Assembly: GCF_000403845.2 (NCBI RefSeq)
Contig: NZ_KE159568.1
Location: forward strand, 745,725 to 809,724
From: Eubacterium sp. 14-2
GTDB taxonomy: Bacteria > Bacillota > Clostridia > Lachnospirales > Lachnospiraceae
Direction: 5' to 3'
Length of the DNA: 64,000 nt
Shown here piece after piece: positions 1-64,000 of the stretch. Position numbers and translations under genes: made by a program. The notes beneath the pieces are model-generated. The model was given only the letters and a program-made list of their open reading frames with translations. It was not told the DNA's origin and ran no database searches. How positions within the stretch are numbered: the first letter of the stretch is position 1; every line of letters starts with the position of its first letter.

Positions 1-2023
1 TTCTCACAACAGATTTCACCTGTTCCAGGCCGATAATGCCTTTCAGCGCTTTTTCCAGGTCAAATTTTTCTTTCTCTTCCAGACCAAAATCAGAGCTGGT
101 CAGAAGTTCCAGATTCTGGCTGGCATCCGCCACAATTCTCTGGGACTGTTTTAATATGGCGGCTTCTGTCAGGTTTCTCACCAGGCGGCCGTTTCCGCTG
201 TCATTCCGCCCTCTGATCTGGCGCTTTTCAAATTCTTCCAGCAAAGGCTCCCGGCAGTCCTCTGCCAGCACATAACCTTTGCTTTTCACGGTGACTTCAG
301 CAATCCGGTACATTTCCTCCGGTGTATAATCTTCAAAATTGATCTGATTGGGAAATCTGGATTTCAACCCCGGATTCGTTCTGATAAAGTCCTCCATCTC
401 ATCTTCATAGCCGGCCAGAATAACCACAAGGTTATCCCTGTTATCTTCCATCCCTTTTACCAGTGTGTCGATTGCTTCCACGCCGAACATATCGTTTTCG
501 TCCCGGCACAGTGCATAGGCCTCGTCAATGAACAGCACGCCTCCGATTGCCGATTTTATCACATTTGAAGTCAGCACTGCCGTATGGCCCACATACTGCC
601 CCACCAGTTCAGAACGGCTGACTTCCCGCAGCTGCCCGGAAGTCAGCACCCCTATGGCTTTCAGGTATTTTGCCACAATCCGGGCGATGGTGGTTTTTCC
701 GGTTCCGGGATTTCCTGTAAAAATCATATGCATTGAGATATCAGCTGCCTTCAGTCCCCGGCTCTCTCTGAGCTGCTGGACTTTCAGGTTGTTTTCCAGA
801 TTGAGCACATATTCTTTCACCGAATCAAGTCCGATAACCTCTGCCAGTTCCTGTTTCACCTGTTCGATTCCTGCTTCGTCATAGCGTTTCTGGAAATCTT
901 TCAGCCAGATTGTCCGCCCGTTTTTCATGAAATATCCGTCTTCATAGCCGATAACCGCCCGTTCTTCTCCATTTGCAGGATTCTGCAGACGGTATTCCGC
1001 CAGCGGTTTGTATATATTTTCCTCTATATTAATCTGCAGTCCCCTGATACCTTCAGCCAGACTGTACTCCTGCCTGAGCTGCTCCGTAAAGGTGGTTTCC
1101 ATCTCCAGACGGATCTGAAGATGCTGCATGGTTTTCTTCCGGAATTCTTCCGTCAGTCCTTTTATCACTTCTCTTATTTCATCTTCTCCCAGGTGCTCAA
1201 GACATATGATATCCCCCAGTTTTCGGATGAAATCCTGCCCCAGAATCTCTGACACCCTGGTTTCCCCAGCACTGGAAGTAAATATAAAATATTTCCCCCG
1301 TGCTGACAGCACAAGATTCCGCCCTGTATTTCCTGCAGGCAGACGGCAGAAGCCTTCGGAAATTATTTTTATAACAGTATCAATATCTCCGGCATTAATC
1401 TGTTCGATATCTTCAAAGACAACAATTTCTGACGGGCCTGCCAGAGCCTGCTGCAAATCTCCCGTAAACATGGCGCTGTCTGATTTTCCCTGATAAGCTG
1501 ACATATCCAGTTTTGAAATATCCGGATAAGATATAATGCCTCTCTGTTTCAGGAGCCGGCCTGCTACTGCCGCCGCTGTAACCTTGCCCCTGCTTTCTGT
1601 TCCGGTTATCAGTATGTTATTTTTTGTTTTCCGCAAATCATAGCCCATAACGAAAGGACGTTTGAAAGCCTGACAAAGCATTCTCACATCTTTCGGCATA
1701 CCAATCCAGTGGTTCCGAAATTCCCGCTCAAATCCTTCAAATTTCTGTTCCGCCCTTTCGGCGTTCATCACACCGCCGGATGAAGCATGAAATCCCTGCT
1801 CTGTTCTGTGCATCTCCTCCGCAGAATAAGCGGAAGTGCTCAGAACGGAATCCATTCTCTGCTGAACTGCCGTATTCCCGTTATGGACCGTATATGTGCC
1901 TGCCTCCACCGTCTCTCTGTTATCTCTTCTTCTGCGTGCGATAAATCCCTGTTCCCTGGCTGCATCCACTATCTGCATTTCCGGGAAAAGAAACCGCAGT
2001 ATATTTACCATGTTCCGGTTCAT
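1..2023 (-). CDS. Multi-domain AAA+ ATPase, SpoVK/CbxX-like (partial, C-terminus outside window)
   Basis: The frame is open from ATG 2023 to the window edge, about 674 residues. GAGGAG lies 7-8 bases before this ATG. At least three AAA-type segments are visible. The first has a degenerate P-loop (ITGTESRGKVTAA). The second is intact and CbxX/SpoVK-like, with Walker A GNPGTGKTT, Walker B GVLFIDEAYA and a VGQYVG pore-loop-like segment. A third begins at the edge (GIIGLEQVKSVV). An Arg/Asp/Glu-rich N-terminus has no recognised domain. Proteins of this class are ATP-driven remodelling machines; the client here is unknown. Family placement is firm, role is inference. Confidence 0.85.
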   Translation of the reverse strand, partial: MNRNMVNILRFLFPEMQIVDAAREQGFIARRRRDNRETVEAGTYTVHNGNTAVQQRMDSVLSTSAYSAEEMHRTEQGFHASSGGVMNAERAEQKFEGFEREFRNHWIGMPKDVRMLCQAFKRPFVMGYDLRKTKNNILITGTESRGKVTAAAVAGRLLKQRGIISYPDISKLDMSAYQGKSDSAMFTGDLQQALAGPSEIVVFEDIEQINAGDIDTVIKIISEGFCRLPAGNTGRNLVLSARGKYFIFTSSAGETRVSEILGQDFIRKLGDIICLEHLGEDEIREVIKGLTEEFRKKTMQHLQIRLEMETTFTEQLRQEYSLAEGIRGLQINIEENIYKPLAEYRLQNPANGEERAVIGYEDGYFMKNGRTIWLKDFQKRYDEAGIEQVKQELAEVIGLDSVKEYVLNLENNLKVQQLRESRGLKAADISMHMIFTGNPGTGKTTIARIVAKYLKAIGVLTSGQLREVSRSELVGQYVGHTAVLTSNVIKSAIGGVLFIDEAYALCRDENDMFGVEAIDTLVKGMEDNRDNLVVILAGYEDEMEDFIRTNPGLKSRFPNQINFEDYTPEEMYRIAEVTVKSKGYVLAEDCREPLLEEFEKRQIRGRNDSGNGRLVRNLTEAAILKQSQRIVADASQNLELLTSSDFGLEEKEKFDLEKALKGIIGLEQVKSVVR

Positions 2024-2163
2024 TTCTGTTCTCCTCGACATTTTGCTCACTTTTTTATAATTCTACAATATTCTACCATAAAACCACGTAAAAAGAAAAC
2101 AAAACCTTTCTCATCTCTTCTGGAACAAAATGACATGTTCTGACCATGCAGCCGCCCATAAGA

Positions 2164-2213
2164 GAAAAAAATACCGAAAAAGGAATTTCTCAGACGAGTT
2201 TCCTATTTCGGCA
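2164..2213 (-). terminator. Intrinsic terminator after leuA
   Basis: On the minus strand TGCCGAAATAGGAA pairs with TTCCTTTTTCGGTA and is followed by seven T residues, about 55 bases after the leuA stop. It separates leuA from the AAA+ gene. Confidence 0.75.
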
Positions 2214-2267
2214 TTTATTTTCATTTATCCTGATTCTGAATTTTTTACGGAAAACAGGATTTCGTGT

Positions 2268-4268
2268 TCACTTTTCCTTCTGTTCTCTGTTGCGGTACTG
2301 TACCGGAGTCATCCCGTATCTTTTCTTAAAGAGACGGTTGAAGTGCTCCACATTCTGGTATCCTACGCTTTCCGCGATACTTTCTACGGTCATGCTGGTA
2401 TTTTTCAACAGGGAACGGGCTTTTTTCATCCGGACATTTTTTACAATATCTCCGAAAGTTTTCCCGGATTTCTCCCGGATGTATTTGGAAAGATAGGGTT
2501 TGGACAGATGCATTTTTTCTGTAAGCTCATCCAGTGTCACTGTCAGGTAATGCTCCTGAATGTAATTCATAATCTCATTCAGCCTGTCATCCCGGCCCTG
2601 CTGGGTCTGCTGAATCTGTTCCAGTTTATTTACAGCCACGCAAAGGGCCTCAATGGAAGATTTGATGATATCCTCGTCAATTCCCACACCCCAGTACAGC
2701 TGGCCATTGCAGGAAATTCCCACATAGGATACGGCTTTGGCAGAAGATCCTCTGGACAGGGAATGTTCTTCGTATACGGACAGTTCATAGCTTACATTAA
2801 AATACTGCTTCAGTGCATTGCTCACCGCGTCCAGACGTCCGTTTCCGTTGCCTGTCACACTTCGTTTCTTCCCGCCATGATTCACTGTCACTTCTGCCAG
2901 CATACCGTTTTTCTGCCGGAAATGGCATTCCGGAATCTGGAAATGAGGCATATGTTCCACATAATGTTCTTCAAAAATCTCATATACCAGCCGGGGAGAC
3001 AGTTCCATGTGCCGGTGGTCTGATACCCCTTTGACCGTATAGCCCACTTCCTCTTTCATTTTGTCCGGAACCGTAATACCGTAATTCTGTTTCAGAATAT
3101 AGCTTACGCCGCCTTTTCCGGACTGGCTGTTGATACGAATCACATCGGAATCGTAGGTCCGCCCTACATCTTTGGGGTCAATGGGCAGGTAAGGCACCGT
3201 CCAGGCTCCGCTTGGATTTTCCTCCCGGCAGGCCATTCCCTTGGCAATGGCATCCTGGTGAGAACCGGAAAAAGCAGTAAACACCAGTTCTCCGGCATAG
3301 GGCTGTCTGGGTGATACCTGCATTCTGGTACAGCGCTCATACGTTTCTGCAATTTTGGACATATTGCCAAAGTCCAGCTTCGGATCTACTCCATGAGAAA
3401 ACATATTCATGGCAAGTGTTACAATATCCACATTTCCGGTACGCTCCCCATTTCCAAACAGGGTTCCTTCAATTCGGTCTGCTCCCGCCAGAATCCCGAA
3501 TTCCGCATCGCAGATTCCCACGCCTCTGTCATTGTGGGGGTGGAGAGAAAGCACCACATTTTCCCGGAATTTCATATGTCTGCTCATATACTCCACCTGT
3601 CCTGCAAAAATATGAGGCATGGCATTTTCCACTGTAGTGGGCAGGTTGATGATAGCCTTTTTCTCCGGCGTGGGCTGCCACACCTCAAGAACTGCGTTGC
3701 ATACCTCCAGGGCATAATCTATCTCTGTTCCGGAAAAACTTTCCGGACTGTATTCAAAGGTGAAGTTTCCTTCTGTCTCTTCCGCCAGCTTTTTCAACAG
3801 TTCTGCTCCGCTGACTGCAATATCCAGAATTTCTTTTTTGCTCTTTTTAAATACCTGCTCCCGCTGAGCCAGGGAAGTGGAGTTATAAAGATGTACCACA
3901 GCATGAGGAGCGCCTTTTACCGCTTCAAATGTTTTGCGTATAATGTGTTCCCTGGCCTGGGTCAGCACCTGCACCGTCACATCGTCCGGTATCATATTCC
4001 GCTCAATCAGCGCCCGCATGAAATTATATTCTGTCTCAGAGGCAGCCGGAAATCCCACCTCTATCTCTTTAAATCCCACATCCACCAGCAGCTGAAAAAA
4101 CTCCAGTTTTTCTTCAAGGCTCATAGGCTCAATCAGCGCCTGGTTTCCATCCCGCAAATCCACGCTGCACCATATGGGAGGTGCGGTAATATATTCTTTT
4201 TTCACCCAGTCATAAGTGACTTCCGGGGGCATAAAATACTGTCTTTCGTATTTCTCAAAATTCTTCAT
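2268..4268 (-). CDS. leuA: 2-isopropylmalate synthase fused to an AraC-type HTH domain
   Basis: 666 residues, one uninterrupted frame. The start is ATG 4268 because GGAGG sits 7 bases before it; the ATG at 4274 is too close to that site. Residues about 1-440 are the acetyl-CoA-dependent condensing domain (RDGNQ motif, HPHND metal ligands, GNGERTGN). The following part, to about 555, is the LeuA allosteric domain ([12 protein letters not shown]). The last ~105 residues form a complete two-helix-turn-helix AraC domain ([19 protein letters not shown], then [20 protein letters not shown]). LeuA makes 2-isopropylmalate from 2-oxoisovalerate, the first committed step to leucine. Normal LeuA of this type ends near 550 residues, so the HTH tail is extra. 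No other leu genes are adjacent. The enzyme call is secure; DNA binding by the tail is inference. Confidence 0.93.
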
Positions 4269-4307
4269 TCTCATTCCTCCAATGTTTTGTTGAATACATT
4301 TCCCGTT

Positions 4308-4368
4308 ATTTTTATTCTGCTGGAAAATATCTTTCATATTCCAGTATGGCAAGGTCTTTCCTGCAGAA
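4308..4368 (+). repeat. Repeat C variant, first of two identical 61-bp copies
   Basis: Identical over 61 bases to 4492-4552. The ends pair as a hairpin (TTCTGCTGGAAA with TTTCCTGCAGAA). It matches the C family in stem position and in the conserved AAGGTCTTTCCT right arm, but its loop lacks the GTTAGCGTGA core. It lies in the leuA leader, 40 bases before the start codon. Confidence 0.85.
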
Positions 4369-4375
4369 GAACAAA

Positions 4376-4490
4376 TCGGACAGGTCCGCTTCAGCTTCCT
4401 GAATCCCTCACTCATGAGGGACCTGGACGGTTTGCTGCGCGCGAGCGGATTGCGAAGCAATTATCTTCATTTCCGCGAGCTGTGCATCTT
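4376..4490 (+). repeat. Repeat A, full-length copy 1
   Basis: The core CGGACAGGTCCGCTTC ... CCTGAATCCCTCACTCATGAGGGACCTGGACG also occurs at 42485-42537 and, inverted, at 18147-18204. A tail with ATTGCGAAGCAAT and GCGAGC-GTGCAT follows, as at 42603-42645. The core can fold locally (GCGGAC/GTCCGC; CCCTCA/TGAGGG) or long-range (CAGGTCC/GGACCTG). Confidence 0.85.
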
Positions 4491-4491
4491 A

Positions 4492-4552
4492 ATTTTTATT
4501 CTGCTGGAAAATATCTTTCATATTCCAGTATGGCAAGGTCTTTCCTGCAGAA
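4492..4552 (+). repeat. Repeat C variant, second identical 61-bp copy
   Basis: Exact copy of 4308-4368. It flanks repeat A on the other side, so A sits between two direct repeats, and it runs directly into repeat B. Confidence 0.85.
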
Positions 4553-4558
4553 TAAAAA

Positions 4559-4639
4559 AAATCCTGCTTTGCAGGATTCTCCGCCTGCGGCGGGTCGCTT
4601 TAGCGACATACTTCAGATTCGCCGCAGTGCGATAAGAGC
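4559..4639 (+). repeat. Repeat B, copy 1
   Basis: The first 51 bases are identical to 53168-53218. It contains three short hairpins in a row (CCTGC/GCAGG, CCGCC/GGCGG, GTCGC/GCGAC) and a longer pairing CTGCGGCG with CGCCGCAG. Its tail GTGCGATAAGAG followed by T-rich sequence recurs before a C hairpin at 48028-48050. Confidence 0.85.
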
Positions 4640-4706
4640 TTTTTTATCTAACAGGAAAACTCTTTCACACATTAGCGTGACAGAGTTTTCCTGTTAGATA
4701 AAAAAA
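4640..4706 (+). repeat. Repeat C hairpin, leuA locus
   Basis: ATCTAACAGGAAAACTCT pairs perfectly with AGAGTTTTCCTGTTAGAT around a loop holding ATTAGCGTGA. It abuts the T-tract of the T-box terminator (4700-4754). Confidence 0.85.
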
Positions 4707-5005
4707 TCTTCCATATCTATCATTCTCAAACTGAGGACAATAGAGACGAAAGATATAAAATCCTGCGCGGTACCACTCTGGCTTCATGTATTCACATGCA
4801 CTTATCGGCACTTCCATGCCTTTCTCTGTAACGGGAGAACCCGTCCTGACTTACTGTTTCTCTTCTGCCTGATAATTTAAGAGAATATTCAGCCGGAAGC
4901 TCCAGGGCCAGTTCACTGCATCATCCCTGCCATTTTCCACCGCCAATGGCTCTCTGTAAGTTCCTCTGCAGCTACTCTTCCCTTTCTCTGCTTTTCACGG
5001 GTTTT
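4700..5005 (-). promoter_or_regulatory. T-box riboswitch, leucine specificity, controlling leuA
   Basis: The conserved T-box sequence AGAGTGGTACCGCGCAGG lies at 4779-4762 on the minus strand. Stem I lies upstream. By alignment with the trp leader in this window (AAA-TGG-ACC), the specifier here reads GAA-CTG-GCC, giving a leucine CTG codon at 4911-4909. A terminator stem at 4706-4754 (ATCTTTC with GGAAGAT, then seven T) overlaps the antiterminator arm. Uncharged tRNA-Leu is expected to favour read-through into leuA. About 430 bases of repeats separate it from the leuA start. Confidence 0.9.
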
Positions 5006-5167
5006 ATCTTATCACAGATTACCAAAATTGTATAGTGATAATTTTAATCAGTTTTATTGATTTATTTTATTATTCCAAAGAAAAGGACAGATTTTCTGTT
5101 CTGCTGTTAAGGCGGACAGGTTTACGCAGAATAATGTTCCATCTGCCCCTTTCTTTCCAATACTTTT

Positions 5168-5428
5168 TCAGACAACACCTTTCTGATGCAGATATTTCTC
5201 TCTGGTTGCCAGACCGCCGCGAATATGACGTTCTGATTTGTTCACATCCAGCACTTTCCTTGCCTGGGCTGCAAGGGTGGGATTAATCTGCATAAGACGT
5301 TCCGTTACGTCTTTATGTACCGTACTCTTGCTGATTCCAAATTTTTTGGCCGTCTGCCTTACAGTGGCATTTTCCTCAATTATATAATTAGCAATATTAA
5401 TCGCCCGTTCTTCTATGTATCCTTTCAA
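5168..5428 (-). CDS. spoIIID: Stage III sporulation protein D
   Basis: 86 residues from TTG 5428. The TTG is preferred because GAGGGA precedes it by 6 bases, whereas ATG 5446 has no ribosome binding site and would add six residues foreign to the family. The sequence reads YIEERAINIANYII, then the helix-turn-helix ATVRQTAKKFGISKSTVHKDV, then RHIRGGLATREKYL, the classic SpoIIID pattern. SpoIIID is the mother-cell DNA-binding regulator that switches transcription from sigma-E to sigma-K. Its presence implies an endospore former. Confidence 0.96.
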   Translation of the reverse strand: MKGYIEERAINIANYIIEENATVRQTAKKFGISKSTVHKDVTERLMQINPTLAAQARKVLDVNKSERHIRGGLATREKYLHQKGVV

Positions 5429-5457
5429 CGAAATTCCCTCATACACTGTTTTTTTAT

Positions 5458-5487
5458 AATGTATGAGGGAAAAAGGGCGGTTATGAC
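5458..5487 (-). promoter_or_regulatory. Possible sigma-E-type promoter of spoIIID
   Basis: On the minus strand GTCATAA is followed after 14-16 bases by CATACATT, resembling sigma-E -35 and -10 elements, about 30 bases before the TTG start. GTATGAGGG here is also repeated inverted at 5436-5444. Sigma-E control of spoIIID is known in Bacillus; its use here is inferred from motif and gene only. Confidence 0.45.
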
Positions 5488-5532
5488 TGAGGATTTACAA
5501 TTTGTGCTTTCCTGGCGTATCTGTGAAAATAA

Positions 5533-7506
5533 TCATTCTGAAGAAAGCGTAAACTGGCCCACCAGCTCTTTCAGGCTGGCGGCCTCAGCGGAAAGCTGTT
5601 CACTTGCAGCCGCGCCTTCCTCAGCAGTAGCGCTGTTGCTCTGTACAACAACTGAAATCTGATTGATTCCTTCGGAAACCCGCTCAACGGATTCTGACTG
5701 CTCGCCGGAAATTACTGCAATATGATCAATGGCTTCCACCACAGTCTGAATACTGTTCACAACGCCCAGCAGAACATCTGCTGTATTCTGGGCAATTCCC
5801 GTACCAATATGTACTGCGTCCGTGGAGTTTCCAATAAGCTCCGATGTATTTTTCGCTGCCTGTGCAGATTTTCCCGCCAGATTGCGTACCTCCTCTGCAA
5901 CAACAGCAAATCCTTTTCCGGCACTTCCTGCCCTGGCTGCTTCTACAGCCGCATTCAGAGCAAGTATATTTGTCTGGAATGCAATATCGTCAATCGTCTT
6001 CAGAATTTTTTCAATCTCTTCGGAACTGGCCTGAATTTTTTCCATGGCCTCTACCAGAGTCTGCATCTTCTGGTTACACAGAAAAACTTCTTCACCGGTC
6101 TGATGAGTCTGGCTTCTGACATCCAGCGCTCCGTCTGCCGTATCTTTCACTTCTTCGGAAATCACACTGATACGGGCTGCCAGTTCCTGTACGGAACTGG
6201 CCTGTTCCGCAGTGCCCTGGCTAAGAGTCTGGGCGCTTGAAGATAACTGGCTGCTGGCATTCGCCACTTCCTGCGCAGAATGGTTGACCTGACGCATGGC
6301 GCCGCTCAGTTCAAGCCTCATGTTGCGCATGGAAACCAGTATATCCTGAAAACTGCCCACATATACTTCCTCATGCTCCGTATGAACATCCAGATTCTGA
6401 TTTGCCATCTCGTTGAGCAGATAACTGATATCATTGATAACGATACGCAGTCCCTCCACCAGAGACTGGGTGGTTCTCACAAGCACACCTGTTTCATCCT
6501 TGCTGGTAATTTTGGGCATGGGTGTCTCCAGATCTCCTTCCACAAGCAGCTGCATCCGCTTCACACATGCCTTCATGGGTCTGCCGATATTAGTGGCCAG
6601 AATCAAAGCAACGATGACTGAAATCAATATGGAGGCTGCAATCACTGCAATATTGATAACCATTGCATCACGTGTGGATGCCAGATAATTGAGCTGAGGT
6701 GCGGTCACCGCAATACTCCAGCCGTCTGTCCCTGGTACAGGAGCATAGGCTGCAAACATTTTATCTTCTCCGTTTACATAACTTCCAAAACCGTTTTTTC
6801 CCTGACGCATCTCGCTGTGGATTGCTGCCAGTTCCTTAAGCGCAGGATCACTTTTTGCTTCCTCTTCTATATTTTGAACCGTAATTGTGTCAAGGGTGAC
6901 GTCAGCAATCGTACCGCCTGACTTATTAATCATATATGCTCTGCTGTTTTCACCAACCTGAATGGCTGATACAATATCGTTCAAAAAGGTTTCCCGCGGA
7001 ACAAAATATACAACACCTGCAACGGACTTTCCATAATTTCCCTGAGAATACAGAGGCGCCGCTACCATAATGGAAAGTTCTCCTGTAACCTTACTGATCA
7101 GAGGTTCCGATACATAAACATTTCCCTCCATGGCCTGACGTACATATTCCCGGTCTGAATAATCATTTCCGTCAAAAATACTGATACCATCCGCACCGAC
7201 AATATTTCCCCGCTGGAAATCATGCATGGAAACACGTTCATCAATAATAACCTGCTTATCTTCCACCGACACTTCAGAATCGGACAGCTGCGGAATACAT
7301 CCCACTTCCATAACAACGTTCTTATATACTTCCAGTTCCTGCTGTACACGTTCTGCTGCCAGAACTGCTGTCTGGCCCATCATCCGTTCTACTGTGGACA
7401 TGGTATTGTTATAATTCAGCAAAATGCCTGAAGCCCCGGATGCAACCAGTCCGATGATAACCGTCAGAATAAGGCATGTGGTAATTTTGGTTCGAATGCT
7501 TTTCAT
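5533..7506 (-). CDS. Methyl-accepting chemotaxis protein (dCache-HAMP-MCP)
   Basis: 657 residues; start ATG 7506 with AGGAGGGA upstream. An N-terminal membrane segment (about 8-28) is followed by an extracytoplasmic ~240-residue sensor with double-Cache features ([16 protein letters not shown], then [14 protein letters not shown]). A second membrane segment lies near 280-300, then HAMP and a signalling domain with the hairpin tip [22 protein letters not shown]. It should sense a small extracellular ligand and control CheA. The ligand cannot be read from sequence. Monocistronic between spoIIID and a gene-poor stretch. Confidence 0.95.
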
Positions 7507-7770
7507 TTCAATGTTCCCTCCTGCTCACATGGCCGAAATTGTAAGATACCCAGCCAATCCCAAATTATCCACGCAGCCATTACACTGTATAAATGATTCC
7601 GTTTACCTGTTACCGTGCCAACTGCCATATAACTCTCCCCGGAGCAGATGTAAAAATATTGAATGAATCATTCAGGACCAGCATATTCAACCATTTTTAC
7701 TGTTTTTTATAATTATTATAAAAGTTACTGTTACTTTCTGTCAACTACTATCTGCTCTGTAAGCAGGCCG

Positions 7771-8112
7771 GAATATGTTTCTCTCTCAGAAGAGTTTTTC
7801 AACGGAGAAGACTGTGCTGTTGATGTAAAAGTAAAAATGATATACGATGGGAAAGACAATGATATTATCAGCCAGTATGTCACTTTTACAAAGGTATATG
7901 ACGAACAGGTGAAATTATATAGACGAACCAGGGAAGCAGTTACTAATACAATAAATATTTGTAAAGACAGGAATGTTCTGAAAGAATATCCGGGGAGCAG
8001 GGAAAAGGAGGTTGTGGACATGATGATGACATTATTTGACGACGAACAGGTAATGCGTGCTTATGTGTTTACCTGTTTCAGAAACGATAAAAAAGGTGGC
8101 TGGAAAATATAA
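7771..8112 (+). pseudogene. Remnant of an Rpn-family (PD-(D/E)XK) nuclease/transposase-like gene
   Basis: The translated segment reads ISQYVTFTKVYDEQVK, AVTNTINICKDRNVLKEY, REKEVVDMMMTLFDDEQVM, which I recognise as the C-terminal half of Rpn/putative-transposase proteins common in Clostridia. The N-terminal nuclease half is absent and the frame upstream (7663-7770) is not family-like, so the gene looks truncated. It points to past mobile-element activity next to the trp operon. Confidence 0.6.
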
Positions 8113-8409
8113 ACTTGAAGAAAACGATGCAGAATCATGGGTTCGGAAATATTGGAAAAGTTGTCTAAAAAAATGTTGACAATCCAAACCACGCCGGACA
8201 CTCAAAGGGGAGAGGTCTGCATCTTTTCTTCGCCCATAACTCATATCCTCCTTTTTCTTTCTTGCGGTGTAGTCCTGCAGGAACGTGAGCTTGCCGTCTT
8301 TCATCAGTTCGTACAACACAAAACGATCGTCAGGTGTTTTCGGAGCATACCGCACTTTCCAATCTGCCAGCAGATACAAATAATCCGTCAGCCCCCGGAA
8401 GCAGAGCAT
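8032..8409 (-). pseudogene. Unrecognised coding remnant
   Basis: The frame reads protein-like from about 8454 down to 8200 (CIRQFRKDEMLCFRGLTDYL, ADWKVRYAPKTPDDRFVLYE, KDGKLTFLQDYTARKKKE) and then loses character where it overlaps the Rpn remnant on the other strand. The 5' side runs into the trp terminator without a convincing start. I do not recognise the family; the charged helical style would fit a mobile-element gene. Probably a decayed fragment. Confidence 0.35.
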
Positions 8410-8452
8410 TTCGTCCTTCCGGAACTGACGGATACAGGGATGTTTTGGCTTG

Positions 8453-8506
8453 TTACAAAACCGCTGTAACTTCCATCCTGCACAGGGATGAAAATTGCAG
8501 CGGTTT
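8453..8506 (-). terminator. Terminator after trpA
   Basis: AAACCGCTGCAA pairs with TTACAGCGGTTT, with an inner CATCC/GGATG arm. A short TTTTG tract follows on the minus strand, 29 bases after the trpA stop. Confidence 0.65.
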
Positions 8507-8534
8507 CCTATATGCCATAAGATAAATCTCAGTT

Positions 8535-9305
8535 TTATCTCATAGCATCTTTCATGGATTTCACGTACTCTCCTATGTGTTCAGGTGCGTCCTTTCCATA
8601 CTTTTCAAATAACTTTATAATAGCCGAACCAACGATTACACCGTCAGAAATCCCTGCCATTCTCCCTGCTTGCTCCGGTGTAGAAATACCAAATCCAATC
8701 GCACAGGGTACATCAGTATTTTCTCTTACTGCCTTTACAACAGAAGTAAGGTCCGTCTTAATTTCGCTTCTTGTACCCGTTACACCAAGACTGGAAACGA
8801 TATATAAGAAACCTTCAGCTTCCTTTGCAATCATAGCAATGCGGTTTTCAGATGTGGGGGCAATCAGTGACACTAAATCAACACCATACTTGTGACACAG
8901 CGATATAAATTCTTCTTTTTCCTCAAACGGCAGATCGGGCAGGATAAGTCCGTCAATTTCAATATCTCGGCAAGTCGAAATGAATTTTTCTGCACCATAG
9001 GAGAACACCACATTAGCATAGGTCATAAAAACCATCGGCACTTTTACATTACGGCGAAGTTCTTTGACAAAGGCAAATATTTTATCTGTCGTAACACCTC
9101 CGTTCAGCGCCCTGATGTTTGCTCCCTGAATAACAGGACCTTCTGCGGTAGGATCGGAGAATGGGATACCAAGCTCGATGAGGTCTGCACCGTTTTCTAC
9201 GGCGGCACGAATAGCGGCGGCTGTAGTTTCCAGATCAGGATCCCCGCAAGTGATAAAGGCGATGAAAGCCTTTCCGTTTTCAAATGCTTTCCTGATGTTA
9301 CTCAT
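8535..9305 (-). CDS. trpA: Tryptophan synthase alpha chain
   Basis: 256 residues from ATG 9305, behind GGGAGGATATTC; the start overlaps the trpB end by 8 bases. Visible TrpA motifs are [13 protein letters not shown] with the catalytic-Glu region [19 protein letters not shown], then [11 protein letters not shown] and GFGISTPEQ. It cleaves indole-3-glycerol phosphate to indole and passes indole to TrpB. Length is normal. Last gene of the trp operon. Confidence 0.97.
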
Positions 9306-10488
9306 GAATATCCTCCCCTCTGTAGCGGGCAATGGCTGCACAGTCCTTGTCGCCTCTGCCAGATATGGTGACTGCAATGATTTTGTCTTTATCCATTGTC
9401 GGCGCAATCTTCATTGCGTGTGCAACAGCGTGAGCCGATTCGATGGCTGGGATGATACCCTCGGTCTTTGCCAGATATTCAAAAGCGTTTACTGCTTCGT
9501 CATCCGTGACAGGTACATATTCCGCTCTGCCTATATCGTGAAGATGAGCGTGCTCAGGACCAACACCGGGGTAGTCGAGTCCTGCGGAAATGGAGTAAAC
9601 CGGAGCGATCTGACCGTACTCATCCTGACAAAAATACGACTTCATTCCGTGGAAAATACCAATTCTTCCAGTGGCAATGGTTGCAGCTGTTTCAAAGGTG
9701 TCAACACCTCTCCCTGCCGCTTCGCAGCCAATCAGACGTACACATTCATCCTCTATGAAATTGCAGAAGCTGCCAATAGCATTAGACCCGCCGCCTACAC
9801 AGGCGATAACTACATCAGGCAGTCTGCCTTCTTTCTCCTGAATCTGCTCCCTGATCTCTTTAGAAATAACTGCCTGAAAATCACGAACAATGGTCGGGAA
9901 CGGATGCGGGCCCATAACAGAACCGAGACAGTAGTGAGTATCGCTGATACGAGAAGTCCATTCACGCATAGCCTCGGATACGGCATCTTTAAGGGTAGCT
10001 GTGCCTGCTTTGACGGGAATAACCTCAGCACCAAGCAATCTCATGCGATACACGTTAAGTGCCTGACGAATGGTATCTTCTTCGCCCATAAAGACCACGC
10101 ATTCCATTCCCATCAGTGCGGCGGCAGTTGCCGTGGCGACACCATGCTGTCCGGCTCCTGTTTCAGCTATCAATCGAGTTTTGCCCATCTTCTTTGCAAG
10201 AAGCGCCTGACCAAGTACATTGTTGATTTTATGTGCACCGGTGTGGTTTAAGTCTTCACGTTTAAGATAAATTTTCGCACCGCCAAGATCCTTTGTCATC
10301 TTTTCGGCAAAGTACAGCCCTGACGGTCTGCCTGCATATTCATTGAACAGATCAGTAAGTTCTCTGTTAAATTCGGAATCGTTTTTATAGTGATTATACG
10401 CTTCTTCCAGTTCGATGACCGCATTCATCAGCGTTTCGGGAATGTACTGACCGCCATGAACACCGAAGCGTCCGTTTGGATTTGTCAT
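9298..10488 (-). CDS. trpB: Tryptophan synthase beta chain
   Basis: 396 residues, full length. The PLP-lysine motif HTGAHKINN and the glycine-rich phosphate loop VGGGSNAIG are present, as are [12 protein letters not shown] and [11 protein letters not shown]. It condenses indole with serine to give tryptophan. The start overlaps the trpF stop by 4 bases (ATGA coupling). One of the larger TrpB1-type enzymes that pair with TrpA. Confidence 0.98.
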
Positions 10489-11093
10489 AATCTGTCTTCC
10501 TTTCTTACAGTGGCAACAAACGCCGCTATTTTTGTTTTATCTTTTACCCCATTGGCTTCAATTCCCGAGCTGACATCGACTGCAAATGGATGAAGTTCTT
10601 TGACCGCACCCATCACGTTGTCAACGTCAAGACCCCCAGCGAGAAAATACGGTCTTCTGATACTTTTTATAAGATCCCAATCAAATGCCGTACCCGTACC
10701 TGCACCAGAATCAAGCAGTATATAATCCGCCGTACTTTGTTTCGCAGTTTTTATGTCATTCGCAGTTTTAATGCGAAAAGCCTTGATAATCGGCTTATCT
10801 GTGAGCAGTCGCAGCTGTGTAATATAATCTTCATCCTCATCACCGTGAAGCTGCGCTATGTCGATAATGTCGTTCTGCATTAGCTTAGCGACATCTTGCG
10901 GATGTTTATTGACAAACACACCGACTGCCTGAATTTCGGGCGAAAGCCGGCTTTTCAGCTCCGACGCTTTTTCGTATGTTACATAACGCTTGCTTTTCGA
11001 TACAAAGACGAATCCGATATAATCCGGCTTTAGTTCGTTTGCAGTTTCCATATCACAAAGTCGGGAAAGTCCGCAAAGTTTAATCTTCGTCAT
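10485..11093 (-). CDS. trpF: Phosphoribosylanthranilate isomerase
   Basis: 202 residues. N-terminal KLCGL matches the TrpF KICG active-site region; [15 protein letters not shown] and [10 protein letters not shown] are further family motifs, and the C-terminus has VDVSSGIE. It converts N-phosphoribosylanthranilate to CdRP. Start ATG overlaps the trpC stop (ATGA). Confidence 0.96.
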
Positions 11094-11872
11094 ATCGTAC
11101 CTCGCAGTTCATCGAGTTTGGCTTTTTTGTCGGGTACTCGCATAAGGGTTTCGCCAATCAAAGCAGCATCCGCACCGATTTCACGGAGCTTTGCCACGTC
11201 CTCGGCACTGCTGACACCGCTTTCGGAAACAAACAGCACTTCACGTGGGATCAGCTCTCTGAGTCTGCGGCTATTATCCGTATCTACTGAAAAATCTTTG
11301 AGATTACGATTGTTGACACCGATGATACGTGCTCCTGCATTAAGTGCAGTTTGCACTTCGTTTTCATCATGCGCTTCAACCAATGCAGATAATCCGAGTT
11401 CATCACAAATGCTGATATATGATTTGATTTGTTCCTCACTTAAAATGGAACAGATCAGCAACACCGCCGATGCGCCCAGAACCTTTGCCTCATAGATCAT
11501 ATATTCATCTACTGTGAAGTCTTTCCGCAGACAGGGTACAGAAACCATGGAGGCGATTGCTTTCAGATATTTGTTACTTCCCAGAAACCATTTCGGTTCT
11601 GTCAGCACAGAAATACAGTCTGCTCCTGCCGCTTCGTACTCCTTTGCAATTTGCAGATACGGAAAATCGGGAGCTATCAGTCCTTTTGACGGAGATGCCT
11701 TTTTGCACTCACAGATAAAGGAGATACCTGCTTTCCTCAGTGCATTTTCAAAAGCAAAGGAGCTTTTAGGGAGGGATAAGGCTTGCCGCCTGATTTCCTC
11801 GATCGGTATTATCTTTTTTGCCTGCTCGGTACGTTCACATGCGTGATCGGCAAGCTGACCGAGAATTGTCAT
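11090..11872 (-). CDS. trpC: Indole-3-glycerol phosphate synthase
   Basis: 260 residues. [13 protein letters not shown] (active-site Lys), [23 protein letters not shown] and SESGV are classic TrpC motifs. It closes the indole ring from CdRP. TrpC and TrpF are separate proteins here, as in Bacillus. ATGA overlap with trpD. Confidence 0.97.
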
Positions 11873-12900
11873 ACCTCTACCTCCGGACGATTGCTAACTT
11901 CGATAAGTTTCTTCAATGTTTCAAGTGCCTTGCCGGAATCAATGATCTCTGCGGCAAGTGCGATACCTTCTTTCATACTGTCAGCCTTACCGCCGATATA
12001 AAGTGCTGCACCTGCGTTCATAAGAACAGCATTTCTCTTATGGCCTTTTTCACCATTTAAGATAGCAAACGTGATTTTAGCATTTTCTTCGGGTGTGCCG
12101 CCCTTCAGGTCTTCTTTTGTGCAGCGTTCAAAACTGAAGTCTTCCGGTGTGACCACCGAGGATTTGAACCAACCGTCACGAATCTCGCAGATCGTAGTCG
12201 GTGCACTCATGGAGATCTCATCCAGCTTATCCTGACCGTACACAACCATGCCACGTTTGATGCCGAGATTTATCAGAACCTGCGCCAGCGGTTCAACAAG
12301 ATAATCATCATACACACCGAGAAGCTGCATGGATGGTGTGCCTGGATTCGTAAGAGGACCGAGAATATTGAACACGGTACGGAAACCAAGTTCCTTACGG
12401 ATAGCACCAACGTATTTCATAGAGGTGTGATATTTCTGTGCAAAGAAGAAGCACATACCGACCTCATTCAGTAGTTCAATACATCTTGCCGGACTCTGCT
12501 GGATGTTTACACCAAGAGCTTCCAGACAATCTGCCGTTCCACACTGGGAGGATGCGGCTCTGTTACCGTGTTTTGCAACTTTCATACCGCTTGCAGCTGC
12601 AACCAGAGCGGAAGTGGTGGAAATATTGAAACTGTGGGCATTATCACCGCCTGTTCCAACAATTTCAAAAAGTTCCATACCGGTCTCAACCTTTGTTGCG
12701 TGCGCTCTCATAGCAGCTGCGCAGCCTGCAATCTCAGCCGTAGTCTCAGCTCTGGCACTTTTGGTGGACAGAGCTGCAAGAAAAGCTGCATTCTGTGTTG
12801 CTGTTGTTTCACCGCTCATGATTTCATTCATGACGGTATATGCCTCATCATAAGTGAGGTCTTCTTTATTTACAATTTTTACGATGGATTCTTTAATCAA
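11869..12900 (-). CDS. trpD: Anthranilate phosphoribosyltransferase
   Basis: 343 residues; TTG start at 12900 with GGAGAT 7-8 bases upstream and 3 bases after the trpG stop. The substrate-binding motifs [17 protein letters not shown] and [15 protein letters not shown] are intact, and [14 protein letters not shown] follows. It attaches PRPP to anthranilate. Not fused to TrpG, unlike enterobacteria. Confidence 0.97.
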
Positions 12901-12903
12901 GAC

Positions 12904-13470
12904 TCATATCTCCTTTATAAAATTTTTAAGCATCTGCTTACCGTCCGGTGTCATAACAGATTCAGGATGGAATTGTACGCCGTAAATGGGATGCTCTTTG
13001 TGCTGTACCGCCATTACCTCGCTGTCTGTGGTAAATGCTGTTATTTTTAGTTCTTCGGGAATAGTGTCGGCGTCTGCTGCAAGGGAATGATACCGTGCCA
13101 CAGGCGCAACGTCGGGACAATCTTTGAATAATGGGCAACTTGTGTCAAATTTCACATCCGACTGTTTACCATGCATTAGTTCCTTTGCGTAGGTAACGGT
13201 TGCACCGAAAGCAGCGCACATTGCCTGATGACCAAGACAAACACCAAGTATCGGAATATCGTGGATTGTTTTTACAATATCTATGATGACACCTGCATCC
13301 TCCGGTCTGCCTGGACCGGGAGAAAGAATAATACGGTCAGGATTCAAGTTTTTGATTTCGTCTACCTTCATTTCATCGTTTCGGATAATCCTGATATCCG
13401 GCTCAATCTCGCCTGTGAGCTGATAAAGATTATAGGAAAAGCTGTCGTAGTTATCTATCAGAAGAATCAT
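12904..13470 (-). CDS. trpG: Anthranilate synthase, glutamine amidotransferase subunit
   Basis: 188 residues. A class I amidotransferase with the triad visible: nucleophile in GVCLGHQAM, His and Glu in GVQFHPES. Oxyanion loop LSPGPGRPEDAG is present. It supplies ammonia to TrpE; it may also serve PabB, as no separate pabA is seen. Start overlaps the trpE stop (ATGA). Confidence 0.96.
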   Translation of the reverse strand: MILLIDNYDSFSYNLYQLTGEIEPDIRIIRNDEMKVDEIKNLNPDRIILSPGPGRPEDAGVIIDIVKTIHDIPILGVCLGHQAMCAAFGATVTYAKELMHGKQSDVKFDTSCPLFKDCPDVAPVARYHSLAADADTIPEELKITAFTTDSEVMAVQHKEHPIYGVQFHPESVMTPDGKQMLKNFIKEI

Positions 13471-14933
13471 AATTCTACCTCCTGTGCAAGTTCTAATGCT
13501 TTAAGTGAAGATTTGGCTTTGTTCAGACATTCTTCAAATTCCTTTTCTGGGACAGAATCCGCCACAATTCCAGCTCCGCTTCTCACGAATACCTTACCGT
13601 TCTTCTTACAGGCTATGCGGATGGCAATACAGGTATCCATATTCCCTGTGAAGTCGATGTAGCCAATTGCACCGCCATAAATGCCACGCTTGTTGTTTTC
13701 AAGTTCTCCAATTAACTGGCAGGCTCTGATTTTCGGCGCACCGGAAAGCGTCCCAGCAGGTAATACCGCTTCAATGGCATCCAGCGCATCGTGATTTTCT
13801 CTGATCTCACCACGCACCGTAGAGCCGATGTGCATAACATGGGAGAAGCGTTCAATGGAATGGAGCTTTTCGATCTGTACAGTACCAAACCTGCTTATTT
13901 TCCCGAGATCATTTCGTCCTAAATCGACCAGCATATTGTGTTCGGCAAGTTCTTTTTCATCAGCAAGCAGCTCGGCTTCGAGAGCCTTGTCTTCTTCCTC
14001 AGTTTTGCCTCTCGGTTTTGTTCCGGCAAGAGGGAAAGTGTGCAGCACACCATTTTCCAGCTTTACCAGCGTTTCGGGAGATGCCCCCGCAACCTCTACG
14101 TCTGTTCCTGAAAAATAAAACATATACGGTGATGGATTGATTGTGCGAAGCACACGGAAGGTATTCAGGAGACTTCCCTCAAAAGGCGCACACAGGCGGT
14201 TGGAAAGCACAATCTGGAAAATATCCCCCTCACGGATATAATGCTTTGCTTTTTCTACCATGCCGCAGAATTGCTCTTTGTCAAACAACGGCGTAACTTC
14301 TCCAAGCAGCTTACCGCCCGGTTCATTCTTCTTTTCGCCGTGTCTCAAAAGCTCTGCGAGCTGACGGAGCTCCATGACTGCTTTGTTGTAACCAGTTTCC
14401 GGATCATCCAGCGACATATTTACAATGAGAATAATTTTCTGTCGGAGATGATCGAATGCGATAACTTTATCAAAGAGCATCAGGTCAACATCCTTAAATG
14501 CCTCGTTATCTTCTACATCACATTTGACGGTCGGTTCGCTGTAGGTGAGATAATCATAGGAGAAGTATCCCACAAGACCGCCTGTAAAGGAAGGGAGATA
14601 ATCGAAACGGGGACTTTTATAATCGGCAAGAATCTGACGGAGATAGTCGGATGGGTTATCTGTCTTAACCTTGAGATTGCCATTCTTCATCTCGCCATCA
14701 ATGCAGGTGATCTCCATTTTCGGGTCAAATCCAAGGAAAGTGTAACGTCCCCAGGTTTCATTTGCATGAGCAGATTCCAGCATATAGCAATGAGTGGATA
14801 CATTTTTCAGAATTTTCATCGTTTCAACAGGTGTTGTGAAGTCGGAAAGGATTTCAAAGCTGACCGGCAATACGTTATAATGGCCGGTTGCTGCGATTTC
14901 TTTGACTTTAACAAAAGTTGGCTGAATTTTCAT
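13467..14933 (-). CDS. trpE: Anthranilate synthase component I
   Basis: 488 residues from ATG 14933, 6 bases after GGAGGAA; an upstream in-frame TTG lies inside that ribosome binding site. N-terminal part contains the LLESA feedback region (YMLESAHANETWGRY). The chorismate-binding domain shows DIFQIVLSNR, FPLAGTKPRG, DLGRNDLG and GTLSGAPKIRA. First gene of trpEGDCFBA. Both the T-box and probable tryptophan feedback should control flux. Confidence 0.97.
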   Translation of the reverse strand: MKIQPTFVKVKEIAATGHYNVLPVSFEILSDFTTPVETMKILKNVSTHCYMLESAHANETWGRYTFLGFDPKMEITCIDGEMKNGNLKVKTDNPSDYLRQILADYKSPRFDYLPSFTGGLVGYFSYDYLTYSEPTVKCDVEDNEAFKDVDLMLFDKVIAFDHLRQKIILIVNMSLDDPETGYNKAVMELRQLAELLRHGEKKNEPGGKLLGEVTPLFDKEQFCGMVEKAKHYIREGDIFQIVLSNRLCAPFEGSLLNTFRVLRTINPSPYMFYFSGTDVEVAGASPETLVKLENGVLHTFPLAGTKPRGKTEEEDKALEAELLADEKELAEHNMLVDLGRNDLGKISRFGTVQIEKLHSIERFSHVMHIGSTVRGEIRENHDALDAIEAVLPAGTLSGAPKIRACQLIGELENNKRGIYGGAIGYIDFTGNMDTCIAIRIACKKNGKVFVRSGAGIVADSVPEKEFEECLNKAKSSLKALELAQEVEL

Positions 14934-14967
14934 AATCAGTTCCTCCAAACAGGTATGGTAAAGTTGG

Positions 14968-15036
14968 TTATTTATCAGGATGATTCAATTTCAATATTCG
15001 GCGCACAGCGCGCCGCCAACGTTTTGTATACAGCAT
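14968..15036 (-). CDS. Short ORF in the trp leader (22 codons)
   Basis: ATG 15036 follows AGGAGG with a 6-base gap, a better site than many genes here. The peptide starts MLYTKRW, is rich in Arg/Lys with one Trp codon, and ends NHPDK; it stops 34 bases before trpE. It lies after both leader hairpins. It could be a translated leader peptide coupling to trpE or a chance frame. It lacks the tandem Trp codons of a classic attenuation peptide. Confidence 0.4.
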   Translation of the reverse strand: MLYTKRWRRAVRRILKLNHPDK

Positions 15037-15054
15037 ATCGCAACCTCCTGAGAC

Positions 15055-15100
15055 AAAGAAAAGACTCCTTTGAGCTTCTATCTCAACTTAAGGAGTCTTG
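15055..15100 (-). terminator. Second terminator-like hairpin in the trp leader
   Basis: On the minus strand AAGACTCCT pairs with AGGAGTCTT, with an inner TTGAG/CTCAA arm, followed by TTCTTTG. It stands downstream of the T-box terminator and upstream of the short ORF. The strand ending in AGGAG could also affect downstream initiation. Confidence 0.6.
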
Positions 15101-15103
15101 TAA

Positions 15104-15395
15104 AACAAAAACGTCCCTGACAGAGATATACACTCTGTCAAGGACGAATAAAAATACTTATCCGCGGTGCCACCTTGATTCATAGGAACAACCCTATGCA
15201 CTTAGCAGGATACCAACATATCCCCGGCAAATGACGTCTGCCTGCAACGTCGCAGAATACTTTGTGAGAATCACATTTGACTGCGCCCTCAGCGGTCCAT
15301 TTGACAACTTGTTTCTTACCTGACTCTCAGCACCACAGGTTCTCTGTAAAGGCATCATTGCCGTTATCTCCGCTTCAACGGTTTGAAGTATCAAA
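15104..15395 (-). promoter_or_regulatory. T-box riboswitch, tryptophan specificity, controlling the trp operon
   Basis: The T-box sequence AAGGTGGCACCGCGGAT lies at 15177-15161. In stem I the specifier context AAA-TGG-ACC gives TGG (Trp) at 15299-15297. The terminator is strong: CGTCCTTGACAGAG with CTCTGTCAGGGACG then GTTTTTGTTTT (15147-15104). The competing antiterminator uses TCAAGG with CCTTGA. Uncharged tRNA-Trp should permit read-through. Confidence 0.93.
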
Positions 15396-15404
15396 TTTGG
15401 TGTT

Positions 15405-15433
15405 ATTATACTCCGGATTACCTATATTGTCAA
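15405..15433 (-). promoter_or_regulatory. Sigma-A promoter of the trp operon
   Basis: Perfect TTGACA (15433-15428) and TATAAT (15410-15405) with a 17-base spacer, immediately upstream of T-box stem I. Confidence 0.9.
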
Positions 15434-15497
15434 TATGTTTGCGCAGGTTGTTACAAATTGTTCATACTCTACTATGTGAAGTGCTTAATCAAGGCTT

Positions 15498-15638
15498 TTA
15501 TACTCTGTTACAGTTTTCAAATAGTTTTCCGGATACCATCTGCCTTGTTACAGACATTTTACCTGCCAGTTCCGCCTTAGTAAGGCCCAATTCCCGTCTT
15601 GCCTGAACAATTTTTACACCTGTTTCCACGATTGGCAT
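15498..15638 (-). pseudogene. Truncated XRE-family HTH regulator
   Basis: 46 codons. VQARRELGLTKAELAGKMSV is the N-terminal half of a Cro/C1-type HTH; after TRQMVS the sequence leaves the family (expected RWE) and stops. The complete gene would be over 60 residues for the domain alone. It lies just upstream of the trp promoter and is probably a relic. 15640-15960 beyond it holds nothing I can identify. Confidence 0.55.
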
Positions 15639-15961
15639 TCCTTACCATTCCTTTTATCCTCAACATATCTCAGAATATTGTTTTATACAGGCAATTCCTG
15701 CGCACCCGTGCAACACCGCATGTTGCGCATGCTGTGAAATTCTCCGCAGAATCACAAATATTTCACTTTTATTGCCAGTGGGCGTTTCACAAAATTACCT
15801 TTTATGGAAAATTTCAGAGAATGTCCATGAACCCATCAGCATCAGTGATCCCTGAGAATCTGCGCAGAAACTGAAAACATTATAACAAAAAAACTCACTG
15901 CTGCCATATCCGTGAATCTCCGATTCGGCCTCTTTCCTGCCCGAACAGTACAAACTTCTTA

Positions 15962-15990
15962 TTGTGCTGGCTGAAAAAAAGGGCTATAAT
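15962..15990 (+). promoter_or_regulatory. Probable promoter of the chemoreceptor gene
   Basis: TTGTGC (15962-15967) and TATAAT (15985-15990) with a 17-base spacer, about 50 bases before ATG 16044. Confidence 0.5.
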
Positions 15991-16043
15991 GAAAATGAGT
16001 AATATTGGGAGACATTTATGAAATATCAGAAAAGAGGTCATTT

Positions 16044-18107
16044 ATGAAGCAAAAGACAAATGGAACAAATTCCAGAAAAAAAATTGCAGACGAAATACTT
16101 CGTCAGATTGGCGGCAGCGTTATCCTGGTGCTTCTTCTGATAGCAGCTGTGTCCATCTGTATGGTGGGCTGGCTGAGTATTACGTCCAAAAAAACGGAAC
16201 TGACAGAGGAATCCAATGCAGCGGCAAATCAGCTGACCGGATTTCTGAAACAGTATACCAAAAGCGTGGAACAGCTTGCTGTCAACCCTGAAATAAAGCA
16301 TATTATGACAGAAATAAAAGCCGGAGACAACATCCGACAGGCAGAAAAACTGGAAACGGTTCTGGACAATCTCTCACACATTGCAGAAACAGATACGGAA
16401 AATGTTATGGCCGTATGGATTTCTGATCTGGATGCAAGCTCATTTCTCCAGTCTGACGGACTTACAAATGATGGAGAATGGGATATCACAGGACGCGGAT
16501 GGTACAGCTGTATTGAAAACAGACAGACCATTCTCACCGAACCCTATGTGGATTCCACCAACGGAAAAATGGTTTTAAGCGCTGCCGCCCCGGTTTACGA
16601 CGACGCTACCGGAGAAGTTATCGGCGCAGTGGGTATGGATATTGCCATGGATCACATGACAGAAGTTATGAGTCAGTACAAAATCGGCCGAAAAGGCTAT
16701 GTTCTGCTGCTGTCGGAAAATGGTATGTTCCTGTATCATCCCAAAAAGGATGTTATCCAGAAAAATGTAAAAGATATAAACACGTCCCAGAATGTAATAA
16801 ATGCCATGGCCTCTCAAAAAAATGAGTTTCTGAAATACAGGGCAGACGGCGTCACAAAATACGGTTCTCTGCAGCATGCCGGAGATACCGGTTATATTGT
16901 TCTCAGCAGCCTGCCCATGTCAGAATATTATGCCACGCTGATTGCGATGGTTCTTGCCCTGATCGTTATCTTTGCCGCAGGCATTATGCTGATAGCATTC
17001 AGGATCCGGAAAAGTTCCGCCAGTCTGACAAAACCGATTCTGGAACTGAATCATACCGCCCAGCAGCTTGCTGCCGGGGATCTGAACGTGGATCTTCTGA
17101 TTACAAGTGAAGATGAAATCGGTGAACTGGGTGAATCCATTCAGAAAACTGTCAGCAGACTGAAAGAGTACATAGAATACATTGATGAAACAGCAGACGT
17201 ACTGGCTCAGGTAGCCGATGGAAAACTGAGCATCAATCTGAAAAATGACTATGTGGGTGAATTTCAGAAAATCAAGACTGCTTTGCTCAATATCTCCGAT
17301 TCCATGAATCAGGTTATGGCAGGAATCTCAGAAAGCTCAGAACATGTATCTGTGGGAGCCATGGAACTGGCCTCCGCCTCTCAGGTTCTGGCGGAAGGGG
17401 CCGAAGAACAGGCCGCAGCCATTGAGCAGCTCACTGCCACCACTGCCACTGTGGCCGAACAGGTGGAAAACAGCCGCAGAGAGGCTGAAAATTCAGCCAA
17501 AGCAACTTCACAGGTCACTGAAATCATAGCCCGGAACCAGAAACAAATGACACGGATGACAGACGCCATGGAAAAAATCAGAGAGACTTCCCAGCAGGTT
17601 GTGGGCATTATCCAGACCATCGAAGATATTGCTTCTCAGACCAATCTCCTCTCCCTGAACGCCTCTATTGAGGCCGCCCGCGCCGGCGAAGCAGGAAAAG
17701 GATTTGCAGTAGTTGCCGACGAAATCGGCAAACTGGCTCTGGAAAGCTCCGAAGCTGCAAATACCACAAAGGAACTGATTGAAATCTCCATGGAAGAAAT
17801 CAACAGAGGAAATACCATTGCCGGCAGTGTTATGGACTCCCTGAAGGAATCTGTCTCAGCGGTAGCCCAGGTAAATACACTGATACAGCAAACTGCTGAA
17901 AATGCCGCTGTTCAGGCTGAAAACATGGAACAGCTCCGTATGGGCATCGAAGAAATGGCTCAGGGAATTCAGGATAATTCCGCAGCCTCCCAGGAAACCT
18001 CGGCAACTTCAGAAGAACTGGCTTCCCAGGCTGAAATACTGAATAAAATGGTACAGAAATTTGAACTCTGCCAGGAGCAGCCTCAGGAGGTTCCCACAGA
18101 AGCATAA
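16044..18107 (+). CDS. Methyl-accepting chemotaxis protein (dCache-HAMP-MCP)
   Basis: 687 residues; start ATG 16044 behind AGAGG at 7 bases, in preference to the in-frame TTG 16005. First membrane segment about 24-46, extracytoplasmic Cache sensor ([43 protein letters not shown]), second membrane segment about 305-330, HAMP, then a signalling domain with tip [22 protein letters not shown]. One of three MCP-type genes in the window. The only gene on the plus strand in this part. Confidence 0.95.
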
Positions 18108-18112
18108 ATTTC

Positions 18113-18148
18113 AGGACTGCTGCAAAATCTCCTGTTTTGCAGCAGTCC
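18113..18148 (+). other. Strong hairpin after the chemoreceptor gene
   Basis: GGACTGCTGCAAAA pairs perfectly with TTTTGCAGCAGTCC around a 7-base loop. No T-tract follows directly; it runs into inverted repeat A, whose end does carry one. Confidence 0.7.
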
Positions 18149-18204
18149 AGGTCCCTCATGAGTGAAGGATTCAGGGAGTTGAAGCAGACCTGTCCGCTTT
18201 TTTA
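18147..18204 (-). repeat. Repeat A, core copy in inverted orientation
   Basis: The reverse complement matches the core at 4376-4430 and 42485-42537 with few changes (TGAATCCTTCACTCATGAGG). Read on plus, its end GCAGACCTGTCCGC is a near-palindrome followed by TTTTTTATTT and could terminate the upstream chemoreceptor transcript. The tail found in the other two copies is absent. Confidence 0.8.
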
Positions 18205-18233
18205 TTTCATCCGTTTTGCAGGCATGTCTGCTA

Positions 18234-20453
18234 TCAGAGCTTCAGCTTTGCCAGTGCATCTGCAAAGGCATTGTTCACCGGCTCTTTGGCTTCCTGCTTT
18301 AATTTATTCATATATTTGGACACATCTTTTTTTGACACGCCTCCGCCGCTGTCTTTCCTGCGTTTTTCAAAAGCAGAAAGTTTTTCCCGGTATCCGCATA
18401 CACAGGTAAAACGCTGATTTTCTCCCTCTCCCACCAGCTCCATTTTTTTATGGCACTGAGGACAGCGGGCATTGGTAACTCTGGACAATGTTTTCCGGTA
18501 TCCGCATTCCCGGTCCTGGCACACCAGCATCCGGCCATTTTTGTGATTAACCTCCAACAGTAATTTTCCGCAGTCAGGACACTTTTTTCCGGTCAGGTTA
18601 TCATGGCGGTAGGTTTTGGAGGAAGCTGCAATGTCTTTCACAATATCAACCGTATAAGTTCGGATTTCCGCCTCAAAATCTTTCTTTTTCGCCTTTCCCT
18701 TCGCAATATCTGCAAGCTGCAGCTCCCACCTTGCAGTAAGTTCCGGAGAAGTCAGCCCCTCAGGAGCCAGCTCCAGTACTTGTCTGCCTTTGGATGTCAG
18801 ATGAATATACTGTTCTTTTTTCTCAATCATAAAACTGTTAAACAGCTTTTCGATAATATCCGCACGGGTGGCAACCGTTCCCAGCCCTCCGGTTTCTCCC
18901 AGCGTTTTTTTCAGTTCCTGGTCAGAACTTTCCATATATTTCGCCGGATTTTCCATGGCTGCAAGGAGTGTGGCCTCCGTAAAAGGCAGGGGCGGCTTCG
19001 TTTTTCCCTCCGTTATGTTTCCTTTCTGAAACAGGATTTTCCGGCCTTTCACAAGTTCCGAAAGATTTCTCCCTGTCTCTCCCGTTTGGCCGGATGTTTC
19101 AAACTCTTCCTCTGTGTCCTCCTCAGACAAAATTCCGGATTCTTCCTGGATTTGCCGGATTTCCTGCCATCCGGGCTGTTCCATAATCTTTCCTTTTACC
19201 GCAAACCGCTCTCCTTCGCAAACCACCGTCACCTCGGTCTCTATATATTCACAGGGCGGAAGCAGAACAGCAAGAAAACGTGAAACCACCAGTTCGTAAA
19301 TCTTCCGCTCTCCATATTCCAGCTCGCTCAGCCGGATTCCCTGTTCCGTGGGAATAATGGCATGATGGTCAGAAACTTTTCTGTCATCCACAAAGGATTT
19401 ATTTCCCTGTATGGGCGATTTCAGCAATTTGCCGCACACTCCATTATAATTCCCTCCCCGGCAGGCTCTGACACGCTCCGGCAGAGTTTCCACAATATCC
19501 TGTGTAAGGTACCTGGAGTCGGTTCTGGGGTAAGTCACCACCTTATGGCGCTCATAAAGACGCTGCATGTAATCCAGTGTCTGCTTTGGGGAAAAGCCAA
19601 ACATCCGGTTGGCGTCCTGCTGCAGAGAAGTCAAATCGTAAAGCTGAGGTGCAAAGGATTTCTGCTTTTTCTGTCTGACTTCTTCCACAGTTCCGGTACT
19701 GTTTGTGACTTTTTCACAAATCTGCCTGATTTTTTCCTGGGAAAATGTGGAAGCACTGTTGTCTTTGGACTTCCAGCTCCAGATTACATCATTCCCCCTT
19801 ACTTTCAGTCCATAATAAGACCGGGGCTTAAAATTTTTAATCTGTGATTCCCGTTTTGCAATCATGGCAAGGGTGGGCGTCTGCACTCTGCCGCAGGAAA
19901 GCTGCGCATTATGTTTTACTGTCAGTGCCCTGGTGGCATTTAATCCCACCAGCCAGTCTGCTTCCGCTCTTGCCACTGCCGCTTCGTACAGGTTCCGGTA
20001 ATCCCTGGCATCTCTCAGATTTGCAAATCCCTGACGGATAGCCTTATCGGTCACAGAGGAAATCCACAGCCGCTTCATGGGTTTTTTCACTCCGGCTTTC
20101 TGAATAATCCAGCGGGCCACCAGCTCCCCTTCTCTTCCCGCGTCTGTGGCAATAATAATTTCTCCCACGTCTTTCCGGTACATCTGGGTTTTCACTGTCT
20201 GATACTGTTTTCCGGTTTTCTTAATCACCTGAATTTCCAGTTTTTCCGGCAGCATGGGCAGTGTCTCCATCTTCCAGGCTTTCCACTGTTCCCCGTAACT
20301 TTCCGGGTCTGAAAGCTCCACCAGATGACCCAAAGCCCAGGTTACCACATAATCTTTTCCCTCCAGAAACCCGCTGCCTCCCTTTGCGCAGCCCAGAACT
20401 CTGGCTATGTCCCGGCCCACACTGGGCTTTTCCGCTATCACTAATGATTTCAT
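18234..20453 (-). CDS. topB: DNA topoisomerase III
   Basis: 739 residues from ATG 20453 (MKSLVIAEKPSVG, the standard N-terminus); an in-frame GTG at 20465 overlaps the upstream gene. Toprim acidic motif DAGREGE is present, the active-site Tyr lies in YPRTDSRYL near residue 310, and two zinc-ribbon segments follow (CPDCGKLL...CGYRK; CPQCHKKM...CGYREK). Type IA enzymes relax negative supercoils and decatenate. The sequence resembles the TopB subgroup found both in chromosomes and in conjugative elements. Upstream are a small protein and an exonuclease on the same strand. Confidence 0.95.
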   Translation of the reverse strand: MKSLVIAEKPSVGRDIARVLGCAKGGSGFLEGKDYVVTWALGHLVELSDPESYGEQWKAWKMETLPMLPEKLEIQVIKKTGKQYQTVKTQMYRKDVGEIIIATDAGREGELVARWIIQKAGVKKPMKRLWISSVTDKAIRQGFANLRDARDYRNLYEAAVARAEADWLVGLNATRALTVKHNAQLSCGRVQTPTLAMIAKRESQIKNFKPRSYYGLKVRGNDVIWSWKSKDNSASTFSQEKIRQICEKVTNSTGTVEEVRQKKQKSFAPQLYDLTSLQQDANRMFGFSPKQTLDYMQRLYERHKVVTYPRTDSRYLTQDIVETLPERVRACRGGNYNGVCGKLLKSPIQGNKSFVDDRKVSDHHAIIPTEQGIRLSELEYGERKIYELVVSRFLAVLLPPCEYIETEVTVVCEGERFAVKGKIMEQPGWQEIRQIQEESGILSEEDTEEEFETSGQTGETGRNLSELVKGRKILFQKGNITEGKTKPPLPFTEATLLAAMENPAKYMESSDQELKKTLGETGGLGTVATRADIIEKLFNSFMIEKKEQYIHLTSKGRQVLELAPEGLTSPELTARWELQLADIAKGKAKKKDFEAEIRTYTVDIVKDIAASSKTYRHDNLTGKKCPDCGKLLLEVNHKNGRMLVCQDRECGYRKTLSRVTNARCPQCHKKMELVGEGENQRFTCVCGYREKLSAFEKRRKDSGGGVSKKDVSKYMNKLKQEAKEPVNNAFADALAKLKL

Positions 20454-20458
20454 ACTTT

Positions 20459-20686
20459 TTACCACTCTTTCTTAATATCTTCCTGTTTCACTTCATATCG
20501 GGTACAGAATTCCCCCAGATTCTGTTCTCCGCGAATCAGCATGGCTTCTGTAAACTTTCCCGTTTCTCTGTCTTTAAATCCCGCCACCTGCTCTCCCGTA
20601 CAGATACTGGCCCGAATCACCGGTATCTGCGTCTTCGGGTTATATGGCTGTACCGTCACATGGCTTTTCCGTTTTCGTCCAAACAT
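20459..20686 (-). CDS. Small conserved protein of unknown function
   Basis: 75 residues with a good site (GGGAGGAAGTT-ATG). Basic N-terminus (MFGRKRKSHV), then SICTGEQVAGF and an acidic C-terminus. I have seen similar small proteins in Lachnospiraceae without a function. It lies 6 bases before topB and 43 after the exonuclease, so the three are probably one transcript. Confidence 0.75.
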   Translation of the reverse strand: MFGRKRKSHVTVQPYNPKTQIPVIRASICTGEQVAGFKDRETGKFTEAMLIRGEQNLGEFCTRYEVKQEDIKKEW

Positions 20687-20728
20687 AACTTCCTCCCATA
20701 CATACGTTCCCCGACAACCGGGATTTTC

Positions 20729-21403
20729 TCAGATTTTTCTGGTTCCCCGACAGCCGGGATAGTTGCTGCAACCGTAAAATTCCCCGTATTTTCCCCTGCG
20801 TTTTATCATTTCTCCTCCGCATCTGGGACAGAGAATCTCCGGCTGGTTCTGCTGAAGCTGTACCAGAATCTTTCCCAGTTCCTCATAACATTTCTGATTC
20901 ATAATACAGTCGTTTAATGCCCGGTGAGCCCCGGCTGTATCAATTCGGAAATACTCCGATACATCCAGCAGCCTGTAATGGGAAAGCTGTGGCAGGCATT
21001 TTCTTGCCAGATACAGAGTATCAATATAATCGTTTCCAATATCTGCCCCGGAAGTTTCCATTGCCGCATCACAGATGAAATTCATATCAAAGGTATGTAT
21101 ATTATGACCCACCAGGATATCATTTTCCACAAAATTCAGAAAGCCCCGGACTGCCTCTTCCATTTCCGGCGCATCTTTCACCATTTCATCGGTAATCCCG
21201 TTGACTGCTGTGGCAGACCTGGGAATCCTCATTTCCGGATTCACCAGTGTTGTGTACTGGTCCGTTACCTGGTGTCCCCGGACTTTCAGCGCCGATATTT
21301 CTATAATCCTGTCCAGTTTCGGCCGGACTCCTGTGGTTTCCAGGTCAAATACCACATAATCCTCCACATACCGGTTCAGGCGTTTTCCTCTGTTTCCTGT
21401 CAT
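20729..21403 (-). CDS. DnaQ-like 3'-5' exonuclease with C-terminal zinc ribbon
   Basis: 224 residues. DEDDh exonuclease motifs: FDLETTG (I), HNIHTFDMNF (II), HRALNDC (III). Residues about 190-224 are a topoisomerase-type C4 zinc ribbon (CPRCGGEMIKRRG, then GCSNYPGC). Exonucleases of this kind proofread or process DNA ends; the zinc ribbon suggests direct DNA contact. Not part of a PolC or DnaE protein. Sits upstream of topB. Confidence 0.9.
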   Translation of the reverse strand: MTGNRGKRLNRYVEDYVVFDLETTGVRPKLDRIIEISALKVRGHQVTDQYTTLVNPEMRIPRSATAVNGITDEMVKDAPEMEEAVRGFLNFVENDILVGHNIHTFDMNFICDAAMETSGADIGNDYIDTLYLARKCLPQLSHYRLLDVSEYFRIDTAGAHRALNDCIMNQKCYEELGKILVQLQQNQPEILCPRCGGEMIKRRGKYGEFYGCSNYPGCRGTRKI

Positions 21404-21510
21404 TTAAAATGTTCTCCCTTCTTTTATCAGATTAAATTATAAAGGGATTCGGCGGTATTTGCAAGTTACTTGTTTTCAGAGGAATTTCAATATGATCCGG
21501 ATGAATCTGT

Positions 21511-21543
21511 AACAGGAGGCTGTCACAAAACAGCCTCCTGTAT
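21511..21543. terminator. Hairpin between the exonuclease and yczE-like genes
   Basis: ACAGGAGGCTGT pairs perfectly with ACAGCCTCCTGT around six bases, just after the yczE-like stop on the minus strand. T-tracts on both sides are weak. Confidence 0.6.
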
Positions 21544-21554
21544 CTTATCTCATA

Positions 21555-22196
21555 TTAATTTTCCTTTGGAAGCATCTTTTCAAATTTTCCCCGGAAAAAC
21601 TGTATCAATGGTCCGTTAAACATGGAATTCAGCAGGGTGCCCAGCCCCACCACCATCCAGATGGAGTTGCCGGAGGCTGCGCAGAATCCCACGCCTATCA
21701 GCATTACCACCACGTCGGAACAGATTCTCCCATACTTAAAGGGGATCTTCCCGCCGGTAAATTTCTCAATGATAAAGGCCACACTGTCATAGGGGGCAAT
21801 TCCCATGTCAGCCACCATATACATGGCCGCTCCCGAAGAAGCGAACAGCAAACCGATGGCAAGCATCAGAATCTTAAGTCCCCAGTTCATTTCCAGGTGA
21901 ACAACATCTTCCATCACCCAGCAGAGGAAATCCGCAATGTAACCCACGCAGACCATATTCACCACCGTTCCCAGTCCGATACAGTGACGAACGGTAAAAA
22001 ACACCAGAACCAGCAAAACCACATTCACGATCAGCTGCCAGTTTCCAAACTGCATATGGATAAATTTGCTAATGCCAAGGTTCATACAGGTAAAGGGATC
22101 CACTCCGAATCCGGACATCCGGTAAGCTGCCACGCAAATACCGATTAACAGAATTCCAGACACCATATAACAAAATCTTTTTACTTTTCCACTCAT
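21555..22196 (-). CDS. YczE/YitT-like integral membrane protein
   Basis: 213 residues with about five hydrophobic segments. MSGFGVDPFTCMNLGI near the N-terminus and MGIAPYDSVAFII are the typical paired repeats of the YczE family. Function is not established; transport is assumed. Its start overlaps the alpha-galactosidase stop (ATGA), so it is translationally coupled to that sugar operon. Confidence 0.85.
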   Translation of the reverse strand: MSGKVKRFCYMVSGILLIGICVAAYRMSGFGVDPFTCMNLGISKFIHMQFGNWQLIVNVVLLVLVFFTVRHCIGLGTVVNMVCVGYIADFLCWVMEDVVHLEMNWGLKILMLAIGLLFASSGAAMYMVADMGIAPYDSVAFIIEKFTGGKIPFKYGRICSDVVVMLIGVGFCAASGNSIWMVVGLGTLLNSMFNGPLIQFFRGKFEKMLPKEN

Positions 22197-24430
22197 GCTT
22201 CCACCCGTTCCACTGCTTTCAGAATATAAATCCGTGATTCAAAATCAGTACATGGTACCTGGTCGTCCGGTGTCTGGCCTGCTGTTGCGTCTGAAGTATT
22301 CAGCCCCAGATTCATCAGCTCATCCCCGTAAACTCTGGAACCATCCCGGCTGTTTTCATAACAGAAATTCTCATCCAGCCCCTGCAGTTTCACACGGGTA
22401 AAACGGTCATTTACCACATTCAGAATCCGGTACCAGCCCACTACTGCTGTTTTCCTGTCCTCACTGACTGCCATCCAGGCCATTTCATTTCCTTCAAAAG
22501 GGCTTTTCAGCCGATAGAACGTACCGAACTGCAGCAGGTCACGGTATTCTTTCATAAAGGCAATCTGTTCTTTTACTTCTTCAATTTCTTCTTCTGTCAG
22601 TTTATTCAAATCCAGCTCATATCCAAACGTTCCGAAGTATGCCACGTTTGCTCTGGTATGCAGAGGCGTATTGCGGAACATCTGATGATTGGGAATCACA
22701 GACACATGACTTCCCATACTGCTGACCGGATAGCACATGGAGGTACCATACTGAATTTTCATGCGCTCCACTGCATCGGAATTGTCGCTGGCCCATCCCT
22801 GCGGCGCGTAATAGAGGATTCCAGGATCAAACCGGCCGCCGCCGCTGGCACAGGATTCAAACAGTACCCTGGGAAATTCCCTGGTCAGGCGGTCATACAA
22901 ATCATATACGCCCAGAATATAACGATGGAAAATTTCTCCCTGCCGCTTTGGGCCGTAAGCCGGGCTGAAACACTCTGTGATACTCCGGTTCATATCCCAT
23001 TTGATGTAGGATACTTTGGCTTCCCGAAGGATTTTTGCCATCATTTCAAAAATGCAGTCCACCACTTCTTTTCTGGAGAAATCCAGCACATACTGATTCC
23101 TGCCATGGGTATTGGCTCTGCCGGGAACCTGTAAAATCCAGTCCGGATGGCTGCGGTACAAATCGGAGTCTTTATTTACCATCTCCGGCTCAAACCACAG
23201 ACCGAATTTCATCCCCGTCTGCTCCATCCGTTCTGCCAGCCCGGTAATTCCGTTGGCCAGCCGGTCCGTATTCACCACCCAGTCTCCAAGGCCTGCAAAA
23301 TCATTGCTTCTGGCGCCGAACCATCCGTCATCCAGTACAAACAGCTCCACACCGCACTCTTTTGCCTTTTTTGCAATATGTATCAGCTTATCCTCAGTAA
23401 AATCAAAATAAGTAGCTTCCCAGTTGTTAATTAAAATGGGACGTACCCGGTCACGCCAGTAACCTCTCGCCAGCCGCTTCTGAAACAGCTGGTGGAACGT
23501 CTGACTCATATGGTTCAAACCGGAATCCGTATATACCATCACTGCCTCCGGCGTCTGAAAACTTTCTTCCGGCTCCAGATGCCATGCAAAGGTATCCGGA
23601 TGAATGCCCACCAGCACTCTGGTATTGTCATGGGCGTCCACTTCTGCCTGCATCAGGAAATTGCCGCTGTATACAAAACTGAATCCCAGGGCCTCTCCCT
23701 GCTGTTCTCCTGTATCCGGACGCTTTAAAATCAGAAACGGATTGTGTTCATGGGAGGAATTGCCCCGCATACTGCCCACAGACTGTACTCCCATGGTAAG
23801 GCGGCGTGTTTTCACATGGCGCTCTCTCGCCCATGCGCCGGAAAACTGCACCCAGTCATACGCACAGTCCGGAAGATCCAGACACAGACTCATGGCACGG
23901 CCAAGCTGTACAGGCCTGTTTCCGTTGTTGATATAACGGACGCTTCTGGTCAGTACCGGCCTCTGAGAAAAGATGGTATAAAATACCTCTGCCCAGATTC
24001 CTGTCACAGAATCATACAGATTCAGCACAAGGGTTTCCGCCTCCCCGGAATCTTCCACATAGGTGGCAGGAAGTCCCGAAAGCTCCGGTTTTCCTGCTTC
24101 CACATGATGAGAATGATACTGGAAATCTGAAATCCTGCTGCCGTTTTCCTGTATCACTTCCACTGCCGGGCTTCTGTAATCCCCGGTTCCGTAAACAGGC
24201 AGTTCCTGTTTGATATGCTCCAAAGAAAATGCCTTATTCCCTTCAAAGGTACAGGAAGACATGGGGCGGGGTGCTGTTTCCAGCAAATCCCCGAAATCTT
24301 CCCTGTCATGAATTTTCTTTCCATAATAGAGATGTCCCATCTGCCCGTTTGGCAGAACCATCATAATATAACTGACTGCATCATTATGTAAATGAAATAC
24401 TTTTGTTTCTTTATGATAAATAATGCTCAT
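22193..24430 (-). CDS. Alpha-galactosidase, GH36
   Basis: 745 residues, full length, starting behind GGGAGGTAAACA. The (beta/alpha)8 barrel has the nucleophile in YIKWDMNR (about residue 478) and the acid/base Asp in SDNSDAVER (about 548); FVLDDGWFG, ESCASGGGRFDPG and HLEPEE also match GH36. No signal peptide, so cytoplasmic: it removes alpha-1,6-galactose from melibiose or raffinose-type sugars imported by the adjacent GPH transporter. Confidence 0.96.
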   Translation of the reverse strand: MSIIYHKETKVFHLHNDAVSYIMMVLPNGQMGHLYYGKKIHDREDFGDLLETAPRPMSSCTFEGNKAFSLEHIKQELPVYGTGDYRSPAVEVIQENGSRISDFQYHSHHVEAGKPELSGLPATYVEDSGEAETLVLNLYDSVTGIWAEVFYTIFSQRPVLTRSVRYINNGNRPVQLGRAMSLCLDLPDCAYDWVQFSGAWARERHVKTRRLTMGVQSVGSMRGNSSHEHNPFLILKRPDTGEQQGEALGFSFVYSGNFLMQAEVDAHDNTRVLVGIHPDTFAWHLEPEESFQTPEAVMVYTDSGLNHMSQTFHQLFQKRLARGYWRDRVRPILINNWEATYFDFTEDKLIHIAKKAKECGVELFVLDDGWFGARSNDFAGLGDWVVNTDRLANGITGLAERMEQTGMKFGLWFEPEMVNKDSDLYRSHPDWILQVPGRANTHGRNQYVLDFSRKEVVDCIFEMMAKILREAKVSYIKWDMNRSITECFSPAYGPKRQGEIFHRYILGVYDLYDRLTREFPRVLFESCASGGGRFDPGILYYAPQGWASDNSDAVERMKIQYGTSMCYPVSSMGSHVSVIPNHQMFRNTPLHTRANVAYFGTFGYELDLNKLTEEEIEEVKEQIAFMKEYRDLLQFGTFYRLKSPFEGNEMAWMAVSEDRKTAVVGWYRILNVVNDRFTRVKLQGLDENFCYENSRDGSRVYGDELMNLGLNTSDATAGQTPDDQVPCTDFESRIYILKAVERVEA

Positions 24431-24467
24431 TGTTTACCTCCCGATTATACCGGCAGATCGTCTGCCC

Positions 24468-25877
24468 TTAATCATTCTTGTGCATTTCCTGCAGTTTCTG
24501 AGCCACCTCTTCCATTTTGTCACCTTTCAGCGTATAGAATTTTTTATAGATGAAATAACTCAGGGCTGCCAGGATAATGGGAATCACAATCATCAGAATA
24601 CGGATACCAAAAATGGTTCCTGCTGACTGTACTTCTGCCTTTGCCTCATATCCTACGATTTCAAGTCCCACACCGGTCAGGCCTCCGGCTGCAGCCGTTG
24701 CTGCTTTCATCAGGAATGTCTGAGCAGAACAGGTTACGCTCTCATTCCGTACACCGAATTTCACTTCGCCATAGTCGATAACATCCGCCATACAGCAGGT
24801 AGTTACCCCCAGTGACAGACCGGAACCGAAAAACAGAATTGCGCAGCAGATTACTACCAGCACCGCATTGGTGGGCGCAATGTAACCGGAAGCTCCAAGG
24901 AGAATCAGTCCCACAATGGGCATAACGCAGGCACAGGCATATACTTTTTCCCTTCCCATTTTTGCGGCAATTTTAGGGAAGCAGACCAGTCCCAGCATTT
25001 CCGCGATAATTGCCATTCCGAAGATAGAGTAGAGATACTCGTTTCCGCATACATTTTTGAAATAGTAAACTGCAAAACTCTTTGCAATCTGTGTACAGAG
25101 GTTAAAGGTAAGCAGAAGTCCGATAAATGCCACAAGCTGGTCATTTTTTACAATTACGGTAAGAGCCTGTTTTAAGTTGGTTTTCTGAACCTTTGCATTC
25201 AGTGTGGATTCTTCTTTTACATTAAATACGGTAATTCCGATAGCGATGATAAAAATAACTGCGATGATGATTGCAAACAGAGTATAACCTGTCTCCGCAT
25301 ATTTGTTGGTCTCTCCGGCCATCTCATTCAGGCCAAAGATAATATACAGTCCAAATGTTGCCACGGAAAATCCTGCAAGGCTTGCAAAAAATCTTGGGAT
25401 AACGGAAATCTTTTCACGTTCACGAGGGTCGTTGGTCAGGTTTGGAAGCCAGGACCAGTAAGGTACGTCCATGATGGTATACGTCATACCATATAAAATA
25501 TACATAACGGAAACATATACATACAATGCAGTTCCCTTTAAGTTAAAACTGTAGAACAGAAGTACAAATACAACAGAGTTAATCAATGTTCCGATTACCA
25601 GCCAGATACGGAATTTTCCGTATTTTGTACGGGTATTATCCACAATCATGCCCATTACCGGGTCATTTACCGCATCCCAGATTCTTGCCACGAAAAACAG
25701 TACGCCTACAAAAGCCGGGGCCAGATACAACGTATCTGTAAAATACAGCATCAGGAACGCTCCAACCAGATTACAGATAGCATCTTTACCAATTGCACCG
25801 ATTCCAAAACAATACTTTTCTCTTGCAGACACATGTTTATACTGTGTCTTTCCAACATTTTCATTCTGCATATTCAT
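24468..25877 (-). CDS. GPH-family sugar:cation symporter (melibiose-type)
   Basis: 469 residues, about 12 hydrophobic segments. The MelB signature with its conserved acidic pair is seen in ARIWDAVNDPVMGMIVD. The N-terminus is polar and charged, the C-terminus ends KLQEMHKND. Directly upstream of GH36 by 37 bases and downstream of an AraC regulator. It probably imports alpha-galactosides with Na+ or H+. Confidence 0.93.
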   Translation of the reverse strand: MNMQNENVGKTQYKHVSAREKYCFGIGAIGKDAICNLVGAFLMLYFTDTLYLAPAFVGVLFFVARIWDAVNDPVMGMIVDNTRTKYGKFRIWLVIGTLINSVVFVLLFYSFNLKGTALYVYVSVMYILYGMTYTIMDVPYWSWLPNLTNDPREREKISVIPRFFASLAGFSVATFGLYIIFGLNEMAGETNKYAETGYTLFAIIIAVIFIIAIGITVFNVKEESTLNAKVQKTNLKQALTVIVKNDQLVAFIGLLLTFNLCTQIAKSFAVYYFKNVCGNEYLYSIFGMAIIAEMLGLVCFPKIAAKMGREKVYACACVMPIVGLILLGASGYIAPTNAVLVVICCAILFFGSGLSLGVTTCCMADVIDYGEVKFGVRNESVTCSAQTFLMKAATAAAGGLTGVGLEIVGYEAKAEVQSAGTIFGIRILMIVIPIILAALSYFIYKKFYTLKGDKMEEVAQKLQEMHKND

Positions 25878-25928
25878 AATTTACCTCCAATGTAATTTTA
25901 ATGAACTTCCCTTTGAAAATGCTGTGCA

Positions 25929-25956
25929 CATCATCTTCTTAAGATGATTTTATTAT
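25929..25956 (-). promoter_or_regulatory. Promoter with adjoining palindrome for the alpha-galactoside operon
   Basis: TATAAT lies at 25956-25951 with no good -35, which fits an activator-dependent promoter. A perfect inverted repeat ATCATCTT-n3-AAGATGAT (25929-25947) directly follows in the transcribed direction. Confidence 0.5.
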
Positions 25957-26003
25957 AGTATAATTTTTCCTGATTCGTTAGAAAGTTTTGTTTTAAAAAT
26001 CAG

Positions 26004-26891
26004 TCAAAATGTTTCCAGTAGCTTCTCCAGTTCCTGTTCCTGAGACTCCAGATGCTCCCGTACCTCCTGCCGGTGTGTCTTACGGTACACGCTGGGCGGC
26101 ATGCCCATAATTTTTTTAAATGTTTTGGAATATACCAGTGCGTCGCCATACCCGCAGGACATGGCAACCCCTTCAATGGACAGATCCGTCACCGTAAGAA
26201 GTTCTTTGGATCTGGAAATCTGAAACTGAGTCAGAAAATCTTTGGGAGACATCTGCAATGTCTCCTCAAACAGCTTATAGAGATAACTGCGGCTCACACA
26301 GACGTGCTCCGCAATGTCTTTTACCCCGATGCCTGAGGAATAATTATTTCGGATAAAATTGATGGATTTCTGTACATAAATACTTTCCTTTGTCTCCTTT
26401 GTGACGTTTGCAAGCCTGGCGTCTTTGGTCAGTACCGCAAAAAATTCATACAGCAGGCTCTGGAGATAATACTGATCTGTCTGAGAGGGGGAATGGTAAC
26501 TCAACATTTTTGCCACAATCCGCTTTAAATCCTTTCCCTGATCGCTCTGAAATACCAGCTGACTGCTGTTCAGGCCCAGGTCCAGCAGATACTCATCAGC
26601 CTGTTCTCCGTAAAATCCAATCCAGAGATAAGACCAGGGATTTTTCCCGTCCGCCTTATAAAAGGTAACTTCCTCCGGCTCAATCAGAAATCCCTGTCCC
26701 TGCTGCAGCTCATACCTCTGTTCTCCCACCTGATATATCCCTTTTCCTGACAGAATATAGTGGATAATATAATTGGGCCGGACTGCCGGGCCAAAGCTGT
26801 GATTCGGCTCGCAGTCAGACATTCCGCAAAAGCAAAGATACAAATCTTTAAATTTGGAGCCTTTCAGCTGCAATACATATGCGTCTTCCAT
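26004..26891 (-). CDS. AraC-family transcriptional regulator
   Basis: 295 residues from ATG 26891, which has GGAGGAA 6-8 bases upstream; the ATG at 26906 is part of that site. An N-terminal cupin-like sugar-binding domain (HYILSGKGIYQVGEQRY, EPEEVTFYKAD) is joined to a C-terminal pair of HTHs (VKDIAEHVCVSRSYLYKLFE; SIEGVAMSCGYGDALVYSKT). Likely the galactoside-responsive activator of the transporter and GH36. Confidence 0.93.
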   Translation of the reverse strand: MEDAYVLQLKGSKFKDLYLCFCGMSDCEPNHSFGPAVRPNYIIHYILSGKGIYQVGEQRYELQQGQGFLIEPEEVTFYKADGKNPWSYLWIGFYGEQADEYLLDLGLNSSQLVFQSDQGKDLKRIVAKMLSYHSPSQTDQYYLQSLLYEFFAVLTKDARLANVTKETKESIYVQKSINFIRNNYSSGIGVKDIAEHVCVSRSYLYKLFEETLQMSPKDFLTQFQISRSKELLTVTDLSIEGVAMSCGYGDALVYSKTFKKIMGMPPSVYRKTHRQEVREHLESQEQELEKLLETF

Positions 26892-27001
26892 CGCTTCTTC
26901 CTCCATTATAATTCTTCTGGAAATTCTCTGTAAAATTCTTTATAATAAACCACGAGTAAGTTTTTATAAAAATTATAATTCATATGGAAAGGATGTTTCT
27001 C

Positions 27002-27541
27002 ATGGCAGACTATCAACAGCACACCCACGAATTTGAACCTGTGTACGACAGTAATTCCAAAATCCTGATTCTGGGCACCTTCCCCTCCGTCAAATCCAGA
27101 GCACAGCACTTTTACTACGGCCATCCCCAGAACCGTTTCTGGAAAGTTCTGGCTGCCATTGCCAAAGAGCCGGTTCCCGTTTCCATTCCGGAGAAAAAAC
27201 AGCTTCTGCTCCGCCATGGAATCGCTGTCTGGGACGTAATTCAGAGCTGCGAAATCATCGGTTCTTCTGACAGCAGCATCCGCAATGTGGTTCCTGCCGA
27301 TATTCCCGGACTGTTAGAGCGTGCTCCCATCGCCGCTGTCTTTGGAAACGGTGCAAAAGCCTGTGAACTTTTTCAGAAATATACCCGGCCTCTGCTTCTT
27401 CCGAAATACGCTGTGGGCCCACCGGATAAGGAAGCCCTGTGCTCTATCCGCAAACTTCCTTCCACCAGCCCCGCCAACGCAGCCTGGAGCCTGGAACGTC
27501 TGGTGGACTGCTGGAAACAGGAAACGGAAAAATTTCTGTGA
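27002..27541 (+). CDS. DNA-deoxyinosine glycosylase (uracil-DNA glycosylase superfamily)
   Basis: 179 residues; ATG 27002 is best spaced from AAAGGA. LILGTFPSVKSR and FYYGHPQNRFWKV are the N-terminal catalytic and base-pocket motifs; LPSTSPANAAW is the DNA-binding loop. This matches family 6 (HDG-like) enzymes that excise hypoxanthine. Not in an operon; divergent from the AraC gene and convergent with the Nudix gene. Confidence 0.92.
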   Translation: MADYQQHTHEFEPVYDSNSKILILGTFPSVKSRAQHFYYGHPQNRFWKVLAAIAKEPVPVSIPEKKQLLLRHGIAVWDVIQSCEIIGSSDSSIRNVVPADIPGLLERAPIAAVFGNGAKACELFQKYTRPLLLPKYAVGPPDKEALCSIRKLPSTSPANAAWSLERLVDCWKQETEKFL

Positions 27542-27554
27542 ACAGCCGGCAGAC

Positions 27555-27614
27555 GGGCATATCTGCAGATACTTTCAGAAATTATCATTTTCCCAGATAT
27601 GCCCCCAGTTTTTC
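27555..27614 (+). terminator. Terminator of the glycosylase, overlapping the Nudix 3' end
   Basis: GGGCATATCTG pairs with CAGATATGCCC across 28 bases and CCAGTTTTT follows on plus. The right arm lies inside the last codons of the convergent Nudix gene. Confidence 0.5.
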
Positions 27615-28619
27615 CAGTTCATCCTGAAAAATACAGTATTTTTCAGGATTTCCCCTCAATGTCTCTGCACGCACTTCCGCCAGTATTTTTTCATAGTCCA
27701 TCCAGCATACTTCTTCCACTTCCTCTTTCTGGAGCTTCAAATCTGACAGATTTACCGGATGGTTATAGAGATACACCATGGTTACCTCTGCATTTTTAAA
27801 CGGCTTTCCGTGAAATTCTGATTCTGCATAACCCCTGTGAAGAAAAAGCTCCTGCAAATCCTCCGGACAGGCCCGGATACCCAGTTCTTCCTCCAGTTCC
27901 CGCAGGGCTGAATCCAGATAATCCCCTCCGGCAGGTATGTGGCCCGCAGATGAAATATCATAACAGCCCGGATAGGAATCTTTTCCGAAGCTGCGTTTCT
28001 GCAGCAGAACCTGAAAGCTGCCTGTCTTCGTGGAGCGCACAATCCACACATGAGAAGTCCCGTGCAGGTCTCCCCTTTCATGAACCAGAGAACGCTCCCG
28101 CACCACCCCTGTTCCGGTTCCGTCCTCCCGGCGCAGCTCCAGAAGTTCCATGGATTTCCCGTTCAGCACCGCTTCTGTGAGACGATCTCCTTCATAACTT
28201 AATTTCAGGGAAAAAAAGGGAATATTTTCCATCAGCAGCCGAAAAAATATTTTATCCCCCTCCCACAGATTTAAGGACATAAGATCTTTTTTCCGCACCC
28301 ATTCCAGTGTGCCTTCGTTGCAGTCAGTCAGCGTTCCCTCAAAACCGTCCGCTGTATAAAGACACATATACTCTGTGGGCCAGCCTGCCGCCGAAAAAGT
28401 TACAATTCCCCGAAAAGAAAAGCCGGTCAGTGTAAGACCGGTCTCTTCCTTTACTTCCCGAAAAAGACAATCCTCCGGGCTCTCTCCTTCTTCAAAATGT
28501 CCGCCGATTCCAATCCATTTATCTTTGTTCACATCCACCTGTTTTTTCACCCGGTGGAGCATCAGATAAGAATCATCCTGTTCAATATAGCAAAGTGTTG
28601 TCAAAGCTGATTTTTTCAA
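27585..28619 (-). CDS. Two-domain Nudix hydrolase
   Basis: 344 residues from TTG 28619, which has GGGAGG 6 bases before it. The N-terminal domain carries a full Nudix box (GHFEEGESPEDC...REVKEETGL) and resembles 8-oxo-dGTP diphosphatases. The C-terminal domain has a second box (GHIPAGGDYLD...RELEEELGI) of the IPP-isomerase-like type, with Gly in place of the first box Glu. The two are joined by about 60 residues. Each half is normally a separate protein. Substrates are unknown. Confidence 0.88.
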   Translation of the reverse strand: MKKSALTTLCYIEQDDSYLMLHRVKKQVDVNKDKWIGIGGHFEEGESPEDCLFREVKEETGLTLTGFSFRGIVTFSAAGWPTEYMCLYTADGFEGTLTDCNEGTLEWVRKKDLMSLNLWEGDKIFFRLLMENIPFFSLKLSYEGDRLTEAVLNGKSMELLELRREDGTGTGVVRERSLVHERGDLHGTSHVWIVRSTKTGSFQVLLQKRSFGKDSYPGCYDISSAGHIPAGGDYLDSALRELEEELGIRACPEDLQELFLHRGYAESEFHGKPFKNAEVTMVYLYNHPVNLSDLKLQKEEVEEVCWMDYEKILAEVRAETLRGNPEKYCIFQDELEKLGAYLGK

Positions 28620-28673
28620 TGGCTGCCTCCCTGGCATGGTTCTCCGGCCAGCGCCGGGCAATCTGCTGTATCA

Positions 28674-29564
28674 TCATTTCAGGATATACAGTTCATTCAT
28701 CACTTCTTCCAGTTCTTTGTAAGGCACCTGGATCTCTATGGTGCCTCCGGCATGGGTGGTGACCAGATAAGGATTGCAGATTACCACCAGACCTTTTTCA
28801 TTCAGATAGAACACATCTTCTGTGAGAATATCAGAAATATAACTCTCATAGTCCTCCATCAGATAATCTTTATACGGTTCTTCGGTAATGGTTTCCAGAA
28901 TATGTTTTTCCACAATTTCTCCGGCTTTTGCCTTATCAGTGAAAATATCTGACAGGGACAGGAGTTTTCCTGTGGTGGCATCAAAGCAGTAGGAGGACGT
29001 CCAGGTATTGGGATGAGGCGTTCCCTGCCACTGATAGCTTTCGGCCTCTATGCTCAGAATTCTGGTGGAAGCATATATCATTTTGTAAACAGAGCCATAG
29101 CCATACCCCGTCCAGTTTTCTTTCTCCTCATCGGAAAGCCCCTGATAAGCGCTGCGGGCCAGTTCCGTATCTTCCTCGATATAGGTCTGCGTCTCCGTAT
29201 GTTTCTGCTCAAAAGCCATATTTATTTTCTCAGCAGCCGCCTCATTTTCCGGAATGGAAACCACCGGGCTGTTCTCCGCCACAGACAGCAGAAGGGCGCC
29301 GCTTTCCTCATCTGTAATGTCCTGAGAATAATCGGTAAACGTCACCTCCGGCGGCTGACTCAGCTCTTTTCCTGGTTCCTCTGTGCTGGCGGAACTGTCT
29401 TTCTGTGTGTCGGAATCATTGCTCTTCGTTTTTCCTGTAACATCTTCTTTCTTCTCTTCCTGCTTTGTATCGGGCTGATTCCCTTTCTCTGCCCCTTTCT
29501 TTCCTGAGCAGGCAGCAAACAACAGACATATCCCTAATCCAAGCAAAAGTATTTTTTTCTTCAT
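28674..29564 (-). CDS. Lipoprotein with DUF4163/DUF3298-like (RsiV/PdaC-type) domains
   Basis: 296 residues. Signal peptide with lipobox LFAACSG, then a ~55-residue Lys/Glu/Asp/Ser-rich linker. The folded part has SAYQGLSDEEKENW and SYCFDATTGKLLSLSDIF, which fits DUF3298. Such domains occur in anti-sigma factors and lysozyme-binding or deacetylase proteins. No enzyme motif is visible. Anchored outside the membrane. It follows thiD by 19 bases, but nothing links it to thiamine. Confidence 0.8.
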   Translation of the reverse strand: MKKKILLLGLGICLLFAACSGKKGAEKGNQPDTKQEEKKEDVTGKTKSNDSDTQKDSSASTEEPGKELSQPPEVTFTDYSQDITDEESGALLLSVAENSPVVSIPENEAAAEKINMAFEQKHTETQTYIEEDTELARSAYQGLSDEEKENWTGYGYGSVYKMIYASTRILSIEAESYQWQGTPHPNTWTSSYCFDATTGKLLSLSDIFTDKAKAGEIVEKHILETITEEPYKDYLMEDYESYISDILTEDVFYLNEKGLVVICNPYLVTTHAGGTIEIQVPYKELEEVMNELYILK

Positions 29565-29583
29565 CTGCAGAATCCCCTTTACG

Positions 29584-30363
29584 TTATTTTCTGTACATAT
29601 GGTTCAGCGGTCCGTTTCCGTTTCCCAGATTCATTCCGTCCAGAATTGCCCCGGTCAGATAATCCTTGGCGTTCCTCACGCTCTCTTCCGGAGTCAGTTC
29701 TGCTGCCAGCCCGCAGGCTATGGCCGAAGACAGGGTGCAGCCGGTTCCATGGGTATTTCCGCTGTCAATATGTTTTCCGGAAATCCATATGGGGCGTCCC
29801 TGGCAGCACAGCAAATCATCTGCAGAATTCTCATCGTGTCCGCCTTTCAAATAAACAATACCCTTGTATTGTAACGCAAACTCCCTTACTGCCGCAACCC
29901 TTTCTTCTCTGGTTTTTATGGTTCTTTTTAACAAAACCTCTGCTTCCGGAAGATTTGGGGTGTAAAGTTCCGCCAGCGGAAGCAGTTTTTCTCTGTAATA
30001 AGACAGAGCTTCCGGCTCCATCAGGTGCTTTCCGCTGGTGGATACCATTACCGTATCCATCACCACATGTCTGGCCCCGTATCGAAGCAGGCAGTTTCGA
30101 ATTACCTCCATCTGGGGAATTCCGGTTACCATGCCGATTTTTACCGCATCCGGTACGATATCCGTAAAAACACATTCCAGCTGTTTTTCCAAAAATGCAG
30201 GGGATACCGGCACAATCTCCGCTACCCCCATGGTATTCTGCGCTGTCAGCGCAGTGATGACACTTTCTCCATACAGCCCATGGGCCGCTATGGTTTTCAG
30301 ATCCGCCTGAATGCCGGCGCCGCCGCTGCAGTCGCTTCCCGCTATGGTAAGCACAACCTTCAT
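29584..30363 (-). CDS. thiD: Hydroxymethylpyrimidine/phosphomethylpyrimidine kinase
   Basis: 259 residues; ATG 30363 behind GGAGGAATGAT, 1 base after the thiE stop. IAGSDCSGGAGIQADLKT is the N-terminal signature and GSGC-type GTGCTLSSAIA is the C-terminal anion hole. It phosphorylates HMP twice to HMP-PP. Last gene of the thi operon. Confidence 0.96.
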   Translation of the reverse strand: MKVVLTIAGSDCSGGAGIQADLKTIAAHGLYGESVITALTAQNTMGVAEIVPVSPAFLEKQLECVFTDIVPDAVKIGMVTGIPQMEVIRNCLLRYGARHVVMDTVMVSTSGKHLMEPEALSYYREKLLPLAELYTPNLPEAEVLLKRTIKTREERVAAVREFALQYKGIVYLKGGHDENSADDLLCCQGRPIWISGKHIDSGNTHGTGCTLSSAIACGLAAELTPEESVRNAKDYLTGAILDGMNLGNGNGPLNHMYRK

Positions 30364-30364
30364 A

Positions 30365-30970
30365 TCATTCCTCCCCCTCCAGCAGTTTCCGTATCTTTCT
30401 GACTTCCGCCGCAGGATCATCGGCTTTCAGAATCCCTGCGGAAATTGCCAGTCCCTGGGCTCCGCACTCCAGAGGCTTTCTTAAATTTTCTGCAGTAATC
30501 CCGCCTACAGCCACATTCGGAATGGGGGCTGTATTTAATATTTCCCGGTAAATTTCTTCTGAAATGGAGACTGCGTCTTTTTTGGTATCCGTAGGAAACC
30601 AGGCGCCGCTGCCCAGGTAATCTGCCCCTTCCTTCAGGGCCCTTTTTGCCTGCTCTGCCGTTTTGGCAGTGGCTCCGATGATTTTATCCGCTCCCAGAAA
30701 ACTTCTTGCATCCCTGACCGGAATATCCTCCTGTCCCAGGTGTACCCCCTGAGCGCCGCTTAAAACCGCAATGTCCATTCTGTCGTTAATAATCAGCCGG
30801 GTATGGTAATATTCCGTCAGTTTTGCCAGTTTTTTTGCACGCAGAAGATATTCCGCTGAAGAGATGTTTTTTTCCCTGAGCTGGATGTAATCCACGCCCG
30901 CTTCCAGCGCCGCTTTTATTTTATCTTCTCCATAAGAAAAATCTGCAATCAGATACAGCCATTTTTTCAT
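30365..30970 (-). CDS. thiE: Thiamine-phosphate synthase
   Basis: 201 residues. YIQLREKN, IINDRMDIA, GVHLGQEDIP and VAVGGIT are ThiE hallmarks. It joins HMP-PP and thiazole phosphate to thiamine phosphate. The start overlaps the thiM stop by 4 bases. Confidence 0.96.
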   Translation of the reverse strand: MKKWLYLIADFSYGEDKIKAALEAGVDYIQLREKNISSAEYLLRAKKLAKLTEYYHTRLIINDRMDIAVLSGAQGVHLGQEDIPVRDARSFLGADKIIGATAKTAEQAKRALKEGADYLGSGAWFPTDTKKDAVSISEEIYREILNTAPIPNVAVGGITAENLRKPLECGAQGLAISAGILKADDPAAEVRKIRKLLEGEE

Positions 30971-31878
30971 AGTCCTCTCCTTTTCAACCAGTCTGAAAAA
31001 CAGGAATCCGACAACATGCCAAGCCCGTCCAGCAGAGCTGACTTTGCCGCTCCGTATCCCTTTTCTGCTCCTGCATGTTCCAGTGCAAATGCCATGCCGG
31101 CAGATGTGGCTGCCGCCGCCAGTATCTGCTCCTGCAAAATACTTTCATCCTGGGCCAGATCCAGATTTCTTTCTTTCTTCATCCTTCGAACAGCGCTGCT
31201 GCACGCCCCGGCCACTGCTCCCGCCAGGCAGCCGCTTCCCACCACATTCTGATTCGGCCTGCCTTTATGGGGAATTTCCAGCCTGCCCTTTTCCCAGAGA
31301 ATACAGTCCGGCTCTCCGGTAGCCAGGTAAATGATGCCCGGCCGAATCTCTCCGGTGAGGCGCCAATCCCGCAGAGAGTCAATGCCTTCTCTGGTCAGCT
31401 TTCCCTGCTGAATGCTGTAAAGCTCCGCACGGTTGCCCTTTACAATTCCTTTCCACGGAATCTGCAGCAGGCTCCGTACTGCCTGCAGCCGAAAGGCAGA
31501 GGCTCCGCAGCCAACCGGATCCACTACTATGGGTTTTCCCTCTTTGGCGGCAAAGCTCAGGACAGTCTCTGCCGCCGCTGTTTTTTCCTGGTTCAGCTGG
31601 CCCAGATTCACCACGCAGCTATCTGCCTGCGCCGCAATTTCTTCCATCTCTTCCGGCGCCACTGCCATCAGGGGCCTGGCTCCCAAAGCGGCAAGACCAT
31701 CGGCACACAGGGAAGCGGACACCGTGTTTGGTATCATATGTATCAGATATTTTTCCTGCCTGATATTTTGAAATACCGCTGCTATCTGCTCCGGGAAAAC
31801 AGTAAATTCCCCCAGGTTTTGAAGCAGTCTTTTTTCTCCGGATTCACAGATGCCTCCGGCCTGATTTTTATCATTCAT
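30967..31878 (-). CDS. thiM: Hydroxyethylthiazole kinase
   Basis: 303 residues, with a ~25-residue N-terminal extension before the usual LLQNLGEF start. HMIPNTVSASLCADGLAALG, VDPVGCGAS, VKGNRAEL and VVGSGCLAGA (catalytic Cys) are seen. Family members usually have ITNTVT where this has IPNTVS. It phosphorylates salvaged thiazole alcohol and pairs with the thiW transporter component upstream. Confidence 0.94.
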   Translation of the reverse strand: MNDKNQAGGICESGEKRLLQNLGEFTVFPEQIAAVFQNIRQEKYLIHMIPNTVSASLCADGLAALGARPLMAVAPEEMEEIAAQADSCVVNLGQLNQEKTAAAETVLSFAAKEGKPIVVDPVGCGASAFRLQAVRSLLQIPWKGIVKGNRAELYSIQQGKLTREGIDSLRDWRLTGEIRPGIIYLATGEPDCILWEKGRLEIPHKGRPNQNVVGSGCLAGAVAGACSSAVRRMKKERNLDLAQDESILQEQILAAAATSAGMAFALEHAGAEKGYGAAKSALLDGLGMLSDSCFSDWLKRRGL

Positions 31879-31910
31879 TTTCCGGCTGTCTCCCTGTCTG
31901 TTTTTATGGA

Positions 31911-32423
31911 CTACACTTCTTTCAGCATACCCTGCAGATACCGTACCATTCCGGATTTATACAGAGCCCCCAGAAGGATCGCTGCCAGAATACAGCCTCC
32001 CGCTGTGCTGATCAGAAACGGAAGCACATAAGTAAAAATTGCGGCTTCTTTATTCCCCAGAAACAACACAGCCAGAGGGTAGCAGAGCATTCCTCCCAGA
32101 ATCCCGGTACCCAGAATTTCTCCGGCAAAAGCAGTCCACATTTTTCCGGTCTGACGATACAGCAATGCTCCCAGAAAGGCTCCCACCATACTGCCCGGAA
32201 AGGCCAGCAGGCTTCCGGTGCCCATAAGATTCCGTATCAGAGCTGTGGAAAATGCAAAACCCACTCCATAGCCTGGGCCCAGAAAAATCCCTGCCAGCAC
32301 ATTCAAAAGGTGCTGAATGGGAAAACATCTGGAAGCCCCCACGGGAATGGAGAACGCAGACAGGCAGACACCCAGGGCTGTCATCATTCCTGCCGCCGCC
32401 AGTTTTTTCACATTTACTTTCAT
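31911..32423 (-). CDS. thiW: ThiW, substrate-binding (S) component of an ECF thiazole transporter
   Basis: 170 residues, five to six hydrophobic segments. CFPIQHLLNVLAGIFLGPGY and the following GTGSLLAFPGSM are ThiW features. ECF ATPase and T components must come from elsewhere, as none is in the window. It lies between thiC and thiM. Confidence 0.92.
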   Translation of the reverse strand: MKVNVKKLAAAGMMTALGVCLSAFSIPVGASRCFPIQHLLNVLAGIFLGPGYGVGFAFSTALIRNLMGTGSLLAFPGSMVGAFLGALLYRQTGKMWTAFAGEILGTGILGGMLCYPLAVLFLGNKEAAIFTYVLPFLISTAGGCILAAILLGALYKSGMVRYLQGMLKEV

Positions 32424-32441
32424 TTGCTTCTCCCTGTAACT

Positions 32442-33746
32442 TTACAAAATATCAATGTATTCTCCGGACAACGCTTTGTTCATACTCCGCACAGCACAGA
32501 ATTTTCCGCACATGGAACAGGTGTCGTCATGCTCCGGCTTCCGGTCATCCCGGATTTTCCGGGCTGTTTCCGGGTCCATAGCACATTCCCACTGTGCCTC
32601 CCAGTCCAGATTTCTGCGGGCGTCTGCCATCCGGTCGTCCAGTTCTCTGGCACCCCGAACGCCTTTTGCAATATCTGCCGCATGGGCCGCAATTTTAGAG
32701 GCCATAATCCCCTGTTTTACATCCTCCACATTGGGCAGGGCCAGATGTTCCGCAGGCGTTACATAACACAGAAAAGCCGCGCCGTTCTGTGCCGCAATGG
32801 CTCCGCCGATGGCAGAGGTAATATGGTCATAACCAGGCGCAATATCTGTTACAATGGGCCCCAGCACATAGAAAGGCGCGCCCATACAGATGGTCTGCTG
32901 CATTTTCATGTTGGCTGCAATCTGGTCCATGGGCATGTGCCCCGGTCCTTCCACCATTACCTGTACATCTTTTTCCCAGGCCCGCTTCGTCAGTTCTCCC
33001 AGGCGCACCAGTTCTTCAATCTGACACACATCAGAACCGTCCGCAAGACAGCCTGGGCGGCAGGCATCTCCCAGAGAGATGGTCACGTCATATTCCCGGC
33101 AGATATCCAGAATTTCATCGTAATATTCATAGAAGGGGTTTTCCTCACCTGTCATGCACATCCACGCAAATACCAGGGAACCGCCGCGGGATACAATATT
33201 CATTTTCCGTTTGTGCTTCTTAATCTGTTCAATGGTCTTTCTGGTAATTCCACAGTGCAGGGTTACAAAATCCACCCCGTCTTCGGCATGAAGTCTTACC
33301 ACATCCACAAAATCTTTCGCGGTAAGAGTTGCCAGATCCCTCTGATAGTGAATCACAGAATCATATACCGGCACGGTACCAATCATGGCCGGGCATTCAG
33401 AAGTGAGCTTTCTGCGGAAAGGAATGGTATCTCCGTGAGAGGACAGGTCCATAATGGCATGGGCCCCCATATGCACCGCCTCCATGACTTTTTCCATTTC
33501 CACGTTGTAGTCTTTGCAGTCCCGCGACACCCCAAGGTTCACATTTATCTTGGTGCGCAGCATGGAGCCCACACCTTCCGGATCAATACAGGTATGGTTC
33601 TTATTGGCACAGATTGCCACTTTTCCCTCAGCCACCAGCGGCATCAGTTCTTCTACGGTCATCCGCTCTTTTTCAGCCACCTTTTTCAGTTCTTCTGTTA
33701 CAATTCCCCTGCGGGCTGCTTCCATCTGTGTTGCAAATTCTCTCAT
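32442..33746 (-). CDS. thiC: Phosphomethylpyrimidine synthase
   Basis: 434 residues from ATG 33746 behind AAGGAGG; the in-frame extension to 33791 lies in the riboswitch terminator. Radical SAM enzyme with the C-terminal cluster motif CSMCGKFC, plus [20 protein letters not shown] and [13 protein letters not shown]. It converts AIR to HMP-P. This is the shorter form lacking the N-terminal domain of proteobacterial ThiC. Confidence 0.97.
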
Positions 33747-33787
33747 ATTTTTCCTCCTTAATTCCAAACACCTGTCTTTCCTGTAAG

Positions 33788-33815
33788 ACAAAAAGAGACG
33801 CCCGGCGAGCGTCTC
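33788..33815 (-). terminator. Riboswitch-controlled terminator before thiC
   Basis: GAGACGC pairs with GCGTCTC around a GC-rich loop, with TTTTTGT after it on the minus strand. It lies between the TPP aptamer and the thiC start. Confidence 0.85.
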
Positions 33816-33833
33816 AGAAATTACACATATCTT

Positions 33834-33956
33834 CCGCTCCCTACGACAGTATTAACTGACAGGTTCAAAGAGTCAGGTTTTAACCTTCTCAACCGTGGGA
33901 ATCCTTCAGAAACACTGAAAATACTTTTCTGAACAGCTTCCCGCAGTCCCTCTGCG
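33834..33956 (-). promoter_or_regulatory. TPP riboswitch (THI element)
   Basis: The conserved 3' half is clear on minus: CTCTTTGAACCTGTCAGTTA, then ATACTGTCGTAGGGAG. The 5' half has GTTGAGAAGG, a variant of the CTGAGA loop, and a variable arm of TTCAGAAA/TTTCTGAA. With the terminator at 33788-33815 it should shut off thiC-W-M-E-D when TPP is plentiful. Nothing else is seen from 33957 to 34047. Confidence 0.93.
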
Positions 33957-34047
33957 TTCTCTTATTCGTGTTCATCATATATGATCCGGCCGCATTTGTC
34001 AACCGGCCCTTCCATTAAATATCATATTCACACCAAATGGCTGAAAA

Positions 34048-34986
34048 TTACTCATATTCTTCAATAATAGGCGGAATCTGGGACAGCATATTGTCCACAT
34101 CCTCGAACATGGAACTTTTTGTGGTGCCCAGACTGCTGGCATAGTCAATATGGCCCATAACTTCCTGATACTGTTCCTTTGTCTGGTCAAAAAAGCCGCA
34201 CAGCGTCTGCAGCGCCATATCAGATTCATCAATTACTCTGGCAATTTCTTCCTGTACATTGGTTGCACCTTCTGCCGCTTCTGTAATCTTATCAAACAGC
34301 TGATATGTCTCATCCACTTTCTGAATACTCTCACCCAATGCCTGCTGGGATGTGTTGATACTGGAACTCAGGCTGTCCGTACCTTCTTCCACGTCCACAA
34401 TGCTGGAATCCACCTCAGCCACCAGCTTCTTAATCTGATCTGCCAGCTCTTTCACCTCCACAGCCACCACTGCAAAGCCCTTCCCCTGCTCTCCTGCTCT
34501 GGCCGCTTCTATGGAAGCATTCAGAGCCAGGATATTGGTCTGGTCTGCAATGGTTACAATATTGCCGGTACATTTTTTAATTTTCTTCACCGCCTCCAGA
34601 AAATCTTCAAAGGTTTTTTCCATTTCCTTAAAATAATTCTCCACCTGGCGGGAACTGTTCTTCAGTTCCTCCACTTCGTCCTGGGCCTGCGTTACCGACT
34701 GGGCAATTTCACCTTTCACAGTCTCAAACTGGCTGGATACCTGGCTGATACTTGAGAAATTCTGCCCGAAATCCTGAAGCTGTTCCTGGAAATTTTCCGA
34801 CTCACTGAGCACTTTTTTGAAAGAATAGGTGATTTTATTCAGCTCTCTCAGAGAATCCACTTCTTTTTCCACCAGATCTCTCTGGTAATCTTTCAGATTC
34901 TCGATTACATATCCCACCGGATAAAGGCCTTTCTCCTGTTCCTGTTCTCTTTCCATCTCTATTCGGGCGTTTTTCCAATATCCCAT
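34048..34986 (-). CDS. Soluble MCP-type signalling protein
   Basis: 312 residues, no membrane segment and no HAMP. Residues 1-100 are charged, probably helical. The signalling tip [24 protein letters not shown] is intact and the rest is long coiled coil. The C-terminus ends in an acidic tail. It begins 12 bases after the FIST gene, so the FIST protein is the likely partner sensor. Confidence 0.92.
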
Positions 34987-34998
34987 GCTTATCCCCCT

Positions 34999-36054
34999 TT
35001 ACTCAAATACCACACATGTCATGGACTGGTTGACAAAACGGTTGTTGTAGTGCTCTCCATATCCCACAAGGCCTGCATGGCTGCCTAACGTTTTCATCTC
35101 CTGTAAATATTCCTGCATATAATGGTTGTCGCTGAACAGCAGATACCGGAACAGACAGTTAATGGAAAATACCGCCGACACTCTGGAAAATTCTTTCTGT
35201 ATCGTCTGTATGGTCTCTTTCACAATGCGCCTGTAATCGCCCAGTTCCAGTAAAATCAGCACATCAGAATCATTTACCTGTCGGAAACATGCCAGGGCAT
35301 CTCCGTCTACTTCTTTGATGGAAATAATACAGATCTCATCTCCGCTGATTCTTCCAAAAGGATTTTTAAAGGTCTGCGTTGTAATCTGCTGTTCTGATAC
35401 CTTCAAAATACTCTGATATACCTGACGGGCAGATTTTCCGTTCAGTTCCCCGATCATATATTTTGCCTTGTCTGTTTTGGAAGCAATAAAACGATATTTC
35501 CACACGGGATGATAGATATTCTCTTTATAAGCCTTTACTTTTCCATACTGATTCTTCACGATGGCATATGCCACTGCCTCTTTATAAACCCTGCCGTTTG
35601 CAGAAACTCTTCCGCCATCGCCGGTTCCGCCCACCAGAGAAATATCTTTTTTCTTCAGAACGCTGTATATGGTGGTCAGCACACAGGCGTCATTGCCGGA
35701 ACAGAAATCAATGCATATGGTGTCATTGCCGGCGGCTTTTACTTTCTCCACATCACGTTCCAGACGCCGGATATATTTCACAGGCATGGTATTCACTTCT
35801 TCCAGAACATTGGCAGCAGCCGTAATTCCATCCTGGAACGCCACAACTCCCACACCGTTTTCCACTACTCTGGTATCATAACTCATTCCAATACAGCCAA
35901 TACTTGGCACTCCGGGATAAAGCTCCTCCAGTTCACGCACATGGGCTTCAAACTGTTTATCATTGGACATCAGCATTATCAGCTGGGGATCCTTCAGGCC
36001 CCGAACCGCTTCCTTCAAATCGCCTTTCTGGCTCATACCAAAAAACTGTTTCAA
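34999..36054 (-). CDS. FIST-domain sensory protein
   Basis: 351 residues. N-terminal half resembles FIST_N (PSIGCIGMSYDTRVVENGVG, DISLVGGTGDGGR), C-terminal half FIST_C (AVFSINCLFRYLLF, LVGYGEHYNNRFVNQSM). FIST proteins are thought to bind small ligands such as amino acids and to feed chemotaxis or cyclic-nucleotide signalling. No output domain; the adjacent soluble MCP supplies one. Confidence 0.88.
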   Translation of the reverse strand: MKQFFGMSQKGDLKEAVRGLKDPQLIMLMSNDKQFEAHVRELEELYPGVPSIGCIGMSYDTRVVENGVGVVAFQDGITAAANVLEEVNTMPVKYIRRLERDVEKVKAAGNDTICIDFCSGNDACVLTTIYSVLKKKDISLVGGTGDGGRVSANGRVYKEAVAYAIVKNQYGKVKAYKENIYHPVWKYRFIASKTDKAKYMIGELNGKSARQVYQSILKVSEQQITTQTFKNPFGRISGDEICIISIKEVDGDALACFRQVNDSDVLILLELGDYRRIVKETIQTIQKEFSRVSAVFSINCLFRYLLFSDNHYMQEYLQEMKTLGSHAGLVGYGEHYNNRFVNQSMTCVVFE

Positions 36055-36111
36055 TATTTTATCCCTCTCTTCCGTAATATACCATTATCTTATCCTATCC
36101 AGGATAGAAGG

Positions 36112-37383
36112 TCAATCATTATTCTGTAAAGTTTCCAGTGCTTTCAGCACCTGATTATCATGCATGGGATTGTAGGTTTCGTCATCCTGGGACTGATATT
36201 CATATTCCAGCTCAATATCCGGCTGAATTCCCACGTCATGAATATAATTTCCTTTGGGAGTAAAATATTTTGCCATGGTAACTTTCACTGCACTTCCATC
36301 TTCCAGAGGAACAATAGTCTGTACAATTCCCTTTCCAAAGGTAGTGGTTCCTATCAGTGTCCCATACTCATAATCCTTGATGGCCCCCGCAAAAATTTCC
36401 GAGGCGCTGGCGCTGTTTTCATTAATCAGAACCGCCAGAGGCAGTTCCAGACAGGATGCATCTGATTTGTAATCAGAACGGTGCCCGTATTTATCCTCCG
36501 TGTACACTACCAGGCCCTCCGGCAGAATTTCATCCAGCATGGCGCACACGGTCTGAAGGATACCGCCCGGATTGTTCCGCAGATCCACAATCATGGACTT
36601 CATACCCTGTCCCTGGAGCTCTTTTATGGCAGCCAAAAACTGTTCATGGGTGGATTCCGTAAATTCTGAAACCTGTATAAATCCAACCTGGCCCTCCAGC
36701 ATCTGATACTCCACGGTAGGCACTTCAATCTGACGTCTTACCACGTCCACCTGAATATGTTCACTCTCTCCTGCCCGCATCAGCTCCAGATGAACCGTAC
36801 TTCCTTCCTCGCCTTTGATATGAGTCACCAGCTCTGAAAGTTCCATGCTGTCTCCCTCAATGTCTCCTACTTTCACAATGATATCTCCGTCCCTCACCCC
36901 TGCTTCCTCAGCAGGCGTTCCCGGATATACATGGAGAATCGTAACAATCCCTGTTTTGAGATTCTGGTTCAGTACAGCGCCGATCCCATAATAGACTCCT
37001 GTGGTGGAATCGTTATAGGAAGCATATGTCTCCGCAGAAAAATAAGAAGAATAACGGTCTCCCAGGCCATCCACCATTCCGGTATACATACCTTCCACCA
37101 TGGCGTTTCGGTCAATCTCATCATAATAATATTTATCAATAATGTCCGCTATCTGTCCTGCCTTTTCCTCCACTTCTTCTCCGAAAATAACATCCCTGCT
37201 GCTTCCGTCCGCCTGATTGTTTTCCTGGTTCTTCCTGTTGATTCCAGGGAGAACAAAGAGCCAGATATTTCCTGCAATAAGGGTCACCACCAGCAGCGTA
37301 CCGATGACGCCTGCTGCCAGCCCTTTGCCGAACCCTGAATTCTTCTTTTTCTCCGGTGACTCAAAATATTCCTGATTGTCCAT
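36112..37383 (-). CDS. S41-family C-terminal processing peptidase
   Basis: 423 residues; ATG 37383 is 9 bases after AGGAG, better spaced than ATG 37392. One N-terminal membrane anchor (about 22-45), PDZ domain (GTPAEEAGVRDGDIIVKVGD), and the S41 catalytic region with Ser in NENSASASEIFAG and Lys in TTFGKGIVQ. It acts outside the membrane on protein C-termini. It follows ftsX, a common order in Firmicutes. Confidence 0.95.
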   Translation of the reverse strand: MDNQEYFESPEKKKNSGFGKGLAAGVIGTLLVVTLIAGNIWLFVLPGINRKNQENNQADGSSRDVIFGEEVEEKAGQIADIIDKYYYDEIDRNAMVEGMYTGMVDGLGDRYSSYFSAETYASYNDSTTGVYYGIGAVLNQNLKTGIVTILHVYPGTPAEEAGVRDGDIIVKVGDIEGDSMELSELVTHIKGEEGSTVHLELMRAGESEHIQVDVVRRQIEVPTVEYQMLEGQVGFIQVSEFTESTHEQFLAAIKELQGQGMKSMIVDLRNNPGGILQTVCAMLDEILPEGLVVYTEDKYGHRSDYKSDASCLELPLAVLINENSASASEIFAGAIKDYEYGTLIGTTTFGKGIVQTIVPLEDGSAVKVTMAKYFTPKGNYIHDVGIQPDIELEYEYQSQDDETYNPMHDNQVLKALETLQNND

Positions 37384-37434
37384 ACGATTCATCTCCTGCC
37401 ATTTCTTTCTTAGTAACAGTCTCTCAAGTCAGTC

Positions 37435-38343
37435 CTATACCTTCAAATGTTTCCGGATGGTGAGGCGGCTTCCCAGAAATCCAATGCCCACCCCCAGAAT
37501 CAGGCCCACCGGAACCAGTGTGGAAAACACCCTGTCCACCGGCAGAAACTCCATCATTCCGCTCAGCCAGAGGAATTTCTCTCCCACATAGGAAATGATA
37601 CTCCGGTACATCCGGTAAAGTATCAGTAACGGCAGCAGAGAGCCGATTATCCCAATCAGAATCCCTTCCACAATAAAGGGAGCCCGCACAAAATAATCGG
37701 TGGCGCCGATTAATTTCATAATTGCAATCTCCTCCCGGCGCACTGCAATTCCGATGGTAACAGTATTGCTGATCAGAAACACTGCCACACACAGAAGAAT
37801 CAGAATGACTCCCGCCGATACATATCCGATTAACCGGTTGAAATCCGTCAGGGTATTTGCCGCCATATCGGAGCTTTTTACCTCTTTTACTCCTTCCAGA
37901 GACTGGATATAGGTCACCAGAGACTGCTGCATGGAAATATCATTCATGTAAACCACATAATGGGCTGAATTGGCCAGAGGATTGTCTTCGGCAAATCCCG
38001 CCGCCATGTCTTCGGCGCCTTTGAAATATACTTTCTGAAATTCATCCCAGGCCTGCTCCGCAGACACAAATATCTTTTCCGATACCTCCACGCGCTTTCC
38101 AATCTGCACGCCGATTTCATCAATCTGTTCCTGGGTGGCGTCATCATTGAAAAACACCGTCACTGCAACTCCTGACTCCACCTCCTGTACCACGCTCTGA
38201 AAATTTACCACCACAGAATAGAATATGCCAAACAGAAAAATACAGGCAGACATGGTGGCAATGGAAGCCAGGGAGAACATTTTATTCTTCCAGATATTTC
38301 TGGCTCCCTGTCGTAATGTATACCAAAATGTACTAATCCTCAT
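37435..38343 (-). CDS. ftsX: Cell-division protein FtsX
   Basis: 302 residues from ATG 38343, overlapping the ftsE stop. N-terminal cytoplasmic segment and first membrane helix (ATMSACIFLFGIFYSVVV), an extracellular loop of ~130 residues, then three membrane helices and the conserved RREEIAIMKLIGATDYFVR-type turn. With FtsE it activates peptidoglycan hydrolases at the cell wall. Confidence 0.95.
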   Translation of the reverse strand: MRISTFWYTLRQGARNIWKNKMFSLASIATMSACIFLFGIFYSVVVNFQSVVQEVESGVAVTVFFNDDATQEQIDEIGVQIGKRVEVSEKIFVSAEQAWDEFQKVYFKGAEDMAAGFAEDNPLANSAHYVVYMNDISMQQSLVTYIQSLEGVKEVKSSDMAANTLTDFNRLIGYVSAGVILILLCVAVFLISNTVTIGIAVRREEIAIMKLIGATDYFVRAPFIVEGILIGIIGSLLPLLILYRMYRSIISYVGEKFLWLSGMMEFLPVDRVFSTLVPVGLILGVGIGFLGSRLTIRKHLKV

Positions 38344-39016
38344 ATGGGTCACCCATCCGTTCGTCTTCTACGACAACGCCTTTCCGCATGGTGATGACAC
38401 GCTTTTTCATGGCCCTGACAATATCCAGATTGTGTGTTACCACCAGAACAGTGGTTCCTCTCTGGTTGATTTCCTCCAGCAGCTTCATAATTTCCCAGGC
38501 ATTGTGCGCGTCCAGATTTCCCGTGGGCTCGTCTGCCAGAAGGATTTTCGGCTCATTTACCAGTGCTCTGGCAATAGCCACCCTCTGCTGCTCTCCACCT
38601 GAAATTTCTCTGGGATATGACTTGTATTTTGCGGCAAGGCCCACCATGGACAATACCGCCGGTACTTTCCGGCGCATGGTCTTTACGGGCATTCCGATTG
38701 CCCGCTGGGCAAAGGCCACATTTTCATAGACATTTCTGTCTTTCAACAGCCGGAAATCCTGAAACACCACGCCAATATTCCGGCGGAATCTGGGAATGTC
38801 CCTGTGGCGGATATTTCCAAGTTTCTGGTTATTGATGGTAATGCTGCCTTTGGTGGGCTCCAGTTCTTTCAGCAGCAGCTTGATTAACGTGGATTTCCCG
38901 GAACCGCTGTCTCCCACCACAAACACAAACTCACCCGGTTCGATATACAGACTCACTTCATTCAGTGCGGGAATTCCTGCAGAATATGCTTTGCTGACAT
39001 TTTCAAGTTTTATCAT
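38333..39016 (-). CDS. ftsE: Cell-division ATP-binding protein FtsE
   Basis: 227 residues. Walker A GDSGSGKST, signature SGGEQQRVAIARAL, Walker B ILLADEPTGNLD and the FtsE-type LEPTKGSI are present. Start behind AGGAGGCTTAC. First gene of ftsE-ftsX-S41 peptidase. Confidence 0.97.
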   Translation of the reverse strand: MIKLENVSKAYSAGIPALNEVSLYIEPGEFVFVVGDSGSGKSTLIKLLLKELEPTKGSITINNQKLGNIRHRDIPRFRRNIGVVFQDFRLLKDRNVYENVAFAQRAIGMPVKTMRRKVPAVLSMVGLAAKYKSYPREISGGEQQRVAIARALVNEPKILLADEPTGNLDAHNAWEIMKLLEEINQRGTTVLVVTHNLDIVRAMKKRVITMRKGVVVEDERMGDPYED

Positions 39017-39066
39017 GTAAGCCTCCTGGTCCTGTAATTAAAACTTCATTTTCCTGTGAATATTCA

Positions 39067-40155
39067 TTAATAATCCAAAGTTTCCATATATTTCATATAT
39101 TTTACTACCATCAATGCAATTTTAAAAGTGATGGCGTCCTCAAACACCCGCAAATCCAGCCCGGTACTCTTCTGCAGCTTATCTAACCGGTACACCAGCG
39201 TATTCCGGTGAATGTAAAGCTGCCTGGAAGTTTCTGAAACATTCAGGCTGTTTTCAAAAAATTTATTAATGGTAGTCAGAGTTTCCTCGTCAAACTCGTC
39301 GGGAGATTTCCCGTCAAAAATCTCTTTGATAAACATTTTGCACAGAGGAATGGGAAGCTGATAAATCAGCCGGCCGATTCCCAGTGTGGAATAGGCAATC
39401 ACATGGCGTTCTTCAAAGAAAATCTTCCCCACGTCCAGCGCCATCCTGGCTTCCTTATAGGAGCGGGAAACTTCTTTGATTTCATTGACAATAGTACCGT
39501 AGGCAATATGGATATCCGTTTCATCCCCGGCATGGAACAGACTTAAAATTACTTCGGCTGTTTTGTTCATCTCCTCGTATCCTTCGTTTTCCATAACCTC
39601 TTTTACCACGATAATATTTTTTTCATCCACCGCTGTGATAAAATCCCTGGATTTGCTTCCCAGAAGCCCCCGGACCTTTTCCAGCTCATTGCCGTCCTTC
39701 TCCCGGTTCGTCTCCACAATAAAGACCACCCGCCTGGCTTCCGTATCAATATGCAGCTTTTTGGCACGATTGTAAATATCCACCAGCAACAGATTGTCCA
39801 GCAGCAGATTTTTCACAAAATTATCCTTGTCAAACCGTTCTTTATAGGCTACCAGCAGATTCTGAATCTGGAAACTGGCAATTTTTCCTACCATATATAC
39901 ATCTTCACTGTCCCCGTTGGCAAGGAGAATATATTCCAGCTGATGTTCGTCAAATACTTTAAAAAACTGGCATCCCAAAAACACCTGACTGTCTGCCGGA
40001 GATTCCACAAATGCCAGTGCCGCAGTCACATAGCTGTCTGTATCCTGGAATGTGGTGGCCAGTACCTTTCCTTCCGTATCAATAATACACAAATCAATTC
40101 TGGTGATTCCCTTCAATCCGTCAATGGTATTTTGAAGTATCTGATTCGAAATCAT
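39067..40155 (-). CDS. CdaR/PucR-type transcriptional regulator
   Basis: 362 residues from ATG 40155, behind AAAGGAG. N-terminal putative diacid-recognition domain (NTIDGLKGITRIDLCIIDTEG), a GGDEF-like middle region, and a C-terminal PucR-family HTH (NVSETSRQLYIHRNTLVYRLDKL). Such proteins activate sugar-acid or purine pathways. No likely target is adjacent, so the ligand is unknown. Confidence 0.88.
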   Translation of the reverse strand: MISNQILQNTIDGLKGITRIDLCIIDTEGKVLATTFQDTDSYVTAALAFVESPADSQVFLGCQFFKVFDEHQLEYILLANGDSEDVYMVGKIASFQIQNLLVAYKERFDKDNFVKNLLLDNLLLVDIYNRAKKLHIDTEARRVVFIVETNREKDGNELEKVRGLLGSKSRDFITAVDEKNIIVVKEVMENEGYEEMNKTAEVILSLFHAGDETDIHIAYGTIVNEIKEVSRSYKEARMALDVGKIFFEERHVIAYSTLGIGRLIYQLPIPLCKMFIKEIFDGKSPDEFDEETLTTINKFFENSLNVSETSRQLYIHRNTLVYRLDKLQKSTGLDLRVFEDAITFKIALMVVKYMKYMETLDY

Positions 40156-40287
40156 TTGTTTCACTCCTTTTCTCTGCCTCTCATCTATATACAAATTCCT
40201 GTACAACTTTCACAATTATATTAACCCCGTTTTCAAAAAATTACAGGACTCACTATGTATTTTAATGCAAAAGCACAAAAAAAGAAA

Positions 40288-40331
40288 GAGGAAATCCATA
40301 TTTTTTTATGCATTTCCTCAACTTTTTTTCA
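40288..40331. terminator. Bidirectional terminator between yitT and the regulator
   Basis: GAGGAAAT pairs with ATTTCCTC. TTTCTTTTTTT follows on minus (after yitT) and AACTTTTTTT on plus. Confidence 0.7.
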
Positions 40332-40373
40332 AAATATGGATTTTTTCCCATGGGCATAGTACACAAAAATTTT

Positions 40374-41255
40374 CTAATGACCTCGATACTCGATGAAACC
40401 CTCTCCCAGCACCTCCCGGACGTCTCCTACAATTACAAAAGCATTTTGATCCAGCTGATGAATCATTTCCTTTAACTGTACAATTTCTTTCCGGGACACC
40501 ACGCAGTAAAGCATACATTTCCGGGCTCCGGAATACATGCCCCTGGCTTCCAGTCCGGTAACGCCCCGGTCCAGGGTTTCCATAATCATCCTGGAAGCCT
40601 CTTCGTACCGGTCCGTAATAATATAGGCCGCTTTGGAAAATTTCATACCTTCCAGAATCGTATCCGTCACTCTGGAAGTAATAAAAATAGAAACAATGGC
40701 ATACATGGAAGGACGCAGGCCAAACACATACAGGCCTGTCAGCACTACCATACCGTCCAGCACCTGCATAATCTGGGCCACAGAATAATGTTTCAGTTTG
40801 CACTGAATCAGAATGGCCACCATTTCCGTTCCCCCTGTGGTTGCATTTGCCCAGAGAATCGTACCCATTGCCACACCTGCCAGCACTCCGCCGAACAATG
40901 CCGCCAGAATATAATCCCCGCTTACAAAATCAAGCTCCGGTATGATATACAGCCAGGCTGAAAGCAGGGCTGTGGCAATGGCTGTTCTGCCGATAAACCG
41001 TTTCCCCTTTACTTTCAGGGCAATCAGAAATACCGGAACATTCAAAGCCAGATTGGCAAACCAGAGGGGAATTCCTCCTTCCAGAAAAATTCCCGTCATA
41101 TTTTTCATCAGAATGGAAATACCGGTAAATCCTCCTGTTACCAGGCCAACAGGGTCAAAAATACATTTTATGGCAAAAGCCAGAAGCCCTGTTCCTGCCA
41201 CAATCATCAGATATAAAAACACAGGCGACCGCCTGTATTCAGAAAGTCTGCTCAT
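40374..41255 (-). CDS. YitT-family membrane protein (DUF161-DUF2179)
   Basis: 293 residues. Five hydrophobic segments in the first ~190 residues with GLVTGGFTGISILM, then a cytosolic C-terminal DUF2179 domain (YCVVSRKEIVQLKEMIHQLD). Function is unproven. It starts 9 bases after the WecG-like gene and is probably co-transcribed with it. Confidence 0.92.
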   Translation of the reverse strand: MSRLSEYRRSPVFLYLMIVAGTGLLAFAIKCIFDPVGLVTGGFTGISILMKNMTGIFLEGGIPLWFANLALNVPVFLIALKVKGKRFIGRTAIATALLSAWLYIIPELDFVSGDYILAALFGGVLAGVAMGTILWANATTGGTEMVAILIQCKLKHYSVAQIMQVLDGMVVLTGLYVFGLRPSMYAIVSIFITSRVTDTILEGMKFSKAAYIITDRYEEASRMIMETLDRGVTGLEARGMYSGARKCMLYCVVSRKEIVQLKEMIHQLDQNAFVIVGDVREVLGEGFIEYRGH

Positions 41256-41264
41256 TTTATCACC

Positions 41265-41942
41265 TCATTCATCCTTCTTATTATAACGCGCCAGCATACT
41301 GTGCATTACACTTTTCTGAATCAGTTTTTTTGCAAACCCTGCCACCTCTGACACGCCTTTGCGGGAAGTATAATTCTTTCCCAGACTGTACCAGATTTTC
41401 GCATTCAGCTTTTCCCTGTTGTCCTCCAGAAAATATTCCTGTTCAGGAGCCGGCACCACAGACAGAATAATATCCGGCTCGGCAATATTAATTTCATTAA
41501 CTACCGTATCGTAATCACCGGTGCAGTCAGACAGAGCATAAACTCCTGCTATATGAATTCTGTCATAATTCTCTTCCAGAAATTCCTGCAGAATTTCAAG
41601 ATTTTCCGTCGTATCCCCCAGCAGGTAAACGCTCCGGCGGTTCCGGTCCGCCCGTCTCATAAATTCTTTCTGAAACTCATTGTCCACGGTCTCCTGTATG
41701 CGCTGCTCAGCTGCCACTCCTGCCGCCTTTAAAATTTCCTTATCACTGATAATTACCAGATCCAGGTTTTCTATACATTTTTTCAACCGGCTGTCTTCCT
41801 GTGCTTTTACCAGTATATCCATGGAAACAGTACCCACCGTATTCATTATGGTATTGGTCAGGAATCCTTCTATCTGCCCCATGGATTCCCGCACGGTATA
41901 ATTATCCAGCTCCATTCCCAGTATCTCTATTTTTTTAATCAT
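41265..41942 (-). CDS. WecG/TagA/CpsF-like glycosyltransferase (divergent)
   Basis: 225 residues from ATG 41942. The fold pattern of GT26 is recognisable: MNTVGTVSMDILVKA, LDLVIISDKEIL, YLLGDTTENLEILQEF, DIILSVVPAPEQE. The usual DGxG loop is SDKE here and the RxxGxD segment is RIQETVD, so catalysis is not assured. It might act in wall or surface polysaccharide synthesis. Confidence 0.7.
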   Translation of the reverse strand: MIKKIEILGMELDNYTVRESMGQIEGFLTNTIMNTVGTVSMDILVKAQEDSRLKKCIENLDLVIISDKEILKAAGVAAEQRIQETVDNEFQKEFMRRADRNRRSVYLLGDTTENLEILQEFLEENYDRIHIAGVYALSDCTGDYDTVVNEINIAEPDIILSVVPAPEQEYFLEDNREKLNAKIWYSLGKNYTSRKGVSEVAGFAKKLIQKSVMHSMLARYNKKDE

Positions 41943-42180
41943 ATGACACCTGTTTTCACTTTCCTGATCCCACAACTGTTGAAAGTACTTTAGAAGTATA
42001 CCAAAAGAGGAAAATTTTTTCAACACCCCTTTTTTCTGAAATTGACTGATATTTCTGTTCCAAATCAGGTTTTTTGTGTCTTTTAAAAAGTCAATCCTTT
42101 TCTCTGTTTTTTGACGGAATCCTTAAATTTATCACAACTTCACAAAACAGATGTTTCTTTCTTTCACTATGTAAACCACT

Positions 42181-42268
42181 TTATTCACATGATTTTTTGT
42201 GGATAATGTGTATAACTCTGTGTATAACTCACTTTTTTGGATTTTTCAAGTAGTTTCCATGTGGATAA
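42181..42268. promoter_or_regulatory. Cluster of five DnaA boxes
   Basis: Five exact TTATNCACA matches: 42181-42189 on plus; 42198-42206, 42207-42215, 42219-42227 and 42260-42268 on minus. A one-mismatch copy lies at 42271-42279. Surrounding 41943-42420 is AT-rich and otherwise empty of genes. No dnaA or dnaN is in the window, so this is more likely a DnaA-binding or titration site than oriC. Confidence 0.8.
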
Positions 42269-42423
42269 CTTCTGGATAATTTTATCCCTGTATTTATAAT
42301 TTTGTGCACTTTTTTCCATTCTGAAACAGGTAATATATTCCTTCCTTTTTCTGATAAATTTAAGTTAGAAAACAGGAATAATTGTGTAACAATTCGGAAT
42401 TTTCGGTGCGGTAATATTTTTTA

Positions 42424-42477
42424 TTCTATAAGAAGATACTTTCGCGCGTTAGCGTGACAAGATCTTTTCTATAAGAG
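42424..42477 (+). repeat. Repeat C hairpin, first copy at the 42-kb locus
   Basis: TCTATAAGAAGAT pairs with ATCTTTTCTATAAGA; loop contains CGCGTTAGCGTG. Confidence 0.85.
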
Positions 42478-42481
42478 AACA

Positions 42482-42648
42482 AAGCGGACAGGTCCGCTTC
42501 TACTCCCTGAATCCCTCTCTCATGAAGGACCTGGACGGTTTGCTACGCCATTTGCGGTGCGTCAGAGCATACGCAGTATGCTGAACGTATCGCATTTTAG
42601 CACAATTGCGAAGCAATATTTTACCTCTTGTGCGAGCGTGCATATTAT
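42482..42648 (+). repeat. Repeat A, longest copy
   Basis: Core as in 4376-4430, followed by a ~55-base insertion relative to that copy that contains a palindrome AGCATAC-GCA-GTATGCT, then the common tail ATTGCGAAGCAAT and TGCGAGCGTGCAT. Flanked on both sides by C hairpins, as at the leuA locus. Confidence 0.85.
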
Positions 42649-42653
42649 TTTTT

Positions 42654-42707
42654 ATTCTATAGGAAGATACTTCACGCGTTAGCGTGACGAGGTCTTTCCT
42701 ATAGAAT
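42654..42707 (+). repeat. Repeat C hairpin, second copy at the 42-kb locus
   Basis: ATTCTATAGGAAGA pairs with TCTTTCCTATAGAAT; the tip folds as CACGC-GTTA-GCGTG. It abuts the T-tract of the NlpC/P60 terminator. Confidence 0.9.
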
Positions 42708-42740
42708 AAAAAAAGAATCCCGCAAGCGGGATTCTCTTTA
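42706..42740 (-). terminator. Terminator of the NlpC/P60 gene
   Basis: AGAATCCCGC pairs with GCGGGATTCT and is followed by seven T on minus, 17 bases after the stop. Confidence 0.9.
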
Positions 42741-42756
42741 TTATTCTATGCTGTTC

Positions 42757-43974
42757 TTAGAAAATTCTTCTTACTGCAACAATCGTTCTGTAAGCAGCGG
42801 GAGAAGTATACTTGATACCGGTAGCTTCTGTGCTGGCATGCACAATGGTGTCTCCGCCGATATAAATTCCAACATGACCGCTGTAGCATACAATATCACC
42901 AGGCTGCATTGCATCTGTGCTTACGCCATATCCAACACCTGCCAGTGCACTGGAAGAATGAGGAAGGCTTACGCCAAATGCTGCGTATACACTCATTACA
43001 AATCCGGAACAGTCAGCTCCGTTTGTCAGGCTTGTCCCGCCATAGACATATGGATTGCCTACGAACTGGCATGCATAATCTGCAACTGCCTGTCCACTTC
43101 CGCCGCTTGGCGGATTGTAGCTTCTGCTCTCACCGGAAGATGAGGAGGAAGATCCTGAGGAACTGGAAGAGGAGGAAGATCTTGTTGCTCTTCTTGCTGC
43201 TTCTTCCGCAGCCTTTCTCTCTTCTTCTTCTTTCTTAAGGCGGGCTTCCTCTTCTTCTTTGGACTCAGCTACCACATAGTTGGTACTGCACTCTACGAAT
43301 TCGCTGGATACCCATCCGTCTCCTTCTTCAATTGCCACTTTTACCCAACCGTCTTTTTCTTCCACAACGCTGAGTTTCTCTCCCTGAGGAACCTGTCCCA
43401 GAACATCAGATTCTGTACTGGAGTCTGCCCGTACATTCAGATTATCGGTTGTAACGTCTGCCACTCTGTATCCAACGGATTTTGCCAGCTCTGCATTGCC
43501 CAGAACCAGGAATTCTGCCTTTATGTATCCTTCCACATTACCGGAGTGGATCTTATACCAGTCACCCTCTGTTCCCAGTACGGTACATGCGGAATTGTTA
43601 TATAATTTTCCAAGTACCTCTCCATCTTCTCCTGCAATGGAGCGTACATTTACATAATCATCAACCTGAGCAATGGCAATGTCGTCATATTCCGTCCTGG
43701 TCACAGGCGTCTCATTCTGAACCACATCCACATTCGTGTCGATTGCTTCCTGTCTCGGTGCAAGGGAATTTGCAAAGATCTCTGTAACACCTGCTGTTGC
43801 GGAAGTATCCTTCTTCGTATCCTGTCCGTTATCTATCTGTGTCTCCTGTGCTGCTGAAATCAAATTTCCTGCCCCCGCACTTACTGCAGCATGAGAAACA
43901 AAAGAGCTGCCTGTAAATACAACTGCGGCGGTTAAACAACAGGTCGTTGCTTTTCTGATTGAATTTCTGTTCAT
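42757..43974 (-). CDS. Secreted SH3-domain NlpC/P60 (C40) peptidoglycan hydrolase
   Basis: 405 residues from ATG 43974 behind GGAGGGTATT. Signal peptide (residues about 1-29, cut after SHA), two bacterial SH3 domains (VNVRSIAGEDGEVLGKLY; LNVRADSSTESDVLGQV), an Arg/Glu/Ala coiled stretch, a long Ser-rich linker, then NlpC/P60 with catalytic Cys in NGADCSGFVMSVY and His in GHVGIYIGGDTIVHAS. It cleaves wall peptides outside the cell. Confidence 0.95.
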   Translation of the reverse strand: MNRNSIRKATTCCLTAAVVFTGSSFVSHAAVSAGAGNLISAAQETQIDNGQDTKKDTSATAGVTEIFANSLAPRQEAIDTNVDVVQNETPVTRTEYDDIAIAQVDDYVNVRSIAGEDGEVLGKLYNNSACTVLGTEGDWYKIHSGNVEGYIKAEFLVLGNAELAKSVGYRVADVTTDNLNVRADSSTESDVLGQVPQGEKLSVVEEKDGWVKVAIEEGDGWVSSEFVECSTNYVVAESKEEEEARLKKEEEERKAAEEAARRATRSSSSSSSSGSSSSSSGESRSYNPPSGGSGQAVADYACQFVGNPYVYGGTSLTNGADCSGFVMSVYAAFGVSLPHSSSALAGVGYGVSTDAMQPGDIVCYSGHVGIYIGGDTIVHASTEATGIKYTSPAAYRTIVAVRRIF

Positions 43975-44059
43975 AATACCCTCCATTTTAAATTCTGTTT
44001 TCTATGAACATGAAGTCCTTATGGATTTCTTCATTTGTTACGAACTTATTACGAAATTT

Positions 44060-44088
44060 ATTATAGCAAGGAGGGCTGTCCCTGTCAA
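44060..44088 (-). promoter_or_regulatory. Sigma-A promoter of the NlpC/P60 gene
   Basis: Perfect TTGACA (44088-44083) and TATAAT (44065-44060), 17-base spacer, about 85 bases before the start. Confidence 0.9.
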
Positions 44089-44157
44089 CTGTAAACTTTT
44101 ACAAAATTATTACGATATTTTCCCGAATCCTGTCACTATTTAAAATTATCCCTCTCA

Positions 44158-45066
44158 TCAGCGGATATACTGTTCAACAGAAGTAACTGCATTCGCTCCA
44201 TCAGCTGCAGCAGTAATTACCTGCCTTAACTGCTTGGCTCTCACATCCCCTGCGGCAAATACGCCTTCCACACTGGTCCTGGTATCTTCTCCCGCCAGAA
44301 TATAGCCCCGTTCATCCTGCTCCAGCAGTCCTTTTACCAGTGCAATATTGGGCTCCGTACCTGCTGCAATAAATATGCCCTGCACTTCCAGTTCCCGGTC
44401 TGACTCTGTCTTTTTATCGTGCACCAGAACAGAAGACACCTGGCCCTCTCCCCGGATTTCCGTCACATTGCAGCTCAGCACCAGTTCAATATTCGGTGTT
44501 TCCTTCACCTTTTCCTGAAGGATTCTGGCGCCCCGGAACTCATCTCTCCTGTGAATCAGATACACCTTCTCACATCCTCTGGCCAGAAACAGGGCATCTT
44601 CCAGGGCCACGTCTCCGCCGCCTGCCACTGCAACGGTTTTTCCTCTGAAAAATGCCCCGTCGCAGGTGGCGCAGTAAGATACGCCCATGCCCAGAAGTTT
44701 TTCCTCTCCCGGAATTCCCAGCTTCCGGTGTGTGGCTCCCATGGCCAGAATCAGGGTTTTTGCTTCATAAGTTCCTTTTTCTGTTACTACCGTTTTCTTA
44801 TCCCCGTTTAACTCAATGCTCTTTACCTGGCTGTTGACAATTTCCGTCTTAAATTTGTCCACATGAGCGCGGAATTTCTGTCCCAGTTCAAATCCGGTAA
44901 TTCCCGGAAGCCCCGGATAATTGTCCACCTCATAGGTATCCAGAATCTGGCCGCCGCTTAACGGCTTTTCTTCTATAATCAGTGTACGCAGCCTGGCTCT
45001 TTCCGCATATATGGCCGCACTTAAGCCCGCCGGCCCGCTTCCCAGAATAATCACATCATAGCACAT
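44158..45066 (-). CDS. trxB: Thioredoxin reductase
   Basis: 302 residues. FAD motif GSGPAGLSAAIYA, redox pair in SYCATCDGAF, NADPH motif GGGDVALEDA and the C-terminal FAAGDVRAKQLRQV are all present. It passes electrons from NADPH to thioredoxin. Single-gene unit; start ATG is 2 bases from the window's divergent yjfB leader region. Confidence 0.95.
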   Translation of the reverse strand: MCYDVIILGSGPAGLSAAIYAERARLRTLIIEEKPLSGGQILDTYEVDNYPGLPGITGFELGQKFRAHVDKFKTEIVNSQVKSIELNGDKKTVVTEKGTYEAKTLILAMGATHRKLGIPGEEKLLGMGVSYCATCDGAFFRGKTVAVAGGGDVALEDALFLARGCEKVYLIHRRDEFRGARILQEKVKETPNIELVLSCNVTEIRGEGQVSSVLVHDKKTESDRELEVQGIFIAAGTEPNIALVKGLLEQDERGYILAGEDTRTSVEGVFAAGDVRAKQLRQVITAAADGANAVTSVEQYIR

Positions 45067-45166
45067 GAAAAACCCTCCTTTATTCTATGACTTTCATATT
45101 GATTTTTCCCTCTCTCCGTGTAATAATAGGAATGTATACTTACGTTACAGGAAAGGAGGTATTGAT

Positions 45167-45343
45167 ATGGATATTGCTTCTTTATCAACTTCCCTCAGCA
45201 TGGCCAACGTACAGAATGACTTTGGCGTTCTCATGCTGAGCAAACAGCTTGACACCGTAGAGGATATGGGAGACTCCATGATTAAACTCATGGAACAGTC
45301 TGTAAATCCCCATCTGGGAGGAAATATTGACATTTCCCTTTAA
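45167..45343 (+). CDS. YjfB-family small protein (putative motility protein)
   Basis: 58 residues from ATG 45167, 6 bases after AAAGGAGG. MDIASLSTSLSMANVQNDFG and VLMLSKQLD match the YjfB family, reported as putative motility proteins; no mechanism is known. Divergent from trxB. Its terminator follows at 45366. Confidence 0.85.
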   Translation: MDIASLSTSLSMANVQNDFGVLMLSKQLDTVEDMGDSMIKLMEQSVNPHLGGNIDISL

Positions 45344-45365
45344 ATCTGCCGCTGTCATATTTTTA

Positions 45366-45411
45366 TGAGCAGATTCTTTCTTAGTTTGTGAAGAATCTGC
45401 TCATTTTATCA
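45366..45411 (+). terminator. Terminator after yjfB
   Basis: TGAGCAGATTCTT pairs with AAGAATCTGCTCA and TTTTATC follows. Confidence 0.85.
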
Positions 45412-45453
45412 TACCTGTCTGAAATCGCAAAACATATGCTTCCCAAATCTTCC

Positions 45454-46416
45454 TTACATCCGCTCCAGCCAGAGGGAAAATCCCATAAAGGCGAAAGCCA
45501 GGGCCATGCCAGACACCAGCGAAACTGTAACCATCCTCTCTTTCGTCCCCTGAGAAAACATCTGCTTCACATGATCCCATCTGTGATTGATTTTACAGAT
45601 GGCAATATAAACGCCCACAGCGCCGCAGGTTGTGCCGATGGCAATAACTCCCCAGACCGCAATTCCCATCAGAAACAGAAACAGCTCCGCGCCTTCCATA
45701 TTTGCGGCAAAACCGCCCTGCGGAATCTGGGTCATCTGATCCACGCCGGCGGCCTGATACAGCATGGGCAGCAGCCAGGACATCAGAACACCGGTGGCAT
45801 TTAAGGTAAAATGAGCAATCATGGAACTGAAAATACTGCCGGTGGCCTCCACCAGAAAAGCCAGGTACACTCCAAGGGCAAATGCATAGACAAACTGGTT
45901 CAGATTCATATGCATACATCCGAAGAGGAAAGCACTCAGCAGAATTGCCGGCAGCATTCTGCTTTTTCTGTATGTCTGAAATATCAGGCCCCGGAACATA
46001 AATTCCTCCACACAGGCAGGCACCAGGGCCACACAGATCAGGTTCAGTGTCAGCGACTGGCCCTCCATTATCATCTCCGCCACCGACGCGCTTCCGCCTG
46101 TGGAAAACAGCATGGAAATGGCATTCAGCACCACTACCAGCGGATACATCAGATATGTGCACACCACTACCAGAACAATGGTTGCAAAATTTATTTTCCG
46201 GTATGGAACCAGCTGTCGTATCTTTATTTTCTTCAGCTTACAGTAAAGAAAACAGGGCACAAATACCAGAGACTGAGACAGCAGTATGGATACATATACC
46301 GACATCCCCCTGAGAGCCGGTACCAGAGCTGTCAGGGTGGAAAATCCCAGACTTACACTCAGATAAATTACCACCACGACCAGAAACAGCCGGTTTACGC
46401 TTTTGTTTTCAGACAT
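45454..46416 (-). CDS. CPBP-family intramembrane metalloprotease
   Basis: 320 residues, about eight hydrophobic segments. The CPBP motif 1 CVEEFMFRGLIF holds the Glu pair and Arg; the second and third motifs appear as FGCMHMNLNQF and HFTLNATG. Related proteins mature prenyl proteins in eukaryotes or give bacteriocin immunity in bacteria. The start overlaps the end of cvfB by 22 bases. Confidence 0.92.
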   Translation of the reverse strand: MSENKSVNRLFLVVVVIYLSVSLGFSTLTALVPALRGMSVYVSILLSQSLVFVPCFLYCKLKKIKIRQLVPYRKINFATIVLVVVCTYLMYPLVVVLNAISMLFSTGGSASVAEMIMEGQSLTLNLICVALVPACVEEFMFRGLIFQTYRKSRMLPAILLSAFLFGCMHMNLNQFVYAFALGVYLAFLVEATGSIFSSMIAHFTLNATGVLMSWLLPMLYQAAGVDQMTQIPQGGFAANMEGAELFLFLMGIAVWGVIAIGTTCGAVGVYIAICKINHRWDHVKQMFSQGTKERMVTVSLVSGMALAFAFMGFSLWLERM

Positions 46417-47264
46417 ATGGTATCCTCCTGTACTTTACGAATGCTCTTATCTGTGATTTCAATTTTTCTTTCTTTATACAAATGGCCTGCTGCACGTTTA
46501 AAAGCATTTTTGCTCATTTTCGTTTCCCGCATAATGATTTCCGGAGAAGCCTTGTCATTAAAAGGCAGCACACCCCCGTATTCTTCCAGAATCTCCATGA
46601 TCCGCACTGCATCCTGATTCATCTGCACATACGCCTTCTCCCGCAGGGTCAGATCCAGTTTCCCATCAGGTTTCACCCCTGTAACCCTGGCTTCCACACA
46701 GTCGCCAATCCGCAGGAAGCTGTGGTCCTCATGACGGGGAATCAGCGCTGAATAACGGTCATCCACCGCGAGAAAGGCTCCGAAATTACCGCTGAATTCA
46801 TACACCCGGCCCTGTACCATATCGCCGATTCGATAAGGCGAATCCGTTCTCAGCATTTCATAGAGGTCCCGCATACTTGCACAGAGGCGGCTGCTTTTAT
46901 CCAGATAAAGCCTCACCAGAATTTCATCATTTTCCCGGACCTTTACCATCTGCTCCTTATAGGGAAGAAATAAATCCTTCTCCAGTCCCCAGTCCAGAAA
47001 TGCGCCTATCTTCTGGACAGATACCACTTTAAGAGCCTGAACCTCTCCCATTTTCAGCCGGGGTTCCTGGGTAGTGGAAATCATCCGGTCTTTGGAATCC
47101 CGGTATACAAATACCTCCACTTTGTCTCCGGGTCCCGCATCCCTGGGCACCTGCTTTGCCGGAAGCAGGACTTTTCTCTCATCTTCCATTTTCTCTGCCA
47201 GATATACGCCGAATTCCACTGTTTTTACTATAACAAGCTCCTGTTTCTCTCCTAACCGTATCAT
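46395..47264 (-). CDS. CvfB-like RNA-binding protein with S1 domains
   Basis: 289 residues. Tandem S1-like beta domains (IGAFLDWGLEKDLFLPYKEQ; GDMVQGRVYEFSGNFGAFLAV) and a C-terminal winged helix (MSKNAFKRAAGHLYKERKI). CvfB influences virulence-factor expression in Staphylococcus; RNA binding is expected here. Start overlaps the thioesterase stop (ATGA). Confidence 0.93.
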   Translation of the reverse strand: MIRLGEKQELVIVKTVEFGVYLAEKMEDERKVLLPAKQVPRDAGPGDKVEVFVYRDSKDRMISTTQEPRLKMGEVQALKVVSVQKIGAFLDWGLEKDLFLPYKEQMVKVRENDEILVRLYLDKSSRLCASMRDLYEMLRTDSPYRIGDMVQGRVYEFSGNFGAFLAVDDRYSALIPRHEDHSFLRIGDCVEARVTGVKPDGKLDLTLREKAYVQMNQDAVRIMEILEEYGGVLPFNDKASPEIIMRETKMSKNAFKRAAGHLYKERKIEITDKSIRKVQEDTICLKTKA

Positions 47265-47971
47265 GTACGTTCCTCCAATTCTACAACTGCATAGGGCTTT
47301 CCCTGCTCATCTGCCAGATTTACCACTGTTTTCCCCGGTTCTTCTGCAGTAAAGGGATGTATGATATCTCCATATACTGCCGCTTTCCGGTATTCTGTCC
47401 GCATTTTCCCGATTTTAAATCCCTGGGGCAGGTATTCCTGCGCCATGCTGACATACTTCCCGTTATTCACATGGCGGTTTGTATCAATATGATATTTGTG
47501 TACCGGAAATGTTTCATGCATCTCCATCTGTTCCGGCAGCTGAATTTTCCTGGAATTATATTCCATGGGGAATTTCGGTGAAAATTCATATGCTTCCAGC
47601 ATTTCAGGCAGAATTTTTGCAGGCCTTCCCTTTTCCACATCCAGCAATACCCACACGGAATTGGCATAAGCCGCAATTTCTCCTTTCCTGTCTTTCATGG
47701 TAAAATTCCGATAGCCGAGAAACCCTTTAAAGTCATAGGGCCATGTACTGACCGTGATACCTTCTCCATAAACGGGATAACGACTGATTTCCACCTGCCA
47801 GCAGGATAATACCCAGGCCAGCTTCCGTTTCATCAGAAACTCCAGTCCAACGCCCAGTTCCTCTGAATGAAAAGAACTGCAGTCCTGAAAATAATCCAGT
47901 ACGGCATTTAATGTAATATAACCTTCACTGTCCACTTCACTGTAGCGGACCCTGCTTTCAAAACTATACAT
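47261..47971 (-). CDS. Acyl-ACP thioesterase
   Basis: 236 residues from ATG 47971 behind GGAGGAAACC. Two hot-dog domains as in the FatA/bacterial acyl-ACP thioesterase family (RVRYSEVDSEGYITLNAVLD; KYHIDTNRHVNNGKYVSMAQ). It releases free fatty acids from ACP. First of a three-gene coupled set with cvfB and the CPBP protease. Confidence 0.93.
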   Translation of the reverse strand: MYSFESRVRYSEVDSEGYITLNAVLDYFQDCSSFHSEELGVGLEFLMKRKLAWVLSCWQVEISRYPVYGEGITVSTWPYDFKGFLGYRNFTMKDRKGEIAAYANSVWVLLDVEKGRPAKILPEMLEAYEFSPKFPMEYNSRKIQLPEQMEMHETFPVHKYHIDTNRHVNNGKYVSMAQEYLPQGFKIGKMRTEYRKAAVYGDIIHPFTAEEPGKTVVNLADEQGKPYAVVELEERT

Positions 47972-48026
47972 GGTTTCCTCCTGTAACAGCAAAGAGTATG
48001 TTCTCTGATATGAGCTGTACATTTTA

Positions 48027-48102
48027 AGTGCGATAAGAGTTTTTTTTCTTACAGGAAAATATTTTCATACGTTAGCGTGATCAGATCCTGCCTGTAAGAT
48101 AA
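48027..48102 (+). repeat. Repeat C hairpin with a B-type tail, tRNA-Gln locus
   Basis: AGTGCGATAAGAG then a T-run match the end of repeat B at 4626-4645. Next, CTTACAGGAAAAT pairs imperfectly with TGCCTGTAAG around ACGTTAGCGTGA (48048-48099). It abuts the terminator of the tRNA. Confidence 0.8.
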
Positions 48103-48131
48103 AAAACCCATCACATCTGTGATGGGTTTCA
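48100..48131 (-). terminator. Terminator of tRNA-Gln
   Basis: AAACCCATCACA pairs with TGTGATGGGTTT and runs into TTTTTTAT on minus, 3 bases after the tRNA. Confidence 0.9.
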
Positions 48132-48133
48132 GA

Positions 48134-48205
48134 CTGGCCCACAAGGATTCGAACCTTGAAATGACGGAGTCAGAGTCCGTTGCCTTACCGTTTGGCGATG
48201 GGCCA
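48134..48205 (-). tRNA. tRNA-Gln (CTG anticodon)
   Basis: 72 nucleotides that fold as a cloverleaf. Acceptor TGGCCCA/TGGGCCA, anticodon arm ACGGA-CTCTGAC-TCCGT giving anticodon CTG, T arm AAGG-TTCGAAT-CCTT. CCA is not encoded. Reads CAG codons. Single tRNA, own terminator. Confidence 0.95.
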
Positions 48206-48261
48206 TTGTTTTTCAACAAGATGTATTATATACGAGTTCCGGCAGAATTGCAAGTACTTTT

Positions 48262-48906
48262 TTAAAAAATTTTTATTTTTCCGTCAATTAATGCAAATTC
48301 CACGGAATCTCCCACCTGAATCCCTGATTTTCCGCTGGTTCCCTCTGTGATTTCCTGCCGGAGAAATTCCAGTTTTTCCAGGGGCACCATAACTTCCGTT
48401 GTAACTTTATCTGTATAACGGGTATCCATGGAGGTAATCTCATTCTGTGCCAGAATATACTGAATCTTTCCAATATCCGTATAATCACTGTCAATGGTAA
48501 GGGGTCTTCCCTGTATTTTTTCAATCACAACACTGTTGCGCAGCCCCTCCTGTACGGCTTTCTGATAGGCCCGCACCAGTCCTCCGGTTCCCAGGAGGGT
48601 TCCGCCGAAATACCTGGTTACCACCACCACCAGATTATGAATCTCTTCTTTAAGAAGCACATCCAGCATGGGGCGTCCTGCGGTTCCGCCCGGTTCTCCG
48701 TCATCGCTGCACCGCTGAAGGTTCTGACTGCTCCCGGCCACAAAAGCATAACAGTTGTGGCGGGCGTCCCAATACTGCTTTTTCATTTTTCCGATAAACG
48801 CAAGGGCTTCTTCTTCTGTGTTAATGGGTTCCAGATTTGCAATGAAACGTGATTTTTTCTCCACAATTTCCCCGGTTCCGCCCTGATATAATATTTTTAC
48901 AGACAT
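48262..48906 (-). CDS. YigZ/IMPACT-family protein
   Basis: 214 residues. KKSRFIANLEPI, DARHNCYAFVAG, SDDGEPGGTAGRPML and VTRYFGGTLLGTGGLVRAY are diagnostic. N-terminal IMPACT domain plus C-terminal DUF1949-like domain. Biochemical role is uncertain; nucleic-acid or translation-related functions are proposed. Confidence 0.95.
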   Translation of the reverse strand: MSVKILYQGGTGEIVEKKSRFIANLEPINTEEEALAFIGKMKKQYWDARHNCYAFVAGSSQNLQRCSDDGEPGGTAGRPMLDVLLKEEIHNLVVVVTRYFGGTLLGTGGLVRAYQKAVQEGLRNSVVIEKIQGRPLTIDSDYTDIGKIQYILAQNEITSMDTRYTDKVTTEVMVPLEKLEFLRQEITEGTSGKSGIQVGDSVEFALIDGKIKIF

Positions 48907-48923
48907 AATCCACCTTTTTCAGG

Positions 48924-48963
48924 AAACCGGGAACAGCGCCCTTAAGCGGCAAATTCCCGGTTT
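48924..48963 (-). terminator. Probable terminator of the alcohol dehydrogenase
   Basis: AAACCGGGAA pairs with TTCCCGGTTT with an inner GCCGC/GCGC arm. T-tract is poor. Confidence 0.5.
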
Positions 48964-48982
48964 GCTTTAAAAAATATAATGT

Positions 48983-50164
48983 TTAGAAATCAACTTCTGT
49001 TCCATAATATGTACAGGTAAACAGTTTTTCCATGGTAGCCGGATCTATTTCTCTTGGATTGGAGCCGGTACATGCATCGCCTACTGCCCGTTCTGCAATG
49101 CCGGAAACTTTTTCTTTAAATTCGTCTTCGTTGATTCCGAATTCTTTCAGAGTCTTCGGAATGTTGAGACATACGTTAAAGCTGTCAATTTTTGCACAGA
49201 GGCTGTTAATCAGAGCTTTCTCAGAAGTTCCTTCCAGTCCCATTCTGCGGGCGATTTCAGCGTAACGTTTTGCTGCCACAGGATCTTTTGCATTGAATTT
49301 AATTACATAAGGCAGATAAATGGCATTTGCACATCCGTGGGGAATATGTCCGGTGGAGAATGCAGCCCCTGTCTTATGAGCCATGGAATGTACGATTCCC
49401 AGAAGAGCATTGGAAAATGCCATGCCAGCCAGACACTGTGCGTAATGCATCTGCTCTCTTGCAGCCATATTGCAGTTATAGGAAGCCGGAAGATAATCCA
49501 GAACCATTTCGATTGCCTGCAGTGCAAGAGGATCTGTAAAGGAGCAGTTCATTGTGGAAACATAAGCCTCAATGGCATGGGTCAGGGCGTCCATACCGGT
49601 GTAAGCAACCTGCTTCGGCGGAAGTCCTGCCACCAGATCCGGATCCACAATTGCAACATCCGGTGTAATGTTAAAGTCAGCCAGCGGATATTTTACGCCT
49701 GTCTGATAATTGGTGATAACAGAAAAAGCTGTAACCTCCGTTGCAGTTCCTGAAGTTGTGGGAATTGCACAGAATTTTGCTTTCTGTCTCAGTTCCGGGA
49801 AGTTAAAGGGGATACACAGATCTTCAAATGTGGTATCCGGATATTCATAAAATGCCCACATTGCCTTGGCTGCATCAATGGGTGAACCCCCGCCCATGGA
49901 AACAATCCAGTCCGGCTCGAAACTGCGCATGGCCTCTGCACCCTTCATTACCGTTTCCACAGAAGGATCCGGCTCTACGCCTTCAAAAAGCTCCACTTCC
50001 ATGCCTGCCTCTTTCAGATAGCCCACTGCCTTGTCCAGAAAGCCCTGACGTTTCATGGAACCTCCGCCCACTACAAGGATTGCTTTCTTTCCTTTCAGGT
50101 TCTTAAGTTCCTCCAGACATCCCGGTCCGTGATAAACATCCCTTGGTAACGTAAATCTTGCCAT
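48983..50164 (-). CDS. Iron-containing alcohol dehydrogenase
   Basis: 393 residues, group III. NAD(P)-binding SMGGGSPIDAAKAMW, metal ligands within GMDALTHAIEAYV, GIVHSMAHKTGAAFSTGHIPHG (His pairs) are intact. Close in style to butanol or 1,3-propanediol-type dehydrogenases. It reduces an aldehyde with NAD(P)H in fermentation; substrate not determinable. Confidence 0.94.
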   Translation of the reverse strand: MARFTLPRDVYHGPGCLEELKNLKGKKAILVVGGGSMKRQGFLDKAVGYLKEAGMEVELFEGVEPDPSVETVMKGAEAMRSFEPDWIVSMGGGSPIDAAKAMWAFYEYPDTTFEDLCIPFNFPELRQKAKFCAIPTTSGTATEVTAFSVITNYQTGVKYPLADFNITPDVAIVDPDLVAGLPPKQVAYTGMDALTHAIEAYVSTMNCSFTDPLALQAIEMVLDYLPASYNCNMAAREQMHYAQCLAGMAFSNALLGIVHSMAHKTGAAFSTGHIPHGCANAIYLPYVIKFNAKDPVAAKRYAEIARRMGLEGTSEKALINSLCAKIDSFNVCLNIPKTLKEFGINEDEFKEKVSGIAERAVGDACTGSNPREIDPATMEKLFTCTYYGTEVDF

Positions 50165-50338
50165 AGTATTCTTCTCCTTTTCTTATTTTTATGCAGCAGT
50201 CCTGTCCCATAGAGACAACCCACTGCGCCTTATTTACATTTTACGATATTTTTGCTTTATTTACCAGTCCTTTTTTGTTATAATACTGTGATAAATCAAT
50301 AACTTATACTATTGACCTGATTTAAGGAGGCTTACTAT

Positions 50339-53065
50339 ATGAACTATGGAAAGAAAGGCGTATCGCGGAAGGAAAAACAGATTACTTCCACTTCAACACT
50401 GGTACGCAAAAAATTTTCAGTCATTTTCTTTAAAACACTGCTTATCTGCTTTCTGGCCGCAGTCGTAGTGGGCGGCTGCGCAGGTATCGGTATTTTCAAA
50501 GGTATTATTGATTCGGCTCCCGACATCTCCGATATTGATCCCACGCCTACCGGCTATCTGTCCGTGGTACTGGACAATCAGGGCAGGCAGACCGCCAAAC
50601 TGGTGGCTTCGGGCTCTAACCGGGTCTATGTCACCCTGGATGAAATTCCCAAAGACTTGCAGCATGCCTTTGTGGCCATTGAGGACGAGCGGTTCTATGA
50701 ACACAACGGCATTGACCTGAAAGGTATTATCCGTGCAGGCTTCAAGGGCATCAGTAATGGATTTCATTTCAACCAGGGGGCCAGCACCATCACCCAGCAG
50801 CTTCTGAAAAACAATGTATTCGAAGGCTGGACCAACCAGTCGGGCATTGAAAAAATTAAACGGAAAATACAGGAGCAGTACCTTGCCATAGAGCTGAGCA
50901 AAATCAAATCCAAAGACTGGGTTCTGGAAAATTATCTGAACACCATCAACCTTGGACAGAATACCCTGGGGGTCCAGTCTGCTTCCCGCCGCTATTTTGG
51001 AAAAGACGTTTCTGAACTGACCCTGTCCGAGGGAGCGGTAATTGCAGGCATCACAAAGAATCCTTCTGCCTATAATCCCGTCAGCCATCCGGAAGAAAAT
51101 AAAAAGCGCCGGAAACAGGTGCTGAAAAACATGCGGGATCAGAACTACATTTCGGACGAGCAGTACGAAGAAGCTCTGAAAGATGACGTTTACTCCCGGA
51201 TTCAGCAGGTAAATATCGAATATGCAGAGGAAAATCCCAATTCCTATTTTGTGGACGCGGTCATTGACCAGGTGGTACAGGACCTGGTGGAAAAGAAAGC
51301 ATACACCGACACTCAGGCTTACAAAGCCATTTACAACAGCGGTCTTACCATTGAATCCACCCAGGACATGGACATTCAGCAGGTATGCGATGAGGAAGTG
51401 AATAATCCGGATAATTACTCCACCGCCGCAAAATACTCCTTTTCCTATCGGCTCACCGTGGAAAAAAGGGACGGCACCATGAAAAATTACAGCGACCAGA
51501 CCATGATTTCCCACTACAACGCTTCTTCTTCGGACTATTCTCTGAATTTTTCCAGTCAGGAGGAAGCCCAGGCCGCCATTGACGCCTACAAAGCTGAAAT
51601 TATGGAACCGGGAGACACCATTCCGGAGGGGGGAGAATCTGTGGTATTCACCCTGCAGCCCCAGGCCGCTGTTACCATTATAGACCAGTATACCGGAGAG
51701 GTAAAAGCCATCGTAGGCGGCCGGGGAGACAAAACCGGAAGCCGTACCCTGAACCGGGCCACCGATACCACCAGACAGCCCGGCTCCACCTTTAAAGTGC
51801 TTGCAGCTTATGCACCGGCCCTGGACACTGCCGGCATGACCCTTGCCACCGTACAGGACGACGCGCCTTTTTCCTATTCCAACGGAACTTCCCTCCGCAA
51901 TTACGATGACAGCTACCGGGGATTCACCACCATCCGTTACGCCATCACCAAATCCATCAATGTGGTGACGGTGAAAACACTGGCCGAAATCTCTCCCCAG
52001 ACCGGATATGACTACCTGAAAAATTTCGGTTTTACCACTCTGAAAGAGGAAGACATTGTGGAATCTCTGGCTCTGGGCGGCATTACCCAGGGTGTAACCA
52101 ATCTGGAACTGGCCGGAGCCTACGCCACCATTGCCGACGGAGGAACTTATATTAAACCCAGATTTTACAACAGGATTCTGGACCACAACGGTAACGTACT
52201 GATTGACAACACCCCGGAAACCCATACGGTATTAAAAGAAAGCACAGCTTATCTGCTGACTTCTGCCATGGAAGACGTGGTCAATGTGGGAACGGGAGGC
52301 GCCGTCAACTTCGGCAATATGCCCATCGCCGGAAAAACAGGAACCACCACCAAAAACCGGGACGCACTCTTTGCAGGTTTTACTCCCTATTATACCTGTA
52401 CCGTGTGGTGCGGCTATGACGACAACAGCCCTCAGGAAGGGGCCCTTACCGCCAATCCCAAAGCGCTCTGGAAAAATATCATGGGACGCATCCACGAAAA
52501 TCTGGAATACCGGGAATTTGCCCGGCCGGAAGGCATTGTAACCGCCGATGTGTGCAAAAAATCCGGAAAACTGGCTGTAGAAGGCCTGTGTGACGCAGAT
52601 CCCAGGGGCAGTATGGTGGAGACAGAGCTTTTTGCCGCCGGAACCGTCCCCAACGAATACTGCGACCATCATGTAAGCGCCACGGTCTGTTCAGCCTCCG
52701 GAATGCTTGCAAACGAATTCTGTCCGGAAGAAAACCGACAGAGCGGTATCTATATCGTAGACGGTTCCCCGGATACGGACGACGGGCCTTACCTGCTGTC
52801 TGATTCTCTCAGCCAGGAAAATTACTGCACGGTCCACACCGCCATCTCTGTCATACCGGAAATACCGGAAGTCAGCCTTCCCACTGACAATAATAAAAAG
52901 CCTGATAAAAATGACAAAAACAAGAACGACAAAGACATGAACGAGACCGATAAGAATGACAAAGAACCGGAGAAACCGAAAGAACCGGAGGAGCCGGAAG
53001 AACCGGAAAATGACACCGGAGAGCCGGAAGAACCGGAAAACGGCACCGGGGAAAACGCACCCTGA
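50339..53065 (+). CDS. Class A penicillin-binding protein (PBP1-type)
   Basis: 908 residues; AAGGAGG 8 bases before ATG 50339. Cytoplasmic tail, one membrane anchor (about 30-52), glycosyltransferase domain (EDERFYEHNGIDLKG, GASTITQQLLKN), and transpeptidase with active Ser in PGSTFK, SIN and KTGTT. The C-terminal ~45 residues are an Asn/Asp/Lys then Pro/Glu repeat tail (PEEPEEPEN). It polymerises and cross-links peptidoglycan outside the membrane. Single gene on the plus strand. Confidence 0.96.
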   Translation: MNYGKKGVSRKEKQITSTSTLVRKKFSVIFFKTLLICFLAAVVVGGCAGIGIFKGIIDSAPDISDIDPTPTGYLSVVLDNQGRQTAKLVASGSNRVYVTLDEIPKDLQHAFVAIEDERFYEHNGIDLKGIIRAGFKGISNGFHFNQGASTITQQLLKNNVFEGWTNQSGIEKIKRKIQEQYLAIELSKIKSKDWVLENYLNTINLGQNTLGVQSASRRYFGKDVSELTLSEGAVIAGITKNPSAYNPVSHPEENKKRRKQVLKNMRDQNYISDEQYEEALKDDVYSRIQQVNIEYAEENPNSYFVDAVIDQVVQDLVEKKAYTDTQAYKAIYNSGLTIESTQDMDIQQVCDEEVNNPDNYSTAAKYSFSYRLTVEKRDGTMKNYSDQTMISHYNASSSDYSLNFSSQEEAQAAIDAYKAEIMEPGDTIPEGGESVVFTLQPQAAVTIIDQYTGEVKAIVGGRGDKTGSRTLNRATDTTRQPGSTFKVLAAYAPALDTAGMTLATVQDDAPFSYSNGTSLRNYDDSYRGFTTIRYAITKSINVVTVKTLAEISPQTGYDYLKNFGFTTLKEEDIVESLALGGITQGVTNLELAGAYATIADGGTYIKPRFYNRILDHNGNVLIDNTPETHTVLKESTAYLLTSAMEDVVNVGTGGAVNFGNMPIAGKTGTTTKNRDALFAGFTPYYTCTVWCGYDDNSPQEGALTANPKALWKNIMGRIHENLEYREFARPEGIVTADVCKKSGKLAVEGLCDADPRGSMVETELFAAGTVPNEYCDHHVSATVCSASGMLANEFCPEENRQSGIYIVDGSPDTDDGPYLLSDSLSQENYCTVHTAISVIPEIPEVSLPTDNNKKPDKNDKNKNDKDMNETDKNDKEPEKPKEPEEPEEPENDTGEPEEPENGTGENAP

Positions 53066-53167
53066 CCCTGACAGATCAGGCAAACACGTACAGTCTGAAA
53101 ATTCTGTACTGTTTCAGAAAGAACAGATTGCGTATTACAGAACAGTTATGATATGATAAGAACAAAG

Positions 53168-53245
53168 AATCCTGCTTTGCAGGATTCTCCGCCTGCGGCG
53201 GGTCGCTTTAGCGACATATTTCTTTTCCGCCGCAGTGTGATAATT
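53168..53245 (+). repeat. Repeat B, copy 2
   Basis: 51 bases identical to 4559-4609, then CCGCCGCAGTGTGATAA as in copy 1. CTGCGGCGG pairs perfectly with CCGCCGCAG here, two bases longer than in copy 1. Confidence 0.85.
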
Positions 53246-53252
53246 GTCTTTT

Positions 53253-53288
53253 ATTCTATAGGAAATCCAGAGGAATTTCCTATAGAAT
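53253..53288 (+). repeat. Repeat C, short form without the GTTAGCGTGA loop
   Basis: ATTCTATAGGAAAT pairs with ATTTCCTATAGAAT around CCAGAGGA-like sequence; stem ends match the C copy at 42654-42707. It runs into a second hairpin AGAATGCGCCCGGCGCATTCT at 53294-53314. Confidence 0.8.
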
Positions 53289-53293
53289 AAAAA

Positions 53294-53340
53294 AGAATGC
53301 GCCCGGCGCATTCTCTGCACGCACGCGAATTGCGAAGCAA
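53294..53340 (+). repeat. Hairpin plus repeat A tail fragment
   Basis: AGAATGCGCC/GGCGCATTCT hairpin followed by GCACGCACGCGAATTGCGAAGCAATTAT, which matches the tail of repeat A (4448-4463). The A core is missing. The DHH gene starts 35 bases later. Confidence 0.7.
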
Positions 53341-53374
53341 TTATTTATCAAATCACAGCGAGGAGGATATTACA

Positions 53375-54313
53375 GTGAGATTAGTTACCCGTTCCGATTT
53401 TGACGGCCTGGTTTGCGGTGCACTGCTTTTAGAGGCAGGTATTATTGATACATGGAAATTTGCACATCCGAAAGATCTGCAGGATGGTCTGGTGGAAATC
53501 AATGAAAATGACTGTCTGGCAAACGTACCTTTTGTGGAAGGATGCGGACTGTGGTTCGACCATCATTCCAGTGAACATGAAAGGCTGGAACTGGAAGGAA
53601 AGTATAAGGGCGAGAGCCGGATCACCCCTTCCTGTGCCCGGATTATTTATGAATACTATGGAGGCAGTGAACGTTTTCCGCAGTTCGGCGAAATGATGGA
53701 AGCCGTAGACAAGGTAGATTCCGGTAATCTGACCATAGATGAGGTGATGAATCCTTCCGGATGGATTCTCATTGGTTTTCTGATGGATCCAAGAACCGGA
53801 CTGGGCAGATGGCGTCAGTTTTCCATTTCCAATTATCAGCTGATGGAAAAACTGATGGAAGCGTGCCGTACCATGTCCACAACGGAAATTCTGGAACTTC
53901 CTGACGTGAAGGAACGAATTGAAGTATACCAGGAACAGACGGAGAAATTTAAAGAGATGGTGAAAAAATACACACGGACAGAAGGAAATGTGATTATTTC
54001 TGATCTGAGAGGTGTAGATCCCATCTATACAGGAAACCGTTTTATGATTTACAGCATGTACCCGGAACAGAATATTTCTGCATGGATTGTCAGCGGCCGG
54101 GGCGGACAGGGCTGTTCTGCCGCTGTAGGTTACAGCATTCTGAACAGAACCTGTGAAGTCAATGTGGGCAGTCTCATGCTGAAATATCACGGCGGCGGGC
54201 ACCGGAAAGTCGGCACATGCCAGTTTCCGGAAGAAACCATGAACACGGAACTGCCGAACATGCTGGAAGAACTCTGCAGGATGGCAAATAAAACAGAACC
54301 GTCCGTTTCCTGA
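53375..54313 (+). CDS. DHH-family phosphoesterase
   Basis: 312 residues from GTG 53375, 6 bases after AGGAGG; the in-frame ATG at 53297 lies inside the repeats. DHH motifs are clear: VTRSDFDGLVCG, WFDHHSSEHE, and a DHHA1-like C-terminus with YHGGGHRKVGTCQF. Family members hydrolyse phosphodiester or polyphosphate bonds (exopolyphosphatase, nanoRNase, c-di-AMP phosphodiesterase). Exact substrate is not evident. Confidence 0.88.
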   Translation: MRLVTRSDFDGLVCGALLLEAGIIDTWKFAHPKDLQDGLVEINENDCLANVPFVEGCGLWFDHHSSEHERLELEGKYKGESRITPSCARIIYEYYGGSERFPQFGEMMEAVDKVDSGNLTIDEVMNPSGWILIGFLMDPRTGLGRWRQFSISNYQLMEKLMEACRTMSTTEILELPDVKERIEVYQEQTEKFKEMVKKYTRTEGNVIISDLRGVDPIYTGNRFMIYSMYPEQNISAWIVSGRGGQGCSAAVGYSILNRTCEVNVGSLMLKYHGGGHRKVGTCQFPEETMNTELPNMLEELCRMANKTEPSVS

Positions 54314-54340
54314 GTATGCTGTCTGAATCTGTTTCAAAAA

Positions 54341-54386
54341 TTAACAGGAAAGCCTTTCGCGTGACAGGGTCTTTCCTGTAAGATAA
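54341..54386 (+). repeat. Repeat C hairpin, pseudo-receiver locus
   Basis: TTAACAGGAAAG with CTTTCCTGTAA; shortened loop with CGCGTGAC. Abuts the terminator of the next gene. Confidence 0.75.
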
Positions 54387-54418
54387 AAAAGAATCCTGCC
54401 TGGCAGGATTCTTTTTTT
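54386..54418 (-). terminator. Terminator of the pseudo-receiver gene (bidirectional)
   Basis: AGAATCCTGCC pairs with GGCAGGATTCT, T-run on both strands. It can also end the DHH transcript on plus. Confidence 0.9.
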
Positions 54419-55490
54419 ATACGGCAGAACCCAGAAGGGCGGCATCTTCCTGCGCCATCTGTCTGCCGGCTACTTCCATATAATAAACCACTTTTTCATC
54501 ACTGATACTCTGATTAAACCGGTCTGCAAAACACTCCAGTATGTTCTGGGTCACACCTGTCATCACCCGTGCCACCCGGTCTTCATGGGCTTCGCCCCAG
54601 ACCTTTTCCGGAAATACGGCTTCCACCCTTACACGGAACCGTTCCTGATTCACCGGCATAACAGCCATTTTTACATGGAATACCCAGGAAACCATCTCAA
54701 ATCTGGTAAGAAGCAGCCAGATAATAAAATGGAGATTTATACAGAAATACGGGTCCATCTCCTGGGGGCAGCTGTCAATATCCAGCACGACCTGCTGATC
54801 CCGTTCCGGATGCAGGAAATGTTTATAAATATCCCTTCTGACCTCTTCCATTTTCCCGGGGAAGCCTCCCTCCTTTTCCAGAAGCCGGAATAATACTTTC
54901 CTCTCATATTCAATCAGCTTCCATTTTTCCTGTCCGGACAGTTCCGACTCAACATCCCGGACAAATACGTTCAGCAGTGCATGAAGGAATTTCACCAGTT
55001 CTTTCTTTTCCCATGACCGTTCCACAGCCACCCGTTTCAGCATGGCCGCCTTTACCGATGCTTTTTTCAGATTCTGTTCCAGTTCCCGGCGTTCCAGGGC
55101 ATCCGCTTCTTTCCGGTCATATTTGATAAAACCATCCATTATGGCCCCGTACATCTGAAAATAACTCATGGGCCGCTGGAAAATCCGGAATACCTTCCGC
55201 TCATTTACCAGCAGCTTTACATGGGCCAGTTCCAGCCGCCAGGTATATACAATACAGACAGTCCGGGGATAATTGATGTTCAGATATTCAATAATTTTAG
55301 TTCCGTCATAGGTGGGCAGATCCAGCCCTGTGATCACCACCTTATATTTCTTTTTTTTCAGAAGAAATGCCGCCTCCAGGCCGCTGTCAGCCGTATCAAT
55401 TTCCATGGGGCCTTCTCTGCCTTCCATCGCCTCCAGAAATTCCTGGATAATATCTTTATTCTGATTGATAAATAACAGATTATTTTCCAT
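54417..55490 (-). CDS. Degenerate receiver-domain protein of unknown function
   Basis: 357 residues; start behind CGGAGGAAG. Residues about 1-125 look like a response-regulator receiver, but the acidic pair is replaced (LLFINQN), the phospho-acceptor position is Gly55 (VVITGLDLPTYDG), and the KP lysine is Arg (FQRP). Residues 126-357 match no output domain I know; they are basic and helical at first, then have a hydrophobic patch (CINLHFIIWLLLTRF). Possibly a phosphorylation-independent scaffold. Confidence 0.75.
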   Translation of the reverse strand: MENNLLFINQNKDIIQEFLEAMEGREGPMEIDTADSGLEAAFLLKKKKYKVVITGLDLPTYDGTKIIEYLNINYPRTVCIVYTWRLELAHVKLLVNERKVFRIFQRPMSYFQMYGAIMDGFIKYDRKEADALERRELEQNLKKASVKAAMLKRVAVERSWEKKELVKFLHALLNVFVRDVESELSGQEKWKLIEYERKVLFRLLEKEGGFPGKMEEVRRDIYKHFLHPERDQQVVLDIDSCPQEMDPYFCINLHFIIWLLLTRFEMVSWVFHVKMAVMPVNQERFRVRVEAVFPEKVWGEAHEDRVARVMTGVTQNILECFADRFNQSISDEKVVYYMEVAGRQMAQEDAALLGSAV

Positions 55491-55719
55491 TTTTCTTCCT
55501 CCGCGCTTTATTTTACATTTCTGTCTCCATTATAATCGTTTTGAAAGAAAAAATCCATAAATTTCTGAACTGTATTTCTGTTCACAGATTATTCATTTTA
55601 GATTCAAAAAACTTTCATTTCATCAACACGGAAACTTCATTTCTTCCACATATAATAAGAACATAACAAAAGAAAGTCTCAGGTAATTATATAAAATTAC
55701 TTTTTCGAATAAACTTTTT

Positions 55720-55755
55720 CATAATAAATGCCAGGCAGCGGCTGCTGCCTGGCAT
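55720..55755 (-). terminator. Hairpin after glnN
   Basis: ATGCCAGGCAGC pairs perfectly with GCTGCCTGGCAT, then TTATTATG. The remaining intergenic 55491-55719 is AT-rich with nothing else identified. Confidence 0.65.
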
Positions 55756-55832
55756 CCTCCCTTTTCAGGAGCATATACCCATGCAGGGCACCCTGTTTCA
55801 GATCCCCTGCACCGGCGTTTCTTCCTTTTCTC

Positions 55833-57947
55833 TTATACTTCAAAAATCAGATCTCCATAAGACGGCATGGGCCACATATCTTTGTCTACAATCATTTCCA
55901 GTTTATCCACCGGCGCACGAAGTGCATCCATGGCTGTTTTTACCTGATCCCGATAACAGATGGCCTGCTCCCTGCCCTCTGCCATGGCAGATGCCTGGTC
56001 TGCAATTTCCGTCAGATTTTTCAGGGCATTTTTTGACTCTGCAAGGAGTGAAGATACCTCTTTCAGCAAATCTGTCTGTACACTGACATCTGCATCACAT
56101 GCCGCTTTCACAGAATTAATGGAATCTGCAAGAGCTGTGGTATATTTAATCACAGCCGGGATAATCTGTTTTCCTGCCATATCAATCATGGCACGGGCTT
56201 CAATATTCAGGGCTTTTGCATAGCTGTCATAGAGAATCTCGCTTCTGGATATCAGCTCGGCTCTGGTAAATACATTGAATTTTTCAAACAGGGCCACCGC
56301 CTTGTCTGTAATCAGCGCCGGAACTGCGTCCACCATATTGGTGATATTGGGAAGTCCCCGGCGTTCAGCCTCTTCCACCCACTCCGGTGAGTAACCATTT
56401 CCGTTAAAGACAATATCCTGATGGGCGGTGGCCTGTTCTTTGATCAGGTTATGCACTGCCATCTCGAAATCATCTGCTTTTTCCAGCACGTCGCAGGCGT
56501 CGGAAAAGGCTTCTGCCACAATGGTATTCAGCACCACATTGGGAGCTGCAATGGAATCGTTGGAGCCTACCATACGGAATTCAAATTTATTGCCGGTAAA
56601 GGCAAAGGGTGAGGTACGGTTCCGGTCGGTAGCGTCTTTCATAAAATCAGGCAGCGTCTTCACGCCTGTCTGGAGCACTTCCCCTTTCAGGCTTCTGGTG
56701 GCCTCGCCGGTGCTGATTAACTGGGTCAGCACATCCTGAAGCTGTTCGCCAAGGAAAACGGAAATAATGGCAGGAGGCGCTTCGTTGGCGCCCAGTCTGT
56801 GGTCATTTCCGGCGTCTGCGGCAGACTCCCTGAGCAAATCTGCATGTTTATGCACTGCCTTCAGAATACAGGTCAGAACCAGTAAAAACTGAATATTGTC
56901 ATGGGGCGTCTTGCCTGGGTCCAGAATATTAATTCCGTCATCCGTAATAATGGACCAGTTGTTGTGCTTACCGGAACCGTTCACACCTGCAAATGGTTTT
57001 TCATGCAGCAGGCAGGTCATGCCATGACGTCCGGCCACCTTTTTCAGGGTTTCCATTACAAGCTGGTTGTTGTCCACAGCCACATTGGCTTCCGCATAGA
57101 TGGGCGCCAGTTCGTGCTGAGCCGGAGCAACTTCGTTGTGCTGGGTCTTTGCGGTAACTCCCAGCTTCCACAGTTCTTTATTCACATCCCGCATATAAGC
57201 CGCAATCCGTTCCCGGATAGCCCCGAAATAATGGTCGTCCATCTCCTGTCCTTTGGGGGGCATTGCTCCGAATAAGGTACGTCCCGTGAAAATCAGGTCT
57301 TTGCGCTTCAGGTACCTGGCCCGGTCCACCAGAAAATACTCCTGTTCCGGCCCTACGGACGGGGTCACCTTTCTGGATGTGGTATTTCCAAATAATCTCA
57401 GGAGCCGCATGGACTGGATATTAATGGCTTCCATGGAACGCAGCAGCGGCGTTTTCTGGTCTAATGCCTCTCCCGTATAGGAACAGAATGCAGTGGGAAT
57501 ACAGAGAGTCGCTCCTGCTGCGTCCTGCCTTACAAATGCCGGTGAAGTGCAGTCCCAGGCAGTATAGCCTCTTGCCTCAAAAGTTGCCCGCAGCCCGCCG
57601 GAGGGAAATGAAGATGCATCCGGTTCTCCCTTAATCAGCTCTTTGCCGGAAAAGCTCATCAGGACTTTACCGTTGGCCATGGGAGCTGTAATAAAGGAAT
57701 CGTGCTTTTCCGCTGTCACTCCGGTCAGAGGCTGGAACCAGTGGGTATAATGGGTGGCTCCCTTTTCAATGGCCCACTCTTTCATCTCATGGGCAACCAC
57801 GTCTGCAGTTTCCAGATCCAGCTCTCTCCCTTCGCTGATTACGTCCATCAGCCGTTTATACACTTTTTTGGGGAGACGCTCCTGCATCACTGCGTCGTTA
57901 AATACATTTTCCCCAAAGATTTCTGATACGTTGTAATATTCGCTCAT
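55833..57947 (-). CDS. glnN: Glutamine synthetase type III
   Basis: 704 residues from ATG 57947 behind GGAAGAGAG. Type III features: [14 protein letters not shown] (metal Glu), [30 protein letters not shown] and [16 protein letters not shown]. Much longer than type I (about 450). It makes glutamine from glutamate, ammonia and ATP. A terminator-like hairpin in its leader suggests attenuation. Confidence 0.97.
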
Positions 57948-57964
57948 ACACTCTCTTCCTTTCC

Positions 57965-58000
57965 AAAAAAAGGGCATTCCAATTCTACTGGAACGCCCTT
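57965..58000 (-). promoter_or_regulatory. Terminator-like hairpin in the glnN leader
   Basis: On minus, AAGGGCGTTCCA and TGGAATGCCCTT pair and are followed by seven T, ending about 18 bases before the glnN start. Its position after the promoter and before the ribosome binding site suggests attenuation or antitermination. Confidence 0.75.
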
Positions 58001-58029
58001 GTTCTATCGCCTGTTTTCTGTCTGGTAAT

Positions 58030-58058
58030 ACGATACTCTACTTTTCAGTAAAAAGCAA
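58030..58058 (-). promoter_or_regulatory. Promoter of glnN
   Basis: TTGCTT (58058-58053) and TATCGT (58035-58030), 17-base spacer. The transcript leader would be about 75 bases and include the hairpin at 57965-58000. Confidence 0.6.
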
Positions 58059-58174
58059 TAGAAATATCAGAAATATTTTATTTTTTGCTATTCCGAATAA
58101 ATTTATTCGTTTTATTTCTTTTTTTTATGAAATATAGACAATGGTTCTCTGTCTGGCTGTGAAACAATCTTTCT

Positions 58175-59038
58175 TTACGCTTTTCCAACAGAGCCGAATA
58201 ATTCCATTTTCTCTTTTACGGTAGCTTTGATTGCCTCTGTACCAGGAGCCAGCAGCTTTCTGGGATCAAAGCCTTTGCCCTGCTGATCTTTGCCTGCTTC
58301 AATGTATTCTCTGGTTGCTGCTGCAAAGGATAACTGGCACTCTGTATTTACGTTGATCTTAGCCACGCCAAGAGAAATTGCCTTTTTAATCATATCTTCC
58401 GGAATACCTGTACCACCGTGAAGTACCAGCGGCATATCGCCTGTCTGCTGCTGAATGGCATCCAGTGTTTCAAAACTCAGTCCTGCCCAGTTTTCCGGAT
58501 ATTTGCCATGGATATTGCCGATACCTGCTGCCAGCATGTCAACGCCCAGGTCTGCAATTGCCTTACATTCGTTGGGATCTGCACATTCTCCTGTTCCCAC
58601 AACGCCGTCTTCCTCGCCGCCGATAGCTCCAACTTCCGCTTCAATGGACATTCCCTTGTCATGAGCAAGTTTTACCAGCTCTTTTGTCTTCTCCACATTT
58701 TCCTCGATAGGATAGTGGGAACCGTCGAACATAATAGAAGAAAATCCTGCTTCGATACATTTCATACATCCGTCATAGCTGCCATGGTCCAGATGAAGTG
58801 CAACGGGAACTGTGATGTTCAGCTCTTCCAGCATTGCATTTACCATTCCAACTACTGTTTTGAAACCTGTCATGTACTTTCCGGCGCCTTCGGATACACC
58901 CAGAATTACCGGGGATTTCAATTCTTCTGCAGTCAGTAAGACAGCTTTTGTCCACTCCAGATTGTTGATGTTAAAGTGCCCCACTGCGTAGTGTCCTGCT
59001 TTTGCTTTCTGTAACATTTCTTTTGCAGATACTAACAT
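58175..59038 (-). CDS. fba: Class II fructose-1,6-bisphosphate aldolase
   Basis: 287 residues from ATG 59038 behind GGAGGAAGAGAA. Zinc ligands in LHLDHGSYDGCMKCIEAG and GIGNIHGKYP, plus LVLHGGTGIPEDMIKKAI. Cleaves FBP to DHAP and G3P in glycolysis. Single gene. Confidence 0.96.
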   Translation of the reverse strand: MLVSAKEMLQKAKAGHYAVGHFNINNLEWTKAVLLTAEELKSPVILGVSEGAGKYMTGFKTVVGMVNAMLEELNITVPVALHLDHGSYDGCMKCIEAGFSSIMFDGSHYPIEENVEKTKELVKLAHDKGMSIEAEVGAIGGEEDGVVGTGECADPNECKAIADLGVDMLAAGIGNIHGKYPENWAGLSFETLDAIQQQTGDMPLVLHGGTGIPEDMIKKAISLGVAKINVNTECQLSFAAATREYIEAGKDQQGKGFDPRKLLAPGTEAIKATVKEKMELFGSVGKA

Positions 59039-59167
59039 TTCTCTTCCTCCATTTCTGCCCCCTGTCCACGACAGGGAACGCACCTGAATTTCAAATCTTT
59101 CGGCAAACTGTTGGGAACAGTTACATCCTTAGCTATTATATCCTACTTTTTCCAAAAAGAAAAGGTA

Positions 59168-60076
59168 TTATCCTGATAATTCTTTCTTTTTTACCATAAT
59201 CTGAACAGCCTGTTTTCCGTTCTGAATCTCCACCTCACTATGGGTCCCTCCGTATTCTCCGTCCAGGGTCCAGGGGATTTCTTCCAGAGACTTCAGGGTA
59301 ATTCTGTCTGTCTTAAAGGTATAAATCAGGTCCGTATCGTCAATCAGGTTGGTCAGACTTCCGATAATCTCATTCAGCTCTATGGGGTTTTTGGGCATAC
59401 GGATTAACGTAACTTCAAAAAGGCCGTCATCCAGCTCCACATTTTTTCCGGTAATATTTTTAAATCCTCCGGCAGAAGTGGAATTGGTCACCATTCCGTA
59501 GATAAATTCATCCTCAAAAGTATGTCCCTCACAGGTAACCTGAAGATGGTAAGACTGGATACCGGGAATCCGTTTTACTCCCTCCAGCAGATAGGCCAGA
59601 TGGCCGATTCTGTTTTTCAGCTCCTGGCTTGTTGCATAGGATACGTCTGTAAACAGGCCAAACGCCGCGATATAGACAAAATAATCTCCGTTAAAGCTGC
59701 CAATATCACAGCCAAAGGGCTCTCCCTCCACTGCAATTCTGGCTGCCTGCTCCATACTTTTGGGAATATCCAGTGAATTGGCAAAGTCATTGGTACTGCC
59801 TGCGGGAATGTATCCAATGGGCACTTTTTTCTCCCGTCTCATCATTCCTGTTACAGTTTCATCCAGGGTGCCGTCCCCGCCGCTGCAAACCACCAGATCA
59901 TAAACCTCTTCTGTCTCTTCCACCAGTTCCATGGCGTCCTGAGGCTTCTGGGTGGGATATATGGTCACTTCATATCCGCTTTTCACAAACTGATCTACGA
60001 TTTCCGATAATTTATTCTTAATCTGCCCTTTTCCGGAAAAAGGATTATATATAAACAGCAGTTTTTTTCTTTTCAT
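59168..60076 (-). CDS. Diacylglycerol/lipid kinase (YegS/BmrU family)
   Basis: 302 residues. IYNPFSGKG, VVCSGGDGTLDETVTGMM (nucleotide loop) and IPAGSTNDFANSL are diagnostic. It phosphorylates diacylglycerol or related lipids at the membrane. It follows the HPr-like gene by 13 bases and ends the murB-rapZ-whiA transcript. Confidence 0.94.
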   Translation of the reverse strand: MKRKKLLFIYNPFSGKGQIKNKLSEIVDQFVKSGYEVTIYPTQKPQDAMELVEETEEVYDLVVCSGGDGTLDETVTGMMRREKKVPIGYIPAGSTNDFANSLDIPKSMEQAARIAVEGEPFGCDIGSFNGDYFVYIAAFGLFTDVSYATSQELKNRIGHLAYLLEGVKRIPGIQSYHLQVTCEGHTFEDEFIYGMVTNSTSAGGFKNITGKNVELDDGLFEVTLIRMPKNPIELNEIIGSLTNLIDDTDLIYTFKTDRITLKSLEEIPWTLDGEYGGTHSEVEIQNGKQAVQIMVKKKELSG

Positions 60077-60089
60077 GGGGGCGCCTCCC

Positions 60090-60341
60090 TTAATCTTTCA
60101 GAAACTGCCGGACAGACTCCATGGCGTCTGCTTCCCGTTCCCCGTCTGTCATCACTGTGATTTCCTCTCCTTCCGGAAGCCCCAGGCTCATCATTCCCAT
60201 CAGGCTCCTGGCGTTGATACGTTTTCCGTCTTTTTCCAGATAAACACTGCACGAATAGTAATTGGCCACCTGCACCAGCTCTGCCAGTATACGTGCATCC
60301 GCCCCATTTTTAATTCTTATTTTCATGGTTTCCTGCAGCAT
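60090..60341 (-). CDS. Crh-like HPr paralogue lacking the active-site His
   Basis: 83 residues; AAGGAGG 7 bases before ATG. The HPr fold pattern is clear, and the regulatory serine is kept (NARSLMGMMSLG, Ser46), but the His15 site GLHARP reads GADARI (Asp15). In Bacillus, Crh has Gln at this position and lies in the same rapZ-whiA cluster. It therefore cannot act as a PTS phosphocarrier, but could be an HPr-kinase target. Confidence 0.88.
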   Translation of the reverse strand: MLQETMKIRIKNGADARILAELVQVANYYSCSVYLEKDGKRINARSLMGMMSLGLPEGEEITVMTDGEREADAMESVRQFLKD

Positions 60342-60379
60342 AGACCTGCCTCCTTACTTTACGCAGACGAATTCTCGCC

Positions 60380-61339
60380 TTACATATTCTCACAATCTGT
60401 CTGTCTCAGTTCCTGTGCCAGTTCGCATAATCTGCGGAGCCTGTGGTTTACCCCTGATTTCCCCACCGGAGGCTCCAGAAAGGTTCCAAGCTCCTTTAAT
60501 GGGGCCTGGGGATACTGCAGACGAACCAGCGCCACTTCTCTTAAATTATCCGGCAGACTGTCCAGTCCTCTGGTAAGTCTGATATAATTGATGTCTTCCA
60601 CCTGACGTACTGCAGCGCTGACCGTCTTGTTGATGTTGGCTGTCTCGCAGTTTACCTGGCGGTTGACGGAATTGCGCATTTCCTTGATAATCCGTACATT
60701 TTCCAGATTCATCAGGGCCACATGGGCCTCCATGATATTCAGTATATCCACAATCTGAGCCCCTTCTTTCAGATATACCACATGATTTTTCTTGCGCATA
60801 ACCACTTTGGCATCCATGTCAAAGCTGTTGATGATTTCCATCAGCTGTCCGGCCTTTTCTTCTCCTGTGCAGACAATCTCAAAATGATAGGATTTCTCCG
60901 GATCGCTCATGGAACCGGCGCTTAAAAAGGCCCCCCGGATAAAAGCCCGGCGGCAGCAGGATTTCTGTACCAGAATCTTATGCGCCAGCTCTCTGGTGCG
61001 AATATCCTCATTTTTCTCACTGCGCCATTTTACCGCCTGCAGTACCCTGCTGACTTCCTTCTGTCCTGACAGGGAAATCACAAAGGTTCTGCTTTTATGA
61101 AGGTAAATGTTCTGCCGCACTGCAATCCGGCAGGTAACCTGAAAGGTCTGTTTCATCAGAATAAAATATTTCCGGGCCAGGGAAAGATTCTCTGTGTATA
61201 CTCTGAGAATGCTCTCATCCTCTGTTTCTTCCAGCTTTCCGGCAAAGCTCAGAACCGCTGCAATCTCCGCAATCCGGCAGTGTCTGCTTTTATGAATCTG
61301 GCGTGATAATTCTTCTTTTACCTGACCAGAAAAGGACAT
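60380..61339 (-). CDS. whiA: DNA-binding protein WhiA
   Basis: 319 residues. LAGLIDADG-like domain (RAFIRGAFLSAGSMSDPEKSYHFE) and C-terminal HTH (LVRLQYPQAPLKELG, VGKSGVNHRLRRL). Linked to division and sporulation control. Starts 16 bases after rapZ. Confidence 0.96.
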   Translation of the reverse strand: MSFSGQVKEELSRQIHKSRHCRIAEIAAVLSFAGKLEETEDESILRVYTENLSLARKYFILMKQTFQVTCRIAVRQNIYLHKSRTFVISLSGQKEVSRVLQAVKWRSEKNEDIRTRELAHKILVQKSCCRRAFIRGAFLSAGSMSDPEKSYHFEIVCTGEEKAGQLMEIINSFDMDAKVVMRKKNHVVYLKEGAQIVDILNIMEAHVALMNLENVRIIKEMRNSVNRQVNCETANINKTVSAAVRQVEDINYIRLTRGLDSLPDNLREVALVRLQYPQAPLKELGTFLEPPVGKSGVNHRLRRLCELAQELRQTDCENM

Positions 61340-61354
61340 GAATCTCTCCTCCCC

Positions 61355-62230
61355 CTATTTCCCCCGAAGGGCATCCTTCTGGATGTCCCGGTGTTCAATT
61401 TTTATTCCGTATTCTTCCTGATTTTTCAGCCTTTCATACAGTCCGTTGGCAAGGGTTACGGACCGGTGCTTTCCTCCGGTACATCCTATGCTGATTACAA
61501 GCTGGGTTTTGCCCTCGGCAATATAATGGGGAATCAGGAATTTCACCATATCTTCCAGTTTATCCAGAAATGTTCCTGCTTCCGGGTGCTGCATAACAAA
61601 ATCCTGAATTTCCCTGGTATTTCCTGTTTTAGCCCGAAGCCCCTCCACATAATAGGGATTGGGCAGAAACCGCACGTCAAACACCAGGTCGGAATCTGTG
61701 GGAATTCCGTATTTGAAGCCAAAGGAAACTATAGTTACAAACAGATTCTGATAATCCTGGTTCCTCACAAATATTTTCTCCAGCTCTGCTTTCAGCTCTC
61801 TGGTGAGCATGTTGCTGGTGTCCAGAATATAATCTGCCTGCTTCCTCAGAAATTCCAGCCGCATCCGTTCTTTGCGTATGCCTTTGTCCACCCGTTCCCC
61901 TCCTGCCAGGGGATGGGTCCTGCGCGTTTCTTTATATCGTTTGACCAGAACCTCATCTGTGGAATCCAGAAAGAGTATATCAAAGGAAGTACCTGCCTGG
62001 CGAAGCCTGTCCAGAACGTTCTGCAGCTCATCCAGTGACTGGCCGCTGCGGATATCCACTCCCAGGGCCACTTTCTGCAGTTCTGCCCCCGGCACGTCCG
62101 CAAGCTCCGCAAATTTCTCAAGAAGGGCAATCGGAAGGTTATCCACACAAAAATACCCGATATCCTCCATCACTTTCAGAGCCGTACTTTTTCCTGCTCC
62201 GGACATCCCTGTCAAAATCACAAATTTCAC
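61355..62230 (-). CDS. rapZ: RapZ (YvcJ) nucleotide-binding protein
   Basis: 291 residues from GTG 62230 behind GGAGGATAAGCA. P-loop GMSGAGKSTAL, DNLPIALLEKF and the C-terminal IGCTGGKHRSVTLA. RapZ senses envelope precursors or nucleotides; in enterobacteria it controls GlmZ turnover. yvcK, often between rapZ and whiA, is absent here. Confidence 0.96.
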   Translation of the reverse strand: MKFVILTGMSGAGKSTALKVMEDIGYFCVDNLPIALLEKFAELADVPGAELQKVALGVDIRSGQSLDELQNVLDRLRQAGTSFDILFLDSTDEVLVKRYKETRRTHPLAGGERVDKGIRKERMRLEFLRKQADYILDTSNMLTRELKAELEKIFVRNQDYQNLFVTIVSFGFKYGIPTDSDLVFDVRFLPNPYYVEGLRAKTGNTREIQDFVMQHPEAGTFLDKLEDMVKFLIPHYIAEGKTQLVISIGCTGGKHRSVTLANGLYERLKNQEEYGIKIEHRDIQKDALRGK

Positions 62231-62253
62231 TGCTTATCCTCCTTAAACTCCCC

Positions 62254-63165
62254 TTAAAATTCCCCTGTAAACCTGACCTCCGGCTCCAGACGCACACCGG
62301 ACTGTGCTTCCACCCTGTCCTGCACATCCCGGATTAACTGACGGATATCTCCGGCTGTTGCCTGATCCCGGTTGATGACAAATCCGCAATGCTTTTCCGA
62401 CACCTGGGCGCCTCCTACCTGATAGCCCCGAAGTCCTGCATCCTGAATGAGTTTTCCGGCAAAATATCCTTCCGGCCGCTTAAAGGTGCTTCCTGCGCTG
62501 GGATATTCCAGAGGCTGTTTCCCGGTTCTCTGTGCTCTCAGCTCTTCCATCCGCTGCCGGATGGCCTCCTCATCTCCCTTTTGCAGCCTTAACTCTGCCT
62601 CCAGTACAATATAGCGGTTTTCCGGAATACAGCTGTGGCGGTATCCAAGGTCCAGTTCCTGCAGTTCCAGGGTCTTTTCCTCCCCCTCTTCTGTGAGAAC
62701 GGTCACCCTTTCCAGAATCTGTTTCATTTCACCCCCATAGGCGCCGGCGTTCATAACCACCGCACCGCCCATGCTGCCGGGAATTCCTGATGCAAATTCC
62801 ATACCGGTCAGTCCCTGCCGGGCTGCCTGCCAGGCCACAGCCGACAGCAGAGCCCCGGCTTCTGCCCGAACCAGAGTCCCTTCCAGGGTAACAGTTTCCG
62901 CCATCTTTCCCAGCTCTATCACCAGTCCGCGGATCCCTCTGTCTCCCACCAGCAGATTGCTGCCGTTGCCCTTCACCATCCAGGGGATTTCAAACTGTCT
63001 GCACAGTGCAAGCACAGGCCGGATCTGCTGCCCTGTGGGACGCACATAATAATCTGCAGGGCCGCCCACCCGAAAGGTAATGTGCCTGCTCATGGGCTCC
63101 TGTATGAAGCACTGTTCCTCGCCCAGTATCTTTCGTAACTGTTCTGCAAAAATCTCATTCAACAT
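62254..63165 (-). CDS. murB: UDP-N-acetylenolpyruvoylglucosamine reductase
   Basis: 303 residues. FAD motifs GNGSNLLVGDRGIRG and GIPGSMGGAVVMNAGAYGG, active-site Ser in PSAGSTFKRP and C-terminal Glu in LEPEVRF. Type II (lacks the Tyr loop of E. coli MurB). Starts directly at the end of the M18 gene. Confidence 0.96.
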   Translation of the reverse strand: MLNEIFAEQLRKILGEEQCFIQEPMSRHITFRVGGPADYYVRPTGQQIRPVLALCRQFEIPWMVKGNGSNLLVGDRGIRGLVIELGKMAETVTLEGTLVRAEAGALLSAVAWQAARQGLTGMEFASGIPGSMGGAVVMNAGAYGGEMKQILERVTVLTEEGEEKTLELQELDLGYRHSCIPENRYIVLEAELRLQKGDEEAIRQRMEELRAQRTGKQPLEYPSAGSTFKRPEGYFAGKLIQDAGLRGYQVGGAQVSEKHCGFVINRDQATAGDIRQLIRDVQDRVEAQSGVRLEPEVRFTGEF

Positions 63166-64000
63166 TTATGCCTCTTTCAAAAACGCTGTATAGCCTCGTT
63201 TTGCCTCATATAAATCCACTTTGCTGATGATTTCCCAGGGAGCGTGCATATTCAGCACCGCCACGCCGCTGTCAATCACAGACATATTGTAATTTGCCAG
63301 AATATAGGCAATGGTTCCGCCGCCTCCCTGGTCTACTTTTCCAAGTTCTGAGGTCTGGAAGGATACGTCGTTGTCATCCATGATTTTCCGCAGCTTCGCC
63401 ATATATTCGGGATTGGCGTCATTGGAGCCGCCTTTTCCTCTGGAACCTGTGTATTTGTTGAATACCAGACCGTTTCCAAAATATGCGCAGTTTTTCTTTT
63501 CCATTACAGATGCATACAGAGGGTCGAAAGCCGCACTCACATCGGAGGAAAGGACTTTGGAACTGCTCATGGCCCGGTTAAAGATAATCTGGTCATAACC
63601 GCCCATTTTATTCATGATTTCCGCCACTGTATAGGCAAAAAACTGAGACTGCATACCAGTAGCTCCCACGCTTCCGATTTCTTCTTTATCCACCAGCAGG
63701 CAGACTCCTGTTTTTTCACATACGCCTGCTTCCAGAAGGGCTGCAAAGGAAGGATATGCACACACTCTGTCATCATGGCCGTATCCCATAATCATGCTGC
63801 GGTCAAAACCGTAATCTCTGGCTTTTCCGGCCGGAACCACTTCAATTTCCGCTGACAGGAAATCATCTTCTTCTATATTATACTGTTCTTTCAGAATATT
63901 CAGTACATTTGCCTTGACAGTTTCTTTGGCTTTTTCCTTATCTTCTTCTTTTTCAAAGGGAATACTGCCCACCAGCACATCCAGATTTTCCCCTTCTATG
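63166..64000 (-). CDS. M18-family aminopeptidase (partial, N-terminus outside window)
   Basis: About 278 C-terminal residues are inside the window and the frame continues past the edge (GENLDVLVGSIPF). Zinc and catalytic motifs: GHDDRVCAYPS, VDKEEIGSVGATG, SSDVSAAFDP, and the terminal NMHAPWEIISKVDLYEA. A cytosolic aminopeptidase preferring acidic or hydrophobic N-termini. Confidence 0.94.
   Translation of the reverse strand, partial: IEGENLDVLVGSIPFEKEEDKEKAKETVKANVLNILKEQYNIEEDDFLSAEIEVVPAGKARDYGFDRSMIMGYGHDDRVCAYPSFAALLEAGVCEKTGVCLLVDKEEIGSVGATGMQSQFFAYTVAEIMNKMGGYDQIIFNRAMSSSKVLSSDVSAAFDPLYASVMEKKNCAYFGNGLVFNKYTGSRGKGGSNDANPEYMAKLRKIMDDNDVSFQTSELGKVDQGGGGTIAYILANYNMSVIDSGVAVLNMHAPWEIISKVDLYEAKRGYTAFLKEA

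What the first reader, a model, noticed from the sequence alone, without database searches (positions are those of the whole stretch)
4308..54386. Mosaic family of structured intergenic repeats at six loci
Three elements, A, B and C, recur between genes: 4308-4706 (C' A C' B C), 18113-18204 (A inverted), 42424-42707 (C A C), 48027-48102 (B tail, C), 53168-53340 (B, C short, A tail) and 54341-54386 (C). They combine in different orders, keep base-pairing and stay out of coding sequence. No transposase is attached. This resembles REP/MITE-like or structured-RNA families, but I know of no description of this one.
Basis: seen in the sequence. Interest (0 to 1): 0.8.

Follow-up and report, generated by a model that had tools for sequence, protein, structure and literature searches.

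The report
Mobile hairpin repeats behind transcription terminators
A gut bacterium carries about a hundred copies of a mosaic family of hairpin-rich DNA repeats that sit, nearly always in the same direction, right behind the stop signals for transcription, and they appear to have spread recently by an unknown route.

Summary
The six loci are real; hairpin C has at least 93 places in the 3.99 Mb genome. Parts follow a grammar: hairpin C, a structured body, then a terminator-like hairpin with a T tail, singly or in head-to-tail chains.

Units lie behind intrinsic terminators in the gene's direction: 82 of 90 first-in-chain C copies follow a hairpin (dG <= -7) against 73 of 270 shuffled flanks, with six T at fixed spacing. 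None lies wholly inside a called gene.

They look mobile: 84 pairs of clusters share >=95% identity over >=80 nt, none with similar flanks; orthologous sites in relatives are empty or hold other modules. The foot of C fits its own site even between near-identical bodies (97 of 121 pairs), which suggests copying by template switching.

Neither a Y1/RAYT transposase nor a reverse transcriptase was found in this genome, and neither tracks copy number in the genus. The mobiliser is unknown. A new BOX/REP-like family with terminator docking.

The parts
4739..4997 (-). T-box leader of leuA; its terminator, next to 4708, is the docking site of the first chain
   Evidence: Rfam RF00230, 117.7 bits
4638..4708 (-). 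hairpin C, first of the chain, near-perfect palindrome
   Evidence: R1 78.0 bits; palindrome C2:750364-750429
4556..4640 (-). body B, ending in a terminator-like hairpin 4556-4582
   Evidence: module map; terminator scan
4490..4562 (-). hairpin C, second
   Evidence: R1 67.0 bits
4374..4494 (-). body M4 plus end module P
   Evidence: module map
4306..4378 (-). hairpin C, third
   Evidence: R1 62.3 bits
18142..18202 (+). fragment of end module P, without C, 35 nt behind the plus-strand gene 16044-18107
   Evidence: module map, C2:763866-763926
42646..42716 (-). hairpin C, behind the terminator of gene 42757-43974
   Evidence: R1 87.8 bits
42483..42648 (-). body M2-M5 plus end module P
   Evidence: module map
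42415..42486 (-). hairpin C behind P
   Evidence: R1 76.6 bits
48038..48109 (-). solo hairpin C behind the terminator of the tRNA at 48134-48205
   Evidence: R1 67.4 bits; tRNA
53298..53345 (-). remnant of an M4-like unit end with hairpin and T tail; stands upstream of the next unit
   Evidence: read by eye; repeat D17
53245..53297 (-). short hairpin c
   Evidence: R1 45.1 bits
53162..53252 (-). body B with end hairpin and TTTGTTC
   Evidence: module map; 100% over 126 nt to C2:584028
54341..54389 (-). truncated hairpin C behind the hairpin 54390-54413 next to gene 54417-55490
   Evidence: no R1 match listed at E<=0.01

Best explanation
A non-autonomous mobile repeat family that docks on intrinsic terminators. 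A unit enters directly behind a terminator stem and its six-T tract, in the direction of transcription. It consists of hairpin C, a body of interchangeable GC-rich hairpins, and a terminator-like end hairpin with a T tail. Because its own end looks like a terminator it can be the next docking site, so chains grow while the host terminator stays intact. Shown: position, orientation, unit grammar, near-identical copies at unrelated sites, presence/absence in relatives, fit of C to its site. Inferred: the outer right arm of C is an inverted copy of the site's own T tract, made at or soon after insertion by template switching on the hairpin; a trans-acting enzyme, not identified, moves the units; the units are mild parasites in a safe place rather than useful RNAs.
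For: 82 of 90 first C copies follow a hairpin against 73 of 270 shuffled flanks; six T at fixed spacing; upstream gene on the same strand in 95, opposite in 14, none called in 2 of 111 clusters; 84 near-identical pairs with unlike flanks; empty or differently filled orthologous sites at all four sites compared; 97 of 121 near-identical body pairs with different N both matched; N:N' Watson-Crick 57 of 85 against 27.2 expected; copies turned into near-perfect palindromes; copy number from 0 to more than 100 within one genus.
Against: No pair of near-identical strains, so no exact empty/filled junction and no insertion event seen. No mobiliser found. 8 of 90 first C copies have no such hairpin; random T5 tracts in the same segments have one in 69 of 300. 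Window 53162-53297 has both flanking genes on the opposite strand. The 121 pairs share copies and are not independent, and copies with poor core pairing were dropped first. The 7-nt foot is an exact copy in only 8 of 22 c and 11 of 51 first C, and a shuffle reached 8 for c.
Confidence: 0.6

Rival explanations
1. Functional structured RNAs or extended terminators kept by selection: C pairs with the U tract of read-through RNA and tunes termination or decay, and the arm covariation reflects selection.
For: Covariation in C and body; C kept behind the same tRNA terminator in several species with different arms.
Against: Arms change in concert between copies whose bodies are >=93% identical; copies are near-identical at unrelated loci and missing at orthologous ones.
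Confidence: 0.15
2. REP-like elements moved by an IS200/IS605-type Y1 (RAYT) transposase, now lost here.
For: Palindromic, intergenic, high-copy, fixed orientation; Y1 genes exist in 17 of 29 genus genomes over the cut-off.
Against: No PF01797 match in G000; none in C-rich G002, G009, G012, G018, G022, but present in G011 and G015, which have no C match.
Confidence: 0.08
3. Retro-insertion by group IIC-like machinery, which targets terminator stem-loops.
For: Same target: the assay substrate of PMC7161350 is a terminator stem-loop followed by a T-rich stretch (passages); fixed orientation and spacing.
Against: No RVT_1 match in G000; none in G002, G005, G010, G017, which have C; no group II RNA reported by Rfam in the stretches scanned.
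Confidence: 0.07
4. Bodies hop by recombination onto resident C hairpins whose arms have long co-evolved at each site.
For: Explains matched arms without templating; solo C copies are common in the map.
Against: The short c loop goes with arm type and body in the listing, so c travels with its body while the foot follows the site.
Confidence: 0.1

Closest known systems
BOX elements of Streptococcus pneumoniae (PMC3049150, passages read)
   Same: Composite, modular, structured, intergenic, non-autonomous; modules present or absent in different copies.
   Different: Here the unit starts with a hairpin that fits the T tract of a terminator, has a fixed orientation to it, and forms chains; no sequence relation was tested.
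REP/BIME and REPINs (PMC3733652 passages; PMC2817692, PMC3116915, PMC8266576 search listing and abstract start)
   Same: Palindromic, high-copy, mosaic, mostly downstream of genes.
   Different: No Y1/RAYT transposase in this genome; units of about 125-300 nt with a terminator-like end; outer arms fit the site.
Group IIC introns (PMC7161350 passages; Robart 2007 seen only as a reference there)
   Same: Insertion behind terminator stem-loops in the sense direction.
   Different: No reverse transcriptase in this genome and no group II RNA found by Rfam.
SPRITE repeats of pneumococcus (PMC3049150, passages)
   Same: Terminator-like repeat.
   Different: SPRITE is a single long terminator-like hairpin; here the repeat stands behind a host terminator and ends in its own.

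Membership tests
REP/BIME (RAYT-linked) | Y1 (RAYT) transposase in the genome | tested here: not met
   PF01797: 0 matches in G000; no tracking across 29 genus genomes
REP/BIME (RAYT-linked) | 20-40 bp palindromes in high copy between genes | tested here: inconclusive
   High copy and palindromic, but C is about 70 nt and part of a longer unit
MITE (DDE type) | target site duplication | tested here: inconclusive
   Compared by eye on some units: left T6N and right T tail differ (e.g. TTTTTTA left, TTTGTTC right at window 53162-53297); no systematic test
MITE (DDE type) | terminal inverted repeats with a constant sequence at both ends of the unit | tested here: not met
   C lies at one end only and its arms vary between copies
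BOX-like modular repeat | composite of separable modules present in different combinations | tested here: met
   111 clusters with C, c, P, B, M1-M5
BOX-like modular repeat | sequence homology to pneumococcal BOX | not tested
   No comparison made
Group IIC intron | insertion behind terminator stem-loop in sense orientation | tested here: met
Group IIC intron | group II RNA (domain V) and reverse transcriptase | tested here: not met
   Rfam (window and six loci); PF00078 0 matches in G000
Rfam RNA family | match to a curated covariance model at its gathering score | tested here: not met
   Window: only T-box x2 and a tRNA; six loci at E<=1: besides these only microRNA models far below their gathering scores

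The most novel reading that the evidence does not exclude
A new class of mobile element that recognises intrinsic terminators as hairpins and, on insertion, rebuilds its first hairpin by copying the host's own T tract in inverted form, so that every copy is fitted to its site; its end mimics a terminator and becomes the next target. The machinery would be neither a Y1 transposase nor a group II reverse transcriptase.
Probability: 0.25. Interest if true: 0.85.

Novelty: new variant of a known kind. Interest (0 to 1): 0.62.

Why it matters
Terminators would be a safe place for a high-copy mobile repeat in gut Lachnospiraceae, with a target rule that I know otherwise from group IIC introns. The site-fitted arms are a natural experiment to tell template-switch copying from compensatory selection, which bears on how far covariation proves RNA function. 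In one case (leuA, window 4306-4708) units put an extra terminator between a T-box and its gene. The unknown mobiliser is a concrete target for strain comparison.

Tried and rejected
Y1/RAYT and RVT_1 as resident mobilisers: no match here, no tracking in the genus; other transposase families were not searched. Rfam at E<=1 on six loci: besides T-box and tRNA only microRNA models below their gathering scores. A rigid stem rule found terminators at 64 of 111 cluster edges (controls 6 of 111 at the far edge and 66 of 2000 random places); a fold test anchored on the T run 67 of 97 at dG<=-8 (control T5 tracts 69 of 300); a fold test anchored on GGAAA 82 of 90 at dG<=-7 (shuffled flanks 73 of 270). 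I rely on the last because several misses of the first two showed a stem by eye. Dropped rows: six C copies without an anchor before the 90 + 35; copies with fewer than 7 of 9 core pairs (118 of 125 kept) and fewer than 8 of 9 (90 kept). The core-arm figures (128 of 137 pairs) are biased by that filter and not used as proof; N lies outside it. Target duplication of the T6N tract: not seen by eye on some units, not tested systematically. Unrelated inherited terminators: excluded. The output was cut, so I did not see the flanks of every cluster there. A joined-flank query was built and printed but not searched. Paper searches for a prior description listed none that by title or abstract start describes this family; only open-licence PubMed Central papers are covered.

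Full report
What was checked. The six loci were read in full and the repeats recovered by a repeat finder. Searches of the whole genome G000 (3,992,445 bases, 4 contigs, 99.93% complete; the window is C2:745725-809724) gave 66 matches with window 42424-42712 and 58 with 4550-4706 at E<=0.01. A covariance model R1 of hairpin C was built from 43 copies; it gives 139 matches in G000, which I merged across strands to 93 places. Only 150 of 3226 first-look candidates were scored, so this is a lower bound.

Unit grammar. A module map by nhmmer over 91 own-genome segments (456,575 bases, chosen around hits, so not a random sample) gives 111 clusters with 113 C, 23 short c, 43 P, 32 B, 24 M1, 18 M2, 9 M3, 21 M4 and 16 M5. 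Module names are mine. In sense orientation the order is C or c, then body, then an end hairpin with a T tail (P and many B: hairpin + TTTGTTC; M4 and some B: hairpin + TTTTTTA). Chains such as c-B-C-M1-P run head to tail. Nine loci from eight genomes outside the genus, picked from the better matches, show by eye the same start: terminator, T tract, C; eight of the nine have a longer body, G183 a short one.

Docking on terminators. In 95 of 111 clusters the upstream gene lies on the same strand, in 14 on the opposite strand, in 2 none was called; the median distance from the stop is 66 nt for the 95. My gene calls leave out RNA genes: by eye at least C2:1218584 and C1:615622 among the 14 follow a tRNA. 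Window 53162-53297 is among the 14; it stands behind the end hairpin of another unit remnant. No cluster lies wholly inside a called gene; a few edges overlap a gene end, by 34 nt at most. For 90 first-in-chain C copies the sequence upstream of GGAAA is a stem, six positions that are T in 80-93% of copies, a variable base N, then TYYTAY. A hairpin with dG<=-7 ends 12-18 nt upstream of GGAAA in 82 of 90, against 73 of 270 shuffled flanks. A harder control, random T5 tracts in the same segments, has a hairpin at dG<=-8 in 69 of 300, against 67 of 97 C clusters by that method. Docking sites include protein genes, a tRNA (48134-48205) and a T-box leader (4739-4997).

Mobility. Among the 111 clusters, 84 pairs are >=95% identical over >=80 nt, involving 46 clusters, and none of these pairs has similar flanks; the c-B unit at window 53162-53287 is 100% identical over 126 nt to one at C2:584028. 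Relatives match the window at about 65-91% in blocks. Behind the tRNA terminator (48042-48105) R1 finds C in G002, G003, G013 and G014 of 13 relatives read, one of them (G009) cut at a contig end; G005 has a variant by eye. Behind gene 42757 it finds C in G002, G004, G007 and G009 of 13 relatives; remnants are seen by eye in others such as G014, G003 and G012. Behind the leuA T-box, of 12 relatives, G024 has C-B-C, G009 a decayed C, G004 and G001 C-like palindromes by eye, and G002, G003, G010, G012, G013, G014, G015 and G022 none. At 18142-18202 G014 carries B-C-M3-M2-P, and G015 and G024 carry nothing. Flanks are too diverged to give exact junctions.

Distribution. R1 matches at E<=0.01 occur in the own genome and in 22 of 24 other genomes of the genus, from 2 to 120 matches, none in G011 and G015, and in 0 of 16 genomes of other families (at most 121 candidates scored per genome). 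In a family-wide draw 38 of 397 genomes have a match at E<=0.001, two of them of this genus; 20 of the other 36 have a single match (12 candidates scored per genome). No call names the species of the window.

Structure and its meaning. C: 14 of 26 pairs with changes on both sides (shuffle mean 7.6), 90.7% of cells paired against 46-59% in slid controls. Body (A2: 13 copies of G000, 3 of genus relatives, 3 from outside): 12 of 26 predicted pairs have both-sided changes. The arms, however, change faster than the body. In first-in-chain C (n=85) N and its partner form a Watson-Crick pair in 57 against 27.2 expected from independence; in internal C (n=33) 16 against 10.8. Among pairs of copies with bodies >=93% identical and different N, both are matched in 97 of 121; these pairs share copies and are not independent. 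By eye the 22 c copies listed are all matched at N. The full 7-nt foot is an exact inverted copy in 8 of 22 c (shuffle mean 2.6, maximum 8), 11 of 51 first C (3.2, maximum 8) and 1 of 17 internal C (0.8, maximum 2). c-M4 units with near-identical bodies show TTTTTTA/TAAAAAA, TTTGTTC/GAACAAA, TTTTTCA/TGAAAAA and TTTTTTC/GAAAAAA, but c-B units behind TTTGTTC do not copy the G. Some C copies have become near-perfect palindromes (C1:1000692, C1:1165231, C2:750364) and some P have collapsed to perfect hairpins (C2:184049, C2:1045244). At the leuA site G004 has a 22-pair palindrome with arms unlike those of the other species. Template switching is known to make and mend hairpins (PMC8794818, passages). 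I infer that the fit is copied from the site; choice of matching sites by pairing, or bodies moving between resident C, are not excluded.

Mobiliser. Y1_Tnp (PF01797) and RVT_1 (PF00078) have no match in G000. Across 29 genus genomes they do not follow C: Y1 is absent in C-rich G000, G002, G009, G012, G018 and G022 and present in G011 and G015; RVT_1 is absent in G000, G002, G005, G010 and G017 and present in G011 and G015. A lost or unrelated enzyme remains possible.

Comparison. It is built like BOX elements in being modular and non-autonomous (PMC3049150, passages), shares its target with group IIC introns (PMC7161350, passages), and is palindromic and downstream of genes like REP (PMC3733652, passages). 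It fails a tested defining feature of REP in the RAYT sense and of group IIC introns, and its ends do not fit a classical MITE. PMC8040213 (passages) reports palindromic candidate RNAs with terminators in human microbiomes; the word Lachnospiraceae does not occur in its main text, and its supplements were not read. I count this as a new family and a new variant of a known kind, because docking on terminators and the site-fitted hairpin are, as far as my searches reach, not described together.

Noticed in passing
window 4306-4997: The leader of leuA carries T-box, then units with their own terminator-like hairpin (4556-4582, minus strand) before the gene, which should weaken or replace T-box control.
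   Followed up: partly
window 2268-4268, minus strand: The LeuA protein carries a C-terminal AraC-type helix-turn-helix domain besides the isopropylmalate synthase domains.
   Followed up: no
window 53375-54313: A plus-strand gene without a Pfam match, flanked by two of the repeat loci; in relatives its best matches lie on other contigs or places than its window neighbours.
   Followed up: no
own genome C1:148701-148752; L088; L173: A second, different inverted-repeat element (ends near GGTGTCAAAAGGGTGCG) sits beside or inside C hairpins in this genome and in relatives.
   Followed up: no
own genome C1:135974-136025 and C1:1726825-1726887: Two long near-perfect inverted repeats outside the mapped clusters; the second contains a hairpin like the end of M4 units.
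   Followed up: no
L165 (G010) and L166 (G013): The leuA leader region reads the same in two species, which suggests a misplaced contig in the draft genome G010.
   Followed up: no
L087 and L093 (G002, G012): Behind the repeat site next to gene 42757 a short open frame follows that by eye resembles an alkyltransferase-like protein (recalled, not tested).
   Followed up: no
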